From positions 757,501 to 821,500 of the forward strand of contig NC_016585.1 in assembly GCF_000283655.1 (NCBI RefSeq): a stretch of DNA of 64,000 nucleotides, given 5' to 3'. The stretch's first letter is position 1; the number at the start of each line of letters is the position of its first letter. The notes beneath the pieces were generated by a model. That model made no database searches and was not told the origin of the DNA. It saw only the letters and a list, made by a program, of their open reading frames with translations. Source of the stretch: Azospirillum lipoferum 4B (GTDB taxonomy: Bacteria > Pseudomonadota > Alphaproteobacteria > Azospirillales > Azospirillaceae). The translations under genes were made by a program, and so were the position numbers. Shown piece by piece: positions 1-64,000 of the stretch.

Positions 1-2904
1 CGGGCATGGGTCGAGGCGGAGGGACGGCGCGGGGCGGCTGCCCGGCTGCGCGGGCTTCAACCGCTGCGGCCGCTGCTGGCCGATGCCGACCGGGCGAGCG
101 GCGAAGCGGCCGAAGCGACCGCGGCGGTGGGACGCGCGACGGAGACTTGGGAGGCGGCGCGGCTGGCGGTGGAGGAAGCCACCGCCCGTCATGGCGACTC
201 ACGGCGGCGGTTCGAGGCTGCATGCGCGGAGCAGACCAAGGCAGAACCGGACTTTGAACGCGCGGCCGATCTGGATGGACGAATCACGGCGCTGACGAGC
301 GAACAGGGAACTGCCGAGGCAGCGGCGAAGGCGGCGGCGCAGCGCAGCGGCACGGCGCGGAAGGCGGTGCAGGACATCGACACCGCCCTGTCGGCGGCAC
401 GCAACGATGCCGCGCGGCTTGAGGTCTGGCTGCGGGATCAGACGACCTTCGCCGTGGTCGCGAATCAGTGGGAGCGCTGGGACAGGCTGCTGGGACGCGC
501 CATCGCCGATGGTCGAGCCTGGGAGGCCGCGACCCGCGAGCGTCAGCGGCTGGAACGGGAGCTTGCCTCGACGGAAGCCGCTGCGGAAGACGTGGAAATC
601 AGGCTCGCCGACGCGCGGGAGCGCTGTCGTGCGGCCGAGAAAAAGCTGGAAACTCTGCGGAGCGAGGCGGCGCCGTCGCTCGACGAAGCAAGGCAGGCAC
701 GGGGCGAGGCCGGCCGGCGACGGGATGGGCTGCTGGCGCTGCTCGCCACCGGAGAGGCCCGCCAACGGCTTGCGACCGAGCGTGAAACGGCCGAACGGGA
801 CCGCCTGCAGCGGCTGGGCGAGGCGGAACGTGACGGAACGGCGGCGCGGGAGCTTGCCGAAAGCCGGGCCGGGCAGCGCGCTGCGGTCGAGGAGGCGGAA
901 CGGACCCTGCAACGGTTGCTGCTGGCCCAGCGCGAGGATGTGGAAAGCCTGCGCGGAAGGCTGGTGGAGGGCGAGGCCTGCCCGGTCTGCGGATCGGTCG
1001 ACCATCCCTGGGCAGGTGCCGGCGTGACACCGCTCGGCCGGGTAGCGCAGGACCAGGAGCGGCACCTTGCCGAATTGCGCGAGACCCTGGCCGCGACGGT
1101 CGCCCGCCATGCCGCGCTGGAGGCGGCGGAACGGGCGGCGCGCAAGGAGGCCGACGGGCTGACGGCACGGCTGGCGGCTCTGGCGCGGGAGGCCGAAGCG
1201 CTCCAGCTCCGTTGGGCCGAGCAGACGGCGGCGGTCGGCTGGGAGGTTGAGGGCGGAACGCTCGCCGACATCCGTCAGGCGGTCGAAACGGTGGATCGGC
1301 GGCTTGCGGCCATCGCAGCCGACGAGGAACAGGCGCTCGACCATCGCCGGCGGCTGGATGCGGCACAGCAGGAGCATCGGCGGCTGGAGACCGCGGCGGC
1401 CGGGCTGGCAACGGAATGCGAAGCGACCCGGCAGCGGCTGGCCGACGGACGGCAGGCCTTGGCGCTCGCGGTGGCAGCGCTCGAGCGGACGGAGGCCGAC
1501 CGGCAATCCGCTCTGGCGGAGTTGGCCGAAGGGTTGGCGGGAGAGGCGGAGTGGCGGTCACGGCTGGAGCGGGAGCCGGAGGACTACCGGGCCGGATTGG
1601 CGGCACGGGTGGCCGACTATCGGCAAAAGAGCGATGCGCTTGCCCTTGCGATCCGCGAGGTGGAGCGGGCCAGCGGCGAGCGGGCTGTGCAGACCGCCGA
1701 ATTGGATGCCGCACTGCGGGCGGAGGAGGAGGCACGCGGGCGGGCCGGCGATCTGGCCGCGCGGCTGGCGGAGGCGCGGACAGCGCGCGGTGCTCTGCTG
1801 GGCGGGCGTCCGGTGGCATTGGTGCGCAAGCTGCTGGCCGGCGAGCGGCACGAGGCCGAAGCCCTTGTGGAGAAGGCCACTTTTGCGCGGCAGGATGCCA
1901 TCGCCCGGCTGTCGGCAGCGGAGCAGGACCGCGAAACCCGCGGCGAGGCCGCCCGGCTGTGCGTCGACAAGGCCAGGGTGGCCGGGGAGCGGCTGGACCG
2001 GGCGGCGGCAGACCGTGGCGTCGGGCTGGAGGAGGTCCGCCAGCTGCTGGCGGCCGCCGAAAGCGAACTGGAGGCGGAAGAACTGGCGCTGGCCGTGCTG
2101 GAGCGGGCGCGTGGCGATGCGGCGCTGGTGGTTGCCGAACGGCGCCGGCAACGCGCTGAGCATCATGCGGCGGGCCGGCCGGCTCAGAACGCCGAAGAGG
2201 CCGCAGCCGCGGCGGAGAGCACCCGCGCGGTGCTGGAGCGGGACCGCGACCGGCTAGGCTCTGCGCGCGGGCGGCTGGAGGCCGACGACGCCAATCGGCA
2301 GCGGCTGGCCGGGCTGCGGGTGGCGATCGAGGCGCAACAGGCGCGCTGTGCCCTATGGGGCAAGATGGCGCAGCTGATCGGTTCGGCGACCGGGCAGAAG
2401 ATGCGCAACTTCGCCCAGAGCCTGAGCCTCGACCTGCTGCTGACCCACGCCAACCGGCATCTGGAGGATCTTGCCCGCCGCTATCGGCTGGAGCGGGTAG
2501 CGGGGGCCGATCTGGAGATCCAGGTGGTCGACCGCGAGATGGGCGACGAACGCCGTGGCGTACACAGCCTGTCGGGCGGCGAGCTGTTCCTGGTGTCGCT
2601 GGCCCTGGCGCTCGGGCTGTCGGCGATGGCGGCGGGGACCTCGGGCGGGATCGGCACGCTGTTCATCGACGAGGGGTTCGGCACGCTCGATCCCGACAGC
2701 CTGGACGTGGCGCTGTCCTGCCTGGAAGCATTGCAGGCCGGCGGGCGGCAGGTGGGGGTGATCAGCCACGTTCCGGCGATGGTCGAGCGCATCGGCACGC
2801 AGATCCGCATCATGCCGCTCGGCGGCGGGCGCAGCCGGGTGACGGTGCAGTCGGTGGCGGGGACGGCGCTGGGGGTGGCTTTGGAGGAGGTGGAGGGGGT
2901 TTGA
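1..2904 (+). CDS. sbcC: SbcC nuclease subunit, 5' end missing
   Basis: C-terminal 967 residues of the large ATPase subunit of the SbcCD (Mre11-Rad50-like) exonuclease, which cuts hairpins and DNA ends. The frame is open to the first base, so the N-terminal Walker A half lies outside the window. A very long Arg/Glu/Ala-rich coiled coil is interrupted by the zinc hook CPVC (codons at 979-990). The C-terminal ATPase lobe has the ABC signature SLSGGE (about 2565-2585), Walker B TLFIDEGFGTLD and a D-loop (about 2656-2700), and a switch histidine in ISHV. The sbcD partner is presumably upstream, outside the window. Transcription runs towards the convergent MoxR gene. Confidence 0.95.
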   Translation, partial: RAWVEAEGRRGAAARLRGLQPLRPLLADADRASGEAAEATAAVGRATETWEAARLAVEEATARHGDSRRRFEAACAEQTKAEPDFERAADLDGRITALTSEQGTAEAAAKAAAQRSGTARKAVQDIDTALSAARNDAARLEVWLRDQTTFAVVANQWERWDRLLGRAIADGRAWEAATRERQRLERELASTEAAAEDVEIRLADARERCRAAEKKLETLRSEAAPSLDEARQARGEAGRRRDGLLALLATGEARQRLATERETAERDRLQRLGEAERDGTAARELAESRAGQRAAVEEAERTLQRLLLAQREDVESLRGRLVEGEACPVCGSVDHPWAGAGVTPLGRVAQDQERHLAELRETLAATVARHAALEAAERAARKEADGLTARLAALAREAEALQLRWAEQTAAVGWEVEGGTLADIRQAVETVDRRLAAIAADEEQALDHRRRLDAAQQEHRRLETAAAGLATECEATRQRLADGRQALALAVAALERTEADRQSALAELAEGLAGEAEWRSRLEREPEDYRAGLAARVADYRQKSDALALAIREVERASGERAVQTAELDAALRAEEEARGRAGDLAARLAEARTARGALLGGRPVALVRKLLAGERHEAEALVEKATFARQDAIARLSAAEQDRETRGEAARLCVDKARVAGERLDRAAADRGVGLEEVRQLLAAAESELEAEELALAVLERARGDAALVVAERRRQRAEHHAAGRPAQNAEEAAAAAESTRAVLERDRDRLGSARGRLEADDANRQRLAGLRVAIEAQQARCALWGKMAQLIGSATGQKMRNFAQSLSLDLLLTHANRHLEDLARRYRLERVAGADLEIQVVDREMGDERRGVHSLSGGELFLVSLALALGLSAMAAGTSGGIGTLFIDEGFGTLDPDSLDVALSCLEALQAGGRQVGVISHVPAMVERIGTQIRIMPLGGGRSRVTVQSVAGTALGVALEEVEGV

Positions 2905-2923
2905 GGGGGAGTTGGTCGTGGCT

Positions 2924-3037
2924 GTTGCCCCCTCCCTGACCCTCCCCCGCTCACGCGGGAGAGGGAACTCCGCAGCACTCCCGCAAAGCTCCTACCTCCT
3001 CTCCCGCGAAGCGGGGGAGGGATGGGGAGGGGGCAAC
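2924..3037. repeat. long imperfect inverted repeat between convergent genes
   Basis: Arms 2924-2965 and about 2996-3037 are about 90% identical as reverse complements, differing by a three-base block and one indel. Each arm contains its own small hairpin (CCCGCTCACGCGGG and CCCGCGAAGCGGG). The element lies exactly between the stop codons of sbcC and the MoxR gene, so it could fold in both transcripts and act as a bidirectional terminator. The composition resembles dispersed intergenic palindromes, but no second copy was seen in this window. Confidence 0.75.
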
Positions 3038-3057
3038 CGACCCGAGAACTCCGCCCC

Positions 3058-3900
3058 TCAACGCCCCCGCTTGGCCAGGAACGCCAGCCGTTCCAGCGTG
3101 TGCACATCCTGCTCGTTCTTCAGCAGCGCGCCGCACAGCGGCGGGATCAGCGTGCGGGCGTCCTTGGCGCGCAGGGTCTCGGGATCGACCTCCTCGACCA
3201 TCAGCAGCTTGATCCAGTCCAGCAGTTCGGAGGTGGACGGCTTCTTCTTCAGGCCCGGAACCTCGCGCAGGTCGTAGAACAGGTTCAGCGCCTCGCGCAG
3301 CAGCGCGGCTTTCAGGCCGGGATAATGGACCTCGACGATGCGCTCCATCGTCTCGCGCTCGGGGAAGCGGATGTAGTGGAAGAAGCAGCGGCGCAGGAAG
3401 GCGTCCGGCAGTTCCTTTTCGTTGTTGGACGTGATGATGACGATGGGGCGCTTGGCCGCCTTGATCGTCTGGCGGGTCTCGTAGACGTGGAACTCCATGC
3501 GGTCGAGTTCCAGCAGCAGGTCGTTGGGGAACTCGATGTCGGCCTTGTCGATCTCGTCGATCAGCAGGACCGGCGGCACCGGCGCCTCGAAGGCTTCCCA
3601 CAGCTTGCCACGGACGATGTAGTTGGCGATGTCGTGGACCTTCGCCTCGCCCAGCTGGCTGTCGCGCAGGCGGCTGACCGCATCGTACTCATACAGGCCC
3701 TGCTGCGCCTTGGTCGTCGACTTCACATGCCAGGACAGCAGCGGCCTGTTCAGAGCGCGGGCGATTTCCACCGCCAGCACGGTCTTGCCGGTGCCGGGCT
3801 CCCCCTTCACCAGAAGCGGCCGCTCCAGCGTGATCGCGGCGTTGACCGCCACCATCAGATCGTCGGTGGCGACATAGCGGTCGGTGCCGGTGAAGCGCAT
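3058..3900 (-). CDS. MoxR-family AAA ATPase
   Basis: AAA+ chaperone-like ATPase of the MoxR group, 280 residues, of the kind that usually matures metalloenzymes or works with VWA-domain proteins. Walker A GEPGTGKT is at residues 33-40, Walker B VLLIDE at 111-116, and sensor 1 IVIITSNNE follows about 40 residues later. The start chosen is the ATG giving MRFTGTDRYV: it has GAGG eight bases upstream and matches the usual family length. The frame stays open to 4053, but the extra 51 residues are Arg-rich and unlike the family. No VWA or CoxE-type partner is adjacent: upstream is a sulfotransferase on the other strand and downstream is convergent sbcC. The function is therefore known only at family level. 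Confidence 0.88.
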   Translation of the reverse strand: MRFTGTDRYVATDDLMVAVNAAITLERPLLVKGEPGTGKTVLAVEIARALNRPLLSWHVKSTTKAQQGLYEYDAVSRLRDSQLGEAKVHDIANYIVRGKLWEAFEAPVPPVLLIDEIDKADIEFPNDLLLELDRMEFHVYETRQTIKAAKRPIVIITSNNEKELPDAFLRRCFFHYIRFPERETMERIVEVHYPGLKAALLREALNLFYDLREVPGLKKKPSTSELLDWIKLLMVEEVDPETLRAKDARTLIPPLCGALLKNEQDVHTLERLAFLAKRGR

Positions 3901-4195
3901 TTCGATGACCTCGTCCTTTCGCGTGCCAGACAGTCTTGCCATTCCCGTTCCAGCTGGCAAGCCCCTGCGAACTTGGCGTTCGGATGCGCCGATTCTCCGC
4001 CGGGCGGTCATATTTCTTTTCGTTTCATCGTCACCCTTGCCAATTGCCTCCATTTGGTCGAAGAGATTAAGGGAACGCTCAATGATCGCGGCGGCGGGCC
4101 AACGAGAAAAGAGAACTGGAAGGTTTTCATGAACGAGTCCAGCATCTGAAGTGTTCGATTAGCGTGACACGCAACAACGAAACCGTAAATCATTG

Positions 4196-4906
4196 ATGAG
4201 CAATCGCATCGTTCTTGTTTGCGGAATGTTCAGCAGCGCTTCGACCTGGACATTCAATGTCGTGGTGGATCTTCTTCGGCTGACCACTCCCTGTCACGTC
4301 GCATTCGCCGCAATCCTGAATGGTGAAACACGGTTGCCAACACCGCCGAATGGGACGGCGCTGGTGCTCAAGACCCATGGCTGGGGCGATCCGGCAGCCT
4401 TCCTGGACCGCCACCCGGACATCCGCTGCCTTGTCACCATCAGGGATCCGCGCGATGCCGTGGTGTCGCTGATGCAGCGCTTCGACTACGGCTTCGACCA
4501 TGCCCTCAGCTATGCCGCACAGGGCGCAGGCGGGATCGTCGGCGCTGCATGCCAGCCGGAAAGCCTGCTGCTGCGTTACGAAAATGGTTTCATGGACCAA
4601 GCCATGACCATCGGCCTGATCGCCGCCCATCTCTCTCTCCAGCCTTCGGCTGCCGAGATGGAAGCGCTGTTCCAGCGGCTGCGACCCGACGCGGTGCAAG
4701 CCACCATTGTCGAGGCCGAGCTGAAGAACCGCTTTCCCAAGGGGTTGCCCCCCGGCGAAACCGCCGATCCTGCGACGCAATGGCACCCCGGCCATATCGG
4801 AGACCGCCTGATCGGCAAATATGCCCGGTTCCTCGACCAGACGAGACAGACGGCGGTGGTCGCGCGGATGGCGCCCTACATGGCTCATTTCGGCTACGGA
4901 ACATAG
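4196..4906 (+). CDS. sulfotransferase-like protein
   Basis: 236-residue protein resembling PAPS-dependent sulfotransferases. Near the N-terminus is a 5'-phosphosulfate-type loop (CGMFSSASTW after strand IVLV). A 3'-phosphate loop follows as TIRDPRDAVVSLM at about residues 82-94. The C-terminal HPGHIGDRL resembles the region that closes over the cofactor. The ATG at 4196 is preferred over a TTG one codon upstream. The glycosyltransferase starts two bases after the stop, so the two are co-transcribed and probably modify the same glycan or metabolite. The acceptor is unknown. Confidence 0.75.
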   Translation: MSNRIVLVCGMFSSASTWTFNVVVDLLRLTTPCHVAFAAILNGETRLPTPPNGTALVLKTHGWGDPAAFLDRHPDIRCLVTIRDPRDAVVSLMQRFDYGFDHALSYAAQGAGGIVGAACQPESLLLRYENGFMDQAMTIGLIAAHLSLQPSAAEMEALFQRLRPDAVQATIVEAELKNRFPKGLPPGETADPATQWHPGHIGDRLIGKYARFLDQTRQTAVVARMAPYMAHFGYGT

Positions 4907-4907
4907 C

Positions 4908-6152
4908 ATGTCCGTTCCGGCCGCGCCGACCTTCCCGCCTGCGCCCAAGACCGTCGTCGCTCTGGAGGGAACGACCTTCCACGGACCGGAGGCCATGACC
5001 GGCATCGGTCGTTATGTCCGCAACATGGCCCGTTGCCTCGCACGCATCCATGCCGACGAGGGTACCCGTCTCATCGTGACGCTCGGGCGGTTGGCGCATG
5101 CACCGCTGCTCGCGGCGACGGTCGCGAACGATGTCCACGCCCATCTGTTCCAGCCGTTGATTCCCGGCCGCCCGTCCGATAGACCCGCAAGACAGGTCGG
5201 GTACCGCGAAACTCCCGAGGCACTGGAAGACGATCTGGTCGCCAGGGGGGCGACCGTCTATTTCGATCCGAATCCCTTCGCCATGTACAAAAGCTTCTTC
5301 GCACCCAGGCTGCTGGGTCATGCGGCGATGATCCACGATCTGGTACCGCTGAGCTTCCGCTCGGCCTATCTGGACCGGTGGCCGGACCCGTTGAAGGCCG
5401 AATATATGAGGCGTCTCCTCCATTTGGCGGAAAAGGCCGATGTCCTGTTCTTCCCGTCGCATGCGAGCGCCGAGGAGTTCCACCGCCATGTCCGCCCGCG
5501 GGCCGGGATGACGCTGTGCGTCACCGGCGAAGGGGTCGATCCGGTCTTTCTCGCTTCGAAGACGGAAATGGAGGCGTACGGTCATATCCCGGCGAATGGC
5601 CGCCCATTCATGCTGATGGTCTCGAACCTGACGGACAGGCGCAAGAATCTGGGATTCACTTTGACGGCCTATCATCATTTCCTGCGGTTGGCCGCCCCGA
5701 CCCGCCACGCCGGGATGGGTTTGGAAATCGTGATGCCTTCGGATGCGCTCATCGATCAGGCGCAGGCCCATTGCCGCGCGCTGGGAATTGCCGGACAAGT
5801 CCGCTTCCGCATCGCCGTGTCCGACGACAGCCTGTGCCGGCTGTACCACGATGCGGCCCTGCTGGTCTGCCCCTCCGCCGCCGAAGGGTTCGGATTGCCG
5901 GTCATCGAGGCGCTGGCCTGCGGCACGCCGGTGCTGAGCAGCAGCAGGACGGGGTTGGCCGAACTGCAATGCGACGGCTGGATCATGCCGGCCGACCTGT
6001 CGTCCGAGCTGGCGCTGGCCGAAGGCATGCTACGGGCGGTCGACCGGCCGCGCGGCGATCCCGAGGCGGCGCGCCGCTACGTCGCACGGTTCGACTGGAA
6101 CGAGGTCGCCCGACGGACTTATGGGGCCCTGTCCGCGGCCAGACGCTCATGA
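4908..6152 (+). CDS. family 4 glycosyltransferase
   Basis: 414-residue GT-B fold glycosyltransferase of the GT4 type. The N-terminal acceptor domain contains DLVPLSFRSAY and PSHASAEEF. The C-terminal nucleotide-sugar domain has the family signature CPSAAEGFGLPVIEALACG with the E-x7-E motif, followed by TPVLSSSRTGLAEL. The start is the ATG at 4908, just downstream of the sulfotransferase stop, and matches the conserved N-terminal strand VALEGTTF. Such enzymes transfer a sugar from a nucleotide or lipid donor to glycans or small molecules. The last 34 bases overlap the 3' end of the convergent ATP-grasp gene. Confidence 0.88.
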   Translation: MSVPAAPTFPPAPKTVVALEGTTFHGPEAMTGIGRYVRNMARCLARIHADEGTRLIVTLGRLAHAPLLAATVANDVHAHLFQPLIPGRPSDRPARQVGYRETPEALEDDLVARGATVYFDPNPFAMYKSFFAPRLLGHAAMIHDLVPLSFRSAYLDRWPDPLKAEYMRRLLHLAEKADVLFFPSHASAEEFHRHVRPRAGMTLCVTGEGVDPVFLASKTEMEAYGHIPANGRPFMLMVSNLTDRRKNLGFTLTAYHHFLRLAAPTRHAGMGLEIVMPSDALIDQAQAHCRALGIAGQVRFRIAVSDDSLCRLYHDAALLVCPSAAEGFGLPVIEALACGTPVLSSSRTGLAELQCDGWIMPADLSSELALAEGMLRAVDRPRGDPEAARRYVARFDWNEVARRTYGALSAARRS

Positions 6153-7216
6153 CCCGTCGTCCCGCGGGCGACCGCCATCGCATAGCCGATCATATGCTCG
6201 GCACGGGCATGTTCGTGCAGGCTGCTCTGCGGGAAGGCGTTGACCTCGATCGCCCACAGCCGGTCCCGCTCATCCAGGGCCAGATCGATGCCCAGTTCCG
6301 ACAGTGGCAGCGGTTTGGTCGCATCGACCAGCTTGGCGATTTCCATCGCCAGGGCCACGATCCGGTTCCCGAGTTCAGCCGCCTCCGCCGCGTTCCGCCG
6401 CACGGACAGGAAGCCGTCGATCGGCCCCTGGTAGCCGCCCTGGCTGATGTTTGTCAGGAAACGTCCCGCCTCGGCCAGCCTGACATAGGCGCGGGTGACG
6501 CCCCACTCGCCATCGGCCCGCCGCTGGACATGAACCCGGATATCGGCGGAACGGCCATCGACCGCGACCGAATGGATGAATCGCTGCACCAGATAGCGGC
6601 GATACCGCAGTCGCCCGGCGATGCGCGCGCGGACATGGTCGACAATCTCGCTCAATGTCCCGCGGATCGTGCCGCCGGCATGCTGGACCTGCCAGGTATT
6701 CCCGCTGCCGGTCTCCCCATCGCCGTTTTCCCGATGGATGAACTGGATGCCGAAGCCCCGGCGGCCGTCGACCGGCTTCACGACGGCACTCCCGTGTTCC
6801 AGGAAAACGGCCATCAGCGTGGCATCGATGGCGTCGGGCGGAATACCGACGGTGGGAATGGCGTGCGGCAGCAGGCTGCTGCCACACAGGAGCTCGTGAA
6901 AAGCCAGCTTATCGAGGCCGGAGTCGGCGATGACCGGACGGCTCCGGCGAATCCAACCGTCCAACTCCTGCCAATCGTCATCCGCCCCGCTCTTCACCAC
7001 GACCACATCCGGCAGAGAGAACCAGCCGGAACTCCAGCCGGCGGGCGTCCAGCGCTCCCCCGCGATCAGTCCCTGCCGCCGGTCCCAGGACGATCTGTCG
7101 AGCAGCACCAGCTCAGCGCCCTGCAACGCCGCCTCCGCAAGCAATGCCCGCAGCCTCGGCTTGGGAAACAAATCATGCGGCTGATTTTGATAAGATATGA
7201 AACCGATCCGGATCAT
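6119..7216 (-). CDS. ATP-grasp ligase of the YheC/YheD type
   Basis: 365-residue protein with an ATP-grasp fold. An N-terminal pre-ATP-grasp domain (MIRIGFISYQ) is followed by the nucleotide-binding strand AVVKPVDGRRGFGIQFI near residue 145 and the metal-binding strand ELGIDLALDERDRLWAIEVN near residue 320, whose E and N should bind magnesium. The arrangement resembles the YheC/YheD family, whose substrates are mostly unknown. Its start faces the second ATP-grasp gene across a 277-base AT-richer spacer, so the two are divergently expressed. The likely reaction is ATP-dependent carboxylate-amine (or thiol) ligation; the substrate cannot be read from the sequence. Confidence 0.78.
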   Translation of the reverse strand: MIRIGFISYQNQPHDLFPKPRLRALLAEAALQGAELVLLDRSSWDRRQGLIAGERWTPAGWSSGWFSLPDVVVVKSGADDDWQELDGWIRRSRPVIADSGLDKLAFHELLCGSSLLPHAIPTVGIPPDAIDATLMAVFLEHGSAVVKPVDGRRGFGIQFIHRENGDGETGSGNTWQVQHAGGTIRGTLSEIVDHVRARIAGRLRYRRYLVQRFIHSVAVDGRSADIRVHVQRRADGEWGVTRAYVRLAEAGRFLTNISQGGYQGPIDGFLSVRRNAAEAAELGNRIVALAMEIAKLVDATKPLPLSELGIDLALDERDRLWAIEVNAFPQSSLHEHARAEHMIGYAMAVARGTTGHERLAADRAP

Positions 7217-7493
7217 CGACGATAGCTCTTGTCGCAGTTATCAATCTTATATATTGCGTTTACCCGACTCTGACCGCTATGATATCGAACTTTATACACG
7301 ATCATATTTACAGGAAACAGTGATTTCTTCAGATTGGGGAATGGCAACAGAATGACATCGGATCGTCTCACAAGAGTGGTCCTCGCGCCGCCCGACGCGC
7401 TCAGGCGGACAAAGCCCACCTGCTACCCGCCGAACGGATGGGTGAGATATCCTGCCTGCCCCAGCTTCCCGCTCCTTTGACGAAGAGTGGACG

Positions 7494-8579
7494 ATGGACG
7501 ACCAGACTGACTCGCCCGACGATTATCACGCGATCTGCCTGCGAGCCGCAGCCCATGCCCGCGGATGGGCAACGCGCTACGTCCAGGGTGTCTACAGCCG
7601 CTTCCACCCCCATCCGTCACGCTGGCTGCGGGTCGAAGTCGGTGGGCGAGGCTATCTGTTCGCGTCCGGCATGCTGCTGATCGAAGGCGCAGATCCATGG
7701 CGCAGCCTCGGCCTGCACATCAATGAAGACGCCATCCTGCTGACCTGCGACAAGCGGAGGGCGAAGGACTTTCTCGAGGCGCAGGGTTTCAGCACGCCGG
7801 CCGGGCGGCTGTTCCGCCGTACCGACCTGCCAGCGGCGCTGGACGCCTTTCCATCCTTTGCAACTCCGGTCTGCGTCAAGCCCAACCAGGGCAGCAAGGG
7901 GGAGTTGGTCTTTCCCAGCATCGGCGACCGCGCCCGCTACGAACGGGCGATCCGGCGGGTCGCGGCCCAGCACCGAAAGATCCTGGTCGAGGAGAGTGTG
8001 AGCGGCCAGTTGATCCGCTTCTTCTACGTGCGGCCCCGGGTGGTCGCGGTCAAACTGAGCCGGCCGGCCAGCGTCGTCGGCGACGGGATCGCCAGCATCG
8101 CGCAGCTGATCGAAGCAAAGAACGAATTGCGCCAGCGGCGGGCGGTGCCTGGCCATTCCGACATCCAGGTCGATGACGATCTCCGCGACTTCCTGGCGAT
8201 GACCGGCCGCGATCTGGCCGATGTGCCGGCGCCGTCGGAACGCGTCTTCCTGCGCGGCACCTCCAACGGCGCCACCGGGGCGGACAGCATCGACTGCCGC
8301 CGGGACCTCCACCCATCCTACAGCGACGTGATCGCGGCGGCCTGCAACGCGGTGCCCGGCCTGAACCTGACTGCGGCCGACGTAATGATCCGGGACCCGT
8401 CGCTGCCGGCGCAGCGCGGCAACTATTGGATCCTGGAACTGAACCGGAATCCCGGCATCACGCCCTACCATTTCCCCTGGCGCGGTGAAGAACAGGACGT
8501 TGCCGGAGCGATCCTGGATTTCCTGGCGCAGGGCGCCGCGACAGCCTCCACCCCACCCGCAACATCCTGCGAAGAGTGA
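7494..8579 (+). CDS. ATP-grasp ligase, cyanophycin synthetase-like
   Basis: 361-residue ATP-grasp enzyme. The signature order matches the ATP-grasp part of cyanophycin synthetase and GshF: CVKPNQGSKGE (ATP-binding lysine), ILVEESVSGQLIRF, the VVGDGIASIAQLIEAKN motif, LRGTSNGATGADSID, and the magnesium site WILELNRNPGI. It lacks the Mur-ligase half of cyanophycin synthetase, so it is a stand-alone amide ligase. A carrier-protein gene follows after three bases and a hydrolase overlaps that gene, so all three form one operon. This suggests that the acyl or aminoacyl product is attached to or taken from the carrier protein, which is an inference. The start ATG has only a weak upstream GAAGAG. Confidence 0.82.
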   Translation: MDDQTDSPDDYHAICLRAAAHARGWATRYVQGVYSRFHPHPSRWLRVEVGGRGYLFASGMLLIEGADPWRSLGLHINEDAILLTCDKRRAKDFLEAQGFSTPAGRLFRRTDLPAALDAFPSFATPVCVKPNQGSKGELVFPSIGDRARYERAIRRVAAQHRKILVEESVSGQLIRFFYVRPRVVAVKLSRPASVVGDGIASIAQLIEAKNELRQRRAVPGHSDIQVDDDLRDFLAMTGRDLADVPAPSERVFLRGTSNGATGADSIDCRRDLHPSYSDVIAAACNAVPGLNLTAADVMIRDPSLPAQRGNYWILELNRNPGITPYHFPWRGEEQDVAGAILDFLAQGAATASTPPATSCEE

Positions 8580-8582
8580 CCG

Positions 8583-8858
8583 ATGACCGCAACCGTTCCC
8601 CCCGACCGCGATGCCCTGCAACGCTGGATGATGGCCTATCTGGCGACCATCTGCGGGTTTGCGGCAGACGCCATGGACCCCGGCCAGCCTTTGGCCGGCT
8701 ACGATCTGGATTCCGTGGATGCCGTGGAAATGGCGCTGGAAATGGAAAAGGCGTTCGGCATCGCCCTCCACCCGGAAACCTTCCTGGAGAGCCGCAACTC
8801 GGTCGCCGCCATCGCCGACACCCTGGCGGGCCGGGACGCCGGTTCGCCGCAGGTCTGA
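8583..8858 (+). CDS. acyl carrier protein-like protein
   Basis: 91-residue acidic four-helix carrier protein. The phosphopantetheine attachment motif is GYDLDSVDAVEM, with Ser44 as the predicted modified residue, followed by helix III (FGIALHPETFLESRNSVAAI). Valine replaces the common leucine after the serine. It is not the fatty-acid ACP context: it lies between the ATP-grasp ligase (three-base gap) and an alpha/beta hydrolase (TGATG overlap), which implies translational coupling and a dedicated carrier for this pathway. No phosphopantetheinyl transferase or ketosynthase is present in the window. Confidence 0.85.
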   Translation: MTATVPPDRDALQRWMMAYLATICGFAADAMDPGQPLAGYDLDSVDAVEMALEMEKAFGIALHPETFLESRNSVAAIADTLAGRDAGSPQV

Positions 8859-9787
8859 TGGCAACGGATATTCCAGCCTGGATCCATGCATCCAACCAGC
8901 CGCCCGCCGGGTCGCTGACCACACTGGCGGACCCGGCGGCCGGCAGCGAACAGCGCCTGAACGCCTGCCAGTCCCTGATCCAGAACGGTGTCATCCACTG
9001 GACCCTGCCGCATGCCGAAGCCCTGTGCCGGATCCCCGAGGTCGCCGAACGGGCGGAACAGCTGGTTGCGCTTTGCCGGATCCTGTGGGACTGCGACCTG
9101 ACCGCTCCCGCGGCGATTCCGGCGACGCTGGCCCGCGATCCGGCCGCTGGGAATTACTGGATGGTTCCGGCCGGCTCCACCACCACCCTGCTCGCCTTCA
9201 CCGGGCGTGCCCGTCGGCTGTCGGTTTCCGTCTATCTGATGCAGCGGATCCTGGAACCATTCGGCGTCAACGTCATTTATCTGTTCGATCCGGCCGACAG
9301 CTTCTACATCGGCGGCATCGGCGGACGCTGGACCGGACTGGAGGCGACGGTTGAACTGCTGCGCCAGCTCTGCGAGGGCTTCGGCACCCGCAAGCTTTAT
9401 TGCATCGGCCAATCCACCGGCGGTTACGGCGCGCTCCGCTACGGGCTGGACCTCGGCGCCGAAGCGGTTCTGGCCTTCTCGCCGATGATCTGGCAGGTCA
9501 TGCGGCCGCGGCCGATGGCTCGCATTTCCCAACTGCTCGGCCGTCCGGTGGACGCCGAGGAGGTCGATCTGCGGCATCTCTATGCTGACCGGGCGCGGCG
9601 CCCGCGCGCCCGGATCGTCTGCGGCGGCGACAATGCGGGCGATCTGCGCTCGGCAGAAATGCTCGCCGGCCTTCCCGGCGTCGAGCGTCATATCCTGCCG
9701 GGAGTCCGCGACCATGCGGTCATCACGACCCTGCTTCAATCCGGCCATCTGCGGCGGATGATCGGGGAGTTTCTCGGAGCGGAGTGA
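8858..9787 (+). CDS. alpha/beta hydrolase of the ATP-grasp/ACP operon
   Basis: 309-residue protein with an alpha/beta hydrolase core. The nucleophile elbow GQSTGG places Ser186. Asp258 in GGDNAGD and His286 in VRDHAVIT sit where the acid and base of the triad are expected. The first 100 residues are a non-catalytic extension with no recognised domain. The start overlaps the carrier-protein stop (TGATG). In this setting a thioesterase or acyltransferase that releases or moves the carrier-bound product is plausible, but this is inferred from position only. Confidence 0.72.
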   Translation: MATDIPAWIHASNQPPAGSLTTLADPAAGSEQRLNACQSLIQNGVIHWTLPHAEALCRIPEVAERAEQLVALCRILWDCDLTAPAAIPATLARDPAAGNYWMVPAGSTTTLLAFTGRARRLSVSVYLMQRILEPFGVNVIYLFDPADSFYIGGIGGRWTGLEATVELLRQLCEGFGTRKLYCIGQSTGGYGALRYGLDLGAEAVLAFSPMIWQVMRPRPMARISQLLGRPVDAEEVDLRHLYADRARRPRARIVCGGDNAGDLRSAEMLAGLPGVERHILPGVRDHAVITTLLQSGHLRRMIGEFLGAE

Positions 9788-9821
9788 CCGCCCGGCCCCG
9801 CTGTCCCGGATTGCCGGCCGC

Positions 9822-10154
9822 TCAGTCGACGATGAACAGGGTGGCGCCGATTTCGGTCGATGACCGGTGCGGGTGATCGCCGAAATCGGACACCTGATAG
9901 CTCATGCCTGCGGTCAGGACGAAGCGGCGGCCGTCCTTCAGTTCGGTGATCAGCTCACCGCTGACCACGAACAGCACATGGCCGCGGTCGCACCAATGGT
10001 CGGCCAGATAGCCCGGCGTGTATTCGACCATCCGCACCCGGAGTTCTCCGGCGCGGAATGTGCGCCACAGAGCCTTTCCGGTCTCGCCCGGATGTTCGGT
10101 GACCGGAACGGCGGCCCAATCGGTCACGGTGAAGGGCAGAGTGGGCAGTTCCAT
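9822..10154 (-). CDS. DHCW-motif cupin protein
   Basis: 110-residue single-domain cupin. Residues around ADHWCDRGHVLFVVSGEL form the first cupin motif with the DHxC-type metal ligands that give the family its name. The second motif is in GMSYQVSDFGDHPHRSS. Such proteins are small metal-binding beta-barrels of mostly unknown function. The gene is monocistronic on the minus strand, downstream of alaS and separated from it by a hairpin terminator. The full family length is present. Confidence 0.82.
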   Translation of the reverse strand: MELPTLPFTVTDWAAVPVTEHPGETGKALWRTFRAGELRVRMVEYTPGYLADHWCDRGHVLFVVSGELITELKDGRRFVLTAGMSYQVSDFGDHPHRSSTEIGATLFIVD

Positions 10155-10188
10155 CGCCGGACCTCGGCAAAAAATGCGGCAATGACAG

Positions 10189-10220
10189 AAAAACGGCCCC
10201 CGGAGCGAATCGGGGGCCGG
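10189..10220 (-). terminator. rho-independent terminator of alaS
   Basis: GGCCCCCG (10195-10202) pairs with CGGGGGCC (10211-10218) around an eight-base loop. On the minus strand the stem is followed by a run of five T. It begins 15 bases after the alaS stop codon. Confidence 0.85.
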
Positions 10221-10232
10221 ATTTCATCAGGA

Positions 10233-12917
<2,685 letters not shown>

Positions 12918-13054
12918 ACGGTCAAGGCTCCGGGTGCGCGGCTAAGGCCTTCCATTGGCCGAACCGTGCTTTTAGCGCGAGAATGGCGGCGTGTCCACGA
13001 CGGACGGATTATTACCCTGCGTCACAGCAGACAAGCGGCGGCAGACGGCAGGCC

Positions 13055-13846
13055 TTACTCGGTCTCCGCCTTGGCCCGTGCCTTTTCGATGCGACGGCCG
13101 ATGATGATGGCGATCTCGTACAGCCCGATCAGCGGAACCGCCAGGCTGACCTGGCTGATGACGTCCGGCGGGGTCAGGATCGCCGCGGCGACGAAGGCGC
13201 CGACGATGGCATAGCGCCGCTTCGACGCCAGCGCGTCGGTGCTGATGATGCCGACGCGCACCAGCAGGGTCAGCAGGACCGGCAGCTGGAAGGCGATGCC
13301 GAAGGCGAAGATCAGCGACATCACCAGATGCAGGTATTCGCCGACGCGCGCCTCGAACTCGATGGGCAGGGCGTTGCCGTCGCCGCCGGGATGGAACTCG
13401 AATCCCAGGAAGAAGCGCCAGGCCATCGGGAAGATGAAGTAATAGACGATGCCGGCGCCGGTCAGGAACATCACCGGGGTCGCGACCAGGAAGGGCAGGA
13501 ACGCCCTGCGCTCGTGCTTGTACAGGCCCGGTGCCACGAACATCCAGATCTGGCTGGCGATGATCGGGAAGGAGATGAAGCAGCCGGCCCAGAACGCCAC
13601 CTTCACATAGGTGAAGAAGGCTTCCGTCAGGCCGGTGTAGATCATCCGCCGCCCCTGCCCCGCCAGCAGGTCGGCCAGCGGCTGGACCAGGAAATTGTAG
13701 ATCCGGTCCGACACGGCGTAGCACAGCAGAAAGGCGATCAGGATGGCGCCGACCGACCACATCAGCCGGTTCCGCAGTTCGATCAGATGATCGATCAGCG
13801 GCATCTTGCTGTCTTCGAGTTCGTCCTGATGCGTTTCGCCGGTCAT
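13055..13846 (-). CDS. tatC: Sec-independent translocase TatC
   Basis: 263-residue polytopic membrane protein, the substrate-receptor core of the twin-arginine translocase. The conserved N-terminal cytoplasmic segment MPLIDHLIELRNRLMWSV is followed by six hydrophobic segments with the family's FFTYVKVAFW, LVATPVMF and LTPPDVISQ landmarks. It is the last gene of a tatA-tatB-tatC operon on the minus strand, 15 bases after tatB. A short acidic N-terminal extension precedes the conserved region. The C-terminus is cytoplasmic and rich in Lys/Glu. Confidence 0.96.
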   Translation of the reverse strand: MTGETHQDELEDSKMPLIDHLIELRNRLMWSVGAILIAFLLCYAVSDRIYNFLVQPLADLLAGQGRRMIYTGLTEAFFTYVKVAFWAGCFISFPIIASQIWMFVAPGLYKHERRAFLPFLVATPVMFLTGAGIVYYFIFPMAWRFFLGFEFHPGGDGNALPIEFEARVGEYLHLVMSLIFAFGIAFQLPVLLTLLVRVGIISTDALASKRRYAIVGAFVAAAILTPPDVISQVSLAVPLIGLYEIAIIIGRRIEKARAKAETE

Positions 13847-13861
13847 GGTCCGTCTTCGACC

Positions 13862-14377
13862 TTAGGTCTGCTTATCGGTGGACTGGGCGGAGGCCACTTC
13901 GGCCGGCTGAGCTGCCGGTTGGGTGGCCGGCTGCACCGGTGCGGACTGCACCGGGGGCGGCTGAGCGGTGATCGGCGACGGGGCGGCGGAGGGCGCCACG
14001 CTGTCGGCCACCGTGGGGGGAGCCGCCGGCACCTGGGGCAGGTCCGGTTCCGGGGTGCTGCCGGCATGGCCGTTCAGCCCCACATCGATGCCCTTGGTGT
14101 CGAACGCCTTCCCCACCTCCCCCTTCGGGTCGATGGTGTCCTCCATCATCTTCTTGATGTTCAGGTCGCGGGTCTTCAGGGCTTCCTTGCGAAGCTCGTC
14201 CAACTCGGTCTCCCGCATCATATCGTCGATGTGGGTCTGGAATTCGCGCGCGACGCCTCTCGCCTTACGCACCCATTTGCCGAGCGTGAAGATCGCCTTG
14301 GGCAGATCCTTGGGCCCGATGACCACAAGGGCGATGACGGCGATCACCATCAGTTCGGACCAAGCGATGTCGAACAT
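13862..14377 (-). CDS. tatB: Tat translocase subunit TatB
   Basis: 171-residue protein with the diagnostic N-terminal membrane anchor and hinge (MFDIAWSELMVIAVIALVVI then GPKDLPK), an amphipathic helix (KAIFTLGKWVRKARG) and a long charged helix. The C-terminal third (about residues 105-171) is a Pro/Ala/Gln-rich low-complexity tail. TatB works with TatC in recognising twin-arginine signal peptides at the inner membrane. It lies between tatA and tatC in the same orientation; the 77-base gap to tatA suggests co-transcription. Confidence 0.95.
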   Translation of the reverse strand: MFDIAWSELMVIAVIALVVIGPKDLPKAIFTLGKWVRKARGVAREFQTHIDDMMRETELDELRKEALKTRDLNIKKMMEDTIDPKGEVGKAFDTKGIDVGLNGHAGSTPEPDLPQVPAAPPTVADSVAPSAAPSPITAQPPPVQSAPVQPATQPAAQPAEVASAQSTDKQT

Positions 14378-14454
14378 GTTCTTCCGGCTTCACGAATGCG
14401 GTGGGCAGGATGGCGCGCGAACGGAACACAGGAGGGAGCCCGCGCGCCCGCCGG

Positions 14455-14694
14455 TCAGCTGCGGACCGCCTCGTCCTTCTTGGTCGCGGTTTCGGCCGTG
14501 TTGGCCGGCTGGTTCGGGATGACCTTCGCGTTGGCGCCGGACGCGACGTCATCGCTGTCGTCCTGCAGGCCCGCCTTGAAGGACTTCACACCCTTGGCGA
14601 GATCGCCCATCACCTTCGGCAACTTCCCAGCGCCAAACAGCAGAAGAACGATCAGTAGAACGATAATCCAGTGCCAGATGCTGAAAGAACCCAT
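14455..14694 (-). CDS. tatA: Tat translocase subunit TatA
   Basis: 79-residue pore-forming component of the twin-arginine translocase. The N-terminal membrane helix [17 protein letters not shown] is followed by the amphipathic helix [17 protein letters not shown], the hallmark of TatA/E. The C-terminus is short, polar and charged. It is the first gene of the tatABC cluster, and a 154-base spacer separates it from scpB, so a tat promoter could lie there. Confidence 0.95.
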
Positions 14695-14848
14695 GGCGCG
14701 CCTATCACGTTTGAACGGCCTTTGCGGCGGGCCGGCACTATGGCAGAAAGGCCATTGGGCCGCAACGTTCGCCCCACCATCCTTAACCGGTTGTCATTGA
14801 GGTTTCACGGGAATTCGCGAGGGGCTCCCCCGAAAAACGCGGTCCCGC

Positions 14849-15484
14849 TCAGGACTCCTCGTCGTCGCCGTCGTCGCCGGACCCAGCCAAGCCGCCGTCG
14901 TCCCCGGCCGTCCCGAGCCCCAGAAGCACCGGACGGCTGTCCAGCAGGCCGGCGGCGCGCAGATCGTCGACGCTGGGCAGGTCGCGCAGGCTTTCCAGAC
15001 CGAAATGGTCGAGGAAATGGTCGGTGGTGATCCAGGTCAGCGGCCGGCCCGGCGTCTCCCGCCGCTTGCCCGGCCGGATCCAGCCATGCTCCATCAGCAG
15101 GTCCAGCGTGCCCTTGCTGGTCGCCACGCCGCGGATGGATTCGATCTCCCCCCTGGTCACCGGCTGGTGATAGGCGATGATCGCCAGGGTTTCGATGGCC
15201 GCGCGCGACAGCTTGCGCGACACCTCCTCCTCCCGCCGCAGTTCGGGCGCCAGATCGACCGCGGTGCGGAAGGCCCAGCCGCCGCCGGTGCGCACCAGAT
15301 TGACGCCGCGCGGGGCGTAATGGGCGCGCAGCTCCTCCAGCAGCAGGCCGACCTCCGGCCCGACGCGGCCGGCCAGCGTCTCCTCGTCCAGCGGTTCGGC
15401 CGAGGCGAACAGCAGCGCTTCCAGCAGGCGCAGCCGGCCGATGCGGGCCTCCGCTTCCTGGGCGTCGGTGACTTCCTTGATCAT
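14849..15484 (-). CDS. scpB: SMC-ScpAB condensin subunit ScpB
   Basis: 211-residue kleisin-associated subunit of the bacterial condensin, made of two winged-helix domains. Recognisable segments are RLLEALLFASAEPLDEETLA at the N-terminus and AIETLAIIAYHQPVTRGEIE in the second winged helix, then VRGVATSKGTLDLLMEHGWI. The C-terminal 40 residues are acidic and low complexity. The start codon overlaps the scpA stop (ATGA), which indicates translational coupling and stoichiometric production. Chromosome compaction and segregation is the expected role, with the SMC subunit encoded elsewhere. Confidence 0.95.
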   Translation of the reverse strand: MIKEVTDAQEAEARIGRLRLLEALLFASAEPLDEETLAGRVGPEVGLLLEELRAHYAPRGVNLVRTGGGWAFRTAVDLAPELRREEEVSRKLSRAAIETLAIIAYHQPVTRGEIESIRGVATSKGTLDLLMEHGWIRPGKRRETPGRPLTWITTDHFLDHFGLESLRDLPSVDDLRAAGLLDSRPVLLGLGTAGDDGGLAGSGDDGDDEES

Positions 15485-16305
15485 GGTCCTTCAGAATCCG
15501 ATGGGTCCGCAGGTCTGTCGCCGGCTCGGCGTCCGCGGACATAGAGCGGGGCGAAGGCGCCCTCCTGGCGCAGTTCCACCCGGCCGGCCTTCGCCAGTTC
15601 CAGGGTGGCCGCGAAATGGGCGGCCAGAGCGGAGCGGGTCAGCAGCCCGCCGCCCTCCCCGCCCGGCAGGAAGCTGGCCAGCGTTGCCCAATCCGGCATG
15701 TGGCCCAGCAGAGTGGACAGGCGCTGCACCGCCTCCTCCATGGAATAGAGGCGCACCGGGGCGATGTGCAGGACGCCGGCCTCCTTGCGGGCGCGCTGCT
15801 GGCCATAGGCGCGCAGCAGGTCGAACAGCGTGACCTCATAGACCGACTTGCGGCGCAGGTCCAAATCCTCCGGCGCACCGCGGGGATGCACGTCGATGCC
15901 CAGCCGCGGACGGGCGAACAGCTTGGCCGCTACGCCCTTCATCGCCTCCAGTCGCTGCAACTGGAAGGCCAGCGCCGCGGCCATGTCCTCGCCGGACGGC
16001 TCCTCCCCCTCCGGTTCGGGCAGCAGCAGGCGCGACTTGAGATAGGCCAGCCAAGCCGCCATCACCAGATAGTCGGCCGCCAGCTCCAGCCGCAGCTTCC
16101 GCGCCTCCGTCACGAAGGCGAGATACTGGTCGGCCAGCTCCAGGATGGAGATGCGCGTCAGGTCGACCTTCTGGTCGCGCCCCAGCGCCAGCAGCATGTC
16201 GAGCGGTCCCTCGAACCCGTCCAGAACCAGCAAAAGCTGTTCGGACGGCGACACCTCCGCCGCGGCGGGGGTATCGGCCTTGCGTTCGGCCAGCAAGTCG
16301 GCCAT
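15481..16305 (-). CDS. scpA: SMC-ScpAB condensin kleisin subunit ScpA
   Basis: 274-residue kleisin that bridges SMC heads. The N-terminal helical domain has the hallmark LVLDGFEGPLDMLLALGRDQ then KVDLTRISILELADQYL, followed by LAADYLVMAAWLAYLKSRLL. The C-terminal winged helix contains ATLELAKAGRVELRQEGAFA. It lies 10 bases downstream of the site-2 protease gene and overlaps scpB by four bases, matching the conserved alphaproteobacterial order nagZ-protease-scpA-scpB-tat. Confidence 0.96.
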   Translation of the reverse strand: MADLLAERKADTPAAAEVSPSEQLLLVLDGFEGPLDMLLALGRDQKVDLTRISILELADQYLAFVTEARKLRLELAADYLVMAAWLAYLKSRLLLPEPEGEEPSGEDMAAALAFQLQRLEAMKGVAAKLFARPRLGIDVHPRGAPEDLDLRRKSVYEVTLFDLLRAYGQQRARKEAGVLHIAPVRLYSMEEAVQRLSTLLGHMPDWATLASFLPGGEGGGLLTRSALAAHFAATLELAKAGRVELRQEGAFAPLYVRGRRAGDRPADPSDSEGP

Positions 16306-16315
16306 CGGAAAACCT

Positions 16316-16993
16316 TCAGTCGTTGCCGGTCAGGATGCGGATGAAGTCGATCACCGCATCCACCGGCGGCCCCAGCACCCAATGCATGACGCTGAGATCC
16401 ATGCCGATCTGGCGCCCCAGCATCGGCAGCAGGAAGAAGGCCGCCATCAGGATCAGCAGCCCGAAACGCTCCAGCCGGGCCAGCGGCACCGCCAGGACAT
16501 CGGGGAGGATGCCGACGGCCACGCGCCCGCCGTCCAGCGGCGGCAGCGGGATCAGGTTGAAGACCATCAGGATGACGTTGACCAGCACCGACACCTCGGC
16601 AGCGGAGCGGATCCACAGCTCGATAAAGCTGTTTTCCGGATTGACCAGCCGCCAGATCACCGCCGACGCCACCGCCAGCAGGAAGTTGGTGCCCGGACCG
16701 GCCAGCGCCACCCACACCATGTCGCGCCGCGGATGGTCCAGCCGGGCGAAATTCACCGGCACCGGCTTGGCCCAGCCGAAGACGAATCCGGTGGTGAAGT
16801 ACATCAGCGCCGGCAGCAGGACCGTGCCGAACGGATCGATGTGGCGGATCGGGTTGAAGGTCACCCGCCCCAGCCGATAGGCGGTATCGTCGCCCAGCCG
16901 CCAGGCGACGAAGCCGTGCGCCGCCTCGTGCAGGGTGATGGCGATGATGGCCGGCAGGGCCACGGCCGTCACCTGGAAGATCCATTCCTCCAT
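16316..16993 (-). CDS. site-2 protease family (M50) membrane metalloprotease
   Basis: 225-residue intramembrane zinc metalloprotease of the short bacterial S2P type (YwhC/Rip-like). The zinc-binding HEAAH sits in the first membrane helix (about residues 22-26). The third ligand Asp is in NLIPLPPLDGGRV, and the family's LAGPGTNFLLAV loop lies between. Four to six hydrophobic segments span the protein. It sits between nagZ and scpA with gaps of 16 and 10 bases, so all are probably one operon. The substrate is unknown. Confidence 0.93.
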   Translation of the reverse strand: MEEWIFQVTAVALPAIIAITLHEAAHGFVAWRLGDDTAYRLGRVTFNPIRHIDPFGTVLLPALMYFTTGFVFGWAKPVPVNFARLDHPRRDMVWVALAGPGTNFLLAVASAVIWRLVNPENSFIELWIRSAAEVSVLVNVILMVFNLIPLPPLDGGRVAVGILPDVLAVPLARLERFGLLILMAAFFLLPMLGRQIGMDLSVMHWVLGPPVDAVIDFIRILTGND

Positions 16994-17009
16994 GGTCCGC
17001 TCCCGTCCG

Positions 17010-18092
17010 TCAGGTCTGGGCCGGGCCGAGAAGCTCGGCCAGCCGGTTCGTCAATGCCGCGATGTCCGCGGGTTCCGGCGCATGGCGCATCGCCTCGGCC
17101 CGCGCCCAGCGCTCCGCCGCGGCACCGCTCAGCACCGGAACGGCGCCGAGCAGCGACCGCATCTCGTCAAGTTCGCCATTGCAGTGGAGCACGACATCCA
17201 TGCCCGCCGCCAGCACCGCTTCCGCCCGCTTGCGCGGATCGCCCTGCAGCGCGTTCATCGACAGATCGTCGCTGAACAGCAGCCCGCCGAAACCGATGGA
17301 CGGCCCCCGCACCACCTCGCGCACCACGATGGGCGACGTGCTGGCCGGTGCGGTCGGGTCGATGGCCTTCAGAACCACATGCGCCACCATTGCCAGCGGC
17401 AAATCGGCCAGCGCGCGGAAGGGGGCGAAGTCGGTGGCCTCCAGCACCGCGCGGTCGGCCTCCACCACCGGCAGCTCGGCATGGCTGTCGGCGAAGGCCC
17501 GGCCATGGCCGGGGATGTGCTTGAGAACCGGCAGCACGCCGCCGGCCAGCAGCCCTTCGGCGGTGGCGCGGGCCAGCGCGATCACCACGGCGGGATCGCG
17601 CGAGAAGGCGCGGTCGCCGATGATGTCGTGCGCCCCCTCCACCGGGACATCGCACACAGGCGCGCAATCCACCGTGATGCCGACCTCCGCCAGCATATGG
17701 GCGAGCAGCCGGCCGTTGATCCAGGCGGCCTCTCGGGCAGCCTCTTGGGCCGCTTCGCGCCCGGCGTCGGCATCGCGCCCGGCCAGCGCGCCGAACACGC
17801 CCATCGGCGGATGGGCCGGCCAGTGCGGCGGGCGCATGCGCGCGACCCGGCCGCCCTCCTGGTCGATCAGGACGGGAGCATCCGGCCGGCCGACGCTGGC
17901 GCGCAGGTCGTCGACCAGCCGGCGCATCTGATCGCGGCTGTCGCAGTTGCGGCGGAACAGGATAAAGCCGAGCGGATCGGCATCGCGGAAGAAGGCCGCC
18001 TCGTCGGGCGTCACCTCCAGCCCGGCGCAGCCGAAGACGACCGCGCGCGGATGGACGACCGGGGTGATGGAGCCCGCAGGCCGATGGCCCAC
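17010..18092 (-). CDS. nagZ: beta-N-acetylhexosaminidase NagZ
   Basis: Glycoside hydrolase family 3 enzyme that removes N-acetylglucosamine from peptidoglycan turnover fragments in the cytoplasm. Visible landmarks are PLGFILFRRNC, VLIDQEGGRVARM and the catalytic loop KHIPGHGRAFADSHAELP, with the nucleophile Asp in LLFSDDLSMNAL. The GTG at 18092 (360 residues) is preferred because it lies just after the SPOR gene stop and gives the normal NagZ length. The frame is open to 18359, but that part overlaps the SPOR gene and is Arg/Pro-rich noise. Coupling to a SPOR (septal peptidoglycan-binding) gene fits a cell-wall role. Confidence 0.93.
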   Translation of the reverse strand: MGHRPAGSITPVVHPRAVVFGCAGLEVTPDEAAFFRDADPLGFILFRRNCDSRDQMRRLVDDLRASVGRPDAPVLIDQEGGRVARMRPPHWPAHPPMGVFGALAGRDADAGREAAQEAAREAAWINGRLLAHMLAEVGITVDCAPVCDVPVEGAHDIIGDRAFSRDPAVVIALARATAEGLLAGGVLPVLKHIPGHGRAFADSHAELPVVEADRAVLEATDFAPFRALADLPLAMVAHVVLKAIDPTAPASTSPIVVREVVRGPSIGFGGLLFSDDLSMNALQGDPRKRAEAVLAAGMDVVLHCNGELDEMRSLLGAVPVLSGAAAERWARAEAMRHAPEPADIAALTNRLAELLGPAQT

Positions 18093-18111
18093 GGACTCGG
18101 AACCCGAAAAA

Positions 18112-19167
18112 CTAGGGACGGACAACCACACACCCCACATTTTGCGCGCGCAGCTGGGCGCAGACCGACTTTGCCCGCGCCTCGTCGGCACCGGCGCCCT
18201 GCACCCGATAGAACACGCCCTTGTCGCCCAGATCGACCTTGGCGACCTGCATCGACAGGCCACCCAGGGCGTCCGGATAGCGTCCGGCGATACGGCGCCA
18301 TTCGGCCGCGGCCTCGCCCTCGCTGCGCACCGAGGCGAGCTGGATACGCCAGCTTCCACTGCCGCCGGTCACGGTGGGGGCGGGGGCCGGGGCGGCCTTC
18401 GCCGGCTGCGGCGCCGCCTTGGCCGGGGCGGCGGGCAGCGATGCCGCCTCCAGCTTGGCGATCAGCTGGCCGACCGAGGGGGCCGCGTTCTGCTGCTGTT
18501 GCTGCTGTGCCTGGGGCGGCGGAGCGGCCGGCGGCTTGACGGCGGCGACCTGCTGCTGCGGAGCCGCGGCGGGCTTGGCCGGAACGGCGGCGGGCTGCTG
18601 CGGCTTGCCGGCCGTGCCGAGCGGCAGCTGTGTGGACGGCGTTTGCCCCTGCGGCGTGCCGGCCGGCACAGCGGGCAGTCCGGGCGCCGGCTCGGGTGCA
18701 GCCAGCGGGGCGGCGACGCTGTCGCGCGGCACCGTGGCGGTGGCCCCCGGCGGAAGCTGGCCTACCGACGGCACCGACGGCAGGGGCACCACCGCCGGCA
18801 TCTGCGGCGTCACCACCGGACGGGGCAGCGGCACCTCCGGCGGAGGCAGCAGCCGTTCCACCGTTTGGCCGCGTCCGCCGTCATGGTCGCGCAGACGTTC
18901 GTAGGCCAGGATGTCCTGGTGCGGCACCTCCAGCCCGCCCGGCTGGTCCGGGCGCGACTTGACCGGACCCGGATCGGCGGTCAGCAGCGGCGGACCGTCG
19001 CCCGACAGCCGCGCAGGCCCGCGCAGGCCGACGACGGCCGCACCGGCGAACGCAACGACGCCGACCACGGCAAAGCCAAGCGCCATCAACCCGCGCTTGT
19101 TCGCGGACTGACGGGGCGGCATCCCATAGGGATTGGCCGCGTAGTTGACGTCGCCGTCGTACTTCAT
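18112..19167 (-). CDS. SPOR-domain membrane protein
   Basis: 351-residue bitopic protein. It has a short cytoplasmic N-terminus ([15 protein letters not shown]) and one membrane helix ([20 protein letters not shown], about residues 31-50). A long Pro/Ala/Gln-rich periplasmic linker includes a polyglutamine stretch near residue 230. A C-terminal SPOR domain ([20 protein letters not shown] ... [10 protein letters not shown]) should bind denuded glycan strands at the septum. The start codon overlaps the argS stop (ATGA). The frame runs further upstream inside argS, but the conserved MKYDG start is clear. Confidence 0.92.
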
Positions 19168-20924
19168 GAACGCAATTCCTCCACCGGCTCGACACCCATC
19201 ACCGCGAGGCCCGAGGCGATGACCGTCGCCACCGCGGCAATCAGCGCCAGACGGGCCGTCGTCAGTTCCGCATCGCCCTCGATCAGGAAGCGCAGCGAGG
19301 TATCGTCGCGGCCCCGGTTCCACAGGGCGTGGAAATCGCTGGCGAGATCGTAGAGGAAGAAGGCGATGCGGTGCGGTTCATGCGCCTCCGCCGCCGCCTC
19401 GACCACGCGCGGCCAGGTCGCCATGCGCTTGGCGAGCGCCATCTCCTCCTCGGCATCCAGGCGGGCGAGGTTCGCCGCCGCGGCCAGGGCGGCCGGCGCC
19501 TGGTCCAGGTTCGGCAGGGCCGTCGCGGCATGGCGCAGGACCGACCGGCAGCGGGCGTGGGCGTACTGCACGTAGAAGACCGGGTTGTCCTTCGACTGCT
19601 CCGTCACCTTGGCGAAGTCGAAGTCCAGCGTCTGGTCGTTGCGGCGGGTCAGCATGATGAAGCGGACCACATCCTTGCCGACCTGATCGATGACATCGCG
19701 CAGGGTCACGAAGGTGCCGGCCCGCTTGGACATCTTCACCGGCTGGCCGTTCTGCATCAGATGGACCAGCTGGCAGAGCTTCACGTCCAGCGACGCCTTG
19801 CCCTCGGTCACCGCGGTGGTTGCCGACTGCATGCGCTTGACGTAGCCGCCATGGTCGGCGCCCCACACGTCGATCAGGCTGCCGAAGCCGCGCTTATATT
19901 TGTCGAAGTGATAGGCGATGTCGTTCGAGAAGTAGGTGAAGGAGCCATCCGACTTCTTCAGCGGCCGGTCGACGTCGTCGCCGAAATCGGTGGACTTGAA
20001 CAGGGTCTGCGGGCGCGGCTCCCAATCGTCGGGCTTCTTGCCCTTCGGCGGTTCCAGCACGCCGGTGTAGATCAGGCCGCGCTCCTCCAGCGCCGTCAGC
20101 GCCTTGTCGACCGCACCGGCAGTCACCAGCGCGCGCTCGCTGCTGTAGACGTCCATGGTGATGCCGAGGACGCCGAGATCCTCCTTGATCCAGCCCATGA
20201 TCATGGCGATGGCGAAGTCGCGGCAGGCCGGCAGCCAGTCGGATTCGTCGGTGCCGACCCAGCGGTTGCCGTCACGCTCGGCCAGTGCCTGACCGACCTC
20301 CTTCAGATATTCGCCGGGATAGAGCCCGGCCGGGATCTCGCCGACCTCCTCACCCAACGCCTCGCGGTAGCGGATGAAGGCGGAGCGGCCAAGCACGTCG
20401 ACCTGCGCGCCGGCATCGTTGATGTAGTACTCGCGGGTGACGGCGTAGCCGGCCTTCTCCAGCAGCGAGGCCAGCGCGTCGCCGAACACGGCGCCGCGGC
20501 CATGGGCGGCATGCAGCGGGCCGGTCGGGTTGGCCGACACATATTCCACATTGACCGGCGTCTTGCGCCCGAGGTCGCTGTCGCCATAGGCGGTGCCGGC
20601 GTTCAGCACGTCGCGGATGCGGTCGCGCCAGACATCCGGCGTCAGGCGCAGGTTGACGAAGCCCGGACCGGCGATCTCCACCGACGCCACGTCGGCGCGC
20701 CCCTTCAGCTTGGCCACCAGCAGTTCCGCCAGCACGCGCGGCGCCATCTTGGCCGGCTTCGCCAGGATCATCGCGGCGTTGGTGGACAGGTCGCCGTGCG
20801 AGGCCTCGCGCGGCGGCTCGACCGTCAGACGGCTGCTGTCCAGCCCGGCGGGGATGGCACCCTCGGCGGCCAGTTCCTCCAGCAGCTTGCGAATATCGGT
20901 CTCGAAGGCCTTGAAAATATTCAT
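19164..20924 (-). CDS. argS: arginine--tRNA ligase
   Basis: 586-residue class I aminoacyl-tRNA synthetase of full length. The HIGH-type signature appears as [13 protein letters not shown] and the KMSKS loop as [13 protein letters not shown]. The N-terminal additional domain and the C-terminal anticodon-binding DALR domain ([14 protein letters not shown]) are both present. It is preceded by dgt with a 43-base gap and coupled by a four-base overlap to the SPOR gene. Confidence 0.97.
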
Positions 20925-20967
20925 CGTCTCAGGTCGTCTTTTCAGGAGGTCACAGGAGCCTCACGGC

Positions 20968-22167
20968 TCAGGTCTTCACATGCAGGTCGAACAGCCGGTC
21001 ATGTTCGGCCAGCGCGTAGCGGTCGGTCATGCCGGCGATGTAATCGGCCACATGGCGGGCACGCACCGCAAGGTCGGCGTCGCCGCCATGCCTGGCAATG
21101 TCGCGCTGCCATTCGGTCGGCAGGGTGTTGGGCTCGTCCATGAACAGCTGGAACAGGGCGCGCACCACGCGCTTGCACTTGCTCATCTCGCGGTTCACGC
21201 GATAGTGCCGGTACATGCGCTGGCGCAGGAAGGCGCGCAAGGGCCGCTGCGCCTCCAGCATCCCGTCGGAGAAGCTGACCATCGCCACCGGCAGGGCGCG
21301 CAGTTCGGCCGCGCTTCCCGGCCTGTGCTCCGCCAGCCGCCGCCGCGTCTCGGTCACCAGATCGACGACCATGGCGTTGATCATCCGCCGCACCGTCTCG
21401 TGGATCAGGCGGGAGCGCTCCAGCCCCGGATAGCGGTCGCAGACCTCGCGGACGAGCGGGCCGACCAGCGGCAACTCCGCCACCTCCTCGACCGTGAACA
21501 GGCCGGCGCGAAGGCCGTCGTCGATGTCATGGTTGTTGTAGGCGATGTCGTCGGCCAGCGCCGCCACCTGCGCCTCGGCCCCCGGATTGGTGTGCAGCTC
21601 CAGATCCCACTCGCCCTGGAAGGCGGCGATGGTGGTCGGCAGACGGTGACCGGGAAGCAGCGGCAGCAGCGGGCCGTTGTGCTTGACCACGCCTTCCACC
21701 GCTTCCCAGGTCAGGTTCAGCCCGTCGAATTCGGCATAGCGCCGTTCCAGCCGCGTCAGGATGCGCAGGGTCTGGTCGTTGTGGGCGAAGCCGCCATAGG
21801 GCTCCATGCAGGCGTTCAGCGCGTCTTCCCCGGCATGGCCGAAGGGGGTGTGACCCAGGTCGTGGGCCAGCGCCACCGCCTCCGCCAGATCCTCGTTCAG
21901 GGACAGCGTGCGGCTGATCGACCGCGCGATCTGCGCCACCTCCAGGCTGTGGGTCAGCCGGGTGCGGTAATAATCGCCCTCGTGATAGACGAAGACCTGC
22001 GTCTTGTGCTTCAGCCGGCGGAAGGCCCCGGAATGCACGATGCGGTCGCGGTCGCGCTGGAAGCACGAGCGCGTCGGGCTTTCCGGCTCCGCCACCAGCC
22101 GCCCGCGCGTGTCCGCCGGGTTGCAGGCATAGGGAGCCAGCCGATCGTGAAAACAGTCCTCCGTCAT
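20968..22167 (-). CDS. dgt: deoxyguanosinetriphosphate triphosphohydrolase-like
   Basis: 399-residue HD-superfamily enzyme that removes triphosphate from dNTPs. The HD metal site is visible as YYRTRLTHSLEVAQIA, LAHDLGHTPFGHAGE and ALADDIAYNNHDIDDG, preceded by the family signature SGAFRRLKHKTQVF. The start used is the ATG giving MTEDCFHDRL, the normal length. A much longer open frame continues to 23757, but it is antisense to erpA and xthA and has no coding character. It is the first gene of the dgt-argS-SPOR-nagZ run and faces erpA divergently. Confidence 0.94.
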   Translation of the reverse strand: MTEDCFHDRLAPYACNPADTRGRLVAEPESPTRSCFQRDRDRIVHSGAFRRLKHKTQVFVYHEGDYYRTRLTHSLEVAQIARSISRTLSLNEDLAEAVALAHDLGHTPFGHAGEDALNACMEPYGGFAHNDQTLRILTRLERRYAEFDGLNLTWEAVEGVVKHNGPLLPLLPGHRLPTTIAAFQGEWDLELHTNPGAEAQVAALADDIAYNNHDIDDGLRAGLFTVEEVAELPLVGPLVREVCDRYPGLERSRLIHETVRRMINAMVVDLVTETRRRLAEHRPGSAAELRALPVAMVSFSDGMLEAQRPLRAFLRQRMYRHYRVNREMSKCKRVVRALFQLFMDEPNTLPTEWQRDIARHGGDADLAVRARHVADYIAGMTDRYALAEHDRLFDLHVKT

Positions 22168-22293
22168 GGGCCGGACACTACCGGCGGGGGGACGCGGGTG
22201 CAACGGCGAAGGCGTGCTATGCCCCGGCCCCAGGGCCAGCGTCCGAACGAGCGTGCCAGAAGCGCAACGGTTCGGCGCAATCGTGCCCATACT

Positions 22294-22322
22294 TTGACGA
22301 AGGCATCGTTCCCCCTTACATT
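22294..22322 (+). promoter_or_regulatory. sigma-70-type promoter of erpA
   Basis: TTGACG at 22294-22299 and TACATT at 22317-22322 are separated by exactly 17 bases and lie 38 bases upstream of the erpA start, in the dgt-erpA divergent spacer. Confidence 0.6.
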
Positions 22323-22359
22323 TGTGGCAACTCCCGCATCGCACCAAAGGGGCCACCCC

Positions 22360-22716
22360 ATGCCCGATACCGCACTGCCCACCGAAGCCCGCATCCTCGC
22401 CGTCAGCGAGAGTGCCGCCAAGCGCGTCGCCTTCCTGATCGCGCAGGAGGGCAATCCGAAGCTGATGCTGCGCCTGACCGTGTCCGGCGGCGGCTGCTCC
22501 GGCTTCCAGTACGGCTTCAGCTTCGACGAGACCACGACCGACGAGGACCATGTCTTCGAGAAGGACGGCACCAAGGTGGTGACCGACGACGCCTCGCTCG
22601 ACCTGCTGGCCGGCGCCACGCTGGATTATGTCGAGGACCTGATGGGCGCCGCCTTCCAGATCAAGAACCCGAACGCCAGCGCGTCCTGCGGCTGCGGCAA
22701 CTCCTTCGCGGTCTAA
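22360..22716 (+). CDS. erpA: iron-sulfur cluster insertion protein ErpA
   Basis: 118-residue A-type iron-sulfur carrier (HesB/IscA/ErpA family). The three cluster-ligating cysteines are present: one in SGGGCSGFQYGFSF and two in the C-terminal SCGCGNSFAV. It hands [2Fe-2S] or [4Fe-4S] clusters to apoproteins. The gene is monocistronic behind a good promoter, divergent from dgt and 48 bases upstream of xthA. ErpA is preferred over IscA because there is no isc operon nearby and the ALDYVEDLMGAAFQIKNPNA-like region is ErpA-typical. Confidence 0.92.
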   Translation: MPDTALPTEARILAVSESAAKRVAFLIAQEGNPKLMLRLTVSGGGCSGFQYGFSFDETTTDEDHVFEKDGTKVVTDDASLDLLAGATLDYVEDLMGAAFQIKNPNASASCGCGNSFAV

Positions 22717-22764
22717 GGCCGCCGTCTGAAGCCAAAGATAAAGAAGAGAAGGCAGGCCTGTTTC

Positions 22765-23538
22765 GTGAAGATCGCCACCTGGAACGTCAACTCGGCGAAG
22801 GCCCGCCTTCCGCTGATCATCGACTGGCTGCGCACGACGTCCCCGGATGTCGTGCTCTTCCAGGAAATCAAATGCGAGACCGCCGCCTTCCCCGCTGCGG
22901 CGTTCGAGGAGCTCGGCTACCACGTCAATGCCGTCGGGCAGAAGGCCTACAACGGCGTCGCCTTGCTGTCGAAGGCTCCGGCCGAAGACGTGCTGACCCG
23001 CCTGCCCGGCGAGCCGGAGGACGAGCAGGCCCGCTATGTCGAGGCCACCGTGTCCGGCGTTCGCATCGCCTCGCTCTATCTGCCCAACGGCAACCCGGTG
23101 CCGGGGGAGAAGTTCGCCTACAAGCTGCGCTGGATGGATCGGCTGTACGACCATGCCCGGACCCTGCTGGCCCGGGAAATCCCGGTGGTGCTGGGCGGCG
23201 ACTACAACATCATCCCCGAGGCGCGCGACGTGTTCTCGCCGCAGGCCTTCGCCGGTGACGCCCTGTTCCGCCCGGAGTCGCGAGCCAAGTTCCGCGCCCT
23301 GTTGAATCTCGGCCTGACCGAGGCCTACCGCGCCCTGCATGACGACGACCGCGCCTATACCTTCTGGGATTATCAGGCCGGCAGCTGGCCGCGCGACAAC
23401 GGCCTGCGCATCGACCATTTCCTGCTGTCGCCGCAGGCCGCCGACCGTCTGGCCGGCTGCAGCATCGACCGCGGCCCGCGCGGTCTGGAAAAGGCGTCCG
23501 ATCACACCCCGGTGGTGCTGGAACTGCGCGACGCCTGA
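22765..23538 (+). CDS. xth: exodeoxyribonuclease III
   Basis: 257-residue metal-dependent AP endonuclease/3' exonuclease of the ExoIII (EEP) family. Visible motifs are KIATWNVNSAKAR, the catalytic Glu in LFQEIKCE, GGDYNIIPEARDV, LRIDHFLLS and the terminal SDHTPVVLEL with the catalytic His. It starts with GTG at 22765 and has only a weak upstream AAGG. It repairs abasic sites and blocked 3' ends. The full family length is present. Confidence 0.94.
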   Translation: MKIATWNVNSAKARLPLIIDWLRTTSPDVVLFQEIKCETAAFPAAAFEELGYHVNAVGQKAYNGVALLSKAPAEDVLTRLPGEPEDEQARYVEATVSGVRIASLYLPNGNPVPGEKFAYKLRWMDRLYDHARTLLAREIPVVLGGDYNIIPEARDVFSPQAFAGDALFRPESRAKFRALLNLGLTEAYRALHDDDRAYTFWDYQAGSWPRDNGLRIDHFLLSPQAADRLAGCSIDRGPRGLEKASDHTPVVLELRDA

Positions 23539-23655
23539 CCGCGGCCTGTGGAATCCGCGAAACAACAGCATTTTGTTAAAACTCTTGCCATTAAGATGGC
23601 TGCGCGGCCGGCATGACAACCGGCTGCCATGGTCACAGGGGGAGCGAAGGGCGGC

Positions 23656-24228
23656 ATGGCGTGGGGGCGCGACACTGGCCGGGAAGAGGTAAAACGGCTG
23701 CTGGCGGCGCTTGAACGTCAGGCGACCGAGGCGTCGCGGCTTGCCGAGCGGGCGCAACGCGACATCGGCGACGACCGTTTCGCCTCCTTCATCGATTTCC
23801 GCCGCAAGGTGGAGGAAATCCGCGCCCTGTTCGCCCTGACCGAGGAGCGGCTGCAGGGCGTCGACGAGTCGCGGCTGAGCGACCTTCGTGCCGAGTTCGA
23901 ACGGATGGACCTGCTGCTGACCCGCATGCTGGTGCGGGCGATGCGCAACTATTTCTCCGGAATGCGCCAGGATCAGGTCCTGCCCATCGGCGCCCGCGAA
24001 CTGTTCGAACCGGAGCTGCGCAGCATCGACCAGACCCGCGCCCGTCTGCTGAGTCCGCGCTATGCCGACCGGGTGGCCGCGGATGTGCTGGACGATCTGG
24101 ACGCCACCGCGGAGCTGATCCGCAAGACCATCGCCCGCGCCCCCAGCCTTCCCGACTTCTCCGACAGCCCCAGCCCGCCCAAACCGACCCGGCGCCTGCG
24201 CACGCTTGGCCGCCCGATCCGGAATTGA
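23656..24228 (+). CDS. helical protein of unknown function
   Basis: 190-residue protein I cannot place in a family. It is strongly alpha-helical and charged, with regularly spaced leucines (EEVKRLLAALERQATEASRL, LFALTEERLQGV, FERMDLLLTRMLVRAMRNYF), suggesting a coiled-coil or helical bundle. There is no signal peptide or membrane segment, and the C-terminus is Pro/Arg-rich. The ATG at 23656 is preferred because GAAGG lies five bases upstream; an in-frame ATG at 23629 would add nine residues. It stands alone between xth and tRNA-Ser. Confidence 0.65.
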   Translation: MAWGRDTGREEVKRLLAALERQATEASRLAERAQRDIGDDRFASFIDFRRKVEEIRALFALTEERLQGVDESRLSDLRAEFERMDLLLTRMLVRAMRNYFSGMRQDQVLPIGARELFEPELRSIDQTRARLLSPRYADRVAADVLDDLDATAELIRKTIARAPSLPDFSDSPSPPKPTRRLRTLGRPIRN

Positions 24229-24299
24229 GGGGCAAATCGCAGCACCTTGCGCGCGACACTTGACCCACCGCGACGCATTCGCTACTCCCGTGGGCCTGG

Positions 24300-24389
24300 G
24301 GAAGAGTGGCCGAGTGGTTTAAGGCAACGGTCTTGAAAACCGTCGTAGGTGTGAGCCTACCGTGGGTTCGAATCCCACCTCTTCCGCCA
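24300..24389 (+). tRNA. tRNA-Ser (anticodon TGA)
   Basis: 90-base class II tRNA. Acceptor GGAAGAG pairs with CTCTTCC. The D arm has GGCCGAGTGGTTTAAGGC, the anticodon TGA is at 24334-24336 in the loop CTTGAAA, the long variable arm is GTAGGTGTGAGCCTAC, the T loop is GGTTCGAATCC, and CCA is encoded at 24387-24389. Its 3' end serves as the integration site of the island that follows. Confidence 0.97.
24376..24389. repeat. attL core: 3' end of tRNA-Ser
   Basis: CACCTCTTCCGCCA at the tRNA 3' end recurs exactly at 40047-40060. Upstream of the core, GGTTC is also shared at the same distance, as if six bases between were diverged. Integration here keeps the tRNA intact, as tyrosine integrases usually do. 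Confidence 0.85.
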
Positions 24390-24396
24390 GAATTTG

Positions 24397-24441
24397 AGGC
24401 CAGCGCGTTGATTTCAAACAGAAATCCGCTCTGGCCTTTTT
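24397..24441 (+). terminator. hairpin terminator downstream of tRNA-Ser, island side
   Basis: AGGCCAG (24397-24403) pairs with CTGGCCT (24431-24437). An inner stem GATTTC/GAAATC (24410-24415 with 24421-24426) stacks on it, and TTTTT follows. It lies on the island side of the junction, so the island supplies the terminator of the tRNA it entered. Confidence 0.6.
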
Positions 24442-24446
24442 CATTT

Positions 24447-24465
24447 CCCCACGCTTTACCCCACA
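24447..24465. repeat. terminal direct repeat, possible integrase arm site (left copy)
   Basis: 19-bp CCCCACGCTTTACCCCACA matches 39907-39925 at 18 of 19 positions in direct orientation. It lies 58 bases inside the left core; the partner lies 122 bases inside the right core. Confidence 0.6.
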
Positions 24466-24703
24466 CTTTGAAGCGGATTGGGACGGCTGTTTGCGGACGG
24501 TCGCGGATGGTGCGAGGGGAAAGGGCATGTGCGTTACAGGACTCGTGTAACGCATAAATCGGCCCGTCCGTCAGACGTACAAGACCCCCTCCCGCCGGCT
24601 GTCGCCCTCGTAGACGCTGGGGCCGGTTTCGCCGGCAAGGATGCGCCCCACGGCCATGGCCGCGGTGACGTGCCAGCGACACTGCGATAGTGGAGCGTTG
24701 CCC

Positions 24704-25546
24704 CTACTTGCATTGCAGGTCCCACGCGAAAGGTGCCGCCCCCTGATAAAGCGCGGTCGCGGCGACCACGGCGAAGGGTTGCCCCTCGAACGTCACTACG
24801 TCCCCCGGCTTCGGCGCATTGGTGCAGCCGGCGGCGGTCAAGCGATCCTGCATGATGATGATCCGCCGGGTTCCGGTCACGACGGCTCCCGCCATGGCGT
24901 CGTCATAGCCCGCCATCCCGGCCAACACGGGATAGTCGCGGGCGAAGGTCAGCGTCACAGGCGCCCCGGCAGCGGCGGGCGCGGCCAGCGCCGGGGCGAT
25001 GCCCGCGCCGTCGAAGCGGCCAGATGCGGCTGTGGTGCTGGTGGTGATGGTGTAGACCACAGCCCCGATGGTTACGCGGTCGCCCGGCCGAAGCTGGCCG
25101 CCTACCAGGGTGCCGGCAATGTCGATCGACACAGCCCCGGCCGGCGCTGGTGCCGCCATGGCCCATTCGCTGCCCCGTGGGGGGTTCTGGTCTCGCCCCT
25201 CCCCGGACACGCTCCGGTACAGGATCGGGGCGCCCCACAGCACGCCACAGCTCCACACCAGCCCGTGCGGGTCATCCTCGGGGTGATAGGGCGTGCCGGT
25301 GATGGTATAGGCCATGGCGCCCACCCGGAACACGCCGCCAGCGGCAGGATCTGGCACCTCGGACGCGCGCACGTCGAAAGAGAGGCTGGAGAGGTAGACC
25401 GTCACCGGGCCGAACTTCACCGGCTTGCCGCCACCCTCCCGGATGACGCGGCAGGGGGTGGGCGATCCGCCGGACGGGGTGTAGGTCGCAGCCTCCCCGA
25501 AGGTCAGGAAGGACGGGGCGACGGCGAAGCGGTCGAAGTCGATCAT
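24704..25546 (-). CDS. gpFII-like head-tail stopper with C-terminal extension
   Basis: 280-residue last gene of the head module. The first 100 residues (MIDFDRFAVAPSF ... VFRVGAMAYTITGTPYHPED ... GLVW) follow the pattern of lambda gpFII-like joining proteins: an N-terminal helix, then a beta barrel ending in a G-x-Y-x-I-x(3)-P-x-x-D strand. The remaining 180 residues add two similar beta strands (GDRVTIGAVVYTIT and GDVVTFEGQPFAVV), making it more than twice the normal size. It lies about 80 bases after the DUF2190 gene, and nothing follows before the tRNA. It could cap the head and present a docking surface for a helper tail (inference). Confidence 0.55.
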   Translation of the reverse strand: MIDFDRFAVAPSFLTFGEAATYTPSGGSPTPCRVIREGGGKPVKFGPVTVYLSSLSFDVRASEVPDPAAGGVFRVGAMAYTITGTPYHPEDDPHGLVWSCGVLWGAPILYRSVSGEGRDQNPPRGSEWAMAAPAPAGAVSIDIAGTLVGGQLRPGDRVTIGAVVYTITTSTTAASGRFDGAGIAPALAAPAAAGAPVTLTFARDYPVLAGMAGYDDAMAGAVVTGTRRIIIMQDRLTAAGCTNAPKPGDVVTFEGQPFAVVAATALYQGAAPFAWDLQCK

Positions 25547-25629
25547 GGGGCACCGGAGGGGAAGATAGAGGGGGCGCGGCCTTCCCCGGCCGGGGTCGGG
25601 CGGGCCGCGCGCCCGTCATATGTGGCGGA

Positions 25630-25977
25630 TCAGGACGCGGCGACGGTGGACACGCCGTCCAGGCGCACCTTGACCGTCCCGGCCCCGTTGCCGGCGGCCT
25701 GGATGGCGGCACCGATGGGATAGCGGCCGGTGCCCGGCGCATCGCACCGATGGTTGGTCGCATCCCAGGACACCAAGCCCCCGGCCGCAATGACCGCCGT
25801 GCCCAGCTTGGGCAACTCGTAGACGCCTACGATTGCCAGCGACACCGGTTCGCCTTCGGTCGCCGTGGTCGCGGCCACGCCGAACAGCGCGCCAACGATG
25901 ACGCCGCCCCCGCTGGTGACGCCGCCGGCCGGGGCCGCGACGTTGATCGAGGCGCCGTTGTGAACGAAGTTCTTCAT
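25630..25977 (-). CDS. DUF2190 capsid decoration-like protein
   Basis: 115-residue Gly/Ala/Val-rich small beta protein. The profile MKNFVHNGASINVAAPAGGV then GVIVGALFGVAATTATEGEP and GVYELPK is typical of the DUF2190 family found directly beside phage capsid genes and thought to decorate or cement the shell. It lies three bases after the gpW-like gene and 83 bases before the stopper-like gene, all in one transcription unit. Confidence 0.8.
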   Translation of the reverse strand: MKNFVHNGASINVAAPAGGVTSGGGVIVGALFGVAATTATEGEPVSLAIVGVYELPKLGTAVIAAGGLVSWDATNHRCDAPGTGRYPIGAAIQAAGNGAGTVKVRLDGVSTVAAS

Positions 25978-25980
25978 GGG

Positions 25981-26196
25981 TTAGATCCCCTTACTGGATG
26001 AAACGCGGATGAAGGAGGCGCGCGGCGCGGTGCCGGCGGCGGCGATCTGCCGATCAAGGGCGGCCAGGGCGGCGGCCATTTCGGCGTCGCTCTTGAACTC
26101 CGTCTCCTTGCCGCCGTAGACCACGCGCCGCGCGCCGCTGTAGCGGGCCGCCTGGAGCGCGTCCCGCCACGAAATGAGGTCAGCCAGCGCCGCCAT
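25981..26196 (-). CDS. gpW-like head-tail connector
   Basis: 71-residue protein that matches the size and pattern of lambda gpW: two helices flanking a short hairpin, here RDALQAARYSGARRVVYGGK then TEFKSDAEMAAALAALDRQI. gpW-type proteins bind the portal ring after packaging and stop DNA leakage. The ATG at 26196 lies two bases after the capsid gene stop. A longer open frame upstream overlaps the capsid gene out of frame and is spurious. Confidence 0.75.
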   Translation of the reverse strand: MAALADLISWRDALQAARYSGARRVVYGGKETEFKSDAEMAAALAALDRQIAAAGTAPRASFIRVSSSKGI

Positions 26197-26198
26197 GG

Positions 26199-28139
26199 TC
26201 AGCCGTTGCCAGCGTTGTGGTGGGCGCCCCGGAAGTCGATGACGCCATAACCGAAGTCCAGCCCGGCCCGGACCTTCACCGCCTGGGTATCGAAATCGGT
26301 TTCCGTCTTGATCTGCGGACCTTCGGACCCGGCCACGTAGCCATAGACCACGGTCGGGCAAATCGCGGGGTCCGCCATCACATACCAGCCGTTGCCGGTG
26401 ATGTTGGCGTCGACAATCAGATCCATCATCCCGGCCCAGGGGTTGGTGTCGCCGGCCTTGGCCGGGGTGATGCTCGCCAGAACCTGCCGCCCCTCCAACT
26501 CCTTGTCCGGCCCGACCACCAGGAACCGCGGCGTCAGGTTGAGCGGGATACCGTCCAGCGACTTCATCTTGCGCAGCGCCGCCACCGCGGCGCCGACGCT
26601 CGCAACGGTGATGGCCGCACCGGCGGCGGCCTTGTTGCCGTGGTCGGCGTGGAACAGCGTCTTGCCGTCCGACATGACTGGGTTGACGGTCAGCAGGCCA
26701 TAGACCAGCCGGTTTTCGTCCGCCGCGGTGCGGATGGCGATCATGCTGGAGAAGTCCGACAGCGCCGACAGATCGTCGTTCACCAGGGCGCGGCGCCCGA
26801 TGATGATCCCCGTGGCGAACTCGGCCGCGGAGACCTGTTCCCGGTTCTCCGACATGGTGCCGTAATTCACCTCTCCCGACTCGGCGAGGTTCTGGAAGGA
26901 CGGGAAATCCCCCACGCGAAGGAACTTGTGCGGCTTGAAATCGGTGAAGCCGCGCCGGGCCGCCCACTGGCGATAGGTCGGGTTGGCGGCGGCGTAGCGC
27001 GCCAGCAGGATCTTGTTGCCGGCGTCGGCCAGCAGCAGCGGGAAATCCCCGGTGGTGTGCGCCCCGATGGCGCGTTCCATCAGCGCGTTCTGGTCGAAGC
27101 GGTTGAAGCGCTGCCCCCGCGCTACGGCCAGTTCACCCACCATGTCCAGCGCGCGGTGCCCCATGAACTCGCGCGCCCGGCCCTCGGGCTTCACCAGACC
27201 GGGAGCGAGGCGGGCGGCCAGCGCATCGGCCATGCTCCGGCGGATGGCGCTGGGGTCGGTGTGGTCGGTGCCGATCATGATCGGCGCGGCGTTGGAAATG
27301 GCGACGCCACCGCGGCGGGCCAGATCGGCGAAGGCGGCGGCACGGGCGGCCTCGACGGTGGCGCCGTTGTCGATCAGGCTGTCCGCGAAGCTGGCCGGCA
27401 GACCAGCCACATGGGCGATGGTGCGGATTTCCCGGTTGATTTGGGCGCGGGTGCCGTCCGTCGGGGGCGGGTTGCCGGCGGCGGGCGCGGGGGCAGGTGC
27501 GGGGGCCGGCGTGGGGGCGCCGTTGTCGTTTTCCGCGTCACGGACGCATCCGCCGAAAGAGGCGCATCCCTTCGGCGTGGCGCACGCCTCGCACGGCTTG
27601 AAATCCGGGTTCGGGTTCGCGGTGGGCATGGTGGTGTTGCTCCTGACGATAGCGCCCGCATCAACGGGCACGGGGGTGAAACTCAGCTCGTAGGGTTCCC
27701 AGGCGACGGCGCGGAAGACGCGCAAGCCGTCGCGGCGCCCGACCACCTGCCAGCGGGTGACGCGGTAGCCGAGCGAGACGCCGCGGACGATCCCGTCGCC
27801 AACGTCCTGCATCAGCTCGTCAGCCGCCGGCTTGCGGGAGAAGCGCACCGTTGCGTGGATCTGTCCGCCGGCCGCCAGCGCCGCCGTGTTCACCACGCCC
27901 ACCGCGTTGTCGGTGGTAGCGCGATGGTCCTTCAGCGCCGGCCCGCCGACGAAGCGCGCAAGGTCGGCTCCGGCCGCGTCCAGTTCTTCAATCCAGGCTT
28001 CGGCCGTGCCGTCCGGGGCCGGGGCCTTGCGAACGGCCGGGGCCAACCCGGACAGGGCCACCACATCGACCGTGCGGGTCTCCCGGTTGAGCGTGGCCGG
28101 GGTGGTGCCGCCAAGCGCGCGGGTCAACGTGTTGCTCAT
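26199..28139 (-). CDS. prohead protease/major capsid protein fusion
   Basis: 646-residue fusion. Residues 1 to about 165 are an HK97-type prohead serine protease: His72 in LKDHRATTDN and Ser122 in RGVSLGYRV are the expected catalytic residues. A linker follows with four cysteines (183, 186, 192, 198) and a Pro/Ala run (about 209-225). The capsid part runs from about residue 300 to the end (GELAVARGQRFNRFD ... TDFKPHKFLRVGDFPSFQ ... NPVMSDGKTLFHADHGN ... ITGNGWYVMADP). The protease and shell are usually separate genes, so the fused form may set a one-to-one ratio or act as an internal scaffold. It overlaps the preceding small gene by four bases. Confidence 0.88.
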   Translation of the reverse strand: MSNTLTRALGGTTPATLNRETRTVDVVALSGLAPAVRKAPAPDGTAEAWIEELDAAGADLARFVGGPALKDHRATTDNAVGVVNTAALAAGGQIHATVRFSRKPAADELMQDVGDGIVRGVSLGYRVTRWQVVGRRDGLRVFRAVAWEPYELSFTPVPVDAGAIVRSNTTMPTANPNPDFKPCEACATPKGCASFGGCVRDAENDNGAPTPAPAPAPAPAAGNPPPTDGTRAQINREIRTIAHVAGLPASFADSLIDNGATVEAARAAAFADLARRGGVAISNAAPIMIGTDHTDPSAIRRSMADALAARLAPGLVKPEGRAREFMGHRALDMVGELAVARGQRFNRFDQNALMERAIGAHTTGDFPLLLADAGNKILLARYAAANPTYRQWAARRGFTDFKPHKFLRVGDFPSFQNLAESGEVNYGTMSENREQVSAAEFATGIIIGRRALVNDDLSALSDFSSMIAIRTAADENRLVYGLLTVNPVMSDGKTLFHADHGNKAAAGAAITVASVGAAVAALRKMKSLDGIPLNLTPRFLVVGPDKELEGRQVLASITPAKAGDTNPWAGMMDLIVDANITGNGWYVMADPAICPTVVYGYVAGSEGPQIKTETDFDTQAVKVRAGLDFGYGVIDFRGAHHNAGNG

Positions 28140-28471
28140 GATGCGAGTCCTCCCGCGCTGGTGACGGTCACGGCTCCGAGATGTCGGGTCGGATCGTCCG
28201 TCCAGACCGACACCCGGTCGCCACCGCGCACGACAAATCGCTCAATGACGAAGGGGCAAAGGATGGCGTCCCCGGCGGTCGCGGTGGCGTCCGGCCCGAT
28301 GGCAATACGGCACGGGGCCGAGCAGGCGACGCGCACCACCCCAGCGGCCAGCGGCGGCGTGTGGACTGCCAGCGGGCCGTCGGCGGTCCACCCCAGGGCG
28401 TGGGTGTCGCCAAGGCGGATGTAGGGGAGCGGTTCGCCATTCTCGAACCGGGCAGCCTCAATGGCGCTCAT
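28136..28471 (-). CDS. small protein of the head module, unknown function
   Basis: 111-residue protein rich in short beta strands (VRVACSAPCRIAIGPDATAT, FVIERFVVRGGDRVSVWTDD), with no signal peptide. It overlaps the portal gene by four bases and the protease-capsid gene by four bases, so the three are translationally coupled. Position between portal and protease suggests a minor head or decoration protein. I do not recognise the family. Confidence 0.65.
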   Translation of the reverse strand: MSAIEAARFENGEPLPYIRLGDTHALGWTADGPLAVHTPPLAAGVVRVACSAPCRIAIGPDATATAGDAILCPFVIERFVVRGGDRVSVWTDDPTRHLGAVTVTSAGGLAS

Positions 28472-29916
28472 GCGTCGGCGTCCTCTGCGATGGTGGGGGC
28501 GGCGTCGAGCGGCGGGCCGCCGCTGTGACTTATGCCGATGTTCAGCCCCAGGCGCTTGGCGCGGGCGGTATCGGCGGCGATCTCCGCGTCCACCTGTTCG
28601 GGGTCGTAGCCCAGGCCGGTGACGACTTGGGCGCGGCTCTTAAAGCCAGCGTTGACCATCAGGATCTCGGCTTCGGCGTCCTTCTTCGGGTCCACCCATA
28701 CCGGTTTGGGCGGTAGCCACTCGACGCGATGGAAGGCCGCCGGGTTCGCCTCGTAGGCGCGGAAGTCGATCAAGCCGGACAGCAGGGCGGTTCGGATGAA
28801 GCGGTCCCACACCGGCCGGCAAAGGCGATAGACCAGAACGTTGTGCTGCCAATGCTCCAGCCGCTTGCGGAACTCTACAAGCCCGGCCCGGATCGAACTG
28901 TAGTTCACCCCGGACAGGTCGCCGGTCAGCAGCTCGTAGGGCACGCCAAGCCCGGCGGCGATGGCTTGAAGGTGGCTCTTGACGAACGCGCTGTAGTGCC
29001 TCGACTCCTTCGGGTCGAAGAACTCAAGCGACGTTCCCGGCTTCAGCGGGAGGATGGTCCCCGGCTCCAGACCGATGTCCAGAACGCCGCCATCAACCTC
29101 CCCCTGCAAGTCGCCTGCATCGCCGCTCGGGTCCACCAGCGCCGCACACAGCAGGTTCGCCAGCTTGGCGCGCACCAGGGCGGCGTCCTGAAGCTGGTCA
29201 ATCTCATGCACTGCCAACAGCACGGGCGCGAGCCACGACAGGCCGCGAAGCTGGCCGGGTTCCATCGGGTTGAACAGGTGGACCATATCCGCGGCGGCGA
29301 TTGGCACCGGGTTCCACAGCCCGGCCAGCGGCGTCATCGGATCGTCCGGGCGGGCGGGGAGGACGTGATAGGCGATCCGCCGGCCGGCGGCGTCGAACTC
29401 GATACCGCCCCGAATGCGATTGTCCACCAGCGCCGAAAGGGTTTCGAGCGGGACTTGTGCCGGATGGATCACCTGGATCTGAAAGGGCACCTCCAGCCAG
29501 TCGCCGGGGCCGGTGGTGACGAACCGGGCGAAGCTCTCCCCCGCTTCGACCATCTGGCGCACCATGAGCGCCTGCATGGCGTAGAAGTCGCCGAAGCCGT
29601 CCACGTCGCATTGGTCGGTCCAGCGCGCCCACAGGGCATGCAGGGCCTCGCGCGTCTTCGGGTCGGGGTGTTGCGAGGATGGCTTGATGCCCGGCCCGAC
29701 GATGTTCGTCACCAGTGCGTTCACCGCCGCGGTGACGTGGGCGTTGTTGCGGGCGAAATAGGCCGCCCGGCGCTGGATCGTGGCGGCGGTCGCCAGAATG
29801 TCGCTGTTCAGGTTGCTGACGGTGCGGGCGTTCGCGAGGCGCCCACCGCCGGCCGCGTCAAGCGAGCGGCGGCCGGCGGTCATAGCGGAAATGAAGCGGC
29901 GAACAGTCCCAAGCAT
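28468..29916 (-). CDS. phage portal protein, lambda gpB type
   Basis: 482-residue portal of the lambda family, forming the dodecameric DNA channel at one capsid vertex. Recognisable stretches are ARNNAHVTAAVNALVTNIVG, VNYSSIRAGLVEFRKRLEHW, FLDPKES-like EFFDPKESRHYSAF, and the C-terminal VDAEIAADTARAKRLGLNIG. The N-terminal segment is typical. The start ATG (MLGTVRRF) has its purine-rich GAGGGG site inside a small hairpin. An 80-base AT-rich spacer separates it from the large terminase. Confidence 0.9.
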   Translation of the reverse strand: MLGTVRRFISAMTAGRRSLDAAGGGRLANARTVSNLNSDILATAATIQRRAAYFARNNAHVTAAVNALVTNIVGPGIKPSSQHPDPKTREALHALWARWTDQCDVDGFGDFYAMQALMVRQMVEAGESFARFVTTGPGDWLEVPFQIQVIHPAQVPLETLSALVDNRIRGGIEFDAAGRRIAYHVLPARPDDPMTPLAGLWNPVPIAAADMVHLFNPMEPGQLRGLSWLAPVLLAVHEIDQLQDAALVRAKLANLLCAALVDPSGDAGDLQGEVDGGVLDIGLEPGTILPLKPGTSLEFFDPKESRHYSAFVKSHLQAIAAGLGVPYELLTGDLSGVNYSSIRAGLVEFRKRLEHWQHNVLVYRLCRPVWDRFIRTALLSGLIDFRAYEANPAAFHRVEWLPPKPVWVDPKKDAEAEILMVNAGFKSRAQVVTGLGYDPEQVDAEIAADTARAKRLGLNIGISHSGGPPLDAAPTIAEDADA

Positions 29917-29920
29917 TGGT

Positions 29921-29945
29921 GCCCCTCGAAACAGTCGAGTGGGGC
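29921..29945 (-). promoter_or_regulatory. hairpin covering the portal ribosome-binding site
   Basis: GCCCCTCGA (29921-29929) and TCGAGTGGGGC (29935-29945) can pair with a two-base bulge around AACAG. On the minus strand the purine-rich GAGGGGC that serves the portal ATG lies in the 3' arm. The bases beyond it, towards the terminase, are unusually AT-rich. Confidence 0.4.
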
Positions 29946-29997
29946 ATTTTAAAGGACTTTAGGCCGAAAATAAAGAAAACAAACCTATTTAGGACTA

Positions 29998-31863
29998 TTA
30001 GCCTTTTTGTAGATAGCTTGACCGGATCGGGGAGCGCGCCCGCGGCGTCGGCGCAACGCGCACCGGCCCGGCCGGAGCCGCCGCCCGCAAGGGGGCAACC
30101 GCCAGCCGGCCCGCTTCCCGCTCAAGATCCAGCCCCATCGCATACAGCCCATGCAGCGCGGCCAGCGCATACACGTAGCAATCCAGGGCCTCGTTGCGCG
30201 CCTTGTCCGGCAGACGCCATTCCCGCACCGGATGACCCTTGCTGTAGCGCGTCACCACCCGTTCGGCCGTAAGCTGGGTGAACCACGAGTCCGACAGTGA
30301 GGCGTCAAAGCCGATGTAGCCGGGCGCCCCCGACTCTGTATTGCGCAAGCGCCCGTAAAGGGTGCTCTTGCACTCGTCCACGCCCACGGAAAAGACGTTC
30401 GCGCCCCCTTTGCCCTTGCCGGCCCGCTTTGGCCAGATCGGCACACCGGGGCCGCCGCGCCCCTTCACTGCCCAATAGCGCTCTCTCGCGTGGGCGCGGC
30501 AGTAGGTATAGACCGTGCTGGTATGATGGCCGCCAGAGTCTACGCACACGGCGCGGGGCACCAGATCGGGCACAGCTCGGGCGTGCGGGATCGGCGTGTG
30601 CAACAGGTCGTCCAGATCGGTCCATACCTGTTTCCCGCTGGGGTCGCCGTACAGGATGACGTGCTTGAAGACGGTGGATCGTTCATCCACATGCCACGCG
30701 ACGAACTGAACCTCCAGCCGGTCGTCCTGAACGTCCACCCCCACCGTTACCAGAAGCGTGTCCGCTGGCAGCACGCCGCCGTGGTCGATCCGCCGGCCGG
30801 GCAAGCCTTCATCCTTCAGCCCTTCGCCGTCTTCAACGCGCCAGGTCTCGGCCAGCACGGTATTGACGAACACCCGCAGCCGGGGGGGATCCTTGCGCGC
30901 CTTGGCATGGTGGGCAGCCATTGCGCCATAGCGCAGCCAGGGCGAGTAGAGACCGGAAATCCAATAGCCGGCCATGGTGGGGTCTCCGCCTTCAGCCGTT
31001 GCCCGCCATTCGCCGTTGCGGAGCTGTTCGGGCTTGTCGAAATCGTCGTGGGGCCGTCCACAACTCGGGCAGACCAGCACGGCCTTGTCCGGCTGCCCCT
31101 TGGGCCATTGGATGTCCGCAAAGGTGATGACGAATGCGTGTCCGCACTGAAGGCAGGGCACGAAATACTTCTGCTGCGAAGTCTCCAGATAGGCGCGGGT
31201 GATCCTGCACGTCCCCTCGTCCAAGGGCGTGCTGGTCAGCAGCGTCTTCGCCGTGTGCGGGTAGGTGTATTGCCGGGCCGACACGAGGTCGAGTACGTCG
31301 CCCTCGTCGGTCGATCCGGGGAAGGCGGACACCTCGTCCAACAGGGCGAAATTGATCGGGCTGGAGCGCAGGGGGGCCGGGGCGTTTGCCCCGGTGATGA
31401 TAAGGTCCCCGCCCCCGATCAGCCGCTTGTGAAAGGTCGTGTTGCCGCGCTCGCGGCTGCGCTCCGGGATCAGTCGGGATTTCACCTCGGGCACCATGGC
31501 CATGGCCGGATCGAGGCGGGACGTGATGACGCGCTTTGCCACATCAACCGTGGGCCACACGCACATGATCGGCTTGGGATCGTTGGCGATCCAGTAGCAC
31601 ACCGCCGACAGCAGCAGCTCCGTCTTGCCGAGCTGGGCACCAGCGCAGACCACCACCGTCTTGATACCACTGGTGGTGGACAGATCGTCCAGTGGCTTGC
31701 GGAAGTAGGGGGTGGCGTCGAAGGAGAATTTCCCCGGCAACGCCGCACTGGCATCCAGCTTGCGGTGCGCTTCTGTCCATTCGGACGGCGACATGTCCGG
31801 GGGCGGGGCCAACCCGGCCGCGACAATCGCCAGGGCGCGGGCTTCAAGATCAGCGGTCAGCAT
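29998..31863 (-). CDS. terminase large subunit, gpA family
   Basis: 621-residue packaging motor of the lambda gpA type. The ATPase has Walker A CAGAQLGKTE (residues 73-82) and a Walker B-like FALLDEVSAFPGS. A zinc finger (FVPCLQCGHAF ... LVCPSCGRPHDDF) follows near residue 240. The RNase H-like nuclease has TVGVDVQDDRLEVQFVAWH and AVCVDSGGHHTSTVYTYCRA. A C-terminal Arg/Pro tail is present. It overlaps the small subunit gene by 14 bases. The gpA type implies cos-type cutting of concatemers. Confidence 0.93.
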   Translation of the reverse strand: MLTADLEARALAIVAAGLAPPPDMSPSEWTEAHRKLDASAALPGKFSFDATPYFRKPLDDLSTTSGIKTVVVCAGAQLGKTELLLSAVCYWIANDPKPIMCVWPTVDVAKRVITSRLDPAMAMVPEVKSRLIPERSRERGNTTFHKRLIGGGDLIITGANAPAPLRSSPINFALLDEVSAFPGSTDEGDVLDLVSARQYTYPHTAKTLLTSTPLDEGTCRITRAYLETSQQKYFVPCLQCGHAFVITFADIQWPKGQPDKAVLVCPSCGRPHDDFDKPEQLRNGEWRATAEGGDPTMAGYWISGLYSPWLRYGAMAAHHAKARKDPPRLRVFVNTVLAETWRVEDGEGLKDEGLPGRRIDHGGVLPADTLLVTVGVDVQDDRLEVQFVAWHVDERSTVFKHVILYGDPSGKQVWTDLDDLLHTPIPHARAVPDLVPRAVCVDSGGHHTSTVYTYCRAHARERYWAVKGRGGPGVPIWPKRAGKGKGGANVFSVGVDECKSTLYGRLRNTESGAPGYIGFDASLSDSWFTQLTAERVVTRYSKGHPVREWRLPDKARNEALDCYVYALAALHGLYAMGLDLEREAGRLAVAPLRAAAPAGPVRVAPTPRARSPIRSSYLQKG

Positions 31864-32395
31864 GGGCGGCCTCCGACAACTCGCGAAGGTGGGCAGTCAC
31901 GAACTTGCGCAGCGTCGCCGTCAGCGTGGCGCCGTCGACCTTCAGTTCCGCGGCCATGTCGGGAACCACACGCTGCGCCCACGCCATCCAAGCATCCCGG
32001 TTGCGCCGGCCATGCTCGAACAGCACGCGGTTGATCTCAGCCCATGGCGCCACATCGCCGCGGGCGAGTTCCAGCGCCAGCCGGGCGCGCTCCACCTTCA
32101 ACCATTCGTGTTCGGTGCGGGCGGCGATCAGGTCGCCGTCCTCCCCGCCCTCTGCATCGCCATCCGCCGGCGCGGGAACAGGCGGCACCAGGGCGGGGCG
32201 GGCCTTGGCCTTGGATTGGGCGACGCGCTGGGTAGGGTCGAGTTCGCGGCTCATCCACTCCAGCGCAGCGCCCACGTCCACCTTGCCGTCCGGCGTGACG
32301 GGAAGGCCCTTGGCGGCAAGCTGGGTGATGCGGGGCCGGCTCAAGCCGACGCGACGGGCGAAAGCCGCTTTCGTTTCGATGACGGGTCCGGGCAT
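31850..32395 (-). CDS. terminase small subunit-like protein
   Basis: 181-residue protein with an N-terminal helix-turn-helix (KAAFARRVGLSRPRITQLAA then KGLPVTPDGKVDVGAALEWM) and a helical C-terminal half (TEHEWLKVERARLALELARG), the layout of gpNu1-type small terminases that bind the packaging site. The ATG at 32395 has GAGGTG six bases upstream; the frame is open to 32467. It is directly upstream of, and overlapping, the large subunit. The DNA just upstream carries GTTAAG repeats that could be its binding site. Confidence 0.82.
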   Translation of the reverse strand: MPGPVIETKAAFARRVGLSRPRITQLAAKGLPVTPDGKVDVGAALEWMSRELDPTQRVAQSKAKARPALVPPVPAPADGDAEGGEDGDLIAARTEHEWLKVERARLALELARGDVAPWAEINRVLFEHGRRNRDAWMAWAQRVVPDMAAELKVDGATLTATLRKFVTAHLRELSEAAHADR

Positions 32396-32410
32396 GGGGC
32401 ACCTCGGGAT

Positions 32411-32456
32411 CGTTAAGAGAAGGTGCGGCTTAGGGTTGTGCCCGTTAAGCCTTAAC
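32411..32456. promoter_or_regulatory. GTTAAG repeats upstream of small terminase
   Basis: GTTAAG occurs at 32412-32417 and 32444-32449, and its complement CTTAAC at 32451-32456. The last two form a palindrome around one C. In gpA/gpNu1 phages cos lies just upstream of the small terminase, so this is a candidate packaging-recognition or operator site. Confidence 0.35.
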
Positions 32457-32488
32457 ACCGATGACACGCTAGGAACGTGATGCGGCCG

Positions 32489-32725
32489 TCAGCCCCGACT
32501 GCCCTTGGTGTGGGGGGAAGGACCCTTCCGGCCCGACCGTCCCCCGGCCCGCTGTCTCCTCTGCAGGGCTACCAGAACGCCGTCCAGTTCGGTGTCGCGG
32601 GCGGGAACCTCTCCGATCACCCTCAACGCCGCGTCGATGCGGGAGCGCCGCAGAGGCCGGCTGTCAAAGATCACGGGCGCAAGCATCTGCTCGATCAGGC
32701 TGTGACGGGAAACCGGGTGGACCAT
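32489..32725 (-). CDS. small island protein of unknown function
   Basis: 78-residue basic protein (MVHPVSRHSLIEQMLAPVIF at the N-terminus; C-terminus rich in Arg, Gly and Ser). It has a good ribosome-binding site, AAGGA nine bases before the ATG, which is the main reason for calling it. It sits between a 223-residue island gene and the small terminase in the same orientation. The helical N-terminal half could bind nucleic acid or a partner. A plus-strand frame over the same bases lacks such a site. Confidence 0.55.
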   Translation of the reverse strand: MVHPVSRHSLIEQMLAPVIFDSRPLRRSRIDAALRVIGEVPARDTELDGVLVALQRRQRAGGRSGRKGPSPHTKGSRG

Positions 32726-32753
32726 CTGGGGAAATCCTTCGGGTGACGTAGCT

Positions 32754-33425
32754 TCAGCGGGAGTGGTGGGGACGTTCGCTCTTCAGGGCGAACCCGGCGG
32801 CAGCCAGCAGCTCGCGCACGGCCGCCTTCTGTGCGTCCGTCGCCGGGGGTGTGGCGTCGTCTTGCCGTTGGCGGGCCAGCATGGCGCGGGCGCCGCTGTT
32901 GCCCTTGGCGAGCACGTTCAGCCGCTCCCATTGCGCCCGCAGATGTGCCCGTTCGCCGTCCAGGGCGGCGGACAGCTCCGGCCAACTCGGCCACCACATC
33001 GGCCGGTCGGCGGCGGAGAGCCGCTTCATGACCCGATCCAGCGCACCGGGGTCGTTGATGATCGCCGCGGGATACTCGGCCCGCAGGATCGAAGAAACCG
33101 CACCCATCAGCTTGCTTTCGGGCGGCAACTCCTTGCCGGCGCAGAGGTTAGCCAGATGCGCCACGAAGGCTTCCGCCTCTCCTTGGGTCGCCGGCCTGGA
33201 ACGAACCTTCAGCACGCCCAACGCATGCACCGCCTCGCGCTTCATCGCGTCGGTGATGACGGCCGGCGGCTGCCAGGGAAGCGGCCGGTTCTCGGTCCCA
33301 TGCTCGGTGAACACGACGGTTTCAGGCGTCTTCAGCGCAGCCTGCAAGGTCGCGGTCAAGTATTCGCTGGAAGCGGTTTGCTGGGGCCGAAGGCCGTACG
33401 GATTGAATTCCACGACGTTGCTCAT
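32754..33425 (-). CDS. island protein after the replication gene, unknown function
   Basis: 223-residue soluble protein. Its middle part is helical with WPSWPELSAALDGERAHLRA, and the ends are low complexity. The start (MSNVVEFNPYG) has GAAGGAA six bases upstream, so it is translated independently although its first 104 bases overlap the 3' end of the replication-like gene in another frame. The position after a DnaD-like initiator is where phages place helicase-loader or P-like genes, but no Walker motif is visible, so no function is assigned. Confidence 0.7.
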   Translation of the reverse strand: MSNVVEFNPYGLRPQQTASSEYLTATLQAALKTPETVVFTEHGTENRPLPWQPPAVITDAMKREAVHALGVLKVRSRPATQGEAEAFVAHLANLCAGKELPPESKLMGAVSSILRAEYPAAIINDPGALDRVMKRLSAADRPMWWPSWPELSAALDGERAHLRAQWERLNVLAKGNSGARAMLARQRQDDATPPATDAQKAAVRELLAAAGFALKSERPHHSR

Positions 33426-34173
33426 GCGGCGTTCCTTCGGGCATCGGGCGGTTGCGGGTGGCGAGTGCGTCGGCAATGGCTTGGTCGAAATACTCCAAGC
33501 CCCTCGGTGGCCCTTGGGCGCGTCGACGTGACATGACCCGCTGAATAGCCGGGTAGATGTCCGTGTCGGGGTCTGCGCCGTCGGCCAGCCACTGGGCAAC
33601 GCGGCCCCAGTTGCCGAACCATCGGGGATCATTCTCGACGCCGATCAGCCGCAGAACCTCGCGACCGACCACCGTGACCGACGCGCGCGCGTCATCAGCA
33701 GGAAGATCTTCTGTATTCTGGAGTCTGAGATCTGTCGCGCGCAGAGGCGGCAACGTTGCATCCGGATCATGCAACGTTGCATGACCGTCGCGGGTAGGGT
33801 CGCCGTCCGTTTCTGCAACGTTTCCGTCACGCTCATGAGCGGGCTTCTTCGCGCGATGGCGCTTCGACCGCTCATTCACATCGTCGGTCTTGAACTGGCG
33901 CTTGTCCCAAGCTGACAACCGGTCGCCGTCAAGAACAACCCCAGCCATAGCCGTGCGGATGGCTTCCACAGCGGCGCCCTTCAGATCCAAGGCAGCCCCG
34001 GTCAGACGGTCGTTCCAGCCGGTCAGAGTTCCGCGGGGTTCGGCGCCCGATGCATGGCACAGCATCGCCATCCAGACGGCCAACACGGCATGAACCGGCT
34101 GCTCCGTCTCAATGGCGATCATGCGCCACTTCGGGTCATTGACGGTTTCGTTGTAGAGGCGGAGCCACTTCAT
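33322..34173 (-). CDS. replication initiator-like protein (winged helix)
   Basis: 283-residue protein. The start MKWLRLYNETVNDPKWRMIA and the following hydrophobic helices (VHAVLAVWMAMLCHASG) are the pattern of phage replication/DnaD-like proteins common in alphaproteobacterial prophages, which open with a winged helix that recognises an origin. A polar, charged linker (about residues 100-165) leads to a C-terminal domain with WFGNWGRVAQWLADGADPDT and YFDQAIADALA. The frame is open further upstream, but this ATG fits the family. It is the only replication gene in the element. Confidence 0.68.
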   Translation of the reverse strand: MKWLRLYNETVNDPKWRMIAIETEQPVHAVLAVWMAMLCHASGAEPRGTLTGWNDRLTGAALDLKGAAVEAIRTAMAGVVLDGDRLSAWDKRQFKTDDVNERSKRHRAKKPAHERDGNVAETDGDPTRDGHATLHDPDATLPPLRATDLRLQNTEDLPADDARASVTVVGREVLRLIGVENDPRWFGNWGRVAQWLADGADPDTDIYPAIQRVMSRRRAQGPPRGLEYFDQAIADALATRNRPMPEGTPHEQRRGIQSVRPSAPANRFQRILDRDLAGCAEDA

Positions 34174-34282
34174 ACCGGACCTTCGCGGATGGGGCATAAG
34201 CGGAGTATCGGATCGGGCCGGTACGCTGCTTGATCGGCACCCGCCACAAACGGCGGATGACTGCCGGGCGGGTGGGGCGTCG

Positions 34283-34576
34283 TTACGCCCCGGCGCCGCC
34301 GGCCAGCGCGGCCAGGAAATCAGCCGGCGTGGTGGTGATGATGCGGCGGCGACCGACGGTGACGGACTGAACCGTGCCATCGGCGATCATCTCGTAGAGC
34401 TTCGAGCGCCCCAGGCCGGCGGCATGGCACCATTCGTTGACGGTGTAGCCCACCTTGTGGACGCGCTGGGGGGCACTGGGGTTGGAGACAGGCGGCTCGG
34501 CTTGATCCAGGCAAACCGGGGGCGTTTGCAGCCGGGGGGTGCGCCCCGGCCGCTCGTTCAGTGCGGTCATGTTCAA
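34283..34576 (-). CDS. AlpA/excisionase-like HTH protein
   Basis: 97-residue protein with a MerR-like helix-turn-helix of the excisionase/AlpA type: VGYTVNEWCHAAGLGRSKLY then EMIADGTVQSVTVGRRRIIT, about residues 43-80. The first 40 residues are a disordered Pro-rich extension. The site TGGAG precedes the ATG. In satellites AlpA-type proteins switch on the excision and replication genes, and here it lies directly upstream of the replication-like gene. It could equally be the excisionase for the tRNA-Ser integrase. Confidence 0.78.
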   Translation of the reverse strand: MNMTALNERPGRTPRLQTPPVCLDQAEPPVSNPSAPQRVHKVGYTVNEWCHAAGLGRSKLYEMIADGTVQSVTVGRRRIITTTPADFLAALAGGAGA

Positions 34577-34633
34577 CTCCAGAAGGTCAGAAGGGCCGCC
34601 CCGGTAAAAGGCGGCCCAAGGCGACGCACATAG

Positions 34634-35341
34634 TTACATGTCGCCGCGCAGGCGGCGGGCGTGCAGGCGGACGTTGAGGCGGCGGTCCACCTCGGAAAGC
34701 AGATCAGTCACATTGATCATGTTTATGGACCGAACCGGTTCCACGACATCGGGGTCGATGTTGATTTTGCGGAGACGCTCGGTGAAATGCTGGCAGGCCA
34801 ACACGGTGTTGACTTCAGGGCCATCCACGAGCATGGCCTCTCGACCTACCATCTGATGTGCGGGCGGGAGCACCCAGATCAACGGCTTCGCCTTACGTTG
34901 ATCCGAGCGATCCAGGATTTCCGCATTAAAATAGAGCCACGGATAGTCGACGAAGCGACCGTATTCCGCCTGGGTTTTGATTGACGACTCTTCAACGTAA
35001 CGGCCCTGCATGCCGTCAAACATGATGGCGTGCCGCGTTTCATCATCGAGAGCATTAAGGCGGTGCGTCGCGCATCCCTCCATGTAGCCAAACAGATGAC
35101 GGACAGCAGCAGCGGTCCCTTCGCGCGGCATATGCAAATTGACGGTCATATTCAGAGCGTATTCATAGACATGACCAATGCGAAACTTCGGCCGGGCCGG
35201 GTTTTCGTCGATACGCGGCAGAGTAACCAGACCATGACGTTCCAGGTTCTTGCGGAAGTCGGGGAAATTGTGGTGGCCCAATGCAAACGCCACGTCGGCG
35301 TTGTCATAGCTGGCCTTTAAGATGTCAGGAATGTTGTGCAT
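34634..35341 (-). CDS. island protein, possible DNA-binding regulator
   Basis: 235-residue protein I do not recognise. The N-terminal 60 residues (ALGHHNFPDFRKNLERHGLV then RPKFRIGHVYEYALNMTVNL) look like a MerR-type winged-helix unit, in which a helix-turn-helix is followed by a hairpin and a helix. The remainder is mixed alpha/beta with no clear motif. It has its own promoter with a consensus TTGACA next to an 8-bp palindrome, and its upstream DNA carries the iteron-like hairpin region, so a role in regulation or replication control is plausible. Confidence 0.62.
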   Translation of the reverse strand: MHNIPDILKASYDNADVAFALGHHNFPDFRKNLERHGLVTLPRIDENPARPKFRIGHVYEYALNMTVNLHMPREGTAAAVRHLFGYMEGCATHRLNALDDETRHAIMFDGMQGRYVEESSIKTQAEYGRFVDYPWLYFNAEILDRSDQRKAKPLIWVLPPAHQMVGREAMLVDGPEVNTVLACQHFTERLRKINIDPDVVEPVRSINMINVTDLLSEVDRRLNVRLHARRLRGDM

Positions 35342-35392
35342 GGTAGCTCCGTGGCAGGAAAGTGCGTATGGTTGACGCGATTGGTTCTCCGC

Positions 35393-35428
35393 AAGCTACC
35401 ACAGTTCTACTGCGTGTCAAGTGTACAC
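35393..35428 (-). promoter_or_regulatory. promoter and operator of the 235-residue gene
   Basis: On the minus strand TTGACA (35415-35420) and TAGCTT (35393-35398) are 16 bases apart. The perfect palindrome GTGTACAC (35421-35428) abuts the -35 element and would suit a repressor. Confidence 0.5.
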
Positions 35429-35465
35429 GTAATGGCGCGTCAAATAAGAATGGCGGCTCCTGCTA

Positions 35466-35503
35466 CCCCTCAACGTCGTTTAGGGGGTAACGACGTTGAG
35501 GGG
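35466..35503. repeat. perfect 15-bp inverted repeat with 8-base loop
   Basis: CCCCTCAACGTCGTT (35466-35480) and AACGACGTTGAGGGG (35489-35503) are exact reverse complements around TAGGGGGT. There is no T-run, so it is not an ordinary terminator. It sits upstream of the 235-residue gene and next to G-tract repeats, suggesting an origin or multi-site operator. Confidence 0.8.
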
Positions 35504-35539
35504 GGTAAGAAATTTGAGGGGGCAAAAATTTTGCGGGGG
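35483..35539. repeat. G-tract iteron-like repeats
   Basis: Four G5-G6 tracts end at 35487, 35505, 35522 and 35539, a spacing of 18, 17 and 17 bases. Three share a T-T-G-A/C-G5 context (TTGAGGGGGG, TTGAGGGGGC, TTGCGGGGGT). The palindrome GCAAAAATTTTGC (35522-35534) lies between the last two. The helical phasing is what a protein binding one face of the DNA would need. Confidence 0.6.
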
Positions 35540-35596
35540 TATGGCCGAGTACAGGCGCCAGCGCGAAGGGGGGGCAAGGCGCGGGCCTCCCGTCCG

Positions 35597-36229
35597 TCAA
35601 AGTCGTGGGGCGGTTCCCTCATGAAGCCGCTCCAAGAACTCCGTGGCCTGCCGAACGGCTTCGATCAGGCAGGCGCCATATCCTCCCTCCAGCCCCAGGG
35701 GACCGGTCGCGACGCGGAGCTTCACGATGGCATCGGAGAGGGTCGACGGGGCGGTTTCATGGATCGCCTGTGCGATGTCGGCGATTTCCTCGCTGAAGGC
35801 GTCCGACTCCTTCACCGTGAGATGGTCGGTCGACGTCAACAGGCCGGCGGTGATGCGGTCCTCGGCCTGGACGAAGGTCAGCCCCAGCGCGGGAATGACG
35901 GTCGATCGTGCCAGCGCTAGGGAAGCCGGCGTGTCGGTCGGGACGTTCAGCCGGCGACGGACTTCGGCTTCAGCGGCGGCCTTGGCAGCCTCGAAGCTGT
36001 CGGCCGGTCCCCCGGCAACCCCCGTCATGAACTGTGGGCCGGTGTGCAGCTCCCACGCGATGAGGCGCGGATGCGGCCCGGCCGGTGGGATGTCGAAGGC
36101 GATCAGCTCATAGGCGTCGACGATGGCGCGCTGGGCACTGGTAGCGCTCCACATCTCCGACAGCTTGCGCCAGACGATGGGCAAGGCAGGGGCGTTCGCG
36201 CCGGCCGGCGCGTTGCTGGGGATCGACAT
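35597..36229 (-). CDS. island protein, paralogue A of a tandem pair
   Basis: 210-residue protein of unknown family. The N-terminal NAPAGANAPALPIVW, the central strand PRLIAWELHTG with a following Ala-rich helix (SFEAAKAAAEAEVRRRLNVP), and SDAIVKLRVATGPL all have counterparts in the next gene upstream (36314-37090), so the two arose by duplication. There is no signal peptide, membrane helix or catalytic motif. A small soluble beta-alpha domain seems likely. Confidence 0.68.
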   Translation of the reverse strand: MSIPSNAPAGANAPALPIVWRKLSEMWSATSAQRAIVDAYELIAFDIPPAGPHPRLIAWELHTGPQFMTGVAGGPADSFEAAKAAAEAEVRRRLNVPTDTPASLALARSTVIPALGLTFVQAEDRITAGLLTSTDHLTVKESDAFSEEIADIAQAIHETAPSTLSDAIVKLRVATGPLGLEGGYGACLIEAVRQATEFLERLHEGTAPRL

Positions 36230-36313
36230 GGGGAATGCTCCGGTGGGTTTCCGCCGCGGTGGCGGATATGAGGAATTGTCCGATCTTGGCGGATAGTTGA
36301 CGGGTGGTGGCGA

Positions 36314-37090
36314 TCAGGCGGAAGGGGAGGAAGAGTGGTCCGGCCCCTTAGCCGGCTGTTCCCGGCGGCGCCGGTCGATGCGATCCACCAAGCGATCTCC
36401 GGGCCGGATCATGCTCCAGAGCATGCCGGCGTGCGGATCGTTGTCGACGATGTCGTGAAAATCCCTGTCCGGGTCGTCGCCGAACACGAGCGCATTCCAA
36501 GCGCAATCTGCGTCGATGTACTTGGTCAGCGCATAGCGAAGCTTGATTTCGGTCCCTTCAAGGGTCTTCGGGATGAAGGCCTCGATGCGCTCGCCGATGG
36601 CGTCGACCATCTCGCAGTACCGGTCGGTCTCGCCATCGGGGGCGCACTGGTAGGCCGTGGCGGCGGCCTGGAAGGCGTCCCAGGCAAACAGCAGCTCGCT
36701 ATCCAGATGGGCGCCCGGCCGGACGCCGCGCTTCGGCATGCCGTTCACACAGGCAGGAATGACGCGGCTGCCAGCGCCGTTGTTGTTTGGGTCCGAAGGC
36801 GTGTCGGTCAGCAGCCGGCGGGCCTTCGACTCGGCGGCGGCCTTGCCGTCGTCGGTGGTATCGAGAACGCCTTCACCCAGGCGCTTGCCGTCCTTCTCGA
36901 CGGTCCACAGCACGATGCGGGGCCAGCCGCTACGGGATTGGGAGTCGTGAACCTCCAGCGCGTAGGGGCCGGCCTGTGCGGTGGAGATGATCACGGAGCC
37001 GCCACCGGGGCCGGGAAGGTGGCGGGTGGTCCAGGTGATGGGCGTAGCTGGGGCGTTCGCGCCCGTGGGCGCGTTGGTGATGGTCGTCAT
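36314..37090 (-). CDS. island protein, paralogue B of a tandem pair
   Basis: 258-residue protein of unknown family, related to its downstream neighbour (35597-36229) in three blocks: NAPTGANAPATPITW, PRIVLWTVEKDGKRLGEG with DDGKAAAESKARRLL, and TEIKLRYALTKYI. It has a longer C-terminus with an acidic stretch and a basic tail (RIDRRRREQPAKGPDHSS). There is no signal peptide. The pair occupies the slot between the regulatory switch and the replication module, typical for variable satellite or phage early genes. Confidence 0.68.
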   Translation of the reverse strand: MTTITNAPTGANAPATPITWTTRHLPGPGGGSVIISTAQAGPYALEVHDSQSRSGWPRIVLWTVEKDGKRLGEGVLDTTDDGKAAAESKARRLLTDTPSDPNNNGAGSRVIPACVNGMPKRGVRPGAHLDSELLFAWDAFQAAATAYQCAPDGETDRYCEMVDAIGERIEAFIPKTLEGTEIKLRYALTKYIDADCAWNALVFGDDPDRDFHDIVDNDPHAGMLWSMIRPGDRLVDRIDRRRREQPAKGPDHSSSPSA

Positions 37091-37144
37091 GGTGGGAGGC
37101 TCCTATCGGCAGCAGTGCGCCGCGGCGGCGCACTGGCGGGTGGA

Positions 37145-37348
37145 TCAGGCGGCTATAGCGGTAGGGGTGGCATTGGGCAGATGGTCCAGCTCTCCCCGGT
37201 CTTCCTCAGGCTCAAGGTCCGGGTCGCCGTCGCGGGCGTCCAGCTCGGCAACCAGGGCGTCTATGGCGGCTTCGATCATGGGGCGGGGCCAGCGCGCCAG
37301 CAGGGCCGGCGGCGGGCAAAGCTTGGGCGTGGCGAGAAATGCTCGCAT
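37145..37348 (-). CDS. small acidic island protein
   Basis: 67-residue protein (from ATG at 37348; a TTG ten codons upstream is possible). It is a helical segment (PRPMIEAAIDALVAELDARD) followed by an acidic stretch and a hydrophobic tail. It is the first minus-strand gene after the divergent regulatory region. Its size and charge are those of phage early or antirepressor-like proteins, but no family is recognised. Confidence 0.5.
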   Translation of the reverse strand: MRAFLATPKLCPPPALLARWPRPMIEAAIDALVAELDARDGDPDLEPEEDRGELDHLPNATPTAIAA

Positions 37349-37391
37349 GAGGTGCCTACCTGTTGTCTGAATGCTCAAAGCCGTCTACACT

Positions 37392-37421
37392 GATAACAAG
37401 TTAGGGATAGACGTTATCCCT
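37392..37421. promoter_or_regulatory. operator region between divergent island genes
   Basis: AGGGATA (37403-37409) and TATCCCT (37415-37421) form a perfect inverted repeat with a five-base centre. GATAAC (37392-37397) also pairs with GTTATC (37413-37418), and a third GATAAC overlaps the start of the HTH gene. This lies in the 92-base spacer between the 67-residue gene and the XRE-type regulator, as expected for an autoregulated switch. Confidence 0.55.
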
Positions 37422-37440
37422 GTCAACAAGGTTGTTAGCA

Positions 37441-37677
37441 ATGATAACGCCCGCTCAGTGCCGGATGGCGCGTGCTGCCCTTCAGATCGGCGTTCGTGAT
37501 CTAGCGGAGTCTTCCGGTGTGTCCGCCATGACAATCACCCGGTTTGAGACTGGCAAAACCAAAGGCTATGCCGAGACGTTGGAAAAGCTCCAGCGCGCAC
37601 TAGAAGCGGCCGGCGTCGAGTTCATCCCAGAGAACGGGGGCGGGGCCGGGGTACGGTTAAGAAAGGAAGTATTGTGA
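37441..37677 (+). CDS. XRE/Cro-type HTH regulator
   Basis: 78-residue helix-turn-helix protein: ITPAQCRMARAALQIGVRDL then AESSGVSAMTITRFETGKTK is a standard Cro/C1 domain. It is followed by a short helix (TLEKLQRALEAAGVEFI) and a basic tail. The ATG at 37441 is used; a TTG three codons earlier is less likely. The stop overlaps the GTG start of the DUF4145 gene, so both are translated together. Its operator probably lies just upstream. It may be the island repressor or the dedicated regulator of the DUF4145 gene. Confidence 0.85.
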   Translation: MITPAQCRMARAALQIGVRDLAESSGVSAMTITRFETGKTKGYAETLEKLQRALEAAGVEFIPENGGGAGVRLRKEVL

Positions 37678-38378
37678 TTTCTAGACTCTGGAGAAGCCCT
37701 TTCTCTGTTCTTCCTAATTGGCGATGCCCAAGATGTGAAAGGGGGCATTTTCAGTTAGATGGAGAAGTTAAAGCCAGATACCCTCTTGGTTGGGAGGAGC
37801 ATATTAGTATACACGAAGTTTCGGGATATTTTAGCGCTTCGATGATTTGCTCATACAAGTCGTGTGGACAGGATTTGTTGGTGCATGGTGAGTTCGATAT
37901 GGATTTTGATGGTACTGTAAATGACTATGGGGATTACGAATTGGTTGAGATGCTTTATCCAAAATCTATAATTCCCGCAATACCAATTATTGATCTTCCA
38001 AACGAAATTCCAGTGAAAACTAAAAGGCAGTTTGAGCGCAGTTTTTCTTTATTCTGGATGGATCGGGCGGCGTGTGCATCAGTTTTAAGAACCGCTATAG
38101 AAAGCATAGCTGATGATTTGAGGATACCAAGGGAGTGGTCGAGAGGTCATTGGATGACTTTGTCGCATCGGATAGGAATTTTAAATCAAACTCACCCACC
38201 ACTCGCCGATGCATTTCATGTAATTAAGGATTTAGGCAATCAAGGCGCCCACACAGACGAAGTAGATACAGAAAGATTGCTTAAAGCTTTTGAGTTAATG
38301 GAGATTGACTTGGATGAGATATACAGCAGCAAGAAAGCGGCACGAACTAGGTTAATTGAAGAACTAAGAAAAAAGTAA
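37674..38378 (+). CDS. DUF4145-domain protein, AT-rich cargo
   Basis: 234-residue protein with GTG start overlapping the HTH stop. The N-terminal half has two cysteine pairs (WRCPRCERG and CSYKSC) likely to bind zinc. The C-terminal half is a DUF4145 domain: RAACASVLRTAIESIADDLR, then LSHRIGILNQ, then VIKDLGNQGAHTDEV. Base composition is strikingly AT-rich compared with everything around it, so it arrived separately. DUF4145 proteins recur near restriction and other defence genes, and this pair sits in the integrase-proximal cargo slot. An anti-phage role is a hypothesis. Confidence 0.78.
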   Translation: MISRLWRSPFSVLPNWRCPRCERGHFQLDGEVKARYPLGWEEHISIHEVSGYFSASMICSYKSCGQDLLVHGEFDMDFDGTVNDYGDYELVEMLYPKSIIPAIPIIDLPNEIPVKTKRQFERSFSLFWMDRAACASVLRTAIESIADDLRIPREWSRGHWMTLSHRIGILNQTHPPLADAFHVIKDLGNQGAHTDEVDTERLLKAFELMEIDLDEIYSSKKAARTRLIEELRKK

Positions 38379-38405
38379 TCGAAAAGTGCTGTTGGAGTGT
38401 TGATC

Positions 38406-38519
38406 CTGACCCTTACCATTGTGGAGGGTCGGGGCGCCGAGAATGCCGATGTCGGTATTTCCGACACCAGCTCGGAGACGTTGATGACCCTCTCCATGGT
38501 GGAGAGGGTCATCAACGTC
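38406..38519. repeat. cluster of three palindromes between convergent genes
   Basis: A perfect 20-bp inverted repeat (38477-38496 with 38500-38519, loop TGG) is preceded by TGTCGG-TATTT-CCGACA (38450-38466), which is enclosed by CCGAG/CTCGG (38437-38441 with 38471-38475). It is also preceded by a decayed relative, GACCCTTACCA-TTG-TGGAGGGTC (38408-38430). It lies between the DUF4145 gene and int, so it may be a bidirectional terminator, but the size and perfection are unusual. Confidence 0.75.
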
Positions 38520-38606
38520 GGGAGTAGCCAGCGCCCTGGTAGCGTCCATACTGCGAATGCTATCCGTCAGCGCTCTTGAAAGGGCGTCGATACTATCGAA
38601 ACCCTT

Positions 38607-39842
38607 TCAGCCCGCCACAGCCTCCCTGACCCCTGCCAGCACCGCGCCGGCCGCCTCCCTCATGCAGAAGCTGGCCCATGCCTTCATCAACACGCGCCGC
38701 TTCTCCAACAGGTCGCCGCGGCGATAGGCGGCCTCCACCTTGTTCTTGATCGTGTGGGCCAGCGCCATCTCCGCCACGTCGCTGGGGGTGTTCGTCGTCT
38801 CGGCCGTCCAGTCGCGGAAGGCGGAGCGGAAGCCATGGGCGGTCGCCTCCACCTCCATCCGGCGCAGCAGCATCGTCAGCGTCATGTCGGACATGGGCTT
38901 GCCCGGCTTGGCGCCCTCGAACACCAGGGCCTCGGGATCGTCGGGCTTGCGGGCCAGCGCGCGGGCTTCCTGCAGGATCTGCAGGGCGCGCGGGGCCAGC
39001 GGCACCACATGCGGCTTGCCGGCCTTCATCCGCTCGGCCGGGATCGTCCACAGCCCGCCTTCCAGGTCGAACTCCCGCCACACAGCGCCGCGCATCTCCC
39101 CCGACCGAACCGCGGTCAGGATCAGGAACTCCATCGCCAGTGCGACCACAGGGCCGGCCTTGTTGGAGCCGCGCAGCTTGGTCAGGAAGCTGGGCACGTC
39201 GTCATAGGGCAGGGCGGCGAAATGCCCGCCGGCCTCCTTCTGTTTGGGCAAGCCCTTGGTGACGCCGCGCACCGGGTTCTCTCCATCCCGGAAGCCCTTG
39301 GCGGCTGCCCAATCCAGCACGATCCCGATCCGCTGGCGGAGCCGGCGGGCGGTCTCCGGCTTCTCCAGCCAGATGGGCAACAGCACGTCGCGCACCTCGG
39401 GCGTTCCGATCCGGTCGACGGTCAGCGTGCCAAGCTGTGGGAAGGCGTAGGTCTCCAAGGTATTGAGCCACTGGTCCGCGTGCTTGCCGTTCTTCCAGCC
39501 GTCCTTCCGCTCCTCGTGGCAGGTGCGGGCGGCTTCCGCGAAGCTGGGCACCACCCGTCGGGCGGCCTTGCGTTCGGCAAGCGGGTCTCCGCCGGCGCGG
39601 GCAACCCGCCGCATCTCCAGAGCCGCGTCGCGTGCCTCTGCCAGCGTCACCAGGGAGGCGGAACCCAGGCCGATGTCCCGTCGCCTTCCATGGATGGTGA
39701 TGCGCAGCAGCCAGCGCCGGGCGCCCGACTCGTCCACGTCCAGATACAGGCCATTCCCGTCCGCATGCCGGCCGGGCTTCCGAGTCTTCACCGTGACGGC
39801 GGTCAGTGCCTTTTCAGGGTGCCGGCCGAGTCGCTTGGGCAT
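38607..39842 (-). CDS. int: tyrosine integrase of the island
   Basis: 411-residue P4/DUF4102-type site-specific recombinase. An N-terminal arm-binding domain (GLYLDVDESGARRWLLRI) is followed by a core-binding domain and the catalytic domain. Arg246 in ILTAVRSGEMRG, His336 and Arg339 in AHGFRSAFRDW, His363 in ALAHTIKN and the nucleophile Tyr373 in AAYRRGD complete the active site. The length is normal and nothing is disrupted, so it is probably functional. It lies about 200 bases inside attR and reads away from it, the usual arrangement for tRNA-targeting elements. Confidence 0.95.
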   Translation of the reverse strand: MPKRLGRHPEKALTAVTVKTRKPGRHADGNGLYLDVDESGARRWLLRITIHGRRRDIGLGSASLVTLAEARDAALEMRRVARAGGDPLAERKAARRVVPSFAEAARTCHEERKDGWKNGKHADQWLNTLETYAFPQLGTLTVDRIGTPEVRDVLLPIWLEKPETARRLRQRIGIVLDWAAAKGFRDGENPVRGVTKGLPKQKEAGGHFAALPYDDVPSFLTKLRGSNKAGPVVALAMEFLILTAVRSGEMRGAVWREFDLEGGLWTIPAERMKAGKPHVVPLAPRALQILQEARALARKPDDPEALVFEGAKPGKPMSDMTLTMLLRRMEVEATAHGFRSAFRDWTAETTNTPSDVAEMALAHTIKNKVEAAYRRGDLLEKRRVLMKAWASFCMREAAGAVLAGVREAVAG

Positions 39843-39906
39843 GGGGGCTTTCCTTGATCGAAATGGTCAACCCCACATTCGGGGGCCAGGGAACCGAATT
39901 CCCGTG

Positions 39907-39925
39907 CCCCACGTTTTACCCCACA
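39907..39925. repeat. terminal direct repeat, possible integrase arm site (right copy)
   Basis: CCCCACGTTTTACCCCACA, 18 of 19 bases identical to 24447-24465 and in the same orientation, between int and attR. Confidence 0.6.
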
Positions 39926-40046
39926 AAGCATTACCGGTATAGGTGGAAAGTCGCGGACAAGGGCAAACGAAGGCGTGTCCTTGTATTGAGGAAAATCAAA
40001 TACATGGCGGATACTGACGGACATTGGTGGATAGCGGTTCTATAGT

Positions 40047-40060
40047 CACCTCTTCCGCCA
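40047..40060. repeat. attR core
   Basis: CACCTCTTCCGCCA repeats the 3' end of tRNA-Ser exactly. The bases just upstream (GGTTC, then six mismatched bases) resemble the T arm, so the original crossover segment may have been longer. Confidence 0.85.
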
Positions 40061-40147
40061 TTCAAATCACGAAATCATCAGCAGAATGGGACGGGCGAAC
40101 CCGCCGCATGGTCAACGGGTTCGCACTCGCTTTGTGTCAATTGCCCA

Positions 40148-40768
40148 TCAGGACGTCGGCAGAGTCGGAACTTTCGGCTTGTTCCCGGCCTGCACAAGGG
40201 CTTGGTGCAAATTCGTATCCTGAACCACCAATTGAACGGCATCCCGCAACGCAGCTGACAAGGCCGGAGCCGCCTGCTCTCCCATCATGAGCATGACATC
40301 TTTGTTCACACCGATCGCCCGATAGCTCCGGCTGTAGACCAGGGTGCCGTCCTGACGCTTCGCAGTCAGGTCGAATGCGACCTCCGCAACCGCTTCCGCC
40401 GTCCAGAACCCAGGCTTGAAGTCGTTATAGAAATTGGTGGTCTGCACGGTAATGGCGATCCCACCAGGGCCGACGTTGAAACCAAGAGACGCCAGTTCCG
40501 TCTGCACCGCCTGACTGACTTCGGCCACCACGTCGTTGGCAGCGGTGATCTTGGCCATCTCCATGCCGTAGCCGTTCTTCTTCGTCGAAACACGGTCACG
40601 ATTCGACACGCGGCCATCGGATGGAGTAACGCTGATGGTTACGTCCTTGGCTCCCTGAACCACCGAAATATTGGCCGGCGCAGAGTATTTGACCGGAATG
40701 GCGTCCTCGGTCAATGCACAGCCGGATACCATCGCTGCAAGCAGAACACAGGCAAAGACCTTAATCAT
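40148..40768 (-). CDS. YajG-like lipoprotein
   Basis: 206-residue protein with a lipoprotein signal (MIKVFACVLLAAMVSGC, lipidated Cys17). The mature part resembles the YajG/Curli-accessory-like family: PVKYSAPANISVVQGAKDVT then the SQAVQTELASLGFNVGPGGI region, typical of small outer-membrane-anchored periplasmic domains. The ATG at 40768 fits the signal peptide; the frame is open upstream to 40873. It follows a second lipoprotein gene by 22 bases on the same strand. It is the first chromosomal gene beyond the island. Confidence 0.78.
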   Translation of the reverse strand: MIKVFACVLLAAMVSGCALTEDAIPVKYSAPANISVVQGAKDVTISVTPSDGRVSNRDRVSTKKNGYGMEMAKITAANDVVAEVSQAVQTELASLGFNVGPGGIAITVQTTNFYNDFKPGFWTAEAVAEVAFDLTAKRQDGTLVYSRSYRAIGVNKDVMLMMGEQAAPALSAALRDAVQLVVQDTNLHQALVQAGNKPKVPTLPTS

Positions 40769-40790
40769 TCTGATTTTATCCTGCGAAATT

Positions 40791-41309
40791 TCAATCAACG
40801 ACTTTGATGCCTTGAGGCCGCGCAATTTGATTCGGCAGATGATCGGCAGGCAGAACGCGCTGGTAGGTTCCATTCGCCTGCACCATCACGCGCTCGGACG
40901 GATTGAACACGCGGTCTCCCGCCGCCTGCTCCTGTACGATGGTGATGGTTTTCCCGTTCGCGAGAGTGATGGTGTACTCGATCCCGACGCGGTCACTGGC
41001 GGCCTGCTCCGCCATGGCTCCGATTGCGGCCCCCACAAGAACGCCACCCAGAATCGCCGCGACGTTGCCAGATCCCTGTCCGACATTCGACATCGCCAGA
41101 CCGCCGGCCGTCCCACCTACAACGCCGCCAACGCCCGTGTTCTGTCCCCGGATGTCCACCTGTCGGGATGCCACGACGGTGCCGAATTCGACAGCCGATG
41201 CACGACCGACATCTTGGAAGCTGTAACGGCTTTGCCCCTGCGTGGCGCAACCAGTTAAGCTCGCCACAAGGCATATGCTAGTGGCAGCTGAAATCATTAG
41301 CTTTCGCAT
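40791..41309 (-). CDS. glycine-zipper outer membrane lipoprotein, SlyB/Pcp-like
   Basis: 172-residue lipoprotein: signal MRKLMISAATSICLVASLTG with lipidated Cys21. A glycine-zipper region follows (GVGGVVGGTAGGLAMSNVGQ, VAAILGGVLVGAAIGAMAEQ, about residues 58-100), then a C-terminal beta domain (YTITLANGKTITIVQEQAAG ... VMVQANGTYQRVLP). This is the SlyB/Pcp layout, involved in envelope integrity. It is probably co-transcribed with the YajG-like gene downstream. Confidence 0.85.
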   Translation of the reverse strand: MRKLMISAATSICLVASLTGCATQGQSRYSFQDVGRASAVEFGTVVASRQVDIRGQNTGVGGVVGGTAGGLAMSNVGQGSGNVAAILGGVLVGAAIGAMAEQAASDRVGIEYTITLANGKTITIVQEQAAGDRVFNPSERVMVQANGTYQRVLPADHLPNQIARPQGIKVVD

Positions 41310-41550
41310 TGCGACTCAATGCCTCATTTCTGCGGTAATGGTAGCTTACGCTCAACCTGAGAATGGCAGAGCATACCGCCGATGTCGATAGAAGCACCAT
41401 CTCCTGCGGTACCTCGCCGAAGGCGCCGTCCGTTTGTCATCGCTACCGGCGGCACACCCCAAACCGCATACCATCATATGACCCCCACCCTTTTGCGCCT
41501 CCCCGATTGCTCTGCTAGCGTGCCGTTCGGGATAGGGGGAGGAGCGAACC

Positions 41551-41991
41551 ATGGGACTCATCAGCTTTCTGAAGAAGACCGCCGCCGGTCATACCGACCG
41601 CCAGAAGCAGGCGCGCTACGACCGGGCGAACGCGCGCGCCAATGACTACATGGAGGTGGCGCAGTGGTATGCCGAGGAAGGCGACGGCAACCCGCGCATC
41701 CTGCAGAACTATCAGGAACTGTCGGCGCTGCCCTTCCGCCAGGGACATGCGGCGAAGCTGGTCGGCTATCGCAACGACATCACCCGCAAGCTAGGCCATG
41801 CCGCCCACATCGGCACCCGGCAGAACCCGTGGATCGCCGCCTTTCTGCGGCCGGACGACGGCACCGTCTATTGCGCCTATGTGCTGCTGCGCGACGACAA
41901 CCAACAGTTCGCGCTGATGAAGCCCTACTGGTTCCTGTCCGGCAACGAGACGGAAGCCGGGTTCAAGCGGTCCGTGACCGGCGTCATCTGA
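41551..41991 (+). CDS. protein of unknown function
   Basis: 146-residue soluble protein with a basic N-terminus (ISFLKKTAAGHTDRQKQARY), no signal peptide or membrane segment, and a mixed C-terminal half with several aromatic residues (DNQQFALMKPYWFLSGNE). It has a GGGAGGAG site nine bases before the ATG. The next gene starts 25 bases after the stop, so they form a two-gene operon. No family recognised. Confidence 0.7.
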   Translation: MGLISFLKKTAAGHTDRQKQARYDRANARANDYMEVAQWYAEEGDGNPRILQNYQELSALPFRQGHAAKLVGYRNDITRKLGHAAHIGTRQNPWIAAFLRPDDGTVYCAYVLLRDDNQQFALMKPYWFLSGNETEAGFKRSVTGVI

Positions 41992-42016
41992 TCCATTCCA
42001 CAGGAAAGCCGTACAC

Positions 42017-42634
42017 ATGCCGAACATCGCCGATCTGGTCGCGAATCCCGAAAGCTTCCTCAAGAACAATCTGATCTGGATCCAGTATCAGTCCTACCAG
42101 CCCAACTATCGCGTCGGCGGCGTCAAGAGCTTCACGCTCAGCGACGACGGCATGACCTGCACGCGCAAGGGCACCGGCATCATCTCGCAATTCTCGACCA
42201 AGACTGTCGATGTCTGGTCGGTGCGCTACGACCAGGGCAACCAGCCGGGCAGCTGGAGCGCCTATTGGTTGCCCTACGACCAGGATTTCAAGCATCTCAT
42301 CGTGCTGGAGGACGAGGCCGACGTGATGTTCACGCCGACGATGGACGGCTGCTCCTTCGGCTTCAGCGATCATGGCGGCGGCACCTTCTCCGCTTCCCAC
42401 GGCAATCTGCAGACCGCGGAGGGGCGGATCGACGAGGCCGGGCTGCGCCAGGGCATGCGCCTGCACGGCACCACCCTGCACAAGGCGCAATACATGAACG
42501 TGCCCGGCACCGACGCGGTCAAGGTCACGCTGGTGGGCGTGCGCAACGGCAAGAAATGGCGCTTCTTCTACCAGCAATACATCGACAACATGGGCGCCTT
42601 CACCCTGCTGAAGGTGGCGCAGGTCAAGCGGTAG
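42017..42634 (+). CDS. protein of unknown function
   Basis: 205-residue soluble, beta-rich protein (MPNIADLVANPESFLKNNLI at the start). It is rich in Tyr, Trp, Gly and Ser strands such as NYRVGGVKSFTLSDDG and NGKKWRFFYQQYIDNMG. There is no signal sequence. It is the second gene of an operon with the 146-residue gene upstream. No family recognised; no catalytic motif is evident. Confidence 0.72.
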   Translation: MPNIADLVANPESFLKNNLIWIQYQSYQPNYRVGGVKSFTLSDDGMTCTRKGTGIISQFSTKTVDVWSVRYDQGNQPGSWSAYWLPYDQDFKHLIVLEDEADVMFTPTMDGCSFGFSDHGGGTFSASHGNLQTAEGRIDEAGLRQGMRLHGTTLHKAQYMNVPGTDAVKVTLVGVRNGKKWRFFYQQYIDNMGAFTLLKVAQVKR

Positions 42635-42851
42635 GACCGCTGTCGGCCCAGCCGGCACGATATTCCATAGAGCCGGAATAATGTTACCGGCGCACGGCAA
42701 TAAATTCCCGGACATCACTCCGCGACCGTGCGCCGGCCTCCGGCGCCATTGCGACGAAACCCCGAAGTTCTGCCGGAAAGACCCAGAACTCGGGGTTGGC
42801 ACGTTCTTTGCTACGAATGCGTGCAGACACGATGAGCACGGAAGTGGCAAA

Positions 42852-43328
42852 ATGAGCATTTCCAGCGTGGGAACACACACCGGCATCACAACTCCGGCAT
42901 ACAACCACCAAGTCAACCGGCACCAAATCGGCCGGCAAGCCGACGAGGGAACCCCCTCCTTCGCCGACACCATGACCACCACCAGTGGCAAGGCCGCCCA
43001 GAGCGGTGACGCCGCCGCGAGCAAACCCGATTTCACCCATATGACCCACAAGGGCATATTCGACTGGATGAACGCCAAGCTTCGCAGCGGCGAGATGTCG
43101 TTCGAAGAAAGCACGACCTATGTCAGCATGAGCGTCAGCAACATCGCCGGCAGCGACCAGTTGACCCTCGACAACGAGAGGCAGGTCGATTTCCTGCAAA
43201 GAACGAAAGACGGCATGGATTGGGCTCAGAAGCTCGGCAACGCCGATCTGTACAAGCGGCTGTCGACCGCATTGAAGACCATGCAGGATTATCAGGACAA
43301 GCCCGACGGCCGGTCGCTGAAGGCCTGA
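42852..43328 (+). CDS. protein of unknown function
   Basis: 158-residue protein. The first 70 residues are Thr/Ser/Gly/Asn-rich and look disordered. The rest is helical and acidic (GIFDWMNAKLRSGEMSFEES, LQRTKDGMDWAQKLG, LSTALKTMQDYQD). The ATG at 42852 is chosen because the upstream frame looks non-coding. It could be a small secreted or regulatory protein; no family is recognised. Confidence 0.6.
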   Translation: MSISSVGTHTGITTPAYNHQVNRHQIGRQADEGTPSFADTMTTTSGKAAQSGDAAASKPDFTHMTHKGIFDWMNAKLRSGEMSFEESTTYVSMSVSNIAGSDQLTLDNERQVDFLQRTKDGMDWAQKLGNADLYKRLSTALKTMQDYQDKPDGRSLKA

Positions 43329-43558
43329 CCACCGGCGGATTACCACCGAAGACTCTCGGATGGCAAAAAGCATGTCGGACTGGCGGGGTGCCGCGCCCCT
43401 CCACTCCGGTTGGGCGGGCGATCCGACAGCCGGTTCGCTTCCCGGCCAAGACAGCCCGCCACCGCCTTGCTACAGTCCTTGTCCCTCGGACCTGTCCCGA
43501 CCAGTTTGATCCGCAAGACAGCCCCCCGGACCAGAGACCCAAAGCAGAGACAAGGCAC

Positions 43559-46216
43559 ATGGACAAAGGCACGCCGAAGGCCATCCGGCTTCAGGACTAT
43601 CGCCCCCCGGCGCATCTGATCGACACGGTCGACCTGTTCGTCGACCTGGGCGAGGATGTCACCACCGTCCGCGCGGTGCTGGCGATCCGCCGCAATCCCG
43701 ACCGGCCGGAGGCGGCGACGGAGCCGCTGTCGCTCGACGGGCAGAGGCTGGATCTGGTGTCGGTGGCGCTGGACGGCCGGACGCTGGGACCGGACGAATA
43801 CACCGTCACCCCCGATCACCTGATCGTGCTGGAGGTGCCGGACAGCTACACGCTGGAAACCATCGTCCGCATCAAGCCGCAGGAGAACACCGCGCTGGAA
43901 GGGCTCTACAAGTCCTCCGGCAACTTCTGCACCCAGTGCGAGGCGGAAGGCTTCCGCAAGATCACCTATTTCATCGACCGGCCGGACGTGATGGCGCGCT
44001 ACAGCACCACCATCACCGCGGACAAGGCGCGCTATCCGGTGCTGCTGTCCAACGGCAATCTGGCCGCGTCGGGAGATCTAGAGGGCGGGCGCCACTGGGC
44101 GCGCTGGGAGGACCCGTTCCCCAAGCCCTGCTACCTGTTCGCGCTGGTCGCCGGCAGCCTCGTCCATGGCGAGGACCGTTTCCGCACCGCGTCGGGGCGC
44201 GACGTCACGCTCCGCATCTATGTGGAGCCGGGGAACGAGGACAAGATCGACCACGCCATGCGCTCGCTGATCAAGTCGATGCGCTGGGATGAAGAGGTCT
44301 ATGGGCTGGAATACGACCTCGACATCTTCAACATCGTCGCGGTCGGCGACTTCAACATGGGGGCGATGGAAAACAAGTCGCTCAACGTCTTCAACACCAA
44401 ATACATCCTGGCCAAGCCGGAAACCGCGACCGACACCGATTTCCTCAACATCGAGGCGGTGGTCGCGCACGAGTATTTCCATAATTGGACCGGCAACCGC
44501 GTCACCTGCCGCGACTGGTTCCAGCTGTCGCTGAAAGAAGGGCTGACCGTCTTCCGCGACCAGGAATTCTCGTCCGACATGCATTCCCGCGCGGTGAAGC
44601 GCATCGCCGATGTCCAGGGGCTGCGCACCGTGCAGTTCCAGGAGGATGCCGGCGCCATGGCCCATCCGGTGCGCCCGGACAGCTATGTCGAGATCAACAA
44701 CTTCTACACCCCCACCGTCTACAACAAGGGTGCGGAAGTCATCCGCATGATCCACACCCTGCTGGGGCCGGAAAAGTACCGCAAGGGCACCGACCTCTAT
44801 TTCCAGCGCCATGACGGGCAGGCGGTGACCTGCGACGATTTCGTCGCCGCCATGGCCGATGCCAGCGGCGTCGACCTGACCCAGTTCCAGCTGTGGTACC
44901 GGCAGGCCGGCACGCCGGAGCTGGACATCGCCGGCAGCCATGACGCCGCGGCCAAGACCTTCACCCTGACGGTGAAGCAGACGGTGCCGCCGACGCCGGG
45001 CCAGCCGACCAAGCAGCCGATGCACATCCCGCTGGCGGTCGGCCTGCTCGGCCCCGACGGCCAGGACCTGCCCTTGCGCCTGGAAGGCGAGGAGGCCGCC
45101 GACGGCACCAGCCGCATCCTGCACGTCACCGCGGAAAGCCAGAGCTTCACCTTCCGCGACATCCCGGCCCGGCCGGTGCCGTCGCTGCTGCGCGGCTTCT
45201 CCGCCCCGGTGAAGCTGAAGACCGACCTGACGGAGGCCGACCTGACCTTCCTGATGGCGCATGACAGCGATGCCTTCAACCGGTGGGAGGCCGGGCAGAT
45301 CCTGGGCACCCGCATCCTGCTGAACCTCGTCGCCGACCGGCAGGCCGGACGCGAGCTGGTGCTGCCGGAGGGCTATGCCGATGCCTTCGCCCTGATCCTG
45401 GCCGATGCCGGCCGCGACCCGGCCTTCGCCGCCCAGGCGCTGGTTCTGCCGACGGAGGCCTATCTCGGCACCCAGATGGCGGTGGTCGATCCCGACGCCA
45501 TCCATACGGTGCGGGAGTTCGCGCGCAAGACGCTGGCCGGCCGCCTGCGTTCGCAGTTCCTCGACCTCTACCGCCGCAACAGCAGCCAGGAGCCCTTCTC
45601 CGTCGATGCCGACGCCATCGGCAAGCGGGCGCTGAAGAACCTCTGCCTCGCCTATCTGATGGCGCTGGAGGATGAGGAGGCGCTGGAGCTGTGCCTGACC
45701 CAGTACCGCGGCGCCAAGGGCATGACCGACGAGATCGCGGCACTGCAGTTCCTGTCCAACGCCGCCTCGCCGGAAGGGGAGAAGGCGCTGGCCGACTTCT
45801 ACGAGCGCTGGAAGGGCGAGGCACTGGTTGTCGACAAGTGGTTCGGCGTGCAGGCGATGTCGCACCGCGCCGACACGCTGGACCGGGTGACGGCCCTGCT
45901 CGGCCACCCCGCCTTCGAGATCCGGAACCCGAACAAGGTCTATGCGCTGATCGGCGGTTTCGCCAACGGCAACCCGGTTCGCTTCCATGACGGGAGTGGA
46001 GCCGGATACCGCTTCCTCGCCGATCAGGTGCTTCGGCTGGATCCGATGAACCCGCAAGTTGCGGCCCGCCTCATGGGCCCCTTCTCCCGCCTGCGGCGCT
46101 ATGACGCGGCCCGTCAGGCCCTGATGAAGGCCGAACTGGAGCGGATCGTCGCCACTGCGGGCCTCTCGCCGGACGTCTATGAGGTGGCGAGCAAGAGCTT
46201 GGCCGCCGCGGGCTGA
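43559..46216 (+). CDS. pepN: aminopeptidase N
   Basis: 885-residue M1-family zinc aminopeptidase of the E. coli PepN type. The substrate-binding GAMEN is in FNMGAMENKSLNVFN. The zinc site is HEYFH (residues 304-308) with Glu327 in LSLKEGLTVFRD as third ligand, matching the E. coli spacing. The C-terminal DUF3458/ARM-repeat domain is complete. It releases N-terminal residues from peptides in the cytoplasm. The ATG at 43559 starts the conserved beta-sandwich; frame upstream of it looks non-coding. It ends in a strong terminator. Confidence 0.96.
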   Translation: MDKGTPKAIRLQDYRPPAHLIDTVDLFVDLGEDVTTVRAVLAIRRNPDRPEAATEPLSLDGQRLDLVSVALDGRTLGPDEYTVTPDHLIVLEVPDSYTLETIVRIKPQENTALEGLYKSSGNFCTQCEAEGFRKITYFIDRPDVMARYSTTITADKARYPVLLSNGNLAASGDLEGGRHWARWEDPFPKPCYLFALVAGSLVHGEDRFRTASGRDVTLRIYVEPGNEDKIDHAMRSLIKSMRWDEEVYGLEYDLDIFNIVAVGDFNMGAMENKSLNVFNTKYILAKPETATDTDFLNIEAVVAHEYFHNWTGNRVTCRDWFQLSLKEGLTVFRDQEFSSDMHSRAVKRIADVQGLRTVQFQEDAGAMAHPVRPDSYVEINNFYTPTVYNKGAEVIRMIHTLLGPEKYRKGTDLYFQRHDGQAVTCDDFVAAMADASGVDLTQFQLWYRQAGTPELDIAGSHDAAAKTFTLTVKQTVPPTPGQPTKQPMHIPLAVGLLGPDGQDLPLRLEGEEAADGTSRILHVTAESQSFTFRDIPARPVPSLLRGFSAPVKLKTDLTEADLTFLMAHDSDAFNRWEAGQILGTRILLNLVADRQAGRELVLPEGYADAFALILADAGRDPAFAAQALVLPTEAYLGTQMAVVDPDAIHTVREFARKTLAGRLRSQFLDLYRRNSSQEPFSVDADAIGKRALKNLCLAYLMALEDEEALELCLTQYRGAKGMTDEIAALQFLSNAASPEGEKALADFYERWKGEALVVDKWFGVQAMSHRADTLDRVTALLGHPAFEIRNPNKVYALIGGFANGNPVRFHDGSGAGYRFLADQVLRLDPMNPQVAARLMGPFSRLRRYDAARQALMKAELERIVATAGLSPDVYEVASKSLAAAG

Positions 46217-46247
46217 AGACTCGGCACCAAAGGACCGGGGGCATATG

Positions 46248-46281
46248 CAAAGGGCCGGAGGCGATGCCTCCGGCCCTTTTC
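46248..46281. terminator. bidirectional terminator, pepN / cytochrome c
   Basis: GGGCCGGAGGC (46252-46262) pairs perfectly with GCCTCCGGCCC (46266-46276) around GAT. A-run on the left and T-run on the right serve pepN on the plus strand and the cytochrome gene on the minus strand. Confidence 0.88.
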
Positions 46282-46319
46282 GCCGTCCGCGGTACCCGGC
46301 CGGGCCGGGGGGCGCGGTC

Positions 46320-46700
46320 TTACTTCTGCTCGGCCAGGAAGGCGATCAGGTCGGCACGCTTGGCGTCGTCCTTCAGGCCGGCGAAGGCCATGGTGCCGCC
46401 GGGGACGATTTCCTTCGGGGCCTTGATGTAGGCGTCCAGGTTCTCGGCGGTCCAGGTCAGGCCGCCGGCGGCCTTTTCCTTCATCGGGCCCGAATACTTG
46501 AAGCCATCGACCGAAGCGGCCGGGCGGCCGACGACGCCGTGCAGCGACGGACCGACCTTGTTCTTGCCCTGCTCGGTGGTGTGGCAGGCCATGCAAACCT
46601 TGAAGACATCCTTGCCGGCGGCGGCATCGGCGGCCTGGGCGGCACCGGCACCCATCACGATCGCGGCCAGGGTGGCTACGCCCATCAACAGCTTCTTCAT
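46320..46700 (-). CDS. class I cytochrome c
   Basis: 126-residue periplasmic c-type cytochrome. The signal peptide is MKKLLMGVATLAAIVMGAGA with cleavage after AQA. The haem site is CMACH at residues 36-40, and the distal methionine is probably Met104 in GGTMAF. The fold, size and the KVGPSLHGVVGRPAA segment are those of cytochrome c2/c550-like soluble electron carriers. A good GGAAG site precedes the ATG. It is monocistronic with a terminator 40 bases downstream. Confidence 0.92.
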   Translation of the reverse strand: MKKLLMGVATLAAIVMGAGAAQAADAAAGKDVFKVCMACHTTEQGKNKVGPSLHGVVGRPAASVDGFKYSGPMKEKAAGGLTWTAENLDAYIKAPKEIVPGGTMAFAGLKDDAKRADLIAFLAEQK

Positions 46701-46829
46701 ACTTCGGCTTCCCTTCCGATGGATCGACCGGCCGACGGCGCCGACCGGAATCGCGCGGCAGCATACACAATCCAGGGGTACGTCAAACCCCTTTGATATG
46801 GCCGTACGACCAATGAACAATCTGTCACA

Positions 46830-47483
46830 CTAGTGAATCAAAGCAAGCGACGCGAGAAGAACCACAACCAACAGCAGCGCAGCCCACGGCACGTAGAAAC
46901 CGCCGCTTCCGGCCCGGGTCCCGGCCCCGAGTCCACCGCCAGACCCGACCGGAAGAGGCAGCGGAATCTCCGGCGGCGGCTCCGCCGTCTGCGCTGCCGG
47001 AATGGCGGCCGGAGCCGGATCGGCGGGCTCCGCTTCGGCAGGTGCCGGGCCGACGATCTGGGTGAAGCGGGCGAAGAACTCCTCCGCCATCTTGCGGGCG
47101 GTGGCATCGACCAGCCGCGATCCGATCTGCGCCAGCTTGCCGCCGACCTGCGCCTTGGCGGTGTAGGTCAGCAGTGTGGCGCCGCCATCGTCGGACAGGG
47201 CCACGGTGGCGCCGCCCTTGCCGAAGCCGGCGGCCCCGCCCGATCCCTCTCCGGTTATGGTGTAGCCGTTGGGCGGGTCGAGGTCAGACAGCGTGACCTT
47301 GCCGGCGAATTTGGCGCTGACCGGGCCGACCTTGGCGACGACCTTGGCGGTCATCTCGGTATCCGACTGCCGGACCACCTCCTCGCAGCCGGGGATGCAC
47401 TGGCGCAGGATGTCCGGATCGTTCAGCGCCGCCCACACCGCCTCGCGGCTGGCCTCGATCCGGTGGCTTCCGCTCATGTCCAT
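46830..47483 (-). CDS. CoxG-like SRPBCC protein with membrane anchor
   Basis: 217-residue protein whose first 150 residues are an SRPBCC ligand-binding fold of the CoxG (carbon monoxide dehydrogenase subunit G-like) family: SHRIEASREAVWAALNDPDI then LRQCIPGCEEV at the N-terminus and GSRLVDATARKMAEEFFARF at the end. A Pro/Ala-rich linker and a single C-terminal membrane helix (YVPWAALLLVVVLLASLALI) anchor it. The start ATG at 47483 follows GGAGG by 11 bases. No CO dehydrogenase genes are nearby, so the role is unknown. Confidence 0.85.
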   Translation of the reverse strand: MDMSGSHRIEASREAVWAALNDPDILRQCIPGCEEVVRQSDTEMTAKVVAKVGPVSAKFAGKVTLSDLDPPNGYTITGEGSGGAAGFGKGGATVALSDDGGATLLTYTAKAQVGGKLAQIGSRLVDATARKMAEEFFARFTQIVGPAPAEAEPADPAPAAIPAAQTAEPPPEIPLPLPVGSGGGLGAGTRAGSGGFYVPWAALLLVVVLLASLALIH

Positions 47484-47669
47484 GGTTCGTGGTTCCTCCA
47501 ACCCTATGCCAACCCTTATGCGCCCCTTTGCGGGCGTCGATCCCCCGGCCGTGGCCGGAGTTTCCGGGGCCGGGGTTCGGTTCGAGAATACGGGATCGGC
47601 CGGTGCCGCGACAGCCCCGACCGCCTCGTCTCAAAGTCCTATGGGCGCCGGCAGCGCCGGGACGCGCCG

Positions 47670-48128
47670 TCAGCCGCGCGGCGCCATGCAGTTGCTGACG
47701 ATCGGCGTGCAGGCCGACAGCGAGGCGCCCGCCGGGTAGCTGACCTGCTCCACCGTGCCGCGCGGGCCGACCACCACGGTCGCCTCGCATCCGGCCGTGG
47801 TGTTGCCGCCGACCGGCACGCCGAAGCCGAGGCCGAGTCCCACCCCGCCGCTGCCGCCGAAGCTGCCGGCGCCGATGCCGATGCTGCTGCCGGGGCTGTA
47901 GGCCGCCGTCGGGCGCGCCACGTAGGTGTAGTATTCCCGGCCCGACGCCATCGCCTGACGATCCGGCACGCCGGCGCAGGCCAGCAGGTCGGCCTTCGGC
48001 ATGCCGACCATGGCGGTCTGGGCGCGCCGGGCCACCTCGGGATCGGGGCCGGTGGCGCAGCCCGCAAGGATGGCGGACATGCCGCCGAGAAGGATCACCG
48101 CAGCGCCCAGGCTCCGTATGCGGGCCAT
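47670..48128 (-). CDS. small lipoprotein of unknown function
   Basis: 152-residue lipoprotein: signal MARIRSLGAAVILLGGMSAI with lipidated Cys24 in LAGC. The mature part begins like a SmpA/OmlA-type small domain (RRAQTAMVGMPKADLLACAG VP...). A Gly/Ser-rich stretch follows (IGIGAGSFGGSGGVGLGLGF). Cysteines in TTAGCEATVVV, SACTPIVS and NCMAPRG could form disulfides. The start follows GGAGGA. It faces folK divergently. Confidence 0.75.
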   Translation of the reverse strand: MARIRSLGAAVILLGGMSAILAGCATGPDPEVARRAQTAMVGMPKADLLACAGVPDRQAMASGREYYTYVARPTAAYSPGSSIGIGAGSFGGSGGVGLGLGFGVPVGGNTTAGCEATVVVGPRGTVEQVSYPAGASLSACTPIVSNCMAPRG

Positions 48129-48328
48129 GTCTCGTCCTCCACCAGGATATCGTGTCATTGCCGGGTTCATCTCAACCGGTTGATATGAAGCTGAAACCCC
48201 GCCGCCGCCCGTCCGTTCCCCAGAGCGCCGGACCGGCACCCGCGTGACGGCAGGGCATGACGGCCGGGCGGAGATTTGCTAGGAGTTCCGCCACCCGCCC
48301 ATCCCAGCACATCAGGATCGCCGACGCC

Positions 48329-48850
48329 ATGGCCGAGCTTACGCCTACCCCCTCCTCTCCCGTCACCGTCCATCTGGCGCTGGGCGGCAACATGGGCGAC
48401 CGCGCCGCCAATCTGGCGGAAGCGATCCGCCGGCTGGGCGAGGCGGTGGAGATCGATGCGCAGTCGGCCCTCTACGAGACGGCGCCGATGTATGTGACGG
48501 ACCAGCCGGCCTTCCTCAACATGGCGGTGCGCGGCACCACCCGGCTGGACCCGCGGGCGCTGCTTCGCTTCATCAAGGACATCGAGTCGACGCTTGGCCG
48601 CGATCTGGGCGGGCTTCGCTTCGGCCCGCGCCCCATCGACATCGACATCCTGCTCTATGAAGACCGGGTGCTGACCGAACCTGAGCTGGAAATCCCCCAC
48701 CCCCGCATGGTGGAGCGCGCCTTCGTCCTCTGTCCGCTGGCCGACATCGCCGCCGATGTCCTGCATCCGGTGCTGAACCGCCGCATCGATGCGCTGCGCG
48801 ACGAGGTGCCGGGGCGCGAGACCGTGCTGCGGATCGCCGAAGGGCTCTGA
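48329..48850 (+). CDS. folK: 2-amino-4-hydroxy-6-hydroxymethyldihydropteridine diphosphokinase
   Basis: 173-residue HPPK of folate synthesis, transferring pyrophosphate from ATP to hydroxymethyl-dihydropterin. Landmarks are VHLALGGNMGDRAANLAEAI, SALYETAPMYVTDQPAFLNM, the magnesium-binding Asp pair in GPRPIDIDILLY, and EIPHPRMVERAFVLCPLADI. The ATG at 48329 gives the normal length. A folB-like gene lies about 115 bases downstream, which fits a folate pair. Confidence 0.95.
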   Translation: MAELTPTPSSPVTVHLALGGNMGDRAANLAEAIRRLGEAVEIDAQSALYETAPMYVTDQPAFLNMAVRGTTRLDPRALLRFIKDIESTLGRDLGGLRFGPRPIDIDILLYEDRVLTEPELEIPHPRMVERAFVLCPLADIAADVLHPVLNRRIDALRDEVPGRETVLRIAEGL

Positions 48851-48965
48851 CCCCGAGGAACTCCGACCGTCCGCCACCGGCCGAGTGCGGTGGCATGCGG
48901 CGACGGCACAGCTTATAGTGCCGACCAGAAAGCAATGCCGGTGGCGGGCCGCCGGCCGGGAGAAT

Positions 48966-49376
48966 GTGTTGTCGGACGATAGCGCAAAACGGGCCGTCCT
49001 GGTCCAGCCGGGCGGCGCGCCGCTCACCTACACCATCCTGGTGCGCGGCTTCGCGGCACCGGTCGCCATCGCCGGGCGTGCCGACCGGCCGCAGGTGTCC
49101 TTCGACCTGACCCTGACCGTCACCCATCCCGGCCCCGGATTCCCCGACGACATCGCCGCCGTGATGTCTTACGAGGACATCGTCGAAGACTTGCGACGTC
49201 TTTGTGCCGAATCCGAAATATCCGGTGCGGACTATCTGGCCGACCGCGCCGCGGAGCTTTGCCTGTCCCATGCCAAGGTGCGCAAGGTCCAGGCGGACGT
49301 TACGATTCCCGCCCCCGACTCCGGCGGTCCCTCCGCCGGGGCGAGCCTGACGCGGGTCCGCCCGGAACAGCGGTGA
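48966..49376 (+). CDS. folB: dihydroneopterin aldolase-like protein
   Basis: 136-residue protein with the FolB/tunnelling fold pattern: a first strand (VSFDLTLTVTH), then the helix AVMSYEDIVEDLRRLCAESE, the region YLADRAAELCLSHAKVRKVQ and the paired strand ADVTIPAP. It is more diverged than standard FolB, and the N-terminal 40 residues are unusual. The GTG at 48966 is used; a TTG at 48969 has better spacing to GGAG. Placement after folK supports a folate role, converting dihydroneopterin to 6-hydroxymethyl-dihydropterin. Confidence 0.75.
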   Translation: MLSDDSAKRAVLVQPGGAPLTYTILVRGFAAPVAIAGRADRPQVSFDLTLTVTHPGPGFPDDIAAVMSYEDIVEDLRRLCAESEISGADYLADRAAELCLSHAKVRKVQADVTIPAPDSGGPSAGASLTRVRPEQR

Positions 49377-49685
49377 ACAGTAACACGGACGCTCCGCCGA
49401 GCGGTGGCGGCACCGGCCAATACTGGATTACGGAAAGATATAGCGCTTGTTGACAAAAGGACGGGTGACAATACCACCCGGGCTGCGCTATGGTCACCAT
49501 ATTGTATTTTCAACGCACAATCCGGATCAAAGGGGCTATATCCCCGGCGGCCATCCGGATGCCGAAAGCCGAGACGAGCGCACAGCAGGGATTAGGCCAA
49601 TCGCCATTGCCGGCTTCGACCGTCCGCCGATCCCCCTTCCGGGACGGCCACGGTTTGCGGAAGCCGGACCAGAAGGGAGGGACGC
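49377..49685. other. intergenic region upstream of the 52-residue gene
   Basis: About 310 bases with a TTGACA at 49449-49454 but no convincing -10 at normal spacing, and an AT-richer stretch near 49495. Frames across it on either strand look non-coding. It probably holds the promoter of the small gene at 49686. Confidence 0.4.
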
Positions 49686-49844
49686 ATGGACCGGAACACG
49701 ACGCCGACCCTTTCCGAATTGCTTGCCGATCCGATCGTGATCGCCGTGATGGCACGCGACGGCATCAGCGCCGACAGCATCCAGCAGCTGTTCGAACGCC
49801 TTCGCCGGAGCCGACGAGTACCGGAGCAGCGGCTCGCCGCCTGA
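49686..49844 (+). CDS. 52-residue protein of unknown function
   Basis: Very small gene, supported by a strong AAGGGAGG site five bases before the ATG and by an amphipathic helix pattern (TLSELLADPIVIAVMARDGI then SADSIQQLFERLRRSRR). The first helix is hydrophobic and the second is basic. Overlapping minus-strand frames are much longer but Arg/Ser/Gly-rich and lack such a site. It resembles the small conserved regulators or anchors that short-gene callers miss. No function can be given. Confidence 0.65.
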   Translation: MDRNTTPTLSELLADPIVIAVMARDGISADSIQQLFERLRRSRRVPEQRLAA

Positions 49845-50030
49845 CTCCGCCGCATCCTGATCCAATCGCCTGAGGATCGCGCAGGCGCAAGGCAGGAAGG
49901 CGAAGAGCAGCTCCGCATCCGCGCCCGTCGGATGGAACCGGTCACCGGCCGCATGGCCGGAACTGTCGGCTGGATCCTTTTTGCAACCAAGCACGGCCAT
50001 CCGACAGGTCGCTCCCAAGCGCGAACCGCT

Positions 50031-50090
50031 CGAAGCGCGAAGCACCACCGAGCCGGCATGATGTCCGGACCGGCGGTGCTTCGCGCTTCG
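50031..50090. repeat. perfect 16-bp inverted repeat, palindromic element
   Basis: CGAAGCGCGAAGCACC (50031-50046) and GGTGCTTCGCGCTTCG (50075-50090) are exact reverse complements. The 28-base interior has CCGG boxes that can form a second stem. There is no T-run. It lies between the 3' ends of the 52-residue gene and the response regulator, so it may terminate both or be a REP-like element. Confidence 0.75.
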
Positions 50091-50125
50091 GCGAATGGTC
50101 CCATGGAGCAGACGCTGCCGCCCCC

Positions 50126-50518
50126 TCAGCCCTCCAGCACGGCGCGCACGGTCTCCATCACCTCGGCCGGGGTGAAGGGCTTGCGCAGGGTCCGGTGTGC
50201 GCCCAGCGCCTCGGCCACCGGCAGCACGTCCAGCGAGGCGCGGGCGCCGCCGCCGGAGATCGCGATGATCTTCAGCGACGGGGAAGCCCGCCGCAGCTCC
50301 ATGATCGTCGCCAGACCTTCCTGATTCGGCATGAAGATGTCGGTGATGACGAGGTCTATCGGACGGTCGGGCGGGCTGTGGGCGGAATGGTCGCGGAACC
50401 GCGCCATCCCCTCCACCCCGTCGCGGGCACCGACCGCCTCGTGGCCGGCCATCGTCAGCGTGCGCAGCAGCACCGCCCGCGCCACGTCGTCGTCATCGAT
50501 GATCAGCACGCTCGCCAT
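50126..50518 (-). CDS. stand-alone response regulator receiver
   Basis: 130-residue single receiver domain. Acidic pocket Asp8-Asp11 (VLIIDDDDV), phospho-acceptor Asp60 in VITDIFMPN, the switch serine in IIAISGGG and Lys113 in LRKPFTP are all present. There is no output domain, so it acts by protein-protein contact in a phosphorelay. It starts 13 bases after the stop of the RND permease gene, which suggests co-transcription with the pump. No histidine kinase is adjacent. The ATG at 50518 fits the fold; the upstream frame is non-coding. Confidence 0.9.
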   Translation of the reverse strand: MASVLIIDDDDVARAVLLRTLTMAGHEAVGARDGVEGMARFRDHSAHSPPDRPIDLVITDIFMPNQEGLATIMELRRASPSLKIIAISGGGARASLDVLPVAEALGAHRTLRKPFTPAEVMETVRAVLEG

Positions 50519-50531
50519 TGCGCCAGGCTCC

Positions 50532-53500
50532 TCATTCGGCCGGATGTGCGGGCGGATGGGCGGCCCCATGCGCGGCACCCGCCCCTTCCGATTCATCCTG
50601 CATCGGCTTCTTGCGGGCAAGATAGCTGTAGACCGTCGGCACGACGAACAGGGTCAGCAGCGTGCCCAGCGTCATGCCGCCGACGATCACGGCGCCGATG
50701 GCCTGCCGGCTTTCCGCGCCGGCCCCTTGGGCATAGGCCAGCGGCACCGCACCCAGCACCATGGCGCCGGTGGTCATCAGGATCGGGCGCAGGCGCAGCA
50801 CGGCCGCCTCCTCCACCGCCTTGCGGATGTCGGTGCCGGCACGCTGGAGCTGGTTGGCGAACTCCACGATCAGGATGCCGTGCTTGGTGATCAGGCCGAC
50901 CAGGGTAACGAGGCCGATCTGGCTGTAGACGTTCATCGTCCCGCCGCTCATCTGCAGCGCCGCCAGCGCCCCGGTCATCGACAGCGGCACCGTCAGCATG
51001 ATGACGAAGGGGTCGATGAAACTCTCGAACTGTGCCGCCAACACCAGATAGATGAAGGCCAGCGCCAGCACGAAGACGAAATAGAGCCCGGTCGCCGATT
51101 CGCGGAACTCACGGCTCTGGCCGGCATAGTCGGTCTGGGCGGTGGCCGGCAGCACCTTGTTCGCCGCCGCCTGCATGACCGCCAGCGCCTCGCCCAGCGA
51201 AGTGCCCGGCGCCAGCGTCGCGGTGATGGTGGCGGAGCGCAGCTTGTTGAAGTGGTTCAACTCCTTGGGCGCCACCCGCTCCTCCACCTTTACGAGGTTG
51301 GCGAGCGAGATCATCTGACCCGCTCCGCCGGTGGCGCTGGTGCCGCCGCGCACATAGATGCCGGCGATGTCGTCGGGGTTGCGGCGGTCGATGTTGGCGA
51401 CCTGGACGATCACGTCATACTGCTTGCCGTCCTTCTTGAAGCGCGTCACCTGCCGGCCGCCCAGCAGCGTCTCCAGCGTGCGGCCGACGGTGTCGACATC
51501 CACCCCAAGGTCGGCCGCCTTGTCGCGGTCCAGCGACACCTTCAGTTCCGGCTTGTTCAGCTTCAGGTCGGTGTCGAGATTGACCAGTCCGGGGAAGTTG
51601 CGGGCTTCCGCCATCATGGCGTTGACCATCGCCTGCAGTTCCTCGAAGGGCAGGGAGGTCTGGATGACGAAGTTCACCGGCTTCTCGGTCGGGCTCTGGC
51701 CCAGCGAGGGCGGGTTGGTGACGAAGCCCAGGATTCCGGGAATGCCGAACATCTTGGGGAACAGCTGGGCAGTGACCGCCTGCTGCTTGACGTCGCGCAG
51801 ATCCCAGTCGATCAGGCGGACGAAGGCGATGCCCTGGTTGACCACCGGGAAGCCGACGACGACGAAGAACTTCTCCAGCACCGGGATTTGCCGGAACAGC
51901 GCCTCCATCTGCTGGGCATAGCCCATGGTGTAGTCCAGTGTGGAGCCTTCCGGCGCGATGGCGATGCCGACGATGGTGCCGCGGTCCTCCACCGGCGCCA
52001 GCTCCGACTTCAGCCCGGTGAACAGGCCATAGCTGGCCGCGGCGACGCCGAATCCGACCAGCAGCACCAGCGGCCGCGCCCGCAGCGACAGGCGCAGCAG
52101 CCCGCGGTAGCCGTTGGTCATCCCCTCCAGAAAGCGCTCGATGGCGCGGTAGAGGAAGCCGTGCTTGGTCTCGTGCTTCAGCAGCTTGGAACACATCATC
52201 GGCGACAGCGTCAGCGCCACAAAGCCCGAAACGATGACCGCACCGGCCAGCGTCAGCGCGAATTCGGTGAACAGCCGCCCGGTGCGGCCGGTCATGAAGC
52301 CGATGGGGGCATAGACAGCCGCCAGAGTGATGGTCATGGCGATGACGGCGAAGCCGATCTCGCGCGACCCCTTCAGCGCCGCCTGGAAGGGGGGCATCCC
52401 CTCCTCCACATAGCGGAAGATGTTCTCCAGCATGACGATGGCGTCGTCGACGACGAGGCCGATGGCCAGCACCATCGACAACAGGGTCAGCGTGTTGATG
52501 GAGAAGCCGAAGGCGTACATCAGGGCGAAGCCGCCGATCAGCGACACCGGGATGGTGACCAGCGGCACCAGCGTCGCCCGCAGCGAGCGCAGGAAGAAGA
52601 AGATCACCAGAACGACCAGGACGATCGCTTCCAGGATGGTGTGGAACACCGCATCGATCGACTTGGCGATGAAGACGGAGCTGTCGTAACCGACATCCAC
52701 CCCCATGCCCTCGGGCAGGGCGGCGCGGATCTTCGGCAGCGCGTCGTTGACCGCCTTCGACACGTCCAGCGGGTTGGCGGTGGATTGCTTGACCACGCCG
52801 ATGGCGACGGCGCCGCGGCCGTTGAAGCGGGCGCTGACCCGCTCGTCCAGCGCCCCCAGCTCCGCCCGGCCGACATCGCGCAGGCGGACCAGATAGCCGG
52901 AATCGTCGCGCAGGATGATGTTCTCGAACTCGGCCGGGCTGCGCAGGTCGGTTTCCGACACCACGGTGAACTCGCGCGCCACGCTTTCCACGCGGCCGGC
53001 CGGGATTTCCACATTCTGCCGGCGCAGCGCGTTCTCGACATCCTGCGGCGTCACCCGGTAGGCGGCCATCCGCTGCGGATCGAGCCACAGGCGCATGGCG
53101 AAGCGCCGCTCGCCGAAGATGCGGACCTGGGCGACGCCGGGCAGGTTCTGCAGCCGGTCCTTGACGTAGCGGTCGGCGAAATCCGTCACCTCCAGCGGCG
53201 AATGCCGGTCGGAGGAGAAGGCCAGATAGATGATCGGCTGCGCGTCGGCCTCCACCTTGGCGATGACCGGCTCGTCGATCTCCGACGGCAGCGCGGCGCG
53301 GACGCGGCCCACCCGGTCGCGCACGTCGCTGGCGGCGACATCGACATTGCGGTCCAGCCGGAAGCGCAGGGTGATCTGCGACTTCTCCGCCCGGCTGATC
53401 GAGGACATCACGTCGATTCCCTCGATCCCGGCGAGGCTGTCCTCCAGCGTCTGGGTCACCTGGCTTTCGATGATCTGGGCCGAGGCGCCCTTGTAGGTCG

Positions 53501-53645
53501 TCTCCACCGTGACGACCGGCTCGTCGATCTTGGGATATTCGCGCACCGACAGGCGCTGGTACGACACGATGCCGATCAGCATCAGGGCGAGGCTCATCAC
53601 CGTCGCCAGCACCGGGCGGCGGATCGAGATGTCGGAGAGGACCAT
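50532..53645 (-). CDS. RND multidrug efflux permease
   Basis: 1037-residue proton-driven inner-membrane transporter of the AcrB/HAE1 family, 12 membrane helices and two large periplasmic loops. The N-terminus MVLSDISIRRPVLATVMSLA and the first loop (REYPKIDEPVVTVETTYKGA) are typical. Helix 4 carries the proton-relay Asp pair in [16 protein letters not shown]. It lies four bases after the adaptor gene. No outer-membrane TolC-type gene is next to it. The operon is probably controlled by the palindrome at 54868. Confidence 0.95.
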   Translation of the reverse strand: MVLSDISIRRPVLATVMSLALMLIGIVSYQRLSVREYPKIDEPVVTVETTYKGASAQIIESQVTQTLEDSLAGIEGIDVMSSISRAEKSQITLRFRLDRNVDVAASDVRDRVGRVRAALPSEIDEPVIAKVEADAQPIIYLAFSSDRHSPLEVTDFADRYVKDRLQNLPGVAQVRIFGERRFAMRLWLDPQRMAAYRVTPQDVENALRRQNVEIPAGRVESVAREFTVVSETDLRSPAEFENIILRDDSGYLVRLRDVGRAELGALDERVSARFNGRGAVAIGVVKQSTANPLDVSKAVNDALPKIRAALPEGMGVDVGYDSSVFIAKSIDAVFHTILEAIVLVVLVIFFFLRSLRATLVPLVTIPVSLIGGFALMYAFGFSINTLTLLSMVLAIGLVVDDAIVMLENIFRYVEEGMPPFQAALKGSREIGFAVIAMTITLAAVYAPIGFMTGRTGRLFTEFALTLAGAVIVSGFVALTLSPMMCSKLLKHETKHGFLYRAIERFLEGMTNGYRGLLRLSLRARPLVLLVGFGVAAASYGLFTGLKSELAPVEDRGTIVGIAIAPEGSTLDYTMGYAQQMEALFRQIPVLEKFFVVVGFPVVNQGIAFVRLIDWDLRDVKQQAVTAQLFPKMFGIPGILGFVTNPPSLGQSPTEKPVNFVIQTSLPFEELQAMVNAMMAEARNFPGLVNLDTDLKLNKPELKVSLDRDKAADLGVDVDTVGRTLETLLGGRQVTRFKKDGKQYDVIVQVANIDRRNPDDIAGIYVRGGTSATGGAGQMISLANLVKVEERVAPKELNHFNKLRSATITATLAPGTSLGEALAVMQAAANKVLPATAQTDYAGQSREFRESATGLYFVFVLALAFIYLVLAAQFESFIDPFVIMLTVPLSMTGALAALQMSGGTMNVYSQIGLVTLVGLITKHGILIVEFANQLQRAGTDIRKAVEEAAVLRLRPILMTTGAMVLGAVPLAYAQGAGAESRQAIGAVIVGGMTLGTLLTLFVVPTVYSYLARKKPMQDESEGAGAAHGAAHPPAHPAE

Positions 53646-53649
53646 CGGC

Positions 53650-54807
53650 TCAGCTCCCCGTCGACTTGTTGGCCACCGGCTTGGCCGGCACCACTGCGAC
53701 GGCCGCGCCGTCGCGGATCTTCAGCTGGCCGGCGGTGACCACCATGTCGCCGGGGGCGAGGCCCTTGGCAATCTCCACCTCCGCATTGCGGCGTTCGCCC
53801 AGCACGACCCTGGTCTGGGCGACCTTGCCGTCGACGACCTTGAAGACGAACTGGTCCTTGCCGAAGGCGACGATGGCCTGTTCGGGGATCAGCACGGCGT
53901 CCGGCACCGTGGTCAGCGTCAGCGACACGCGGGCGAACAGGCCGGGGCGCAGCGCGCCGTCGGGGTTCGGCACGCGGGCGCGGATCGCCAGCGCGCGGCC
54001 GTTCACGTCCACCAGCGGGTCGATGGCATAGACCGTGCCGTCGAAGCCGCGCCCGCCGAAGGCATCAACCGCCACCTTCACCGTCTGGCCGACCTTCACC
54101 GCCGGCAGGAACATCTCCGGCACGCGGAAGTCCAGCTTCAGCGTGTCGATGTCCTCCAGGTTCACGATGTCCTTGCCGGCCTGGACGAAATCGCCGACCG
54201 ACACCTTGCGCAGGCCCAGCACCCCGTCGAAGGGCGCGGTGATGACCAGCTTGTCGAGCTGCGCCTTCGCCAGCTGCACCGCCGCCTCGTCGGCCAGCAG
54301 CTTGGCCGAGGCCTGTTCGCGGTTGCGCAGCGGGCCGGTGTTCTGGCGGACCAGCTGGTCGGCACGCGACAATTCGGCGCGGGAAAAGGCGATGCTCGCC
54401 TGGGCCTGGGCCAGCGTTGCGCGGGCGATGGCGTCGTCCAGCCGGACCAGCACGGCGCCCTTGGCGACTCGCTGCCCCTCCTTGAAGGCGATCTCGCTGA
54501 TGCGGCCGGCGATCTCCGGCCGGATCACCACCGATTCGTTGGACAGCAGCGACCCGACCGCGGTGACGGTCCGCTCCACCGTGCCGATGCGGACGGGGAC
54601 GGCCTCCACCGGCATCGGCGAGGCGCCGCCCGGCGGCTTGCCTCCCCCCGATGCAGCGCCGGCGGCCGGCGAACCGCCGGAAACCGCGCCGTTCAGCATC
54701 GCGGTCAGCCCGGCGACGGTGCCGCCCTGCTTCACGAAATACCAGTAGGCCCCACCGGCGAGGGCCGCCAGGACGAGGAGAGCAGCGATGCGAAGCGTGT
54801 GGCGCAT
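53650..54807 (-). CDS. RND efflux periplasmic adaptor (membrane fusion protein)
   Basis: 385-residue AcrA/MexA-type adaptor. The N-terminal signal/anchor helix is LRIAALLVLAALAGGAYWYF. A Gly/Ala/Pro-rich segment precedes the barrel domain (VERTVTAVGSLLSNESVVIR). A helical hairpin (about residues 130-190) and lipoyl half-motifs (FKEGQRVAKGAVLVRLDDAI and KLVITAPFDGVLGLRKVSVG) follow, then the beta-barrel and membrane-proximal domains. It bridges the permease and the outer-membrane channel. It is the first gene of the operon. Confidence 0.94.
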   Translation of the reverse strand: MRHTLRIAALLVLAALAGGAYWYFVKQGGTVAGLTAMLNGAVSGGSPAAGAASGGGKPPGGASPMPVEAVPVRIGTVERTVTAVGSLLSNESVVIRPEIAGRISEIAFKEGQRVAKGAVLVRLDDAIARATLAQAQASIAFSRAELSRADQLVRQNTGPLRNREQASAKLLADEAAVQLAKAQLDKLVITAPFDGVLGLRKVSVGDFVQAGKDIVNLEDIDTLKLDFRVPEMFLPAVKVGQTVKVAVDAFGGRGFDGTVYAIDPLVDVNGRALAIRARVPNPDGALRPGLFARVSLTLTTVPDAVLIPEQAIVAFGKDQFVFKVVDGKVAQTRVVLGERRNAEVEIAKGLAPGDMVVTAGQLKIRDGAAVAVVPAKPVANKSTGS

Positions 54808-54867
54808 GGAACCGGAATCCGGACGGGTTTCACCGTGCCGCTGCGCAACCGAAAAGCGCGCGAGGCA

Positions 54868-54889
54868 AACTGAACTATATCGTTCAGTT
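54868..54889. promoter_or_regulatory. 22-bp palindromic operator upstream of the efflux operon
   Basis: AACTGAAC-TATATC-GTTCAGTT is a perfect inverted repeat with a six-base centre, 61 bases upstream of the adaptor start. The centre reads GATATA/TATAGT on the minus strand and may overlap the -10 box. The form is that of a TetR/AcrR-family operator, but no such regulator is encoded nearby. Confidence 0.7.
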
Positions 54890-54910
54890 CAAATCCGAAG
54901 TCGAGAAGGT

Positions 54911-55264
54911 TCAATGACCCGAACCGTCCGCCGGATCGCCTGTGGCCGCCACGTCCCGACGGTCGGCAGTCTCAAGCCTGCCCGCCCGCATCGCGACGGT
55001 CCGTCCGCCGCACAGCGTCACCCACAGGTCGGCGGGATCGCCGGCCGCCACCGCTCCGCCGTCGCCATCGCCAATCCGGCGGACCATGCCGCCGTCGAGG
55101 TCGAGACCGGGGGCGCAGCAGGGCGACTCGCCGGCCGGGACCAGCGCCCGCACCCGTCCATCCTCGATCCGGATATCACGCAGCCCATCGGGAACCCGCG
55201 CGTTCTTCAGCCAGAATTTGCCATTGGCGGGGATGCGGGCGAGGCAGCAGGTCGGGGCGCTCAT
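54911..55264 (-). CDS. amidohydrolase remnant lacking the catalytic core
   Basis: 117-residue intact frame. The N-terminal part (FWLKNARVPDGLRDIRIEDG then LDLDGGMV) is the opening beta-sandwich of cytosine-deaminase-like amidohydrolases. It joins directly to what looks like the closing strands (GAVAAGDPADLWVTLCGGRT then VAMRAGRLE). The roughly 300-residue metal-binding barrel that should lie between is missing, including every metal-ligand histidine. It is best read as the result of an in-frame internal deletion, either a pseudogene or a stand-alone sandwich. The start ATG at 55264 matches the family. Confidence 0.65.
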   Translation of the reverse strand: MSAPTCCLARIPANGKFWLKNARVPDGLRDIRIEDGRVRALVPAGESPCCAPGLDLDGGMVRRIGDGDGGAVAAGDPADLWVTLCGGRTVAMRAGRLETADRRDVAATGDPADGSGH

Positions 55265-55358
55265 GGGGTTTACCCGTGTCCGGTCCGGCGGTGTGCGACG
55301 CACCTAAGCTGACACAAAATGGTAAAGCAAAACCAGCGGGAGCTTGGACTTTAGGGGT

Positions 55359-56234
55359 TTATCCTTCCCCCAGCGCCAGGAACTCCTGGAAATTGGCGCA
55401 GCGTCCGGCCCTGAAGGCGGCTTCGTATGCGGCGTTGCGGGCGCGCTTGGCGGCGATGGCTTGCGTGAAGCGCTGGCGCAGCGCTTCGTCCCGGATCCCC
55501 AGCCCGTCGCCGGCCAGCCGGTCCAGCACATGGCGGTAACAGCGCTCCGCCCGCTCCCCGCTGTCGGCGGAGAAGGTGATGGATCCGGCGCGCTGGCGGT
55601 ATTCGTAGAATGGCGTCGCCACCAGCGGCACCGGGCCGGCGGCGTCGAGCACCCGGACATTGAACACCACGTCGTCGCAGAAATTCACGTCCTCGTCCCA
55701 ACCCGGCACCAGATCGCGCCGCACCACCGGGAACATCGGCACCGAGGTCGCCAGGAACCCCTCGCCATCCAGCCATGCCGGCGCCTGCCCCTCCCCATAC
55801 AGGCGCAGCAGCAGCGAATCGTCCTCGTCGCGCACTACGGCGACATTGTCGAAAGCCGCACCATGGGCAAGCGCCAGCGGCACCAGGGCGGAGAGGCGTC
55901 CGGGGAGGAACCGGTCGTCGGCATCCAGCGGCGCCACCAGCGCCAGCCGCGCCACCGCCATCCCGGCATTGCGGGCGGCGGGCGCCCCGGCGCCCACCCG
56001 GCCGGTGCCGGTGAAGACCAGCCGCGGGTCGTCGATCCCGGCGGCCCGCAGGGTCGGGCGGTAGTCGGTGCCGTCGTCGCTGACGACGACCGCCTCCCAG
56101 GCGGTCCAATCCTGCTCCAGCAGGCTTTGCACCGCCCGGAGGATGGTGTCATGGGCACGGTGGGCGGCGACGATCACCGAAACGCCCGTCCCCATATCGT
56201 CGGGCGCAACCTGCCGCTTTCCAGTCCCGCCCAT
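55359..56234 (-). CDS. family 2 glycosyltransferase
   Basis: 291-residue GT-A fold enzyme. The nucleotide-binding start VSVIVAAHRAHDTILRAVQS, VVSDDGTD, the ARNAGMAVAR helix and the DXD-type metal site PLDADDRFLPGRL (about residues 102-114) are clear. The C-terminal third is helical and Ala/Arg-rich. There is no membrane segment. The substrate is unknown, and it stands alone, with no polysaccharide genes around it, upstream of the amidohydrolase remnant. Confidence 0.9.
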   Translation of the reverse strand: MGGTGKRQVAPDDMGTGVSVIVAAHRAHDTILRAVQSLLEQDWTAWEAVVVSDDGTDYRPTLRAAGIDDPRLVFTGTGRVGAGAPAARNAGMAVARLALVAPLDADDRFLPGRLSALVPLALAHGAAFDNVAVVRDEDDSLLLRLYGEGQAPAWLDGEGFLATSVPMFPVVRRDLVPGWDEDVNFCDDVVFNVRVLDAAGPVPLVATPFYEYRQRAGSITFSADSGERAERCYRHVLDRLAGDGLGIRDEALRQRFTQAIAAKRARNAAYEAAFRAGRCANFQEFLALGEG

Positions 56235-56655
56235 TCCATCGCACTCCCGACGTGTCTGCGGGCGGAGTTTGTCTGCGGGTCGCCAAGGACGTCAATGGCA
56301 CAGAGCCGTAGCGGCCCCCTGCCCCGACCGGGATTTCAAGGCGCCTCTTACCTGCTCCACCGCCGCGTGGTAGGAAAGGGGTATCGTGCCTGCGGCCTTG
56401 GAGGACACCCTCGTGTTCGGCGAGTTGAACAGTGGAACAGGGCCGGAAAACCGTTGCACGGCGTTTCAAACGTTCCAACCGGCCGCGGCTCCGCCCATCG
56501 ATTTTGCCCCGCCGGACGTTGAACATGAAGCCCGGACGGGCTATGTGGTGAAGCAGGCAAGGCGCATGCGGCAGCGGGACAGCAGTCGGGGCATCCCTCC
56601 GGCAGCGCATCCCGGTCCCGATACCCCGCTTCCGATACCAGGGAGAAGAACATCA
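56235..56655. other. 420-base spacer between divergent GT2 and clpP genes
   Basis: The clpP frame stays open upstream to 56386, but that extension has no ClpP similarity and no ribosome-binding site. I see no RNA gene. It should contain both promoters; a GGGAGAAG site lies just before the clpP ATG. No strong palindrome was found. Confidence 0.4.
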
Positions 56656-57282
56656 ATGGCGCAGGTCGGATACACCCGGTTCGACGACGAACCTGAAAAG
56701 GAACCGGACGAGAAGTCGAAGGAAAGCGCCCAGCCGCAGTTCGCCGCCGTGCAGCAGAGCCTGTTCAAGGCGCGCACGGTCCTGATCTTCGGTCAGATCG
56801 ATATGAAGCTGGCACAGGTCGTCTCGGCCCAGCTGCTGGCGCTCGCCCATGAGAACGACGACGACATCACCGTCGTGGTCAACTCGCCGGGCGGCCACGT
56901 CGAGGCGGGCGACACCATCCACGACATGATCCGCTTCATCAAGCCGCGGGTGAAGATGCTGGGCACGGGCTGGGTCGCCAGCGCCGGCTGCCACATCTAT
57001 CTGGCGGCGAAGAAGGAAGACCGGTTCTGCCTGCCGAACACCCGCTTCCTGATCCACCAGCCGCTGGGCGGAACGGGCGGCCGGGCGACGGACATCGCCA
57101 TCGAGGCGAAGGAAATCATCCGGATGCGCGAGCGTCTGAACAAGATCATCGCGCGCGAGACCGGGCAGCCTTTCGAAAAGGTCGCCAAGGACACCGACCG
57201 GAACTACTGGATGCAGGCCGACGAGGCCAAGGAATACGGCATCGTCAGCCACGTCATCGACACGATGGACGAGCTGAAGTAA
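56656..57282 (+). CDS. clpP: ClpP-like protease subunit with Asn in the triad
   Basis: 208-residue ClpP family protein. The nucleophile Ser109 lies in GTGWVASAGC (canonical ClpP: GQAASMG), and His134 is in FLIHQPLGG. The third triad position, Asp in KDTDRxx-type motifs of E. coli ClpP, is Asn183 here (KDTDRNYWMQ). The 35-residue charged N-terminal extension replaces the short axial loop. Fold landmarks (VVVNSPGGHVEAGDTIHDMI, GRATDIAIEAKEII) are intact. No clpX or tig gene is adjacent, unlike the main clpP locus, so this is a second ClpP. It probably works as a mixed ring. Confidence 0.88.
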   Translation: MAQVGYTRFDDEPEKEPDEKSKESAQPQFAAVQQSLFKARTVLIFGQIDMKLAQVVSAQLLALAHENDDDITVVVNSPGGHVEAGDTIHDMIRFIKPRVKMLGTGWVASAGCHIYLAAKKEDRFCLPNTRFLIHQPLGGTGGRATDIAIEAKEIIRMRERLNKIIARETGQPFEKVAKDTDRNYWMQADEAKEYGIVSHVIDTMDELK

Positions 57283-57304
57283 CCGTTCGTTCCGGCGGAT
57301 ACCG

Positions 57305-57343
57305 AAAAGGGGCTTTCCTCCTGCCGGAGGAAAGCCCCTTTTT
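57305..57343 (+). terminator. rho-independent terminator of the clpP-like gene
   Basis: GGGGCTTTCCTCC (57309-57321) pairs perfectly with GGAGGAAAGCCCC (57326-57338) around TGCC, followed by five T and preceded by four A. It lies 26 bases after the stop and may also serve the minus-strand gene beyond. Confidence 0.9.
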
Positions 57344-57388
57344 CTTTCAGCTTTGCATTGCGCCGCAAGCGCCCTGGAAAACGGCTCT

Positions 57389-57682
57389 TCAGACGGACAG
57401 GTTCAGAAGCGACCCGCGCTTGTGGTAGCCCTGCCCGTTCACCTGGGCGGAAAGGGCGTTGGCAACGGTATCCACCGACTGATTGCCCTGGGTGGCGCTG
57501 CGCGTCTCCCGCGTCTGGTCGGCCTTGCCGGCCGCCTGGGGAGCGGCGACGGTCTGGGTGCGGACCGGCGGAGCCGTCTGCTGCGCCGCCTGCACCGCCG
57601 GAGACATCGCGATCTGCACCGCGGGCGTCTGCGGGTTGGGCTTCAGCGTCTGGTAGGACGGTATGGCCGGGTTGAGTTGCAT
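57389..57682 (-). CDS. small Gln/Ala/Thr-rich protein of unknown function
   Basis: 97-residue protein, probably disordered in its middle (AVQAAQQTAPPVRTQTVAAP), with a conserved-looking start MQLNPAIPSYQTLKPNPQTP and a Gly/Gln/Ser C-terminus. No signal peptide. It converges on the clpP-like gene across the terminator. It could be a small adaptor or filament-associated protein; no family is recognised. Confidence 0.6.
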   Translation of the reverse strand: MQLNPAIPSYQTLKPNPQTPAVQIAMSPAVQAAQQTAPPVRTQTVAAPQAAGKADQTRETRSATQGNQSVDTVANALSAQVNGQGYHKRGSLLNLSV

Positions 57683-57744
57683 GGATGAAATATGCGCTCA
57701 TCCAGCGCAGGATTCAAGAAGCCCAGCCGTAGCTTTCCCCGGCC

Positions 57745-58935
57745 TCAGGAGGTTTCGGGCACCGCCGCGGCGGTTGATGATGACGATGGCGATGCCGGAC
57801 CCGCGGTCGCCTTGGCCGGCAGCCGCCGGGTCCGCCGCCGCTCCAGCACCAGCGCCAGCACCAGCAGCAGGGCGATGCCGCCCAGATTGACCGCCAGCAC
57901 CGCCGACGCCCCCTTGCCCGCCATCAGCACCGCGGTTCCGGCGATCGACAGCACCACGCCGACGCAGAAGACCGGCAGCGAATGCCGCCCGCAGGCGGTC
58001 AGCAGCCGCGCAGGCGCCGAGCGCAGCCATGCCGCATCCCGCGGCACCAGCAGCGCCGCCGCACAGGCAAGCGCCAGGAAATGCAGCAGCCGCATCGGGC
58101 CCAGCGTGTCCTTGTCGGCCCAGGGGATCGTCTGTTCCGGCAGCCAGCCATGCAGCCCGGCCGGAACCAGCGCCCGGCCAAGGTCGGAGGCCGCCCCCTT
58201 CCACAGCGCCATGCCCACCACCACCGCCAGCGCCGCCGCCAGCAACCAGCGGGAGCGCGGCAGCGTCACTTTGCCGCTGCGCACCACCAGCGCCAGGCTG
58301 GTGCCCAGGAAGAACACGCATTGCCAGGCCAGCGGGCTGAAGTTCCAGCTCCCCTCCCACAGGTTGGGCGGCATCAGGCCGGGCGCCCCCTGGGCAAGCA
58401 GATAGAGCGCCACCGACCCCGCCACCGCCGCCATGCCGAAGCGGGCGTAGGACCACAGGAACAGCGGCGCCGCTGCCACCAGCAGGATGTAGAGCGCCAG
58501 GATGTCGAGCGCGAAGGGCAGATAGATCAGCACCAGATGCCATGCCATCGCCACGACCGGGCTGTCGAACAGCGGCGCGAAGCTCTCCAGCCGGTTCGAC
58601 GCCTCCATCGGCAGATCGCCGACATACACCGCCAGCGCCACCACCAGCGCGCTGACCAGCATCGTCGCGATGTTGGCCGCCCACAGCTGGCGGCAACGGC
58701 CGAGCGCCTTGCGCTGGCAGGCGGCAAATCCGCGCTCCGCCAGCACCGGGCCATAGGCCAGCGCGATGGCGTAGCCGGAAATGAAGACGAAAATCTCAGC
58801 CGAATCGGACGGGCCGAACCGGCCGGGCGTTACCTTGGCCAGCGGATTTCCGCCCACATGGTTGATGAAGATGATCAGAAGGGCCACGCCCTTGAACAGA
58901 TCGAGCCGGACGTCGCGAGCCTGACGTTGCTGCAT
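57745..58935 (-). CDS. opgC: OpgC-like integral membrane acyltransferase
   Basis: 396-residue polytopic membrane protein with about ten hydrophobic segments. The N-terminal RLDLFKGVALLIIFINHVGG, SAEIFVFISGYAIALAYGPV, the LVLIYLPFALDILALYILLV region and GRHSLPVFCVG are the pattern of OpgC, which succinylates or otherwise modifies periplasmic glucans and belongs to the acyltransferase-3-related fold. The C-terminal tail is Ser/Ala-rich. No opgGH genes are adjacent. Confidence 0.88.
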   Translation of the reverse strand: MQQRQARDVRLDLFKGVALLIIFINHVGGNPLAKVTPGRFGPSDSAEIFVFISGYAIALAYGPVLAERGFAACQRKALGRCRQLWAANIATMLVSALVVALAVYVGDLPMEASNRLESFAPLFDSPVVAMAWHLVLIYLPFALDILALYILLVAAAPLFLWSYARFGMAAVAGSVALYLLAQGAPGLMPPNLWEGSWNFSPLAWQCVFFLGTSLALVVRSGKVTLPRSRWLLAAALAVVVGMALWKGAASDLGRALVPAGLHGWLPEQTIPWADKDTLGPMRLLHFLALACAAALLVPRDAAWLRSAPARLLTACGRHSLPVFCVGVVLSIAGTAVLMAGKGASAVLAVNLGGIALLLVLALVLERRRTRRLPAKATAGPASPSSSSTAAAVPETS

Positions 58936-59303
58936 GCAGCGGTGCCTCTCCTGCTGTCGCGGGGCTTCCTGCCAGGGTATCGGCCGGACAGAACTGGCCG
59001 CTTACCGCCTTCGGCAACGGCGCACGGATCGGGACGATGCAGGACCACTGCCGGTCCGGCACCGCCACGGGGGACTTAGCCCACCATGGGCATTTTCACC
59101 GGGCGGGTGTCCAACGCGATGGGGGATCCTTCCATCGCGGCACAGTGGGGAAAAAGCACTACGCCCATCTTGCGGCGGCTGTGGAAACCAACCCGGAATC
59201 GGGCGAACCCGAACTGGCAGGAACCTGCCCATGGCGGCTTTGTTGGAGATGCGGGGCCAAATCCAGGCAGAAACCACCACACAGAAACCGGGGACAACAG
59301 CCC
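58936..59303. other. spacer between divergent opgC and DUF2243 genes
   Basis: About 370 bases. A 73-codon plus-strand frame (59086-59307) overlaps the next gene start by four bases but has only a weak GGGGAC upstream and an Asn/Pro/Arg-rich product, so it is not called. No RNA gene or strong hairpin seen. Confidence 0.4.
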
Positions 59304-60179
59304 ATGACCGCCGATCCGAACGATCCGCTGCCGCACCCGATGCCGATGTCGGATGTCAGGCGCGGCCCCGGCCGGACCCTGCTGCTGGGCGGGGTCTGCC
59401 TGGGTTTCGCGCTGGGCGGCTTCTTCGACGGCATCCTGCTGCACCAGATCCTGCAATGGCACCACCTGCTCTCAGGCCTCGCCGACCCGGCCTTTGCCGA
59501 CATCGGGGTCCAGATCCTGGCGGATGGGCTTTTCCATGCGCTGATGTACGTGATCGCCGCGGTGGGGCTGTGGCAGCTGTGGCGCGGGCGCCGGGGGCTT
59601 GCCGAGGTCGGCGGGCGCCGGCTGATGGGCTGGGCGCTGGTCGGCTTCGGGGTCTGGCACATGCTGGACGGGCTGATGTCGCACTGGCTGCTGGGCCTTC
59701 ACCGCATCCGCATGGACGTGGAGAACAAGCTGTTCTGGGACCTGCTGTGGTTCTTCGCCTTCGGCGTCGCCGTGGCTGCCGCCGGCTGGTGGCTGGCGCA
59801 GTCCGGCAGCGGACATTCCGGCGGCGGAGGCTTGCGCCGCACCGCCGCACCGCTCCTGCTGGCGCTGACGGCCGGAGTCGCCGGGGCGGTCGCCGCCCTG
59901 CCGCCGCCGGGGGGCACCGCCACGCTGGTGCTGTTCCGCTCCGGCACAACACCGGTCGAGGCGCTCACCGCCCTGGCCGCCGTGGATGGCCGCACGGTGT
60001 GGAGCGACCCCAGCGGGCAGCTCTGGGCCATCGACCTGCCGGAGGGCGGCAGTGCGCTCGGCCTTTACCGCAAGGGCGCGCTGCTGGTCAGCAACGGGGG
60101 GATCCCCGCCGGGTGCCTGGACTGGTTCAGGCCGGCACCCCGCCCGACCGCCCGCCCGACCGCTTCGGCCGCGCTCTGA
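59304..60179 (+). CDS. DUF2243 membrane protein
   Basis: 291-residue integral membrane protein. The DUF2243 signature FALGGFFDGILLHQILQWHH is in the first helix (about residues 33-55). Further helices follow (FHALMYVIAAVGLWQLW, LMGWALVGFGVWHMLDGLMS, LLWFFAFGVAVAAAGWWLAQ). The C-terminal 100 residues are a soluble extension with a Pro/Ala tail. Histidines in the helices could bind metal or haem, which is a guess. The end overlaps the convergent sigma-factor gene by 53 bases. Confidence 0.86.
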   Translation: MTADPNDPLPHPMPMSDVRRGPGRTLLLGGVCLGFALGGFFDGILLHQILQWHHLLSGLADPAFADIGVQILADGLFHALMYVIAAVGLWQLWRGRRGLAEVGGRRLMGWALVGFGVWHMLDGLMSHWLLGLHRIRMDVENKLFWDLLWFFAFGVAVAAAGWWLAQSGSGHSGGGGLRRTAAPLLLALTAGVAGAVAALPPPGGTATLVLFRSGTTPVEALTALAAVDGRTVWSDPSGQLWAIDLPEGGSALGLYRKGALLVSNGGIPAGCLDWFRPAPRPTARPTASAAL

Positions 60180-61092
60180 CCGGCTTCCTGGGGGTGGGCC
60201 GGTTGGCGGGCCGCTGAGTCGCCTGGGCAGCCCGTCCGGCCAGCACCGCCTTGCGGACGGTCTGCATCGCCGCCGCCTCGATCTGGCCGATGCGCTGGCG
60301 CGACAGGTTGAAGCGCCGGCTGAGTTCGTCGGCGGTCACCGGTTCATCCAGCAGGCGGCGCGCGATCAGGATCAGACGGTCGCGTTCGGTCAGCTTCTCC
60401 AGCCCCAGCGCGATCAGGCGCTTGTGCTGGATGCGCTCCTCCGTCTCCGCAAGCGCCGTCTCCTGGTCGGCGCGGTCGTCGGCCAGCAGGTCCTGCCACT
60501 CCATCCCGCTTTCCTCGCCCACCGTGGCGTTCAGCGAGCGGTCGGCGGTGAGGCGGCGGTTCATCTCCACCACGTCGCGTTCCGGCAGGTCGAGCTCGGT
60601 GGCGATGGCGGTCGCCGCCTCGGGCGACAGGTCGCCGCTGTCCAGCTCCTTCAGCTTGGCCTTCAGGTGGCGCAGGCCGAAGAACAGGGTGCGGTGCGCG
60701 GTGGTGGTGCCGATCTTCACCAGCGACCAGTTCTGCAGGACATGGTCCTGGATCGCCGCGCGGATCCACCAGTGCGCATAGGTGGAGAAGCGGAAGCCCT
60801 TGTCGGGATCGAACTTCCGCGCGGCGCGCATCAGCCCGATGTTGCCCTCCGCCACCAGATCGGCCAGCGGCAGCCCATAGCGCCGGAATCGCTTGGCGAC
60901 GCCGACGACCAGACGCAGGTGTCCGCCGATCAGCCGGTCCAGCGCCTCGGCATCGTCATGGTCGCGCCAGCGGCGGGCAAGCTCCCGCTCCTCCTCGGCG
61001 GTGAGGATCTCGTAGCGGCGCATGTCTTTGAGGAAGAGGGTCAGCGGTTCGGCCGACCGGGTTTCGGGAAGCGGTTGATTCCTGTTCGGCAT
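60127..61092 (-). CDS. rpoH: RpoH-type heat-shock sigma factor (sigma-32 family)
   Basis: 321-residue group 3 sigma factor. Region 1.2/2: LTLFLKDMRRYEILTAEEER, VVGVAKRFRRYGLPLADLVA, EGNIGLMRAARKFDPDKGFR and STYAHWWIRAAIQDHVL. The RpoH box is in HRTLFFGLRHLKAKL. Region 4 has the helix-turn-helix LSRRFNLSRQRIGQIEAAAM. The basic C-terminal tail (about 40 residues) is an extension. The ATG at 61092 gives the usual length. It recognises heat-shock-type promoters; alphaproteobacteria often carry two RpoH, and this context suggests an alternative copy. Confidence 0.92.
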   Translation of the reverse strand: MPNRNQPLPETRSAEPLTLFLKDMRRYEILTAEEERELARRWRDHDDAEALDRLIGGHLRLVVGVAKRFRRYGLPLADLVAEGNIGLMRAARKFDPDKGFRFSTYAHWWIRAAIQDHVLQNWSLVKIGTTTAHRTLFFGLRHLKAKLKELDSGDLSPEAATAIATELDLPERDVVEMNRRLTADRSLNATVGEESGMEWQDLLADDRADQETALAETEERIQHKRLIALGLEKLTERDRLILIARRLLDEPVTADELSRRFNLSRQRIGQIEAAAMQTVRKAVLAGRAAQATQRPANRPTPRKPVRARPKRSGGRSGGVPA

Positions 61093-61316
61093 GGAAAACT
61101 CCCTGCCCCGACCGCCCATCGCTCTGCAAGGCCGCCGCCCGCCCTCCCGGTCAGCCGCAGACCGGGCAGGGTACGGGTCGGTCGGCGTCTGGCCCGGAGC
61201 CGGCCGCCGTCGCGCCGATGCGCGGGGGGAGCGTCGCACCAAGGACGCCAAATTCAAGGATGTCGGGGACCATGCTGATGTGGGATCTTATGCATGCCAA
61301 TCAAGGTCCCCGCGGG

Positions 61317-64000
61317 TCAATCGTCGCCCATGCCCCCCTCCGTCGCCGGGCGCACGCGCGCCTCGGCCGGGCGGCGGCGCAGCCGTTCGGTCAGGCGCTG
61401 GAAGGCGACGAACAGCACCGGCACGAAGATGATGCCGATCACCGTCGCCGCCACCATGCCGCCGAACACGGTGGTGCCGATCGACCGCCGGCTGGCCGCT
61501 CCGGCGCCGGTGGCGACCAGCAGCGGGACCGTGCCCAGGATGAAGGCCAGCGCGGTCATCAGCACGGCGCGGAAGCGCTGGCGGGCGCCGGCCACCGCGG
61601 CATCGACGATGGACCGGCCGTCGGCCCGCTGCTCGCGCGCGAACTCGACGATCAGGATGGCGTTCTTCGCCGCCAGACCGACCAGCAGAACCAGCCCGAT
61701 CTGCGCATAGATGTCGTTCGGGAGCCCGGCAACCCACAGCCCGGCGCCGGCCCCCAGCACGGCGACCGCCACCGACAGCAGCACCGCCAGCGGCACCAGC
61801 CAGTCCTCGTACTGCGCCACCAGGAACAGGTAGCCGAACAGCAGGGCCAGCCCGAACACCATCAGGCCCTGGTTGCCGACCTGGCTCTCCTGATAGGACA
61901 GGCCGGTCCATTCTGTGGCGTAGCCCTGCGGCAGGGTGTTCTGCGCCACCGCCTGCATCCCGGTCAGCGCCTGCCCGGTGCTGATCCCGGCCGCCGGCTG
62001 GCCGTTGACCGAGGCGGACATGTCCTGGTTGTAGCGGGTGATGCTGTCGGGAGCGAGGGTGGTGCGCACCGACACGAGGCTGCGCAGCGGGACCATGTCG
62101 CCGGTCTGGCTGCGGACATAGAGCTGGTCGATCTCCCTCACCTGATCGCGATAGCCGGCGGCGTCCTGCACCTTCACCTGAAAGACACGGCCGTACAGGT
62201 TGAAATCATTGACGTAGCTGGCGCCGAGATGCGCCTGCAACGTCGTGAAGATGTCGGCCGGCGAGACCCCCAGCAGCGAGGCGCGGGTGCGGTCCACGTC
62301 CAGATACAGGTGCGGCACCTCCGCACTGTAGGTGCTGAAAACCGCCTGCAGGTTCGGGTCCTGGTTGGCGGCCACCAGCAGGCCGCGCAGCACCGCACCC
62401 AGTTCCTGCGGGGTCTGGCCGCCGGTGGCGAGCACGCGCAGGTCGAAGCCGCCGGTGGCGCCCAGCCCGGGGATGGAGGGCGGGTTGAAGGCGGTCACCG
62501 TCGCCTGCGGCATCGCGCCGAAGCGCGGGCGCAAACTGCCGAGGAGGGCGTCGACGGTCTGGTCGCTCCCCCGCTCCTCCCAGGGCTTCAGCGCGACGAT
62601 GACGAGACCGACGTTGGAGCCCTGGCCGCTGAGGATGCTGAAGCCGGAAATGGCGATGACGTCGGCGACGCCCGGCTCCTGCCTGATGGTTTCGCTGATG
62701 CTGTCCATCACGGTCTGGGTGCGGGTGACCGATGCGGCGCTGGGAAGCTGGACGTTGACGAAGAAATAGCCCTGGTCCTCCGCCGGCAGGAAGGCGGTGG
62801 GCAAGGCCCGCAGCAGGGCGAAGGCGCCGGCGGTGATCGCCACGAACAGCAGCAGCCCGACGATCAGCCGCCGCCCCAGCCCATGGACCAGCCGGCCATA
62901 GCCGTCGCGCACCCGGTCCAGCCCGCGGTTGAAGGCCGCCAGCGGCCGCCAGGGTGCCGTCGGCGGACGCAGCAGCAGACCGCACAGCGCCGGGCTGAGC
63001 GTGAGCGAATTGATGCCGGAGATGATGAAGGAAGCCGCGATGGTGACGGCGAACTGGCGGTAGAGCTGCCCTGTGATGCCCGGCAGGAAGGCCACCGGCA
63101 CAAACACCGCCGCCAGAACCAGGGTTGAGGAGACGATGGCGCCGCTGACCTGCCCCATCGCCCTGCCCGCCGCCTCCCTTGCGGAAAGCTCGGGATGCTC
63201 CTCCATCACGCGGCGCACATTCTCCACCACGACGATGGCGTCGTCGACGACGAGGCCGATGGCGAGGATCAGCGCGAACAGCGTGATGGTGTTGGCGCTG
63301 TAGCCCATGACCAGCAGCACGGCGAAGACGCCGATGATCGACACCGGGATCGCCAGCGTCGGGATCAGCGTCGCCCGCCAGTCCTGCAGGAAGACGTAGA
63401 TGACCACCACCACCAGCAGGAAGGTGATGCCCAGCGTCAGCACGATCTCCTCGATGGTGGCGTTGACGAAGTTGGTGGTGTTGAAGACGACCGCGTAGTC
63501 CAGCCCCTCGGGGAAGCGCTGCGACAGGCGCTGCAGTTCCGCCTGTACCGAGTTGGCGACGTCCAGCGCGTTGGCGCCCGGCGACTGGTAGACGACCAGC
63601 GTCGCCGCGGGTGCGCCGTTCAGCTTGGACGAGGAGGTGTAGGACTGCGCCCCCAGTTCGACCCGCGCCACGTCGCCGAGGCGGACGACGCCGCCATTCT
63701 CGTTGCTTCGGATGATGATATCGGCAAATTCCTGCGGGTCGTTCAGACGGCCGCGGGCGATGATGGTCAGCTGTTGCTGCTGGTCGCCGCCGATGGGCGG
63801 GGCGCCGATCTGGCCGGCGGGCGCCTGGACATTCTGATTCCGGATGGCGCCGATCACGTCCGACGCGGTGATGCCAAGCGCCGTCATGCGGTCCGGATTC
63901 ATCCAGATGCGCATGCTGTAGTCCAGCGCGCCCAGCACCTGCGCGTCACCGACACCGGGGACGCGGGCAATGGAATCGCGCAGGTTCAGGCTGGCATAGT
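61317..64000 (-). CDS. second RND efflux permease, N-terminus beyond the window
   Basis: C-terminal 894 codons of an HAE1-type RND transporter; the frame is open past base 64000. It has the proton-relay Asp pair in [20 protein letters not shown], the first loop end [20 protein letters not shown], and the last helices with [20 protein letters not shown]. It ends in an Arg/Pro-rich tail. It is distinct from the pump at 50532 (different loops and no shared operon). Its adaptor should lie upstream, outside the window. A 224-base spacer separates its 3' end from the sigma-factor start. Confidence 0.95.

What the first reader, a model, noticed from the sequence alone, without database searches (positions are those of the whole stretch)
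24376..40060. Capsid-forming phage-satellite-like island in an alphaproteobacterium
The element has an intact integrase, att repeats at tRNA-Ser, an AlpA-like switch, a replication gene and a complete head set (TerS, TerL gpA type, portal, protease-capsid fusion, gpW, DUF2190, gpFII-like). It has no tail, baseplate or lysis gene and measures 15.7 kb. Capsid-forming PICIs, as described in enterobacteria, have this plan: they make their own small heads and take tails from a helper phage. The gene families here (lambda-type head) in a Rhodospirillales background would be a new lineage. A tail-deleted prophage is the main alternative, but the clean left edge, absence of pseudogenes and ordered modules argue against decay.
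Basis: partly seen in the sequence, partly recalled or inferred. Interest (0 to 1): 0.88.

Follow-up and report, generated by a model that had tools for sequence, protein, structure and literature searches.

The report
Tail-stealing phage satellite with own head
A 15.7-kb mobile element sitting in a tRNA gene of an Azospirillum-type soil bacterium carries genes for moving itself and for a complete virus head but no recognisable tail gene, so it likely spreads by fitting its own heads with tails from other viruses, and relatives in other genera suggest a lineage rather than one broken virus.

Summary
Window 24376-40060 is a precisely bounded 15,685-bp element. It starts at the 3' end of tRNA-Ser(UGA) and encodes an integrase, a replication-initiation protein, TerS, TerL (gpA type), lambda-family portal, protease-capsid fusion, gpW, DUF2190 cement and a gpFII-like connector. 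No tail-tube, tip, baseplate or lysis gene was found. Three relatives have the empty site. A. agricola carries the same element at the same tRNA, with a different but again exactly matching att core; the eight shared genes measured show dN/dS 0.12-0.30. Tail-less elements with the same head genes, bounded by 20-49-bp repeats at other tRNA genes, occur in other genera. A portal tree separates 32 rows (30 without recognised tail-tube or tip genes) from 13 tailed ones with full support. The connector has two domains; in 8 of 9 Azospirillum genomes that carry it outside these elements, tail genes lie downstream of it, including a prophage in A. agricola itself: a candidate helper. I read it as a satellite that likely builds and fills its own head and takes a siphophage tail. 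It works like a capsid-forming PICI, but I do not file it as one: no HNH gene was found, AlpA is weak, and its head genes were not compared with known cf-PICI clades. Tail theft is untested.

The parts
24300..24389 (+). tRNA-Ser(tga), integration site
   Evidence: ARAGORN
24376..24389 (+). att core at the tRNA end, CACCTCTTCCGCCA
   Evidence: empty site
24704..25546 (-). two-domain head-tail connector: gpFII-like N-domain plus a C-terminal part found in neck genes of Azospirillum siphoprophages
   Evidence: PF05354 E 2e-20, phrog_1302 E 1e-8; model and folds; distribution
25630..25977 (-). DUF2190 cement / decoration protein
   Evidence: PF09956, phrog_122
25981..26196 (-). gpW-like head-tail adaptor (start codon inferred from the ORF translation)
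   Evidence: phrog_2545 E 3e-15 on the C-terminal end of ORF 25981-26967
26199..28139 (-). head protease-major capsid fusion
   Evidence: phrog_4523 E 8e-167, PF25209
28136..28471 (-). 111-aa protein, no family
28468..29916 (-). portal, lambda family
   Evidence: PF05136 E 2e-97
29998..31863 (-). terminase large subunit, gpA type (ATPase and nuclease domains)
   Evidence: PF05876, PF20454
31850..32395 (-). terminase small subunit (start inferred)
   Evidence: phrog_57 E 1e-28
32489..32725 (-). 78-aa ORF before TerS; a similar ORF stands at the same place in A. agricola (by eye)
   Evidence: no family
32754..33428 (-). conserved unknown (h292; start inferred), homologues in related elements
33322..34176 (-). 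replication initiation protein (start inferred)
   Evidence: phrog_3729 E 1e-18
34283..34576 (-). excisionase/AlpA-like HTH, weak
   Evidence: TIGR01764 E 5e-5 below cut-off; 51% homologue in A. agricola
34634..35341 (-). unknown, 235 aa
   Evidence: no PHROG, Pfam or NCBIfam
35597..36229 (-). unknown, 210 aa
36314..37090 (-). unknown, 258 aa
37432..37677 (+). HTH regulator
   Evidence: phrog_18104, HTH_31 just under its cut-off; homologues in many related loci
37674..38378 (+). DUF4145 protein
   Evidence: PF13643, phrog_1305
38607..39842 (-). tyrosine integrase
   Evidence: PF22022, PF13356, PF00589
40047..40060 (+). second att core, CACCTCTTCCGCCA

Best explanation
The 15,685-bp element at 24376-40060 is a site-specifically integrated mobile element with an integrase, a replication gene and a complete lambda-like head and packaging set but no recognisable tail-tube, tip or lysis gene, and it is likely a phage satellite that would build and fill its own heads and take tails from a helper siphophage. 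Shown: boundaries, empty site, gene content, the same element in A. agricola, tail-less relatives at other tRNA genes, purifying selection, a separate portal clade, and the same two-domain connector in tailed Azospirillum prophages. Inferred: on helper infection or induction the element excises, replicates from its own initiator, assembles proheads from the protease-capsid fusion, portal and cement protein, packages its own DNA with TerS/TerL, closes the head with gpW and the gpFII-like connector, and docks a tail whose own neck uses the same connector; lysis comes from the helper.
For: Exact att pair and empty sites. A. agricola has the element at the same tRNA-Ser, with core CACCCCATCCGCCA exact at both ends although it differs from the window's core. 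P. oryzae: 47-bp repeat at tRNA-Lys, 13.8 kb; G459: 44 bp at tRNA-Glu, 15.1 kb; G321: 49 bp at tRNA-Gly, 11.8 kb. 90 non-head ORFs of seven tail-less elements gave integrases, HTH/AlpA regulators, primases, SSB and TerS in Pfam (25 of 27 families shown) and PHROGs (25 of 91 shown); the only tail-labelled family shown is phrog_1302 (3 members), which in the window matches the connector's C-terminal part. dN/dS window against A. agricola: TerS 0.16, portal 0.16, capsid 0.25, gpW 0.24, DUF2190 0.24, FII 0.30, int 0.26, TerL C-part 0.12. Portal tree: 32 rows (17 without tail hits, 13 with a tape measure only, 2 identical rows with tube genes) split from 13 tailed rows at 100/100. Tail genes lie downstream of the connector in 8 of 9 Azospirillum genomes that carry it outside these elements; the ninth is a 3.7-kb contig. 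Connectors and heads are decoupled: L105 and L123 share 86% in portal but 59% in connector, while L105 and the window share 49% in portal and 60% in connector. [quoted passage not shown]
Against: No particle, excision or transfer was shown. The AlpA call is weak and no HNH gene was seen. One clade member (L033 = L084) has Z, U, V, G and tape-measure genes, and 13 of 32 clade rows carry a tape-measure-like gene, so the lineage is not uniformly head-only. The connector is only a little more like helper connectors than other head genes are: against the A. agricola prophage FII is 38%, DUF2190 44%, portal 32%. Tail detection by phmmer missed a real siphophage tail at first, so tail-less labels outside the seven pooled elements are less sure. 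Seven of the 13 tailed rows (L046, L117, L130, L132-L135) are labelled on two or three hits only. The window's own assembly is not held, so its resident prophages could not be looked at. The A. agricola copy is pieced from two contig ends that both break inside TerL; their pairing is inferred from the shared att core.
Confidence: 0.84

Rival explanations
1. A prophage that lost its tail and lysis genes by deletion and is decaying.
For: Head genes are of phage type. Broken relatives exist: in R. trueperi L056 no TerL was found and a recombinase-like ORF by the tRNA is in two pieces (the recombinase by eye), and L226 has integrase matches in two pieces with a long ORF between.
Against: Both att sites are intact; integrase, replication and head genes are open, and those measured are under purifying selection; the tail-less plan recurs at different tRNA genes in different genera; the portal tree groups such elements apart from tailed phages.
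Confidence: 0.07
2. A Gram-negative PICI that captured late genes, whose own heads are not needed because it is packaged in helper heads.
For: [quoted passage not shown]
Against: Here the whole set from TerS to connector is kept in order, recurs across genera and is constrained, which a dispensable capture would not predict.
Confidence: 0.06
3. An autonomous small phage whose tail genes are too diverged to recognise.
For: Three unknown proteins of 210-258 aa and some small ORFs; profile searches have limits.
Against: There is no room for tube, tape measure, tip and lysis genes: the connector is the last gene before the tRNA, and the larger unknown genes lie between integrase and terminase. In tailed relatives tail genes lie downstream of the connector.
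Confidence: 0.02

Closest known systems
Capsid-forming PICIs (cf-PICIs)
   Same: Size (mean 14 kb in PMC10803314), own TerS/TerL, portal, protease, capsid, connectors; no tail or lysis; site-specific integrase; own replication gene.
   Different: gpA/lambda-type terminase, lambda-family portal and a gpT-like protease-capsid fusion; no HNH gene found; alphaproteobacterial host, a class not named in the host list of PMC10803314, although PMC10690885 calls cf-PICIs widely distributed across Bacteria. Whether known cf-PICIs use other capsid families is recalled only, not compared here.
GN-PICIs and helper-embedded PICIs (PMC10111431)
   Same: Integrase, excisionase-like and replication genes, then a late zone; related elements here also sit inside prophage late genes.
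   Different: The window element sits in a tRNA gene; its AlpA-like gene is not next to the integrase; it carries a complete head set.
Streptomyces satellites MulchRoom and MiniFlayer (PMC10690885)
   Same: Satellites that encode capsid and packaging genes and rely on another phage.
   Different: Those lack obvious replicases and have virulent helpers (passages); this element has its own replication initiation gene and an integrated form.
Lambda-like tailed prophages of Azospirillum (such as G029 C27, L260/L261)
   Same: Homologous TerL, portal, capsid, gpW, DUF2190 and the same two-domain connector.
   Different: Terminator, tail tube and tape-measure genes follow the connector; L260 falls on the tailed side of the portal tree.

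Membership tests
cf-PICI | integrase and matching att sites | tested here: met
cf-PICI | AlpA regulator | tested here: inconclusive
   excisionase domain below cut-off, no Pfam match
cf-PICI | own replication gene | tested here: met
   phrog_3729; primases in relatives
cf-PICI | major capsid, protease, portal and connector genes | tested here: met
cf-PICI | TerS and TerL | tested here: met
cf-PICI | HNH endonuclease in the packaging set (as listed in PMC10690885) | tested here: not met
   no HNH family among the window ORFs scanned nor among the 25 of 27 Pfam families shown; gpA-type TerL carries its own nuclease domain
cf-PICI | no tail, baseplate or lysis genes | tested here: met
   one tail-labelled match, phrog_1302, is to the connector
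cf-PICI | capsid falls in one of the three reported cf-PICI capsid clades | not tested
   reference capsids not fetched; original paper not held
cf-PICI | induction by a helper and use of its tails | not testable with these tools
   needs experiment
Helper-embedded PICI | integrated in a helper late gene | tested here: not met
   tRNA-Ser site; related elements in G010 and G038 do lie in prophage late genes
[quoted passage not shown]
   neither family matched the window ORFs scanned nor is among those shown

The most novel reading that the evidence does not exclude
Alphaproteobacteria harbour a separate, old radiation of head-encoding satellites built on lambda-type packaging and a protease-capsid fusion. 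Members swap a two-domain connector to fit the tails of local siphophages. Some add their own tape measure and so could set the length of a borrowed tail. Some integrate into the portal or connector gene of the very prophage whose tail they would take, so that excision switches helper head assembly back on.
Probability: 0.5. Interest if true: 0.88.

Novelty: new variant of a known kind. Interest (0 to 1): 0.75.

Why it matters
If true, the plan 'own head, borrowed tail' has arisen or spread in a bacterial class outside the hosts named for it in the papers I saw, with a different terminase and capsid type (the contrast is partly recalled), and its head genes are common: the capsid gene occurs in 14 of 45 Azospirillum genomes searched (satellites and prophages together). 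The connector then becomes a concrete, testable key to which helper tail fits which satellite head, in bacteria that can be handled in ordinary laboratories.

Full report
Boundaries. The element lies exactly between two copies of a 14-bp core. One is the 3' end of tRNA-Ser(tga) (24300-24389), the other is at 40047-40060. In three related genomes the tRNA end continues directly into the sequence that follows window 40060, at 89, 81 and 89% identity over about 1.5 kb (3 of 28 loci examined). This is the empty site. In Azospirillum agricola (G029) the same element sits at the same tRNA. Its tRNA has another acceptor stem, and its core, CACCCCATCCGCCA, again is exact at both ends. A chance repeat would not change in step at both ends. 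The A. agricola element is pieced from two contig ends that break inside TerL; that they belong together is inferred from this core.

Gene content. From the integrase inwards on the minus strand: integrase, three unknown genes, an excisionase-like HTH gene (weak), a replication initiation gene, a conserved unknown, TerS, TerL of gpA type, portal, a 111-aa unknown, protease-capsid fusion, gpW, DUF2190 and a gpFII-like protein. An HTH gene and a DUF4145 gene are divergent. Among the window ORFs scanned no tail-tube, tip, baseplate or lysis family matched; one tail-labelled family, phrog_1302, matches the C-terminal part of the connector. The connector gene is the last gene before the tRNA, so there is no room for a tail module where tailed relatives keep theirs.

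Recurrence. The terminase search found matches in 28 of 61 genomes, the portal in 28 of 385 genomes of the class and 30 of 82 of the order at E 1e-60, the capsid in 14 of 45 of the genus at E 1e-30. These counts mix satellites and prophages. Tail-less elements with tRNA-bounded repeats are: Pararhodospirillum oryzae (tRNA-Lys, 47 bp, 13.8 kb); G459 (tRNA-Glu, 44 bp, 15.1 kb); G321 (tRNA-Gly, 49 bp, 11.8 kb); and G104 (tRNA-Arg, 20 bp, with the integrase in two pieces). G365 (tRNA-Gly, 48 bp, 17.8 kb) has a tape-measure gene in addition. In one search, 31 loci were scanned and four (G459, G321, G104, G365) showed such repeats at a tRNA; many of the others lack flanks. A pooled scan of 90 non-head ORFs from seven tail-less elements (window, A. 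agricola, P. oryzae, G459, G321 and two IMG/VR contigs, L081 and L091, whose ends were not mapped) showed integrases (phrog_1 matched 7 members), regulators, primases, SSB and TerS. It showed no tube, tip or lysis family among those listed; phrog_1302 has 3 members (25 of 91 and 25 of 27 families shown).

Constraint. Between the window and A. agricola the genes measured have dN/dS of 0.16 to 0.30 (TerS, portal, capsid, gpW, DUF2190, FII, int) and 0.12 for the available part of TerL. The head genes of a second A. agricola copy (contigs C58 and C8) are about 95% identical in DNA to the first, while the sequence beyond TerS on C8 does not align to the first copy. The head set seems to move as a cassette.

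Phylogeny. In a careful portal tree of 45 rows, 32 rows (17 without tail hits, 13 with a tape measure only, 2 identical rows of one element with tube genes) are split from 13 tailed rows with support 100/100; tailed against not tailed needs 2 changes. Seven of the 13 tailed rows are labelled on two or three hits, and three are reference phages. The rows were gathered by similarity to the window's portal and capsid, so this shows clustering, not the full diversity of tailed phages.

Helper-embedded relatives. In G010, two related elements lie inside one tailed prophage. One splits the portal gene near residue 204-211 (only 10 bp of exact repeat seen). The other, with its own TerL, portal and capsid, splits the FII connector gene and leaves a 17-bp repeat. 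In G038 elements split the portal gene at the same place. Helper-embedded PICIs in late genes are known (PMC10111431; abstract, passages and sections 17 and 21 read), so this arrangement is not new in kind. It ties this lineage to tailed prophages with the same connector and tail family.

Known systems. The plan matches cf-PICIs as described in PMC10690885 and PMC10803314 (passages); three capsid radiations are reported in PMC11389934 (passages); [quoted passage not shown] The original cf-PICI paper was not held. I do not file the element as a cf-PICI: the HNH gene listed as part of their packaging set was not found, AlpA is inconclusive, and I did not compare capsids with their clades. That it works like one I hold at 0.84.

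Limits. No experiment was run. The window's own assembly is not held, so its helper is unknown. Tail absence rests on profile and phmmer searches, of which the latter once failed on a true tail.

Noticed in passing
L233 3609-6575, L055 14313-16349, L217 9086-11659, L042 6767-8455: A subgroup of these elements carries a tape-measure gene after DUF2190 but no tube or tip gene that matched the references (13 rows). A satellite with its own tape measure could set the length of a borrowed tail.
   Followed up: partly
G010 C2 1072000-1123900 (L269, L041, L305, L272); G038 C2 (L306, L271, L307, L274, L308): Capsid-encoding elements inserted in the portal gene (same site in both genomes) and in the FII connector gene of tailed prophages, in the same orientation; in G038 apparently more than one copy.
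   Followed up: partly
L033 = L084 (G014): A member of the satellite side of the portal tree with Z, U, V, G and tape-measure genes but no tip or lysis match.
   Followed up: partly
L031 12256-13903: A. agricola copy A carries two extra genes between tRNA and connector: an HTH protein with an HExxH-type motif (by eye; probably the Peptidase_M78 match) and a 178-aa unknown: possible cargo.
   Followed up: no
L078 and L076 (G029 C58, C8): Second A. agricola copy: head genes 95% like copy A in DNA, but a different neighbourhood beyond TerS with transposase-like ORFs (by eye). That the two contigs form one copy is inferred.
   Followed up: partly
L270 3724-18456 (G007): A 14.7-kb stretch between 47-bp repeats at tRNA-Gln with an integrase-like ORF (by eye) and the capsid fusion, but no portal or TerL match.
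   Followed up: no
L289, L297, L300 (G018, G037, G031): About 60-110 bp next to the same tRNA-Ser resemble the element's end just beyond the tRNA (72-77% identity): perhaps other elements that use this site.
   Followed up: no
window 38477-38519: A 43-bp stretch matches its own reverse complement at 93% just beyond the integrase gene's 3' end: terminator or recombinase arm sites.
   Followed up: no
L056 (Rhodospira trueperi): Degenerate relative: portal to DUF2190 kept, no TerL match, recombinase-like ORF in two pieces (by eye) next to tRNA-Gln.
   Followed up: partly
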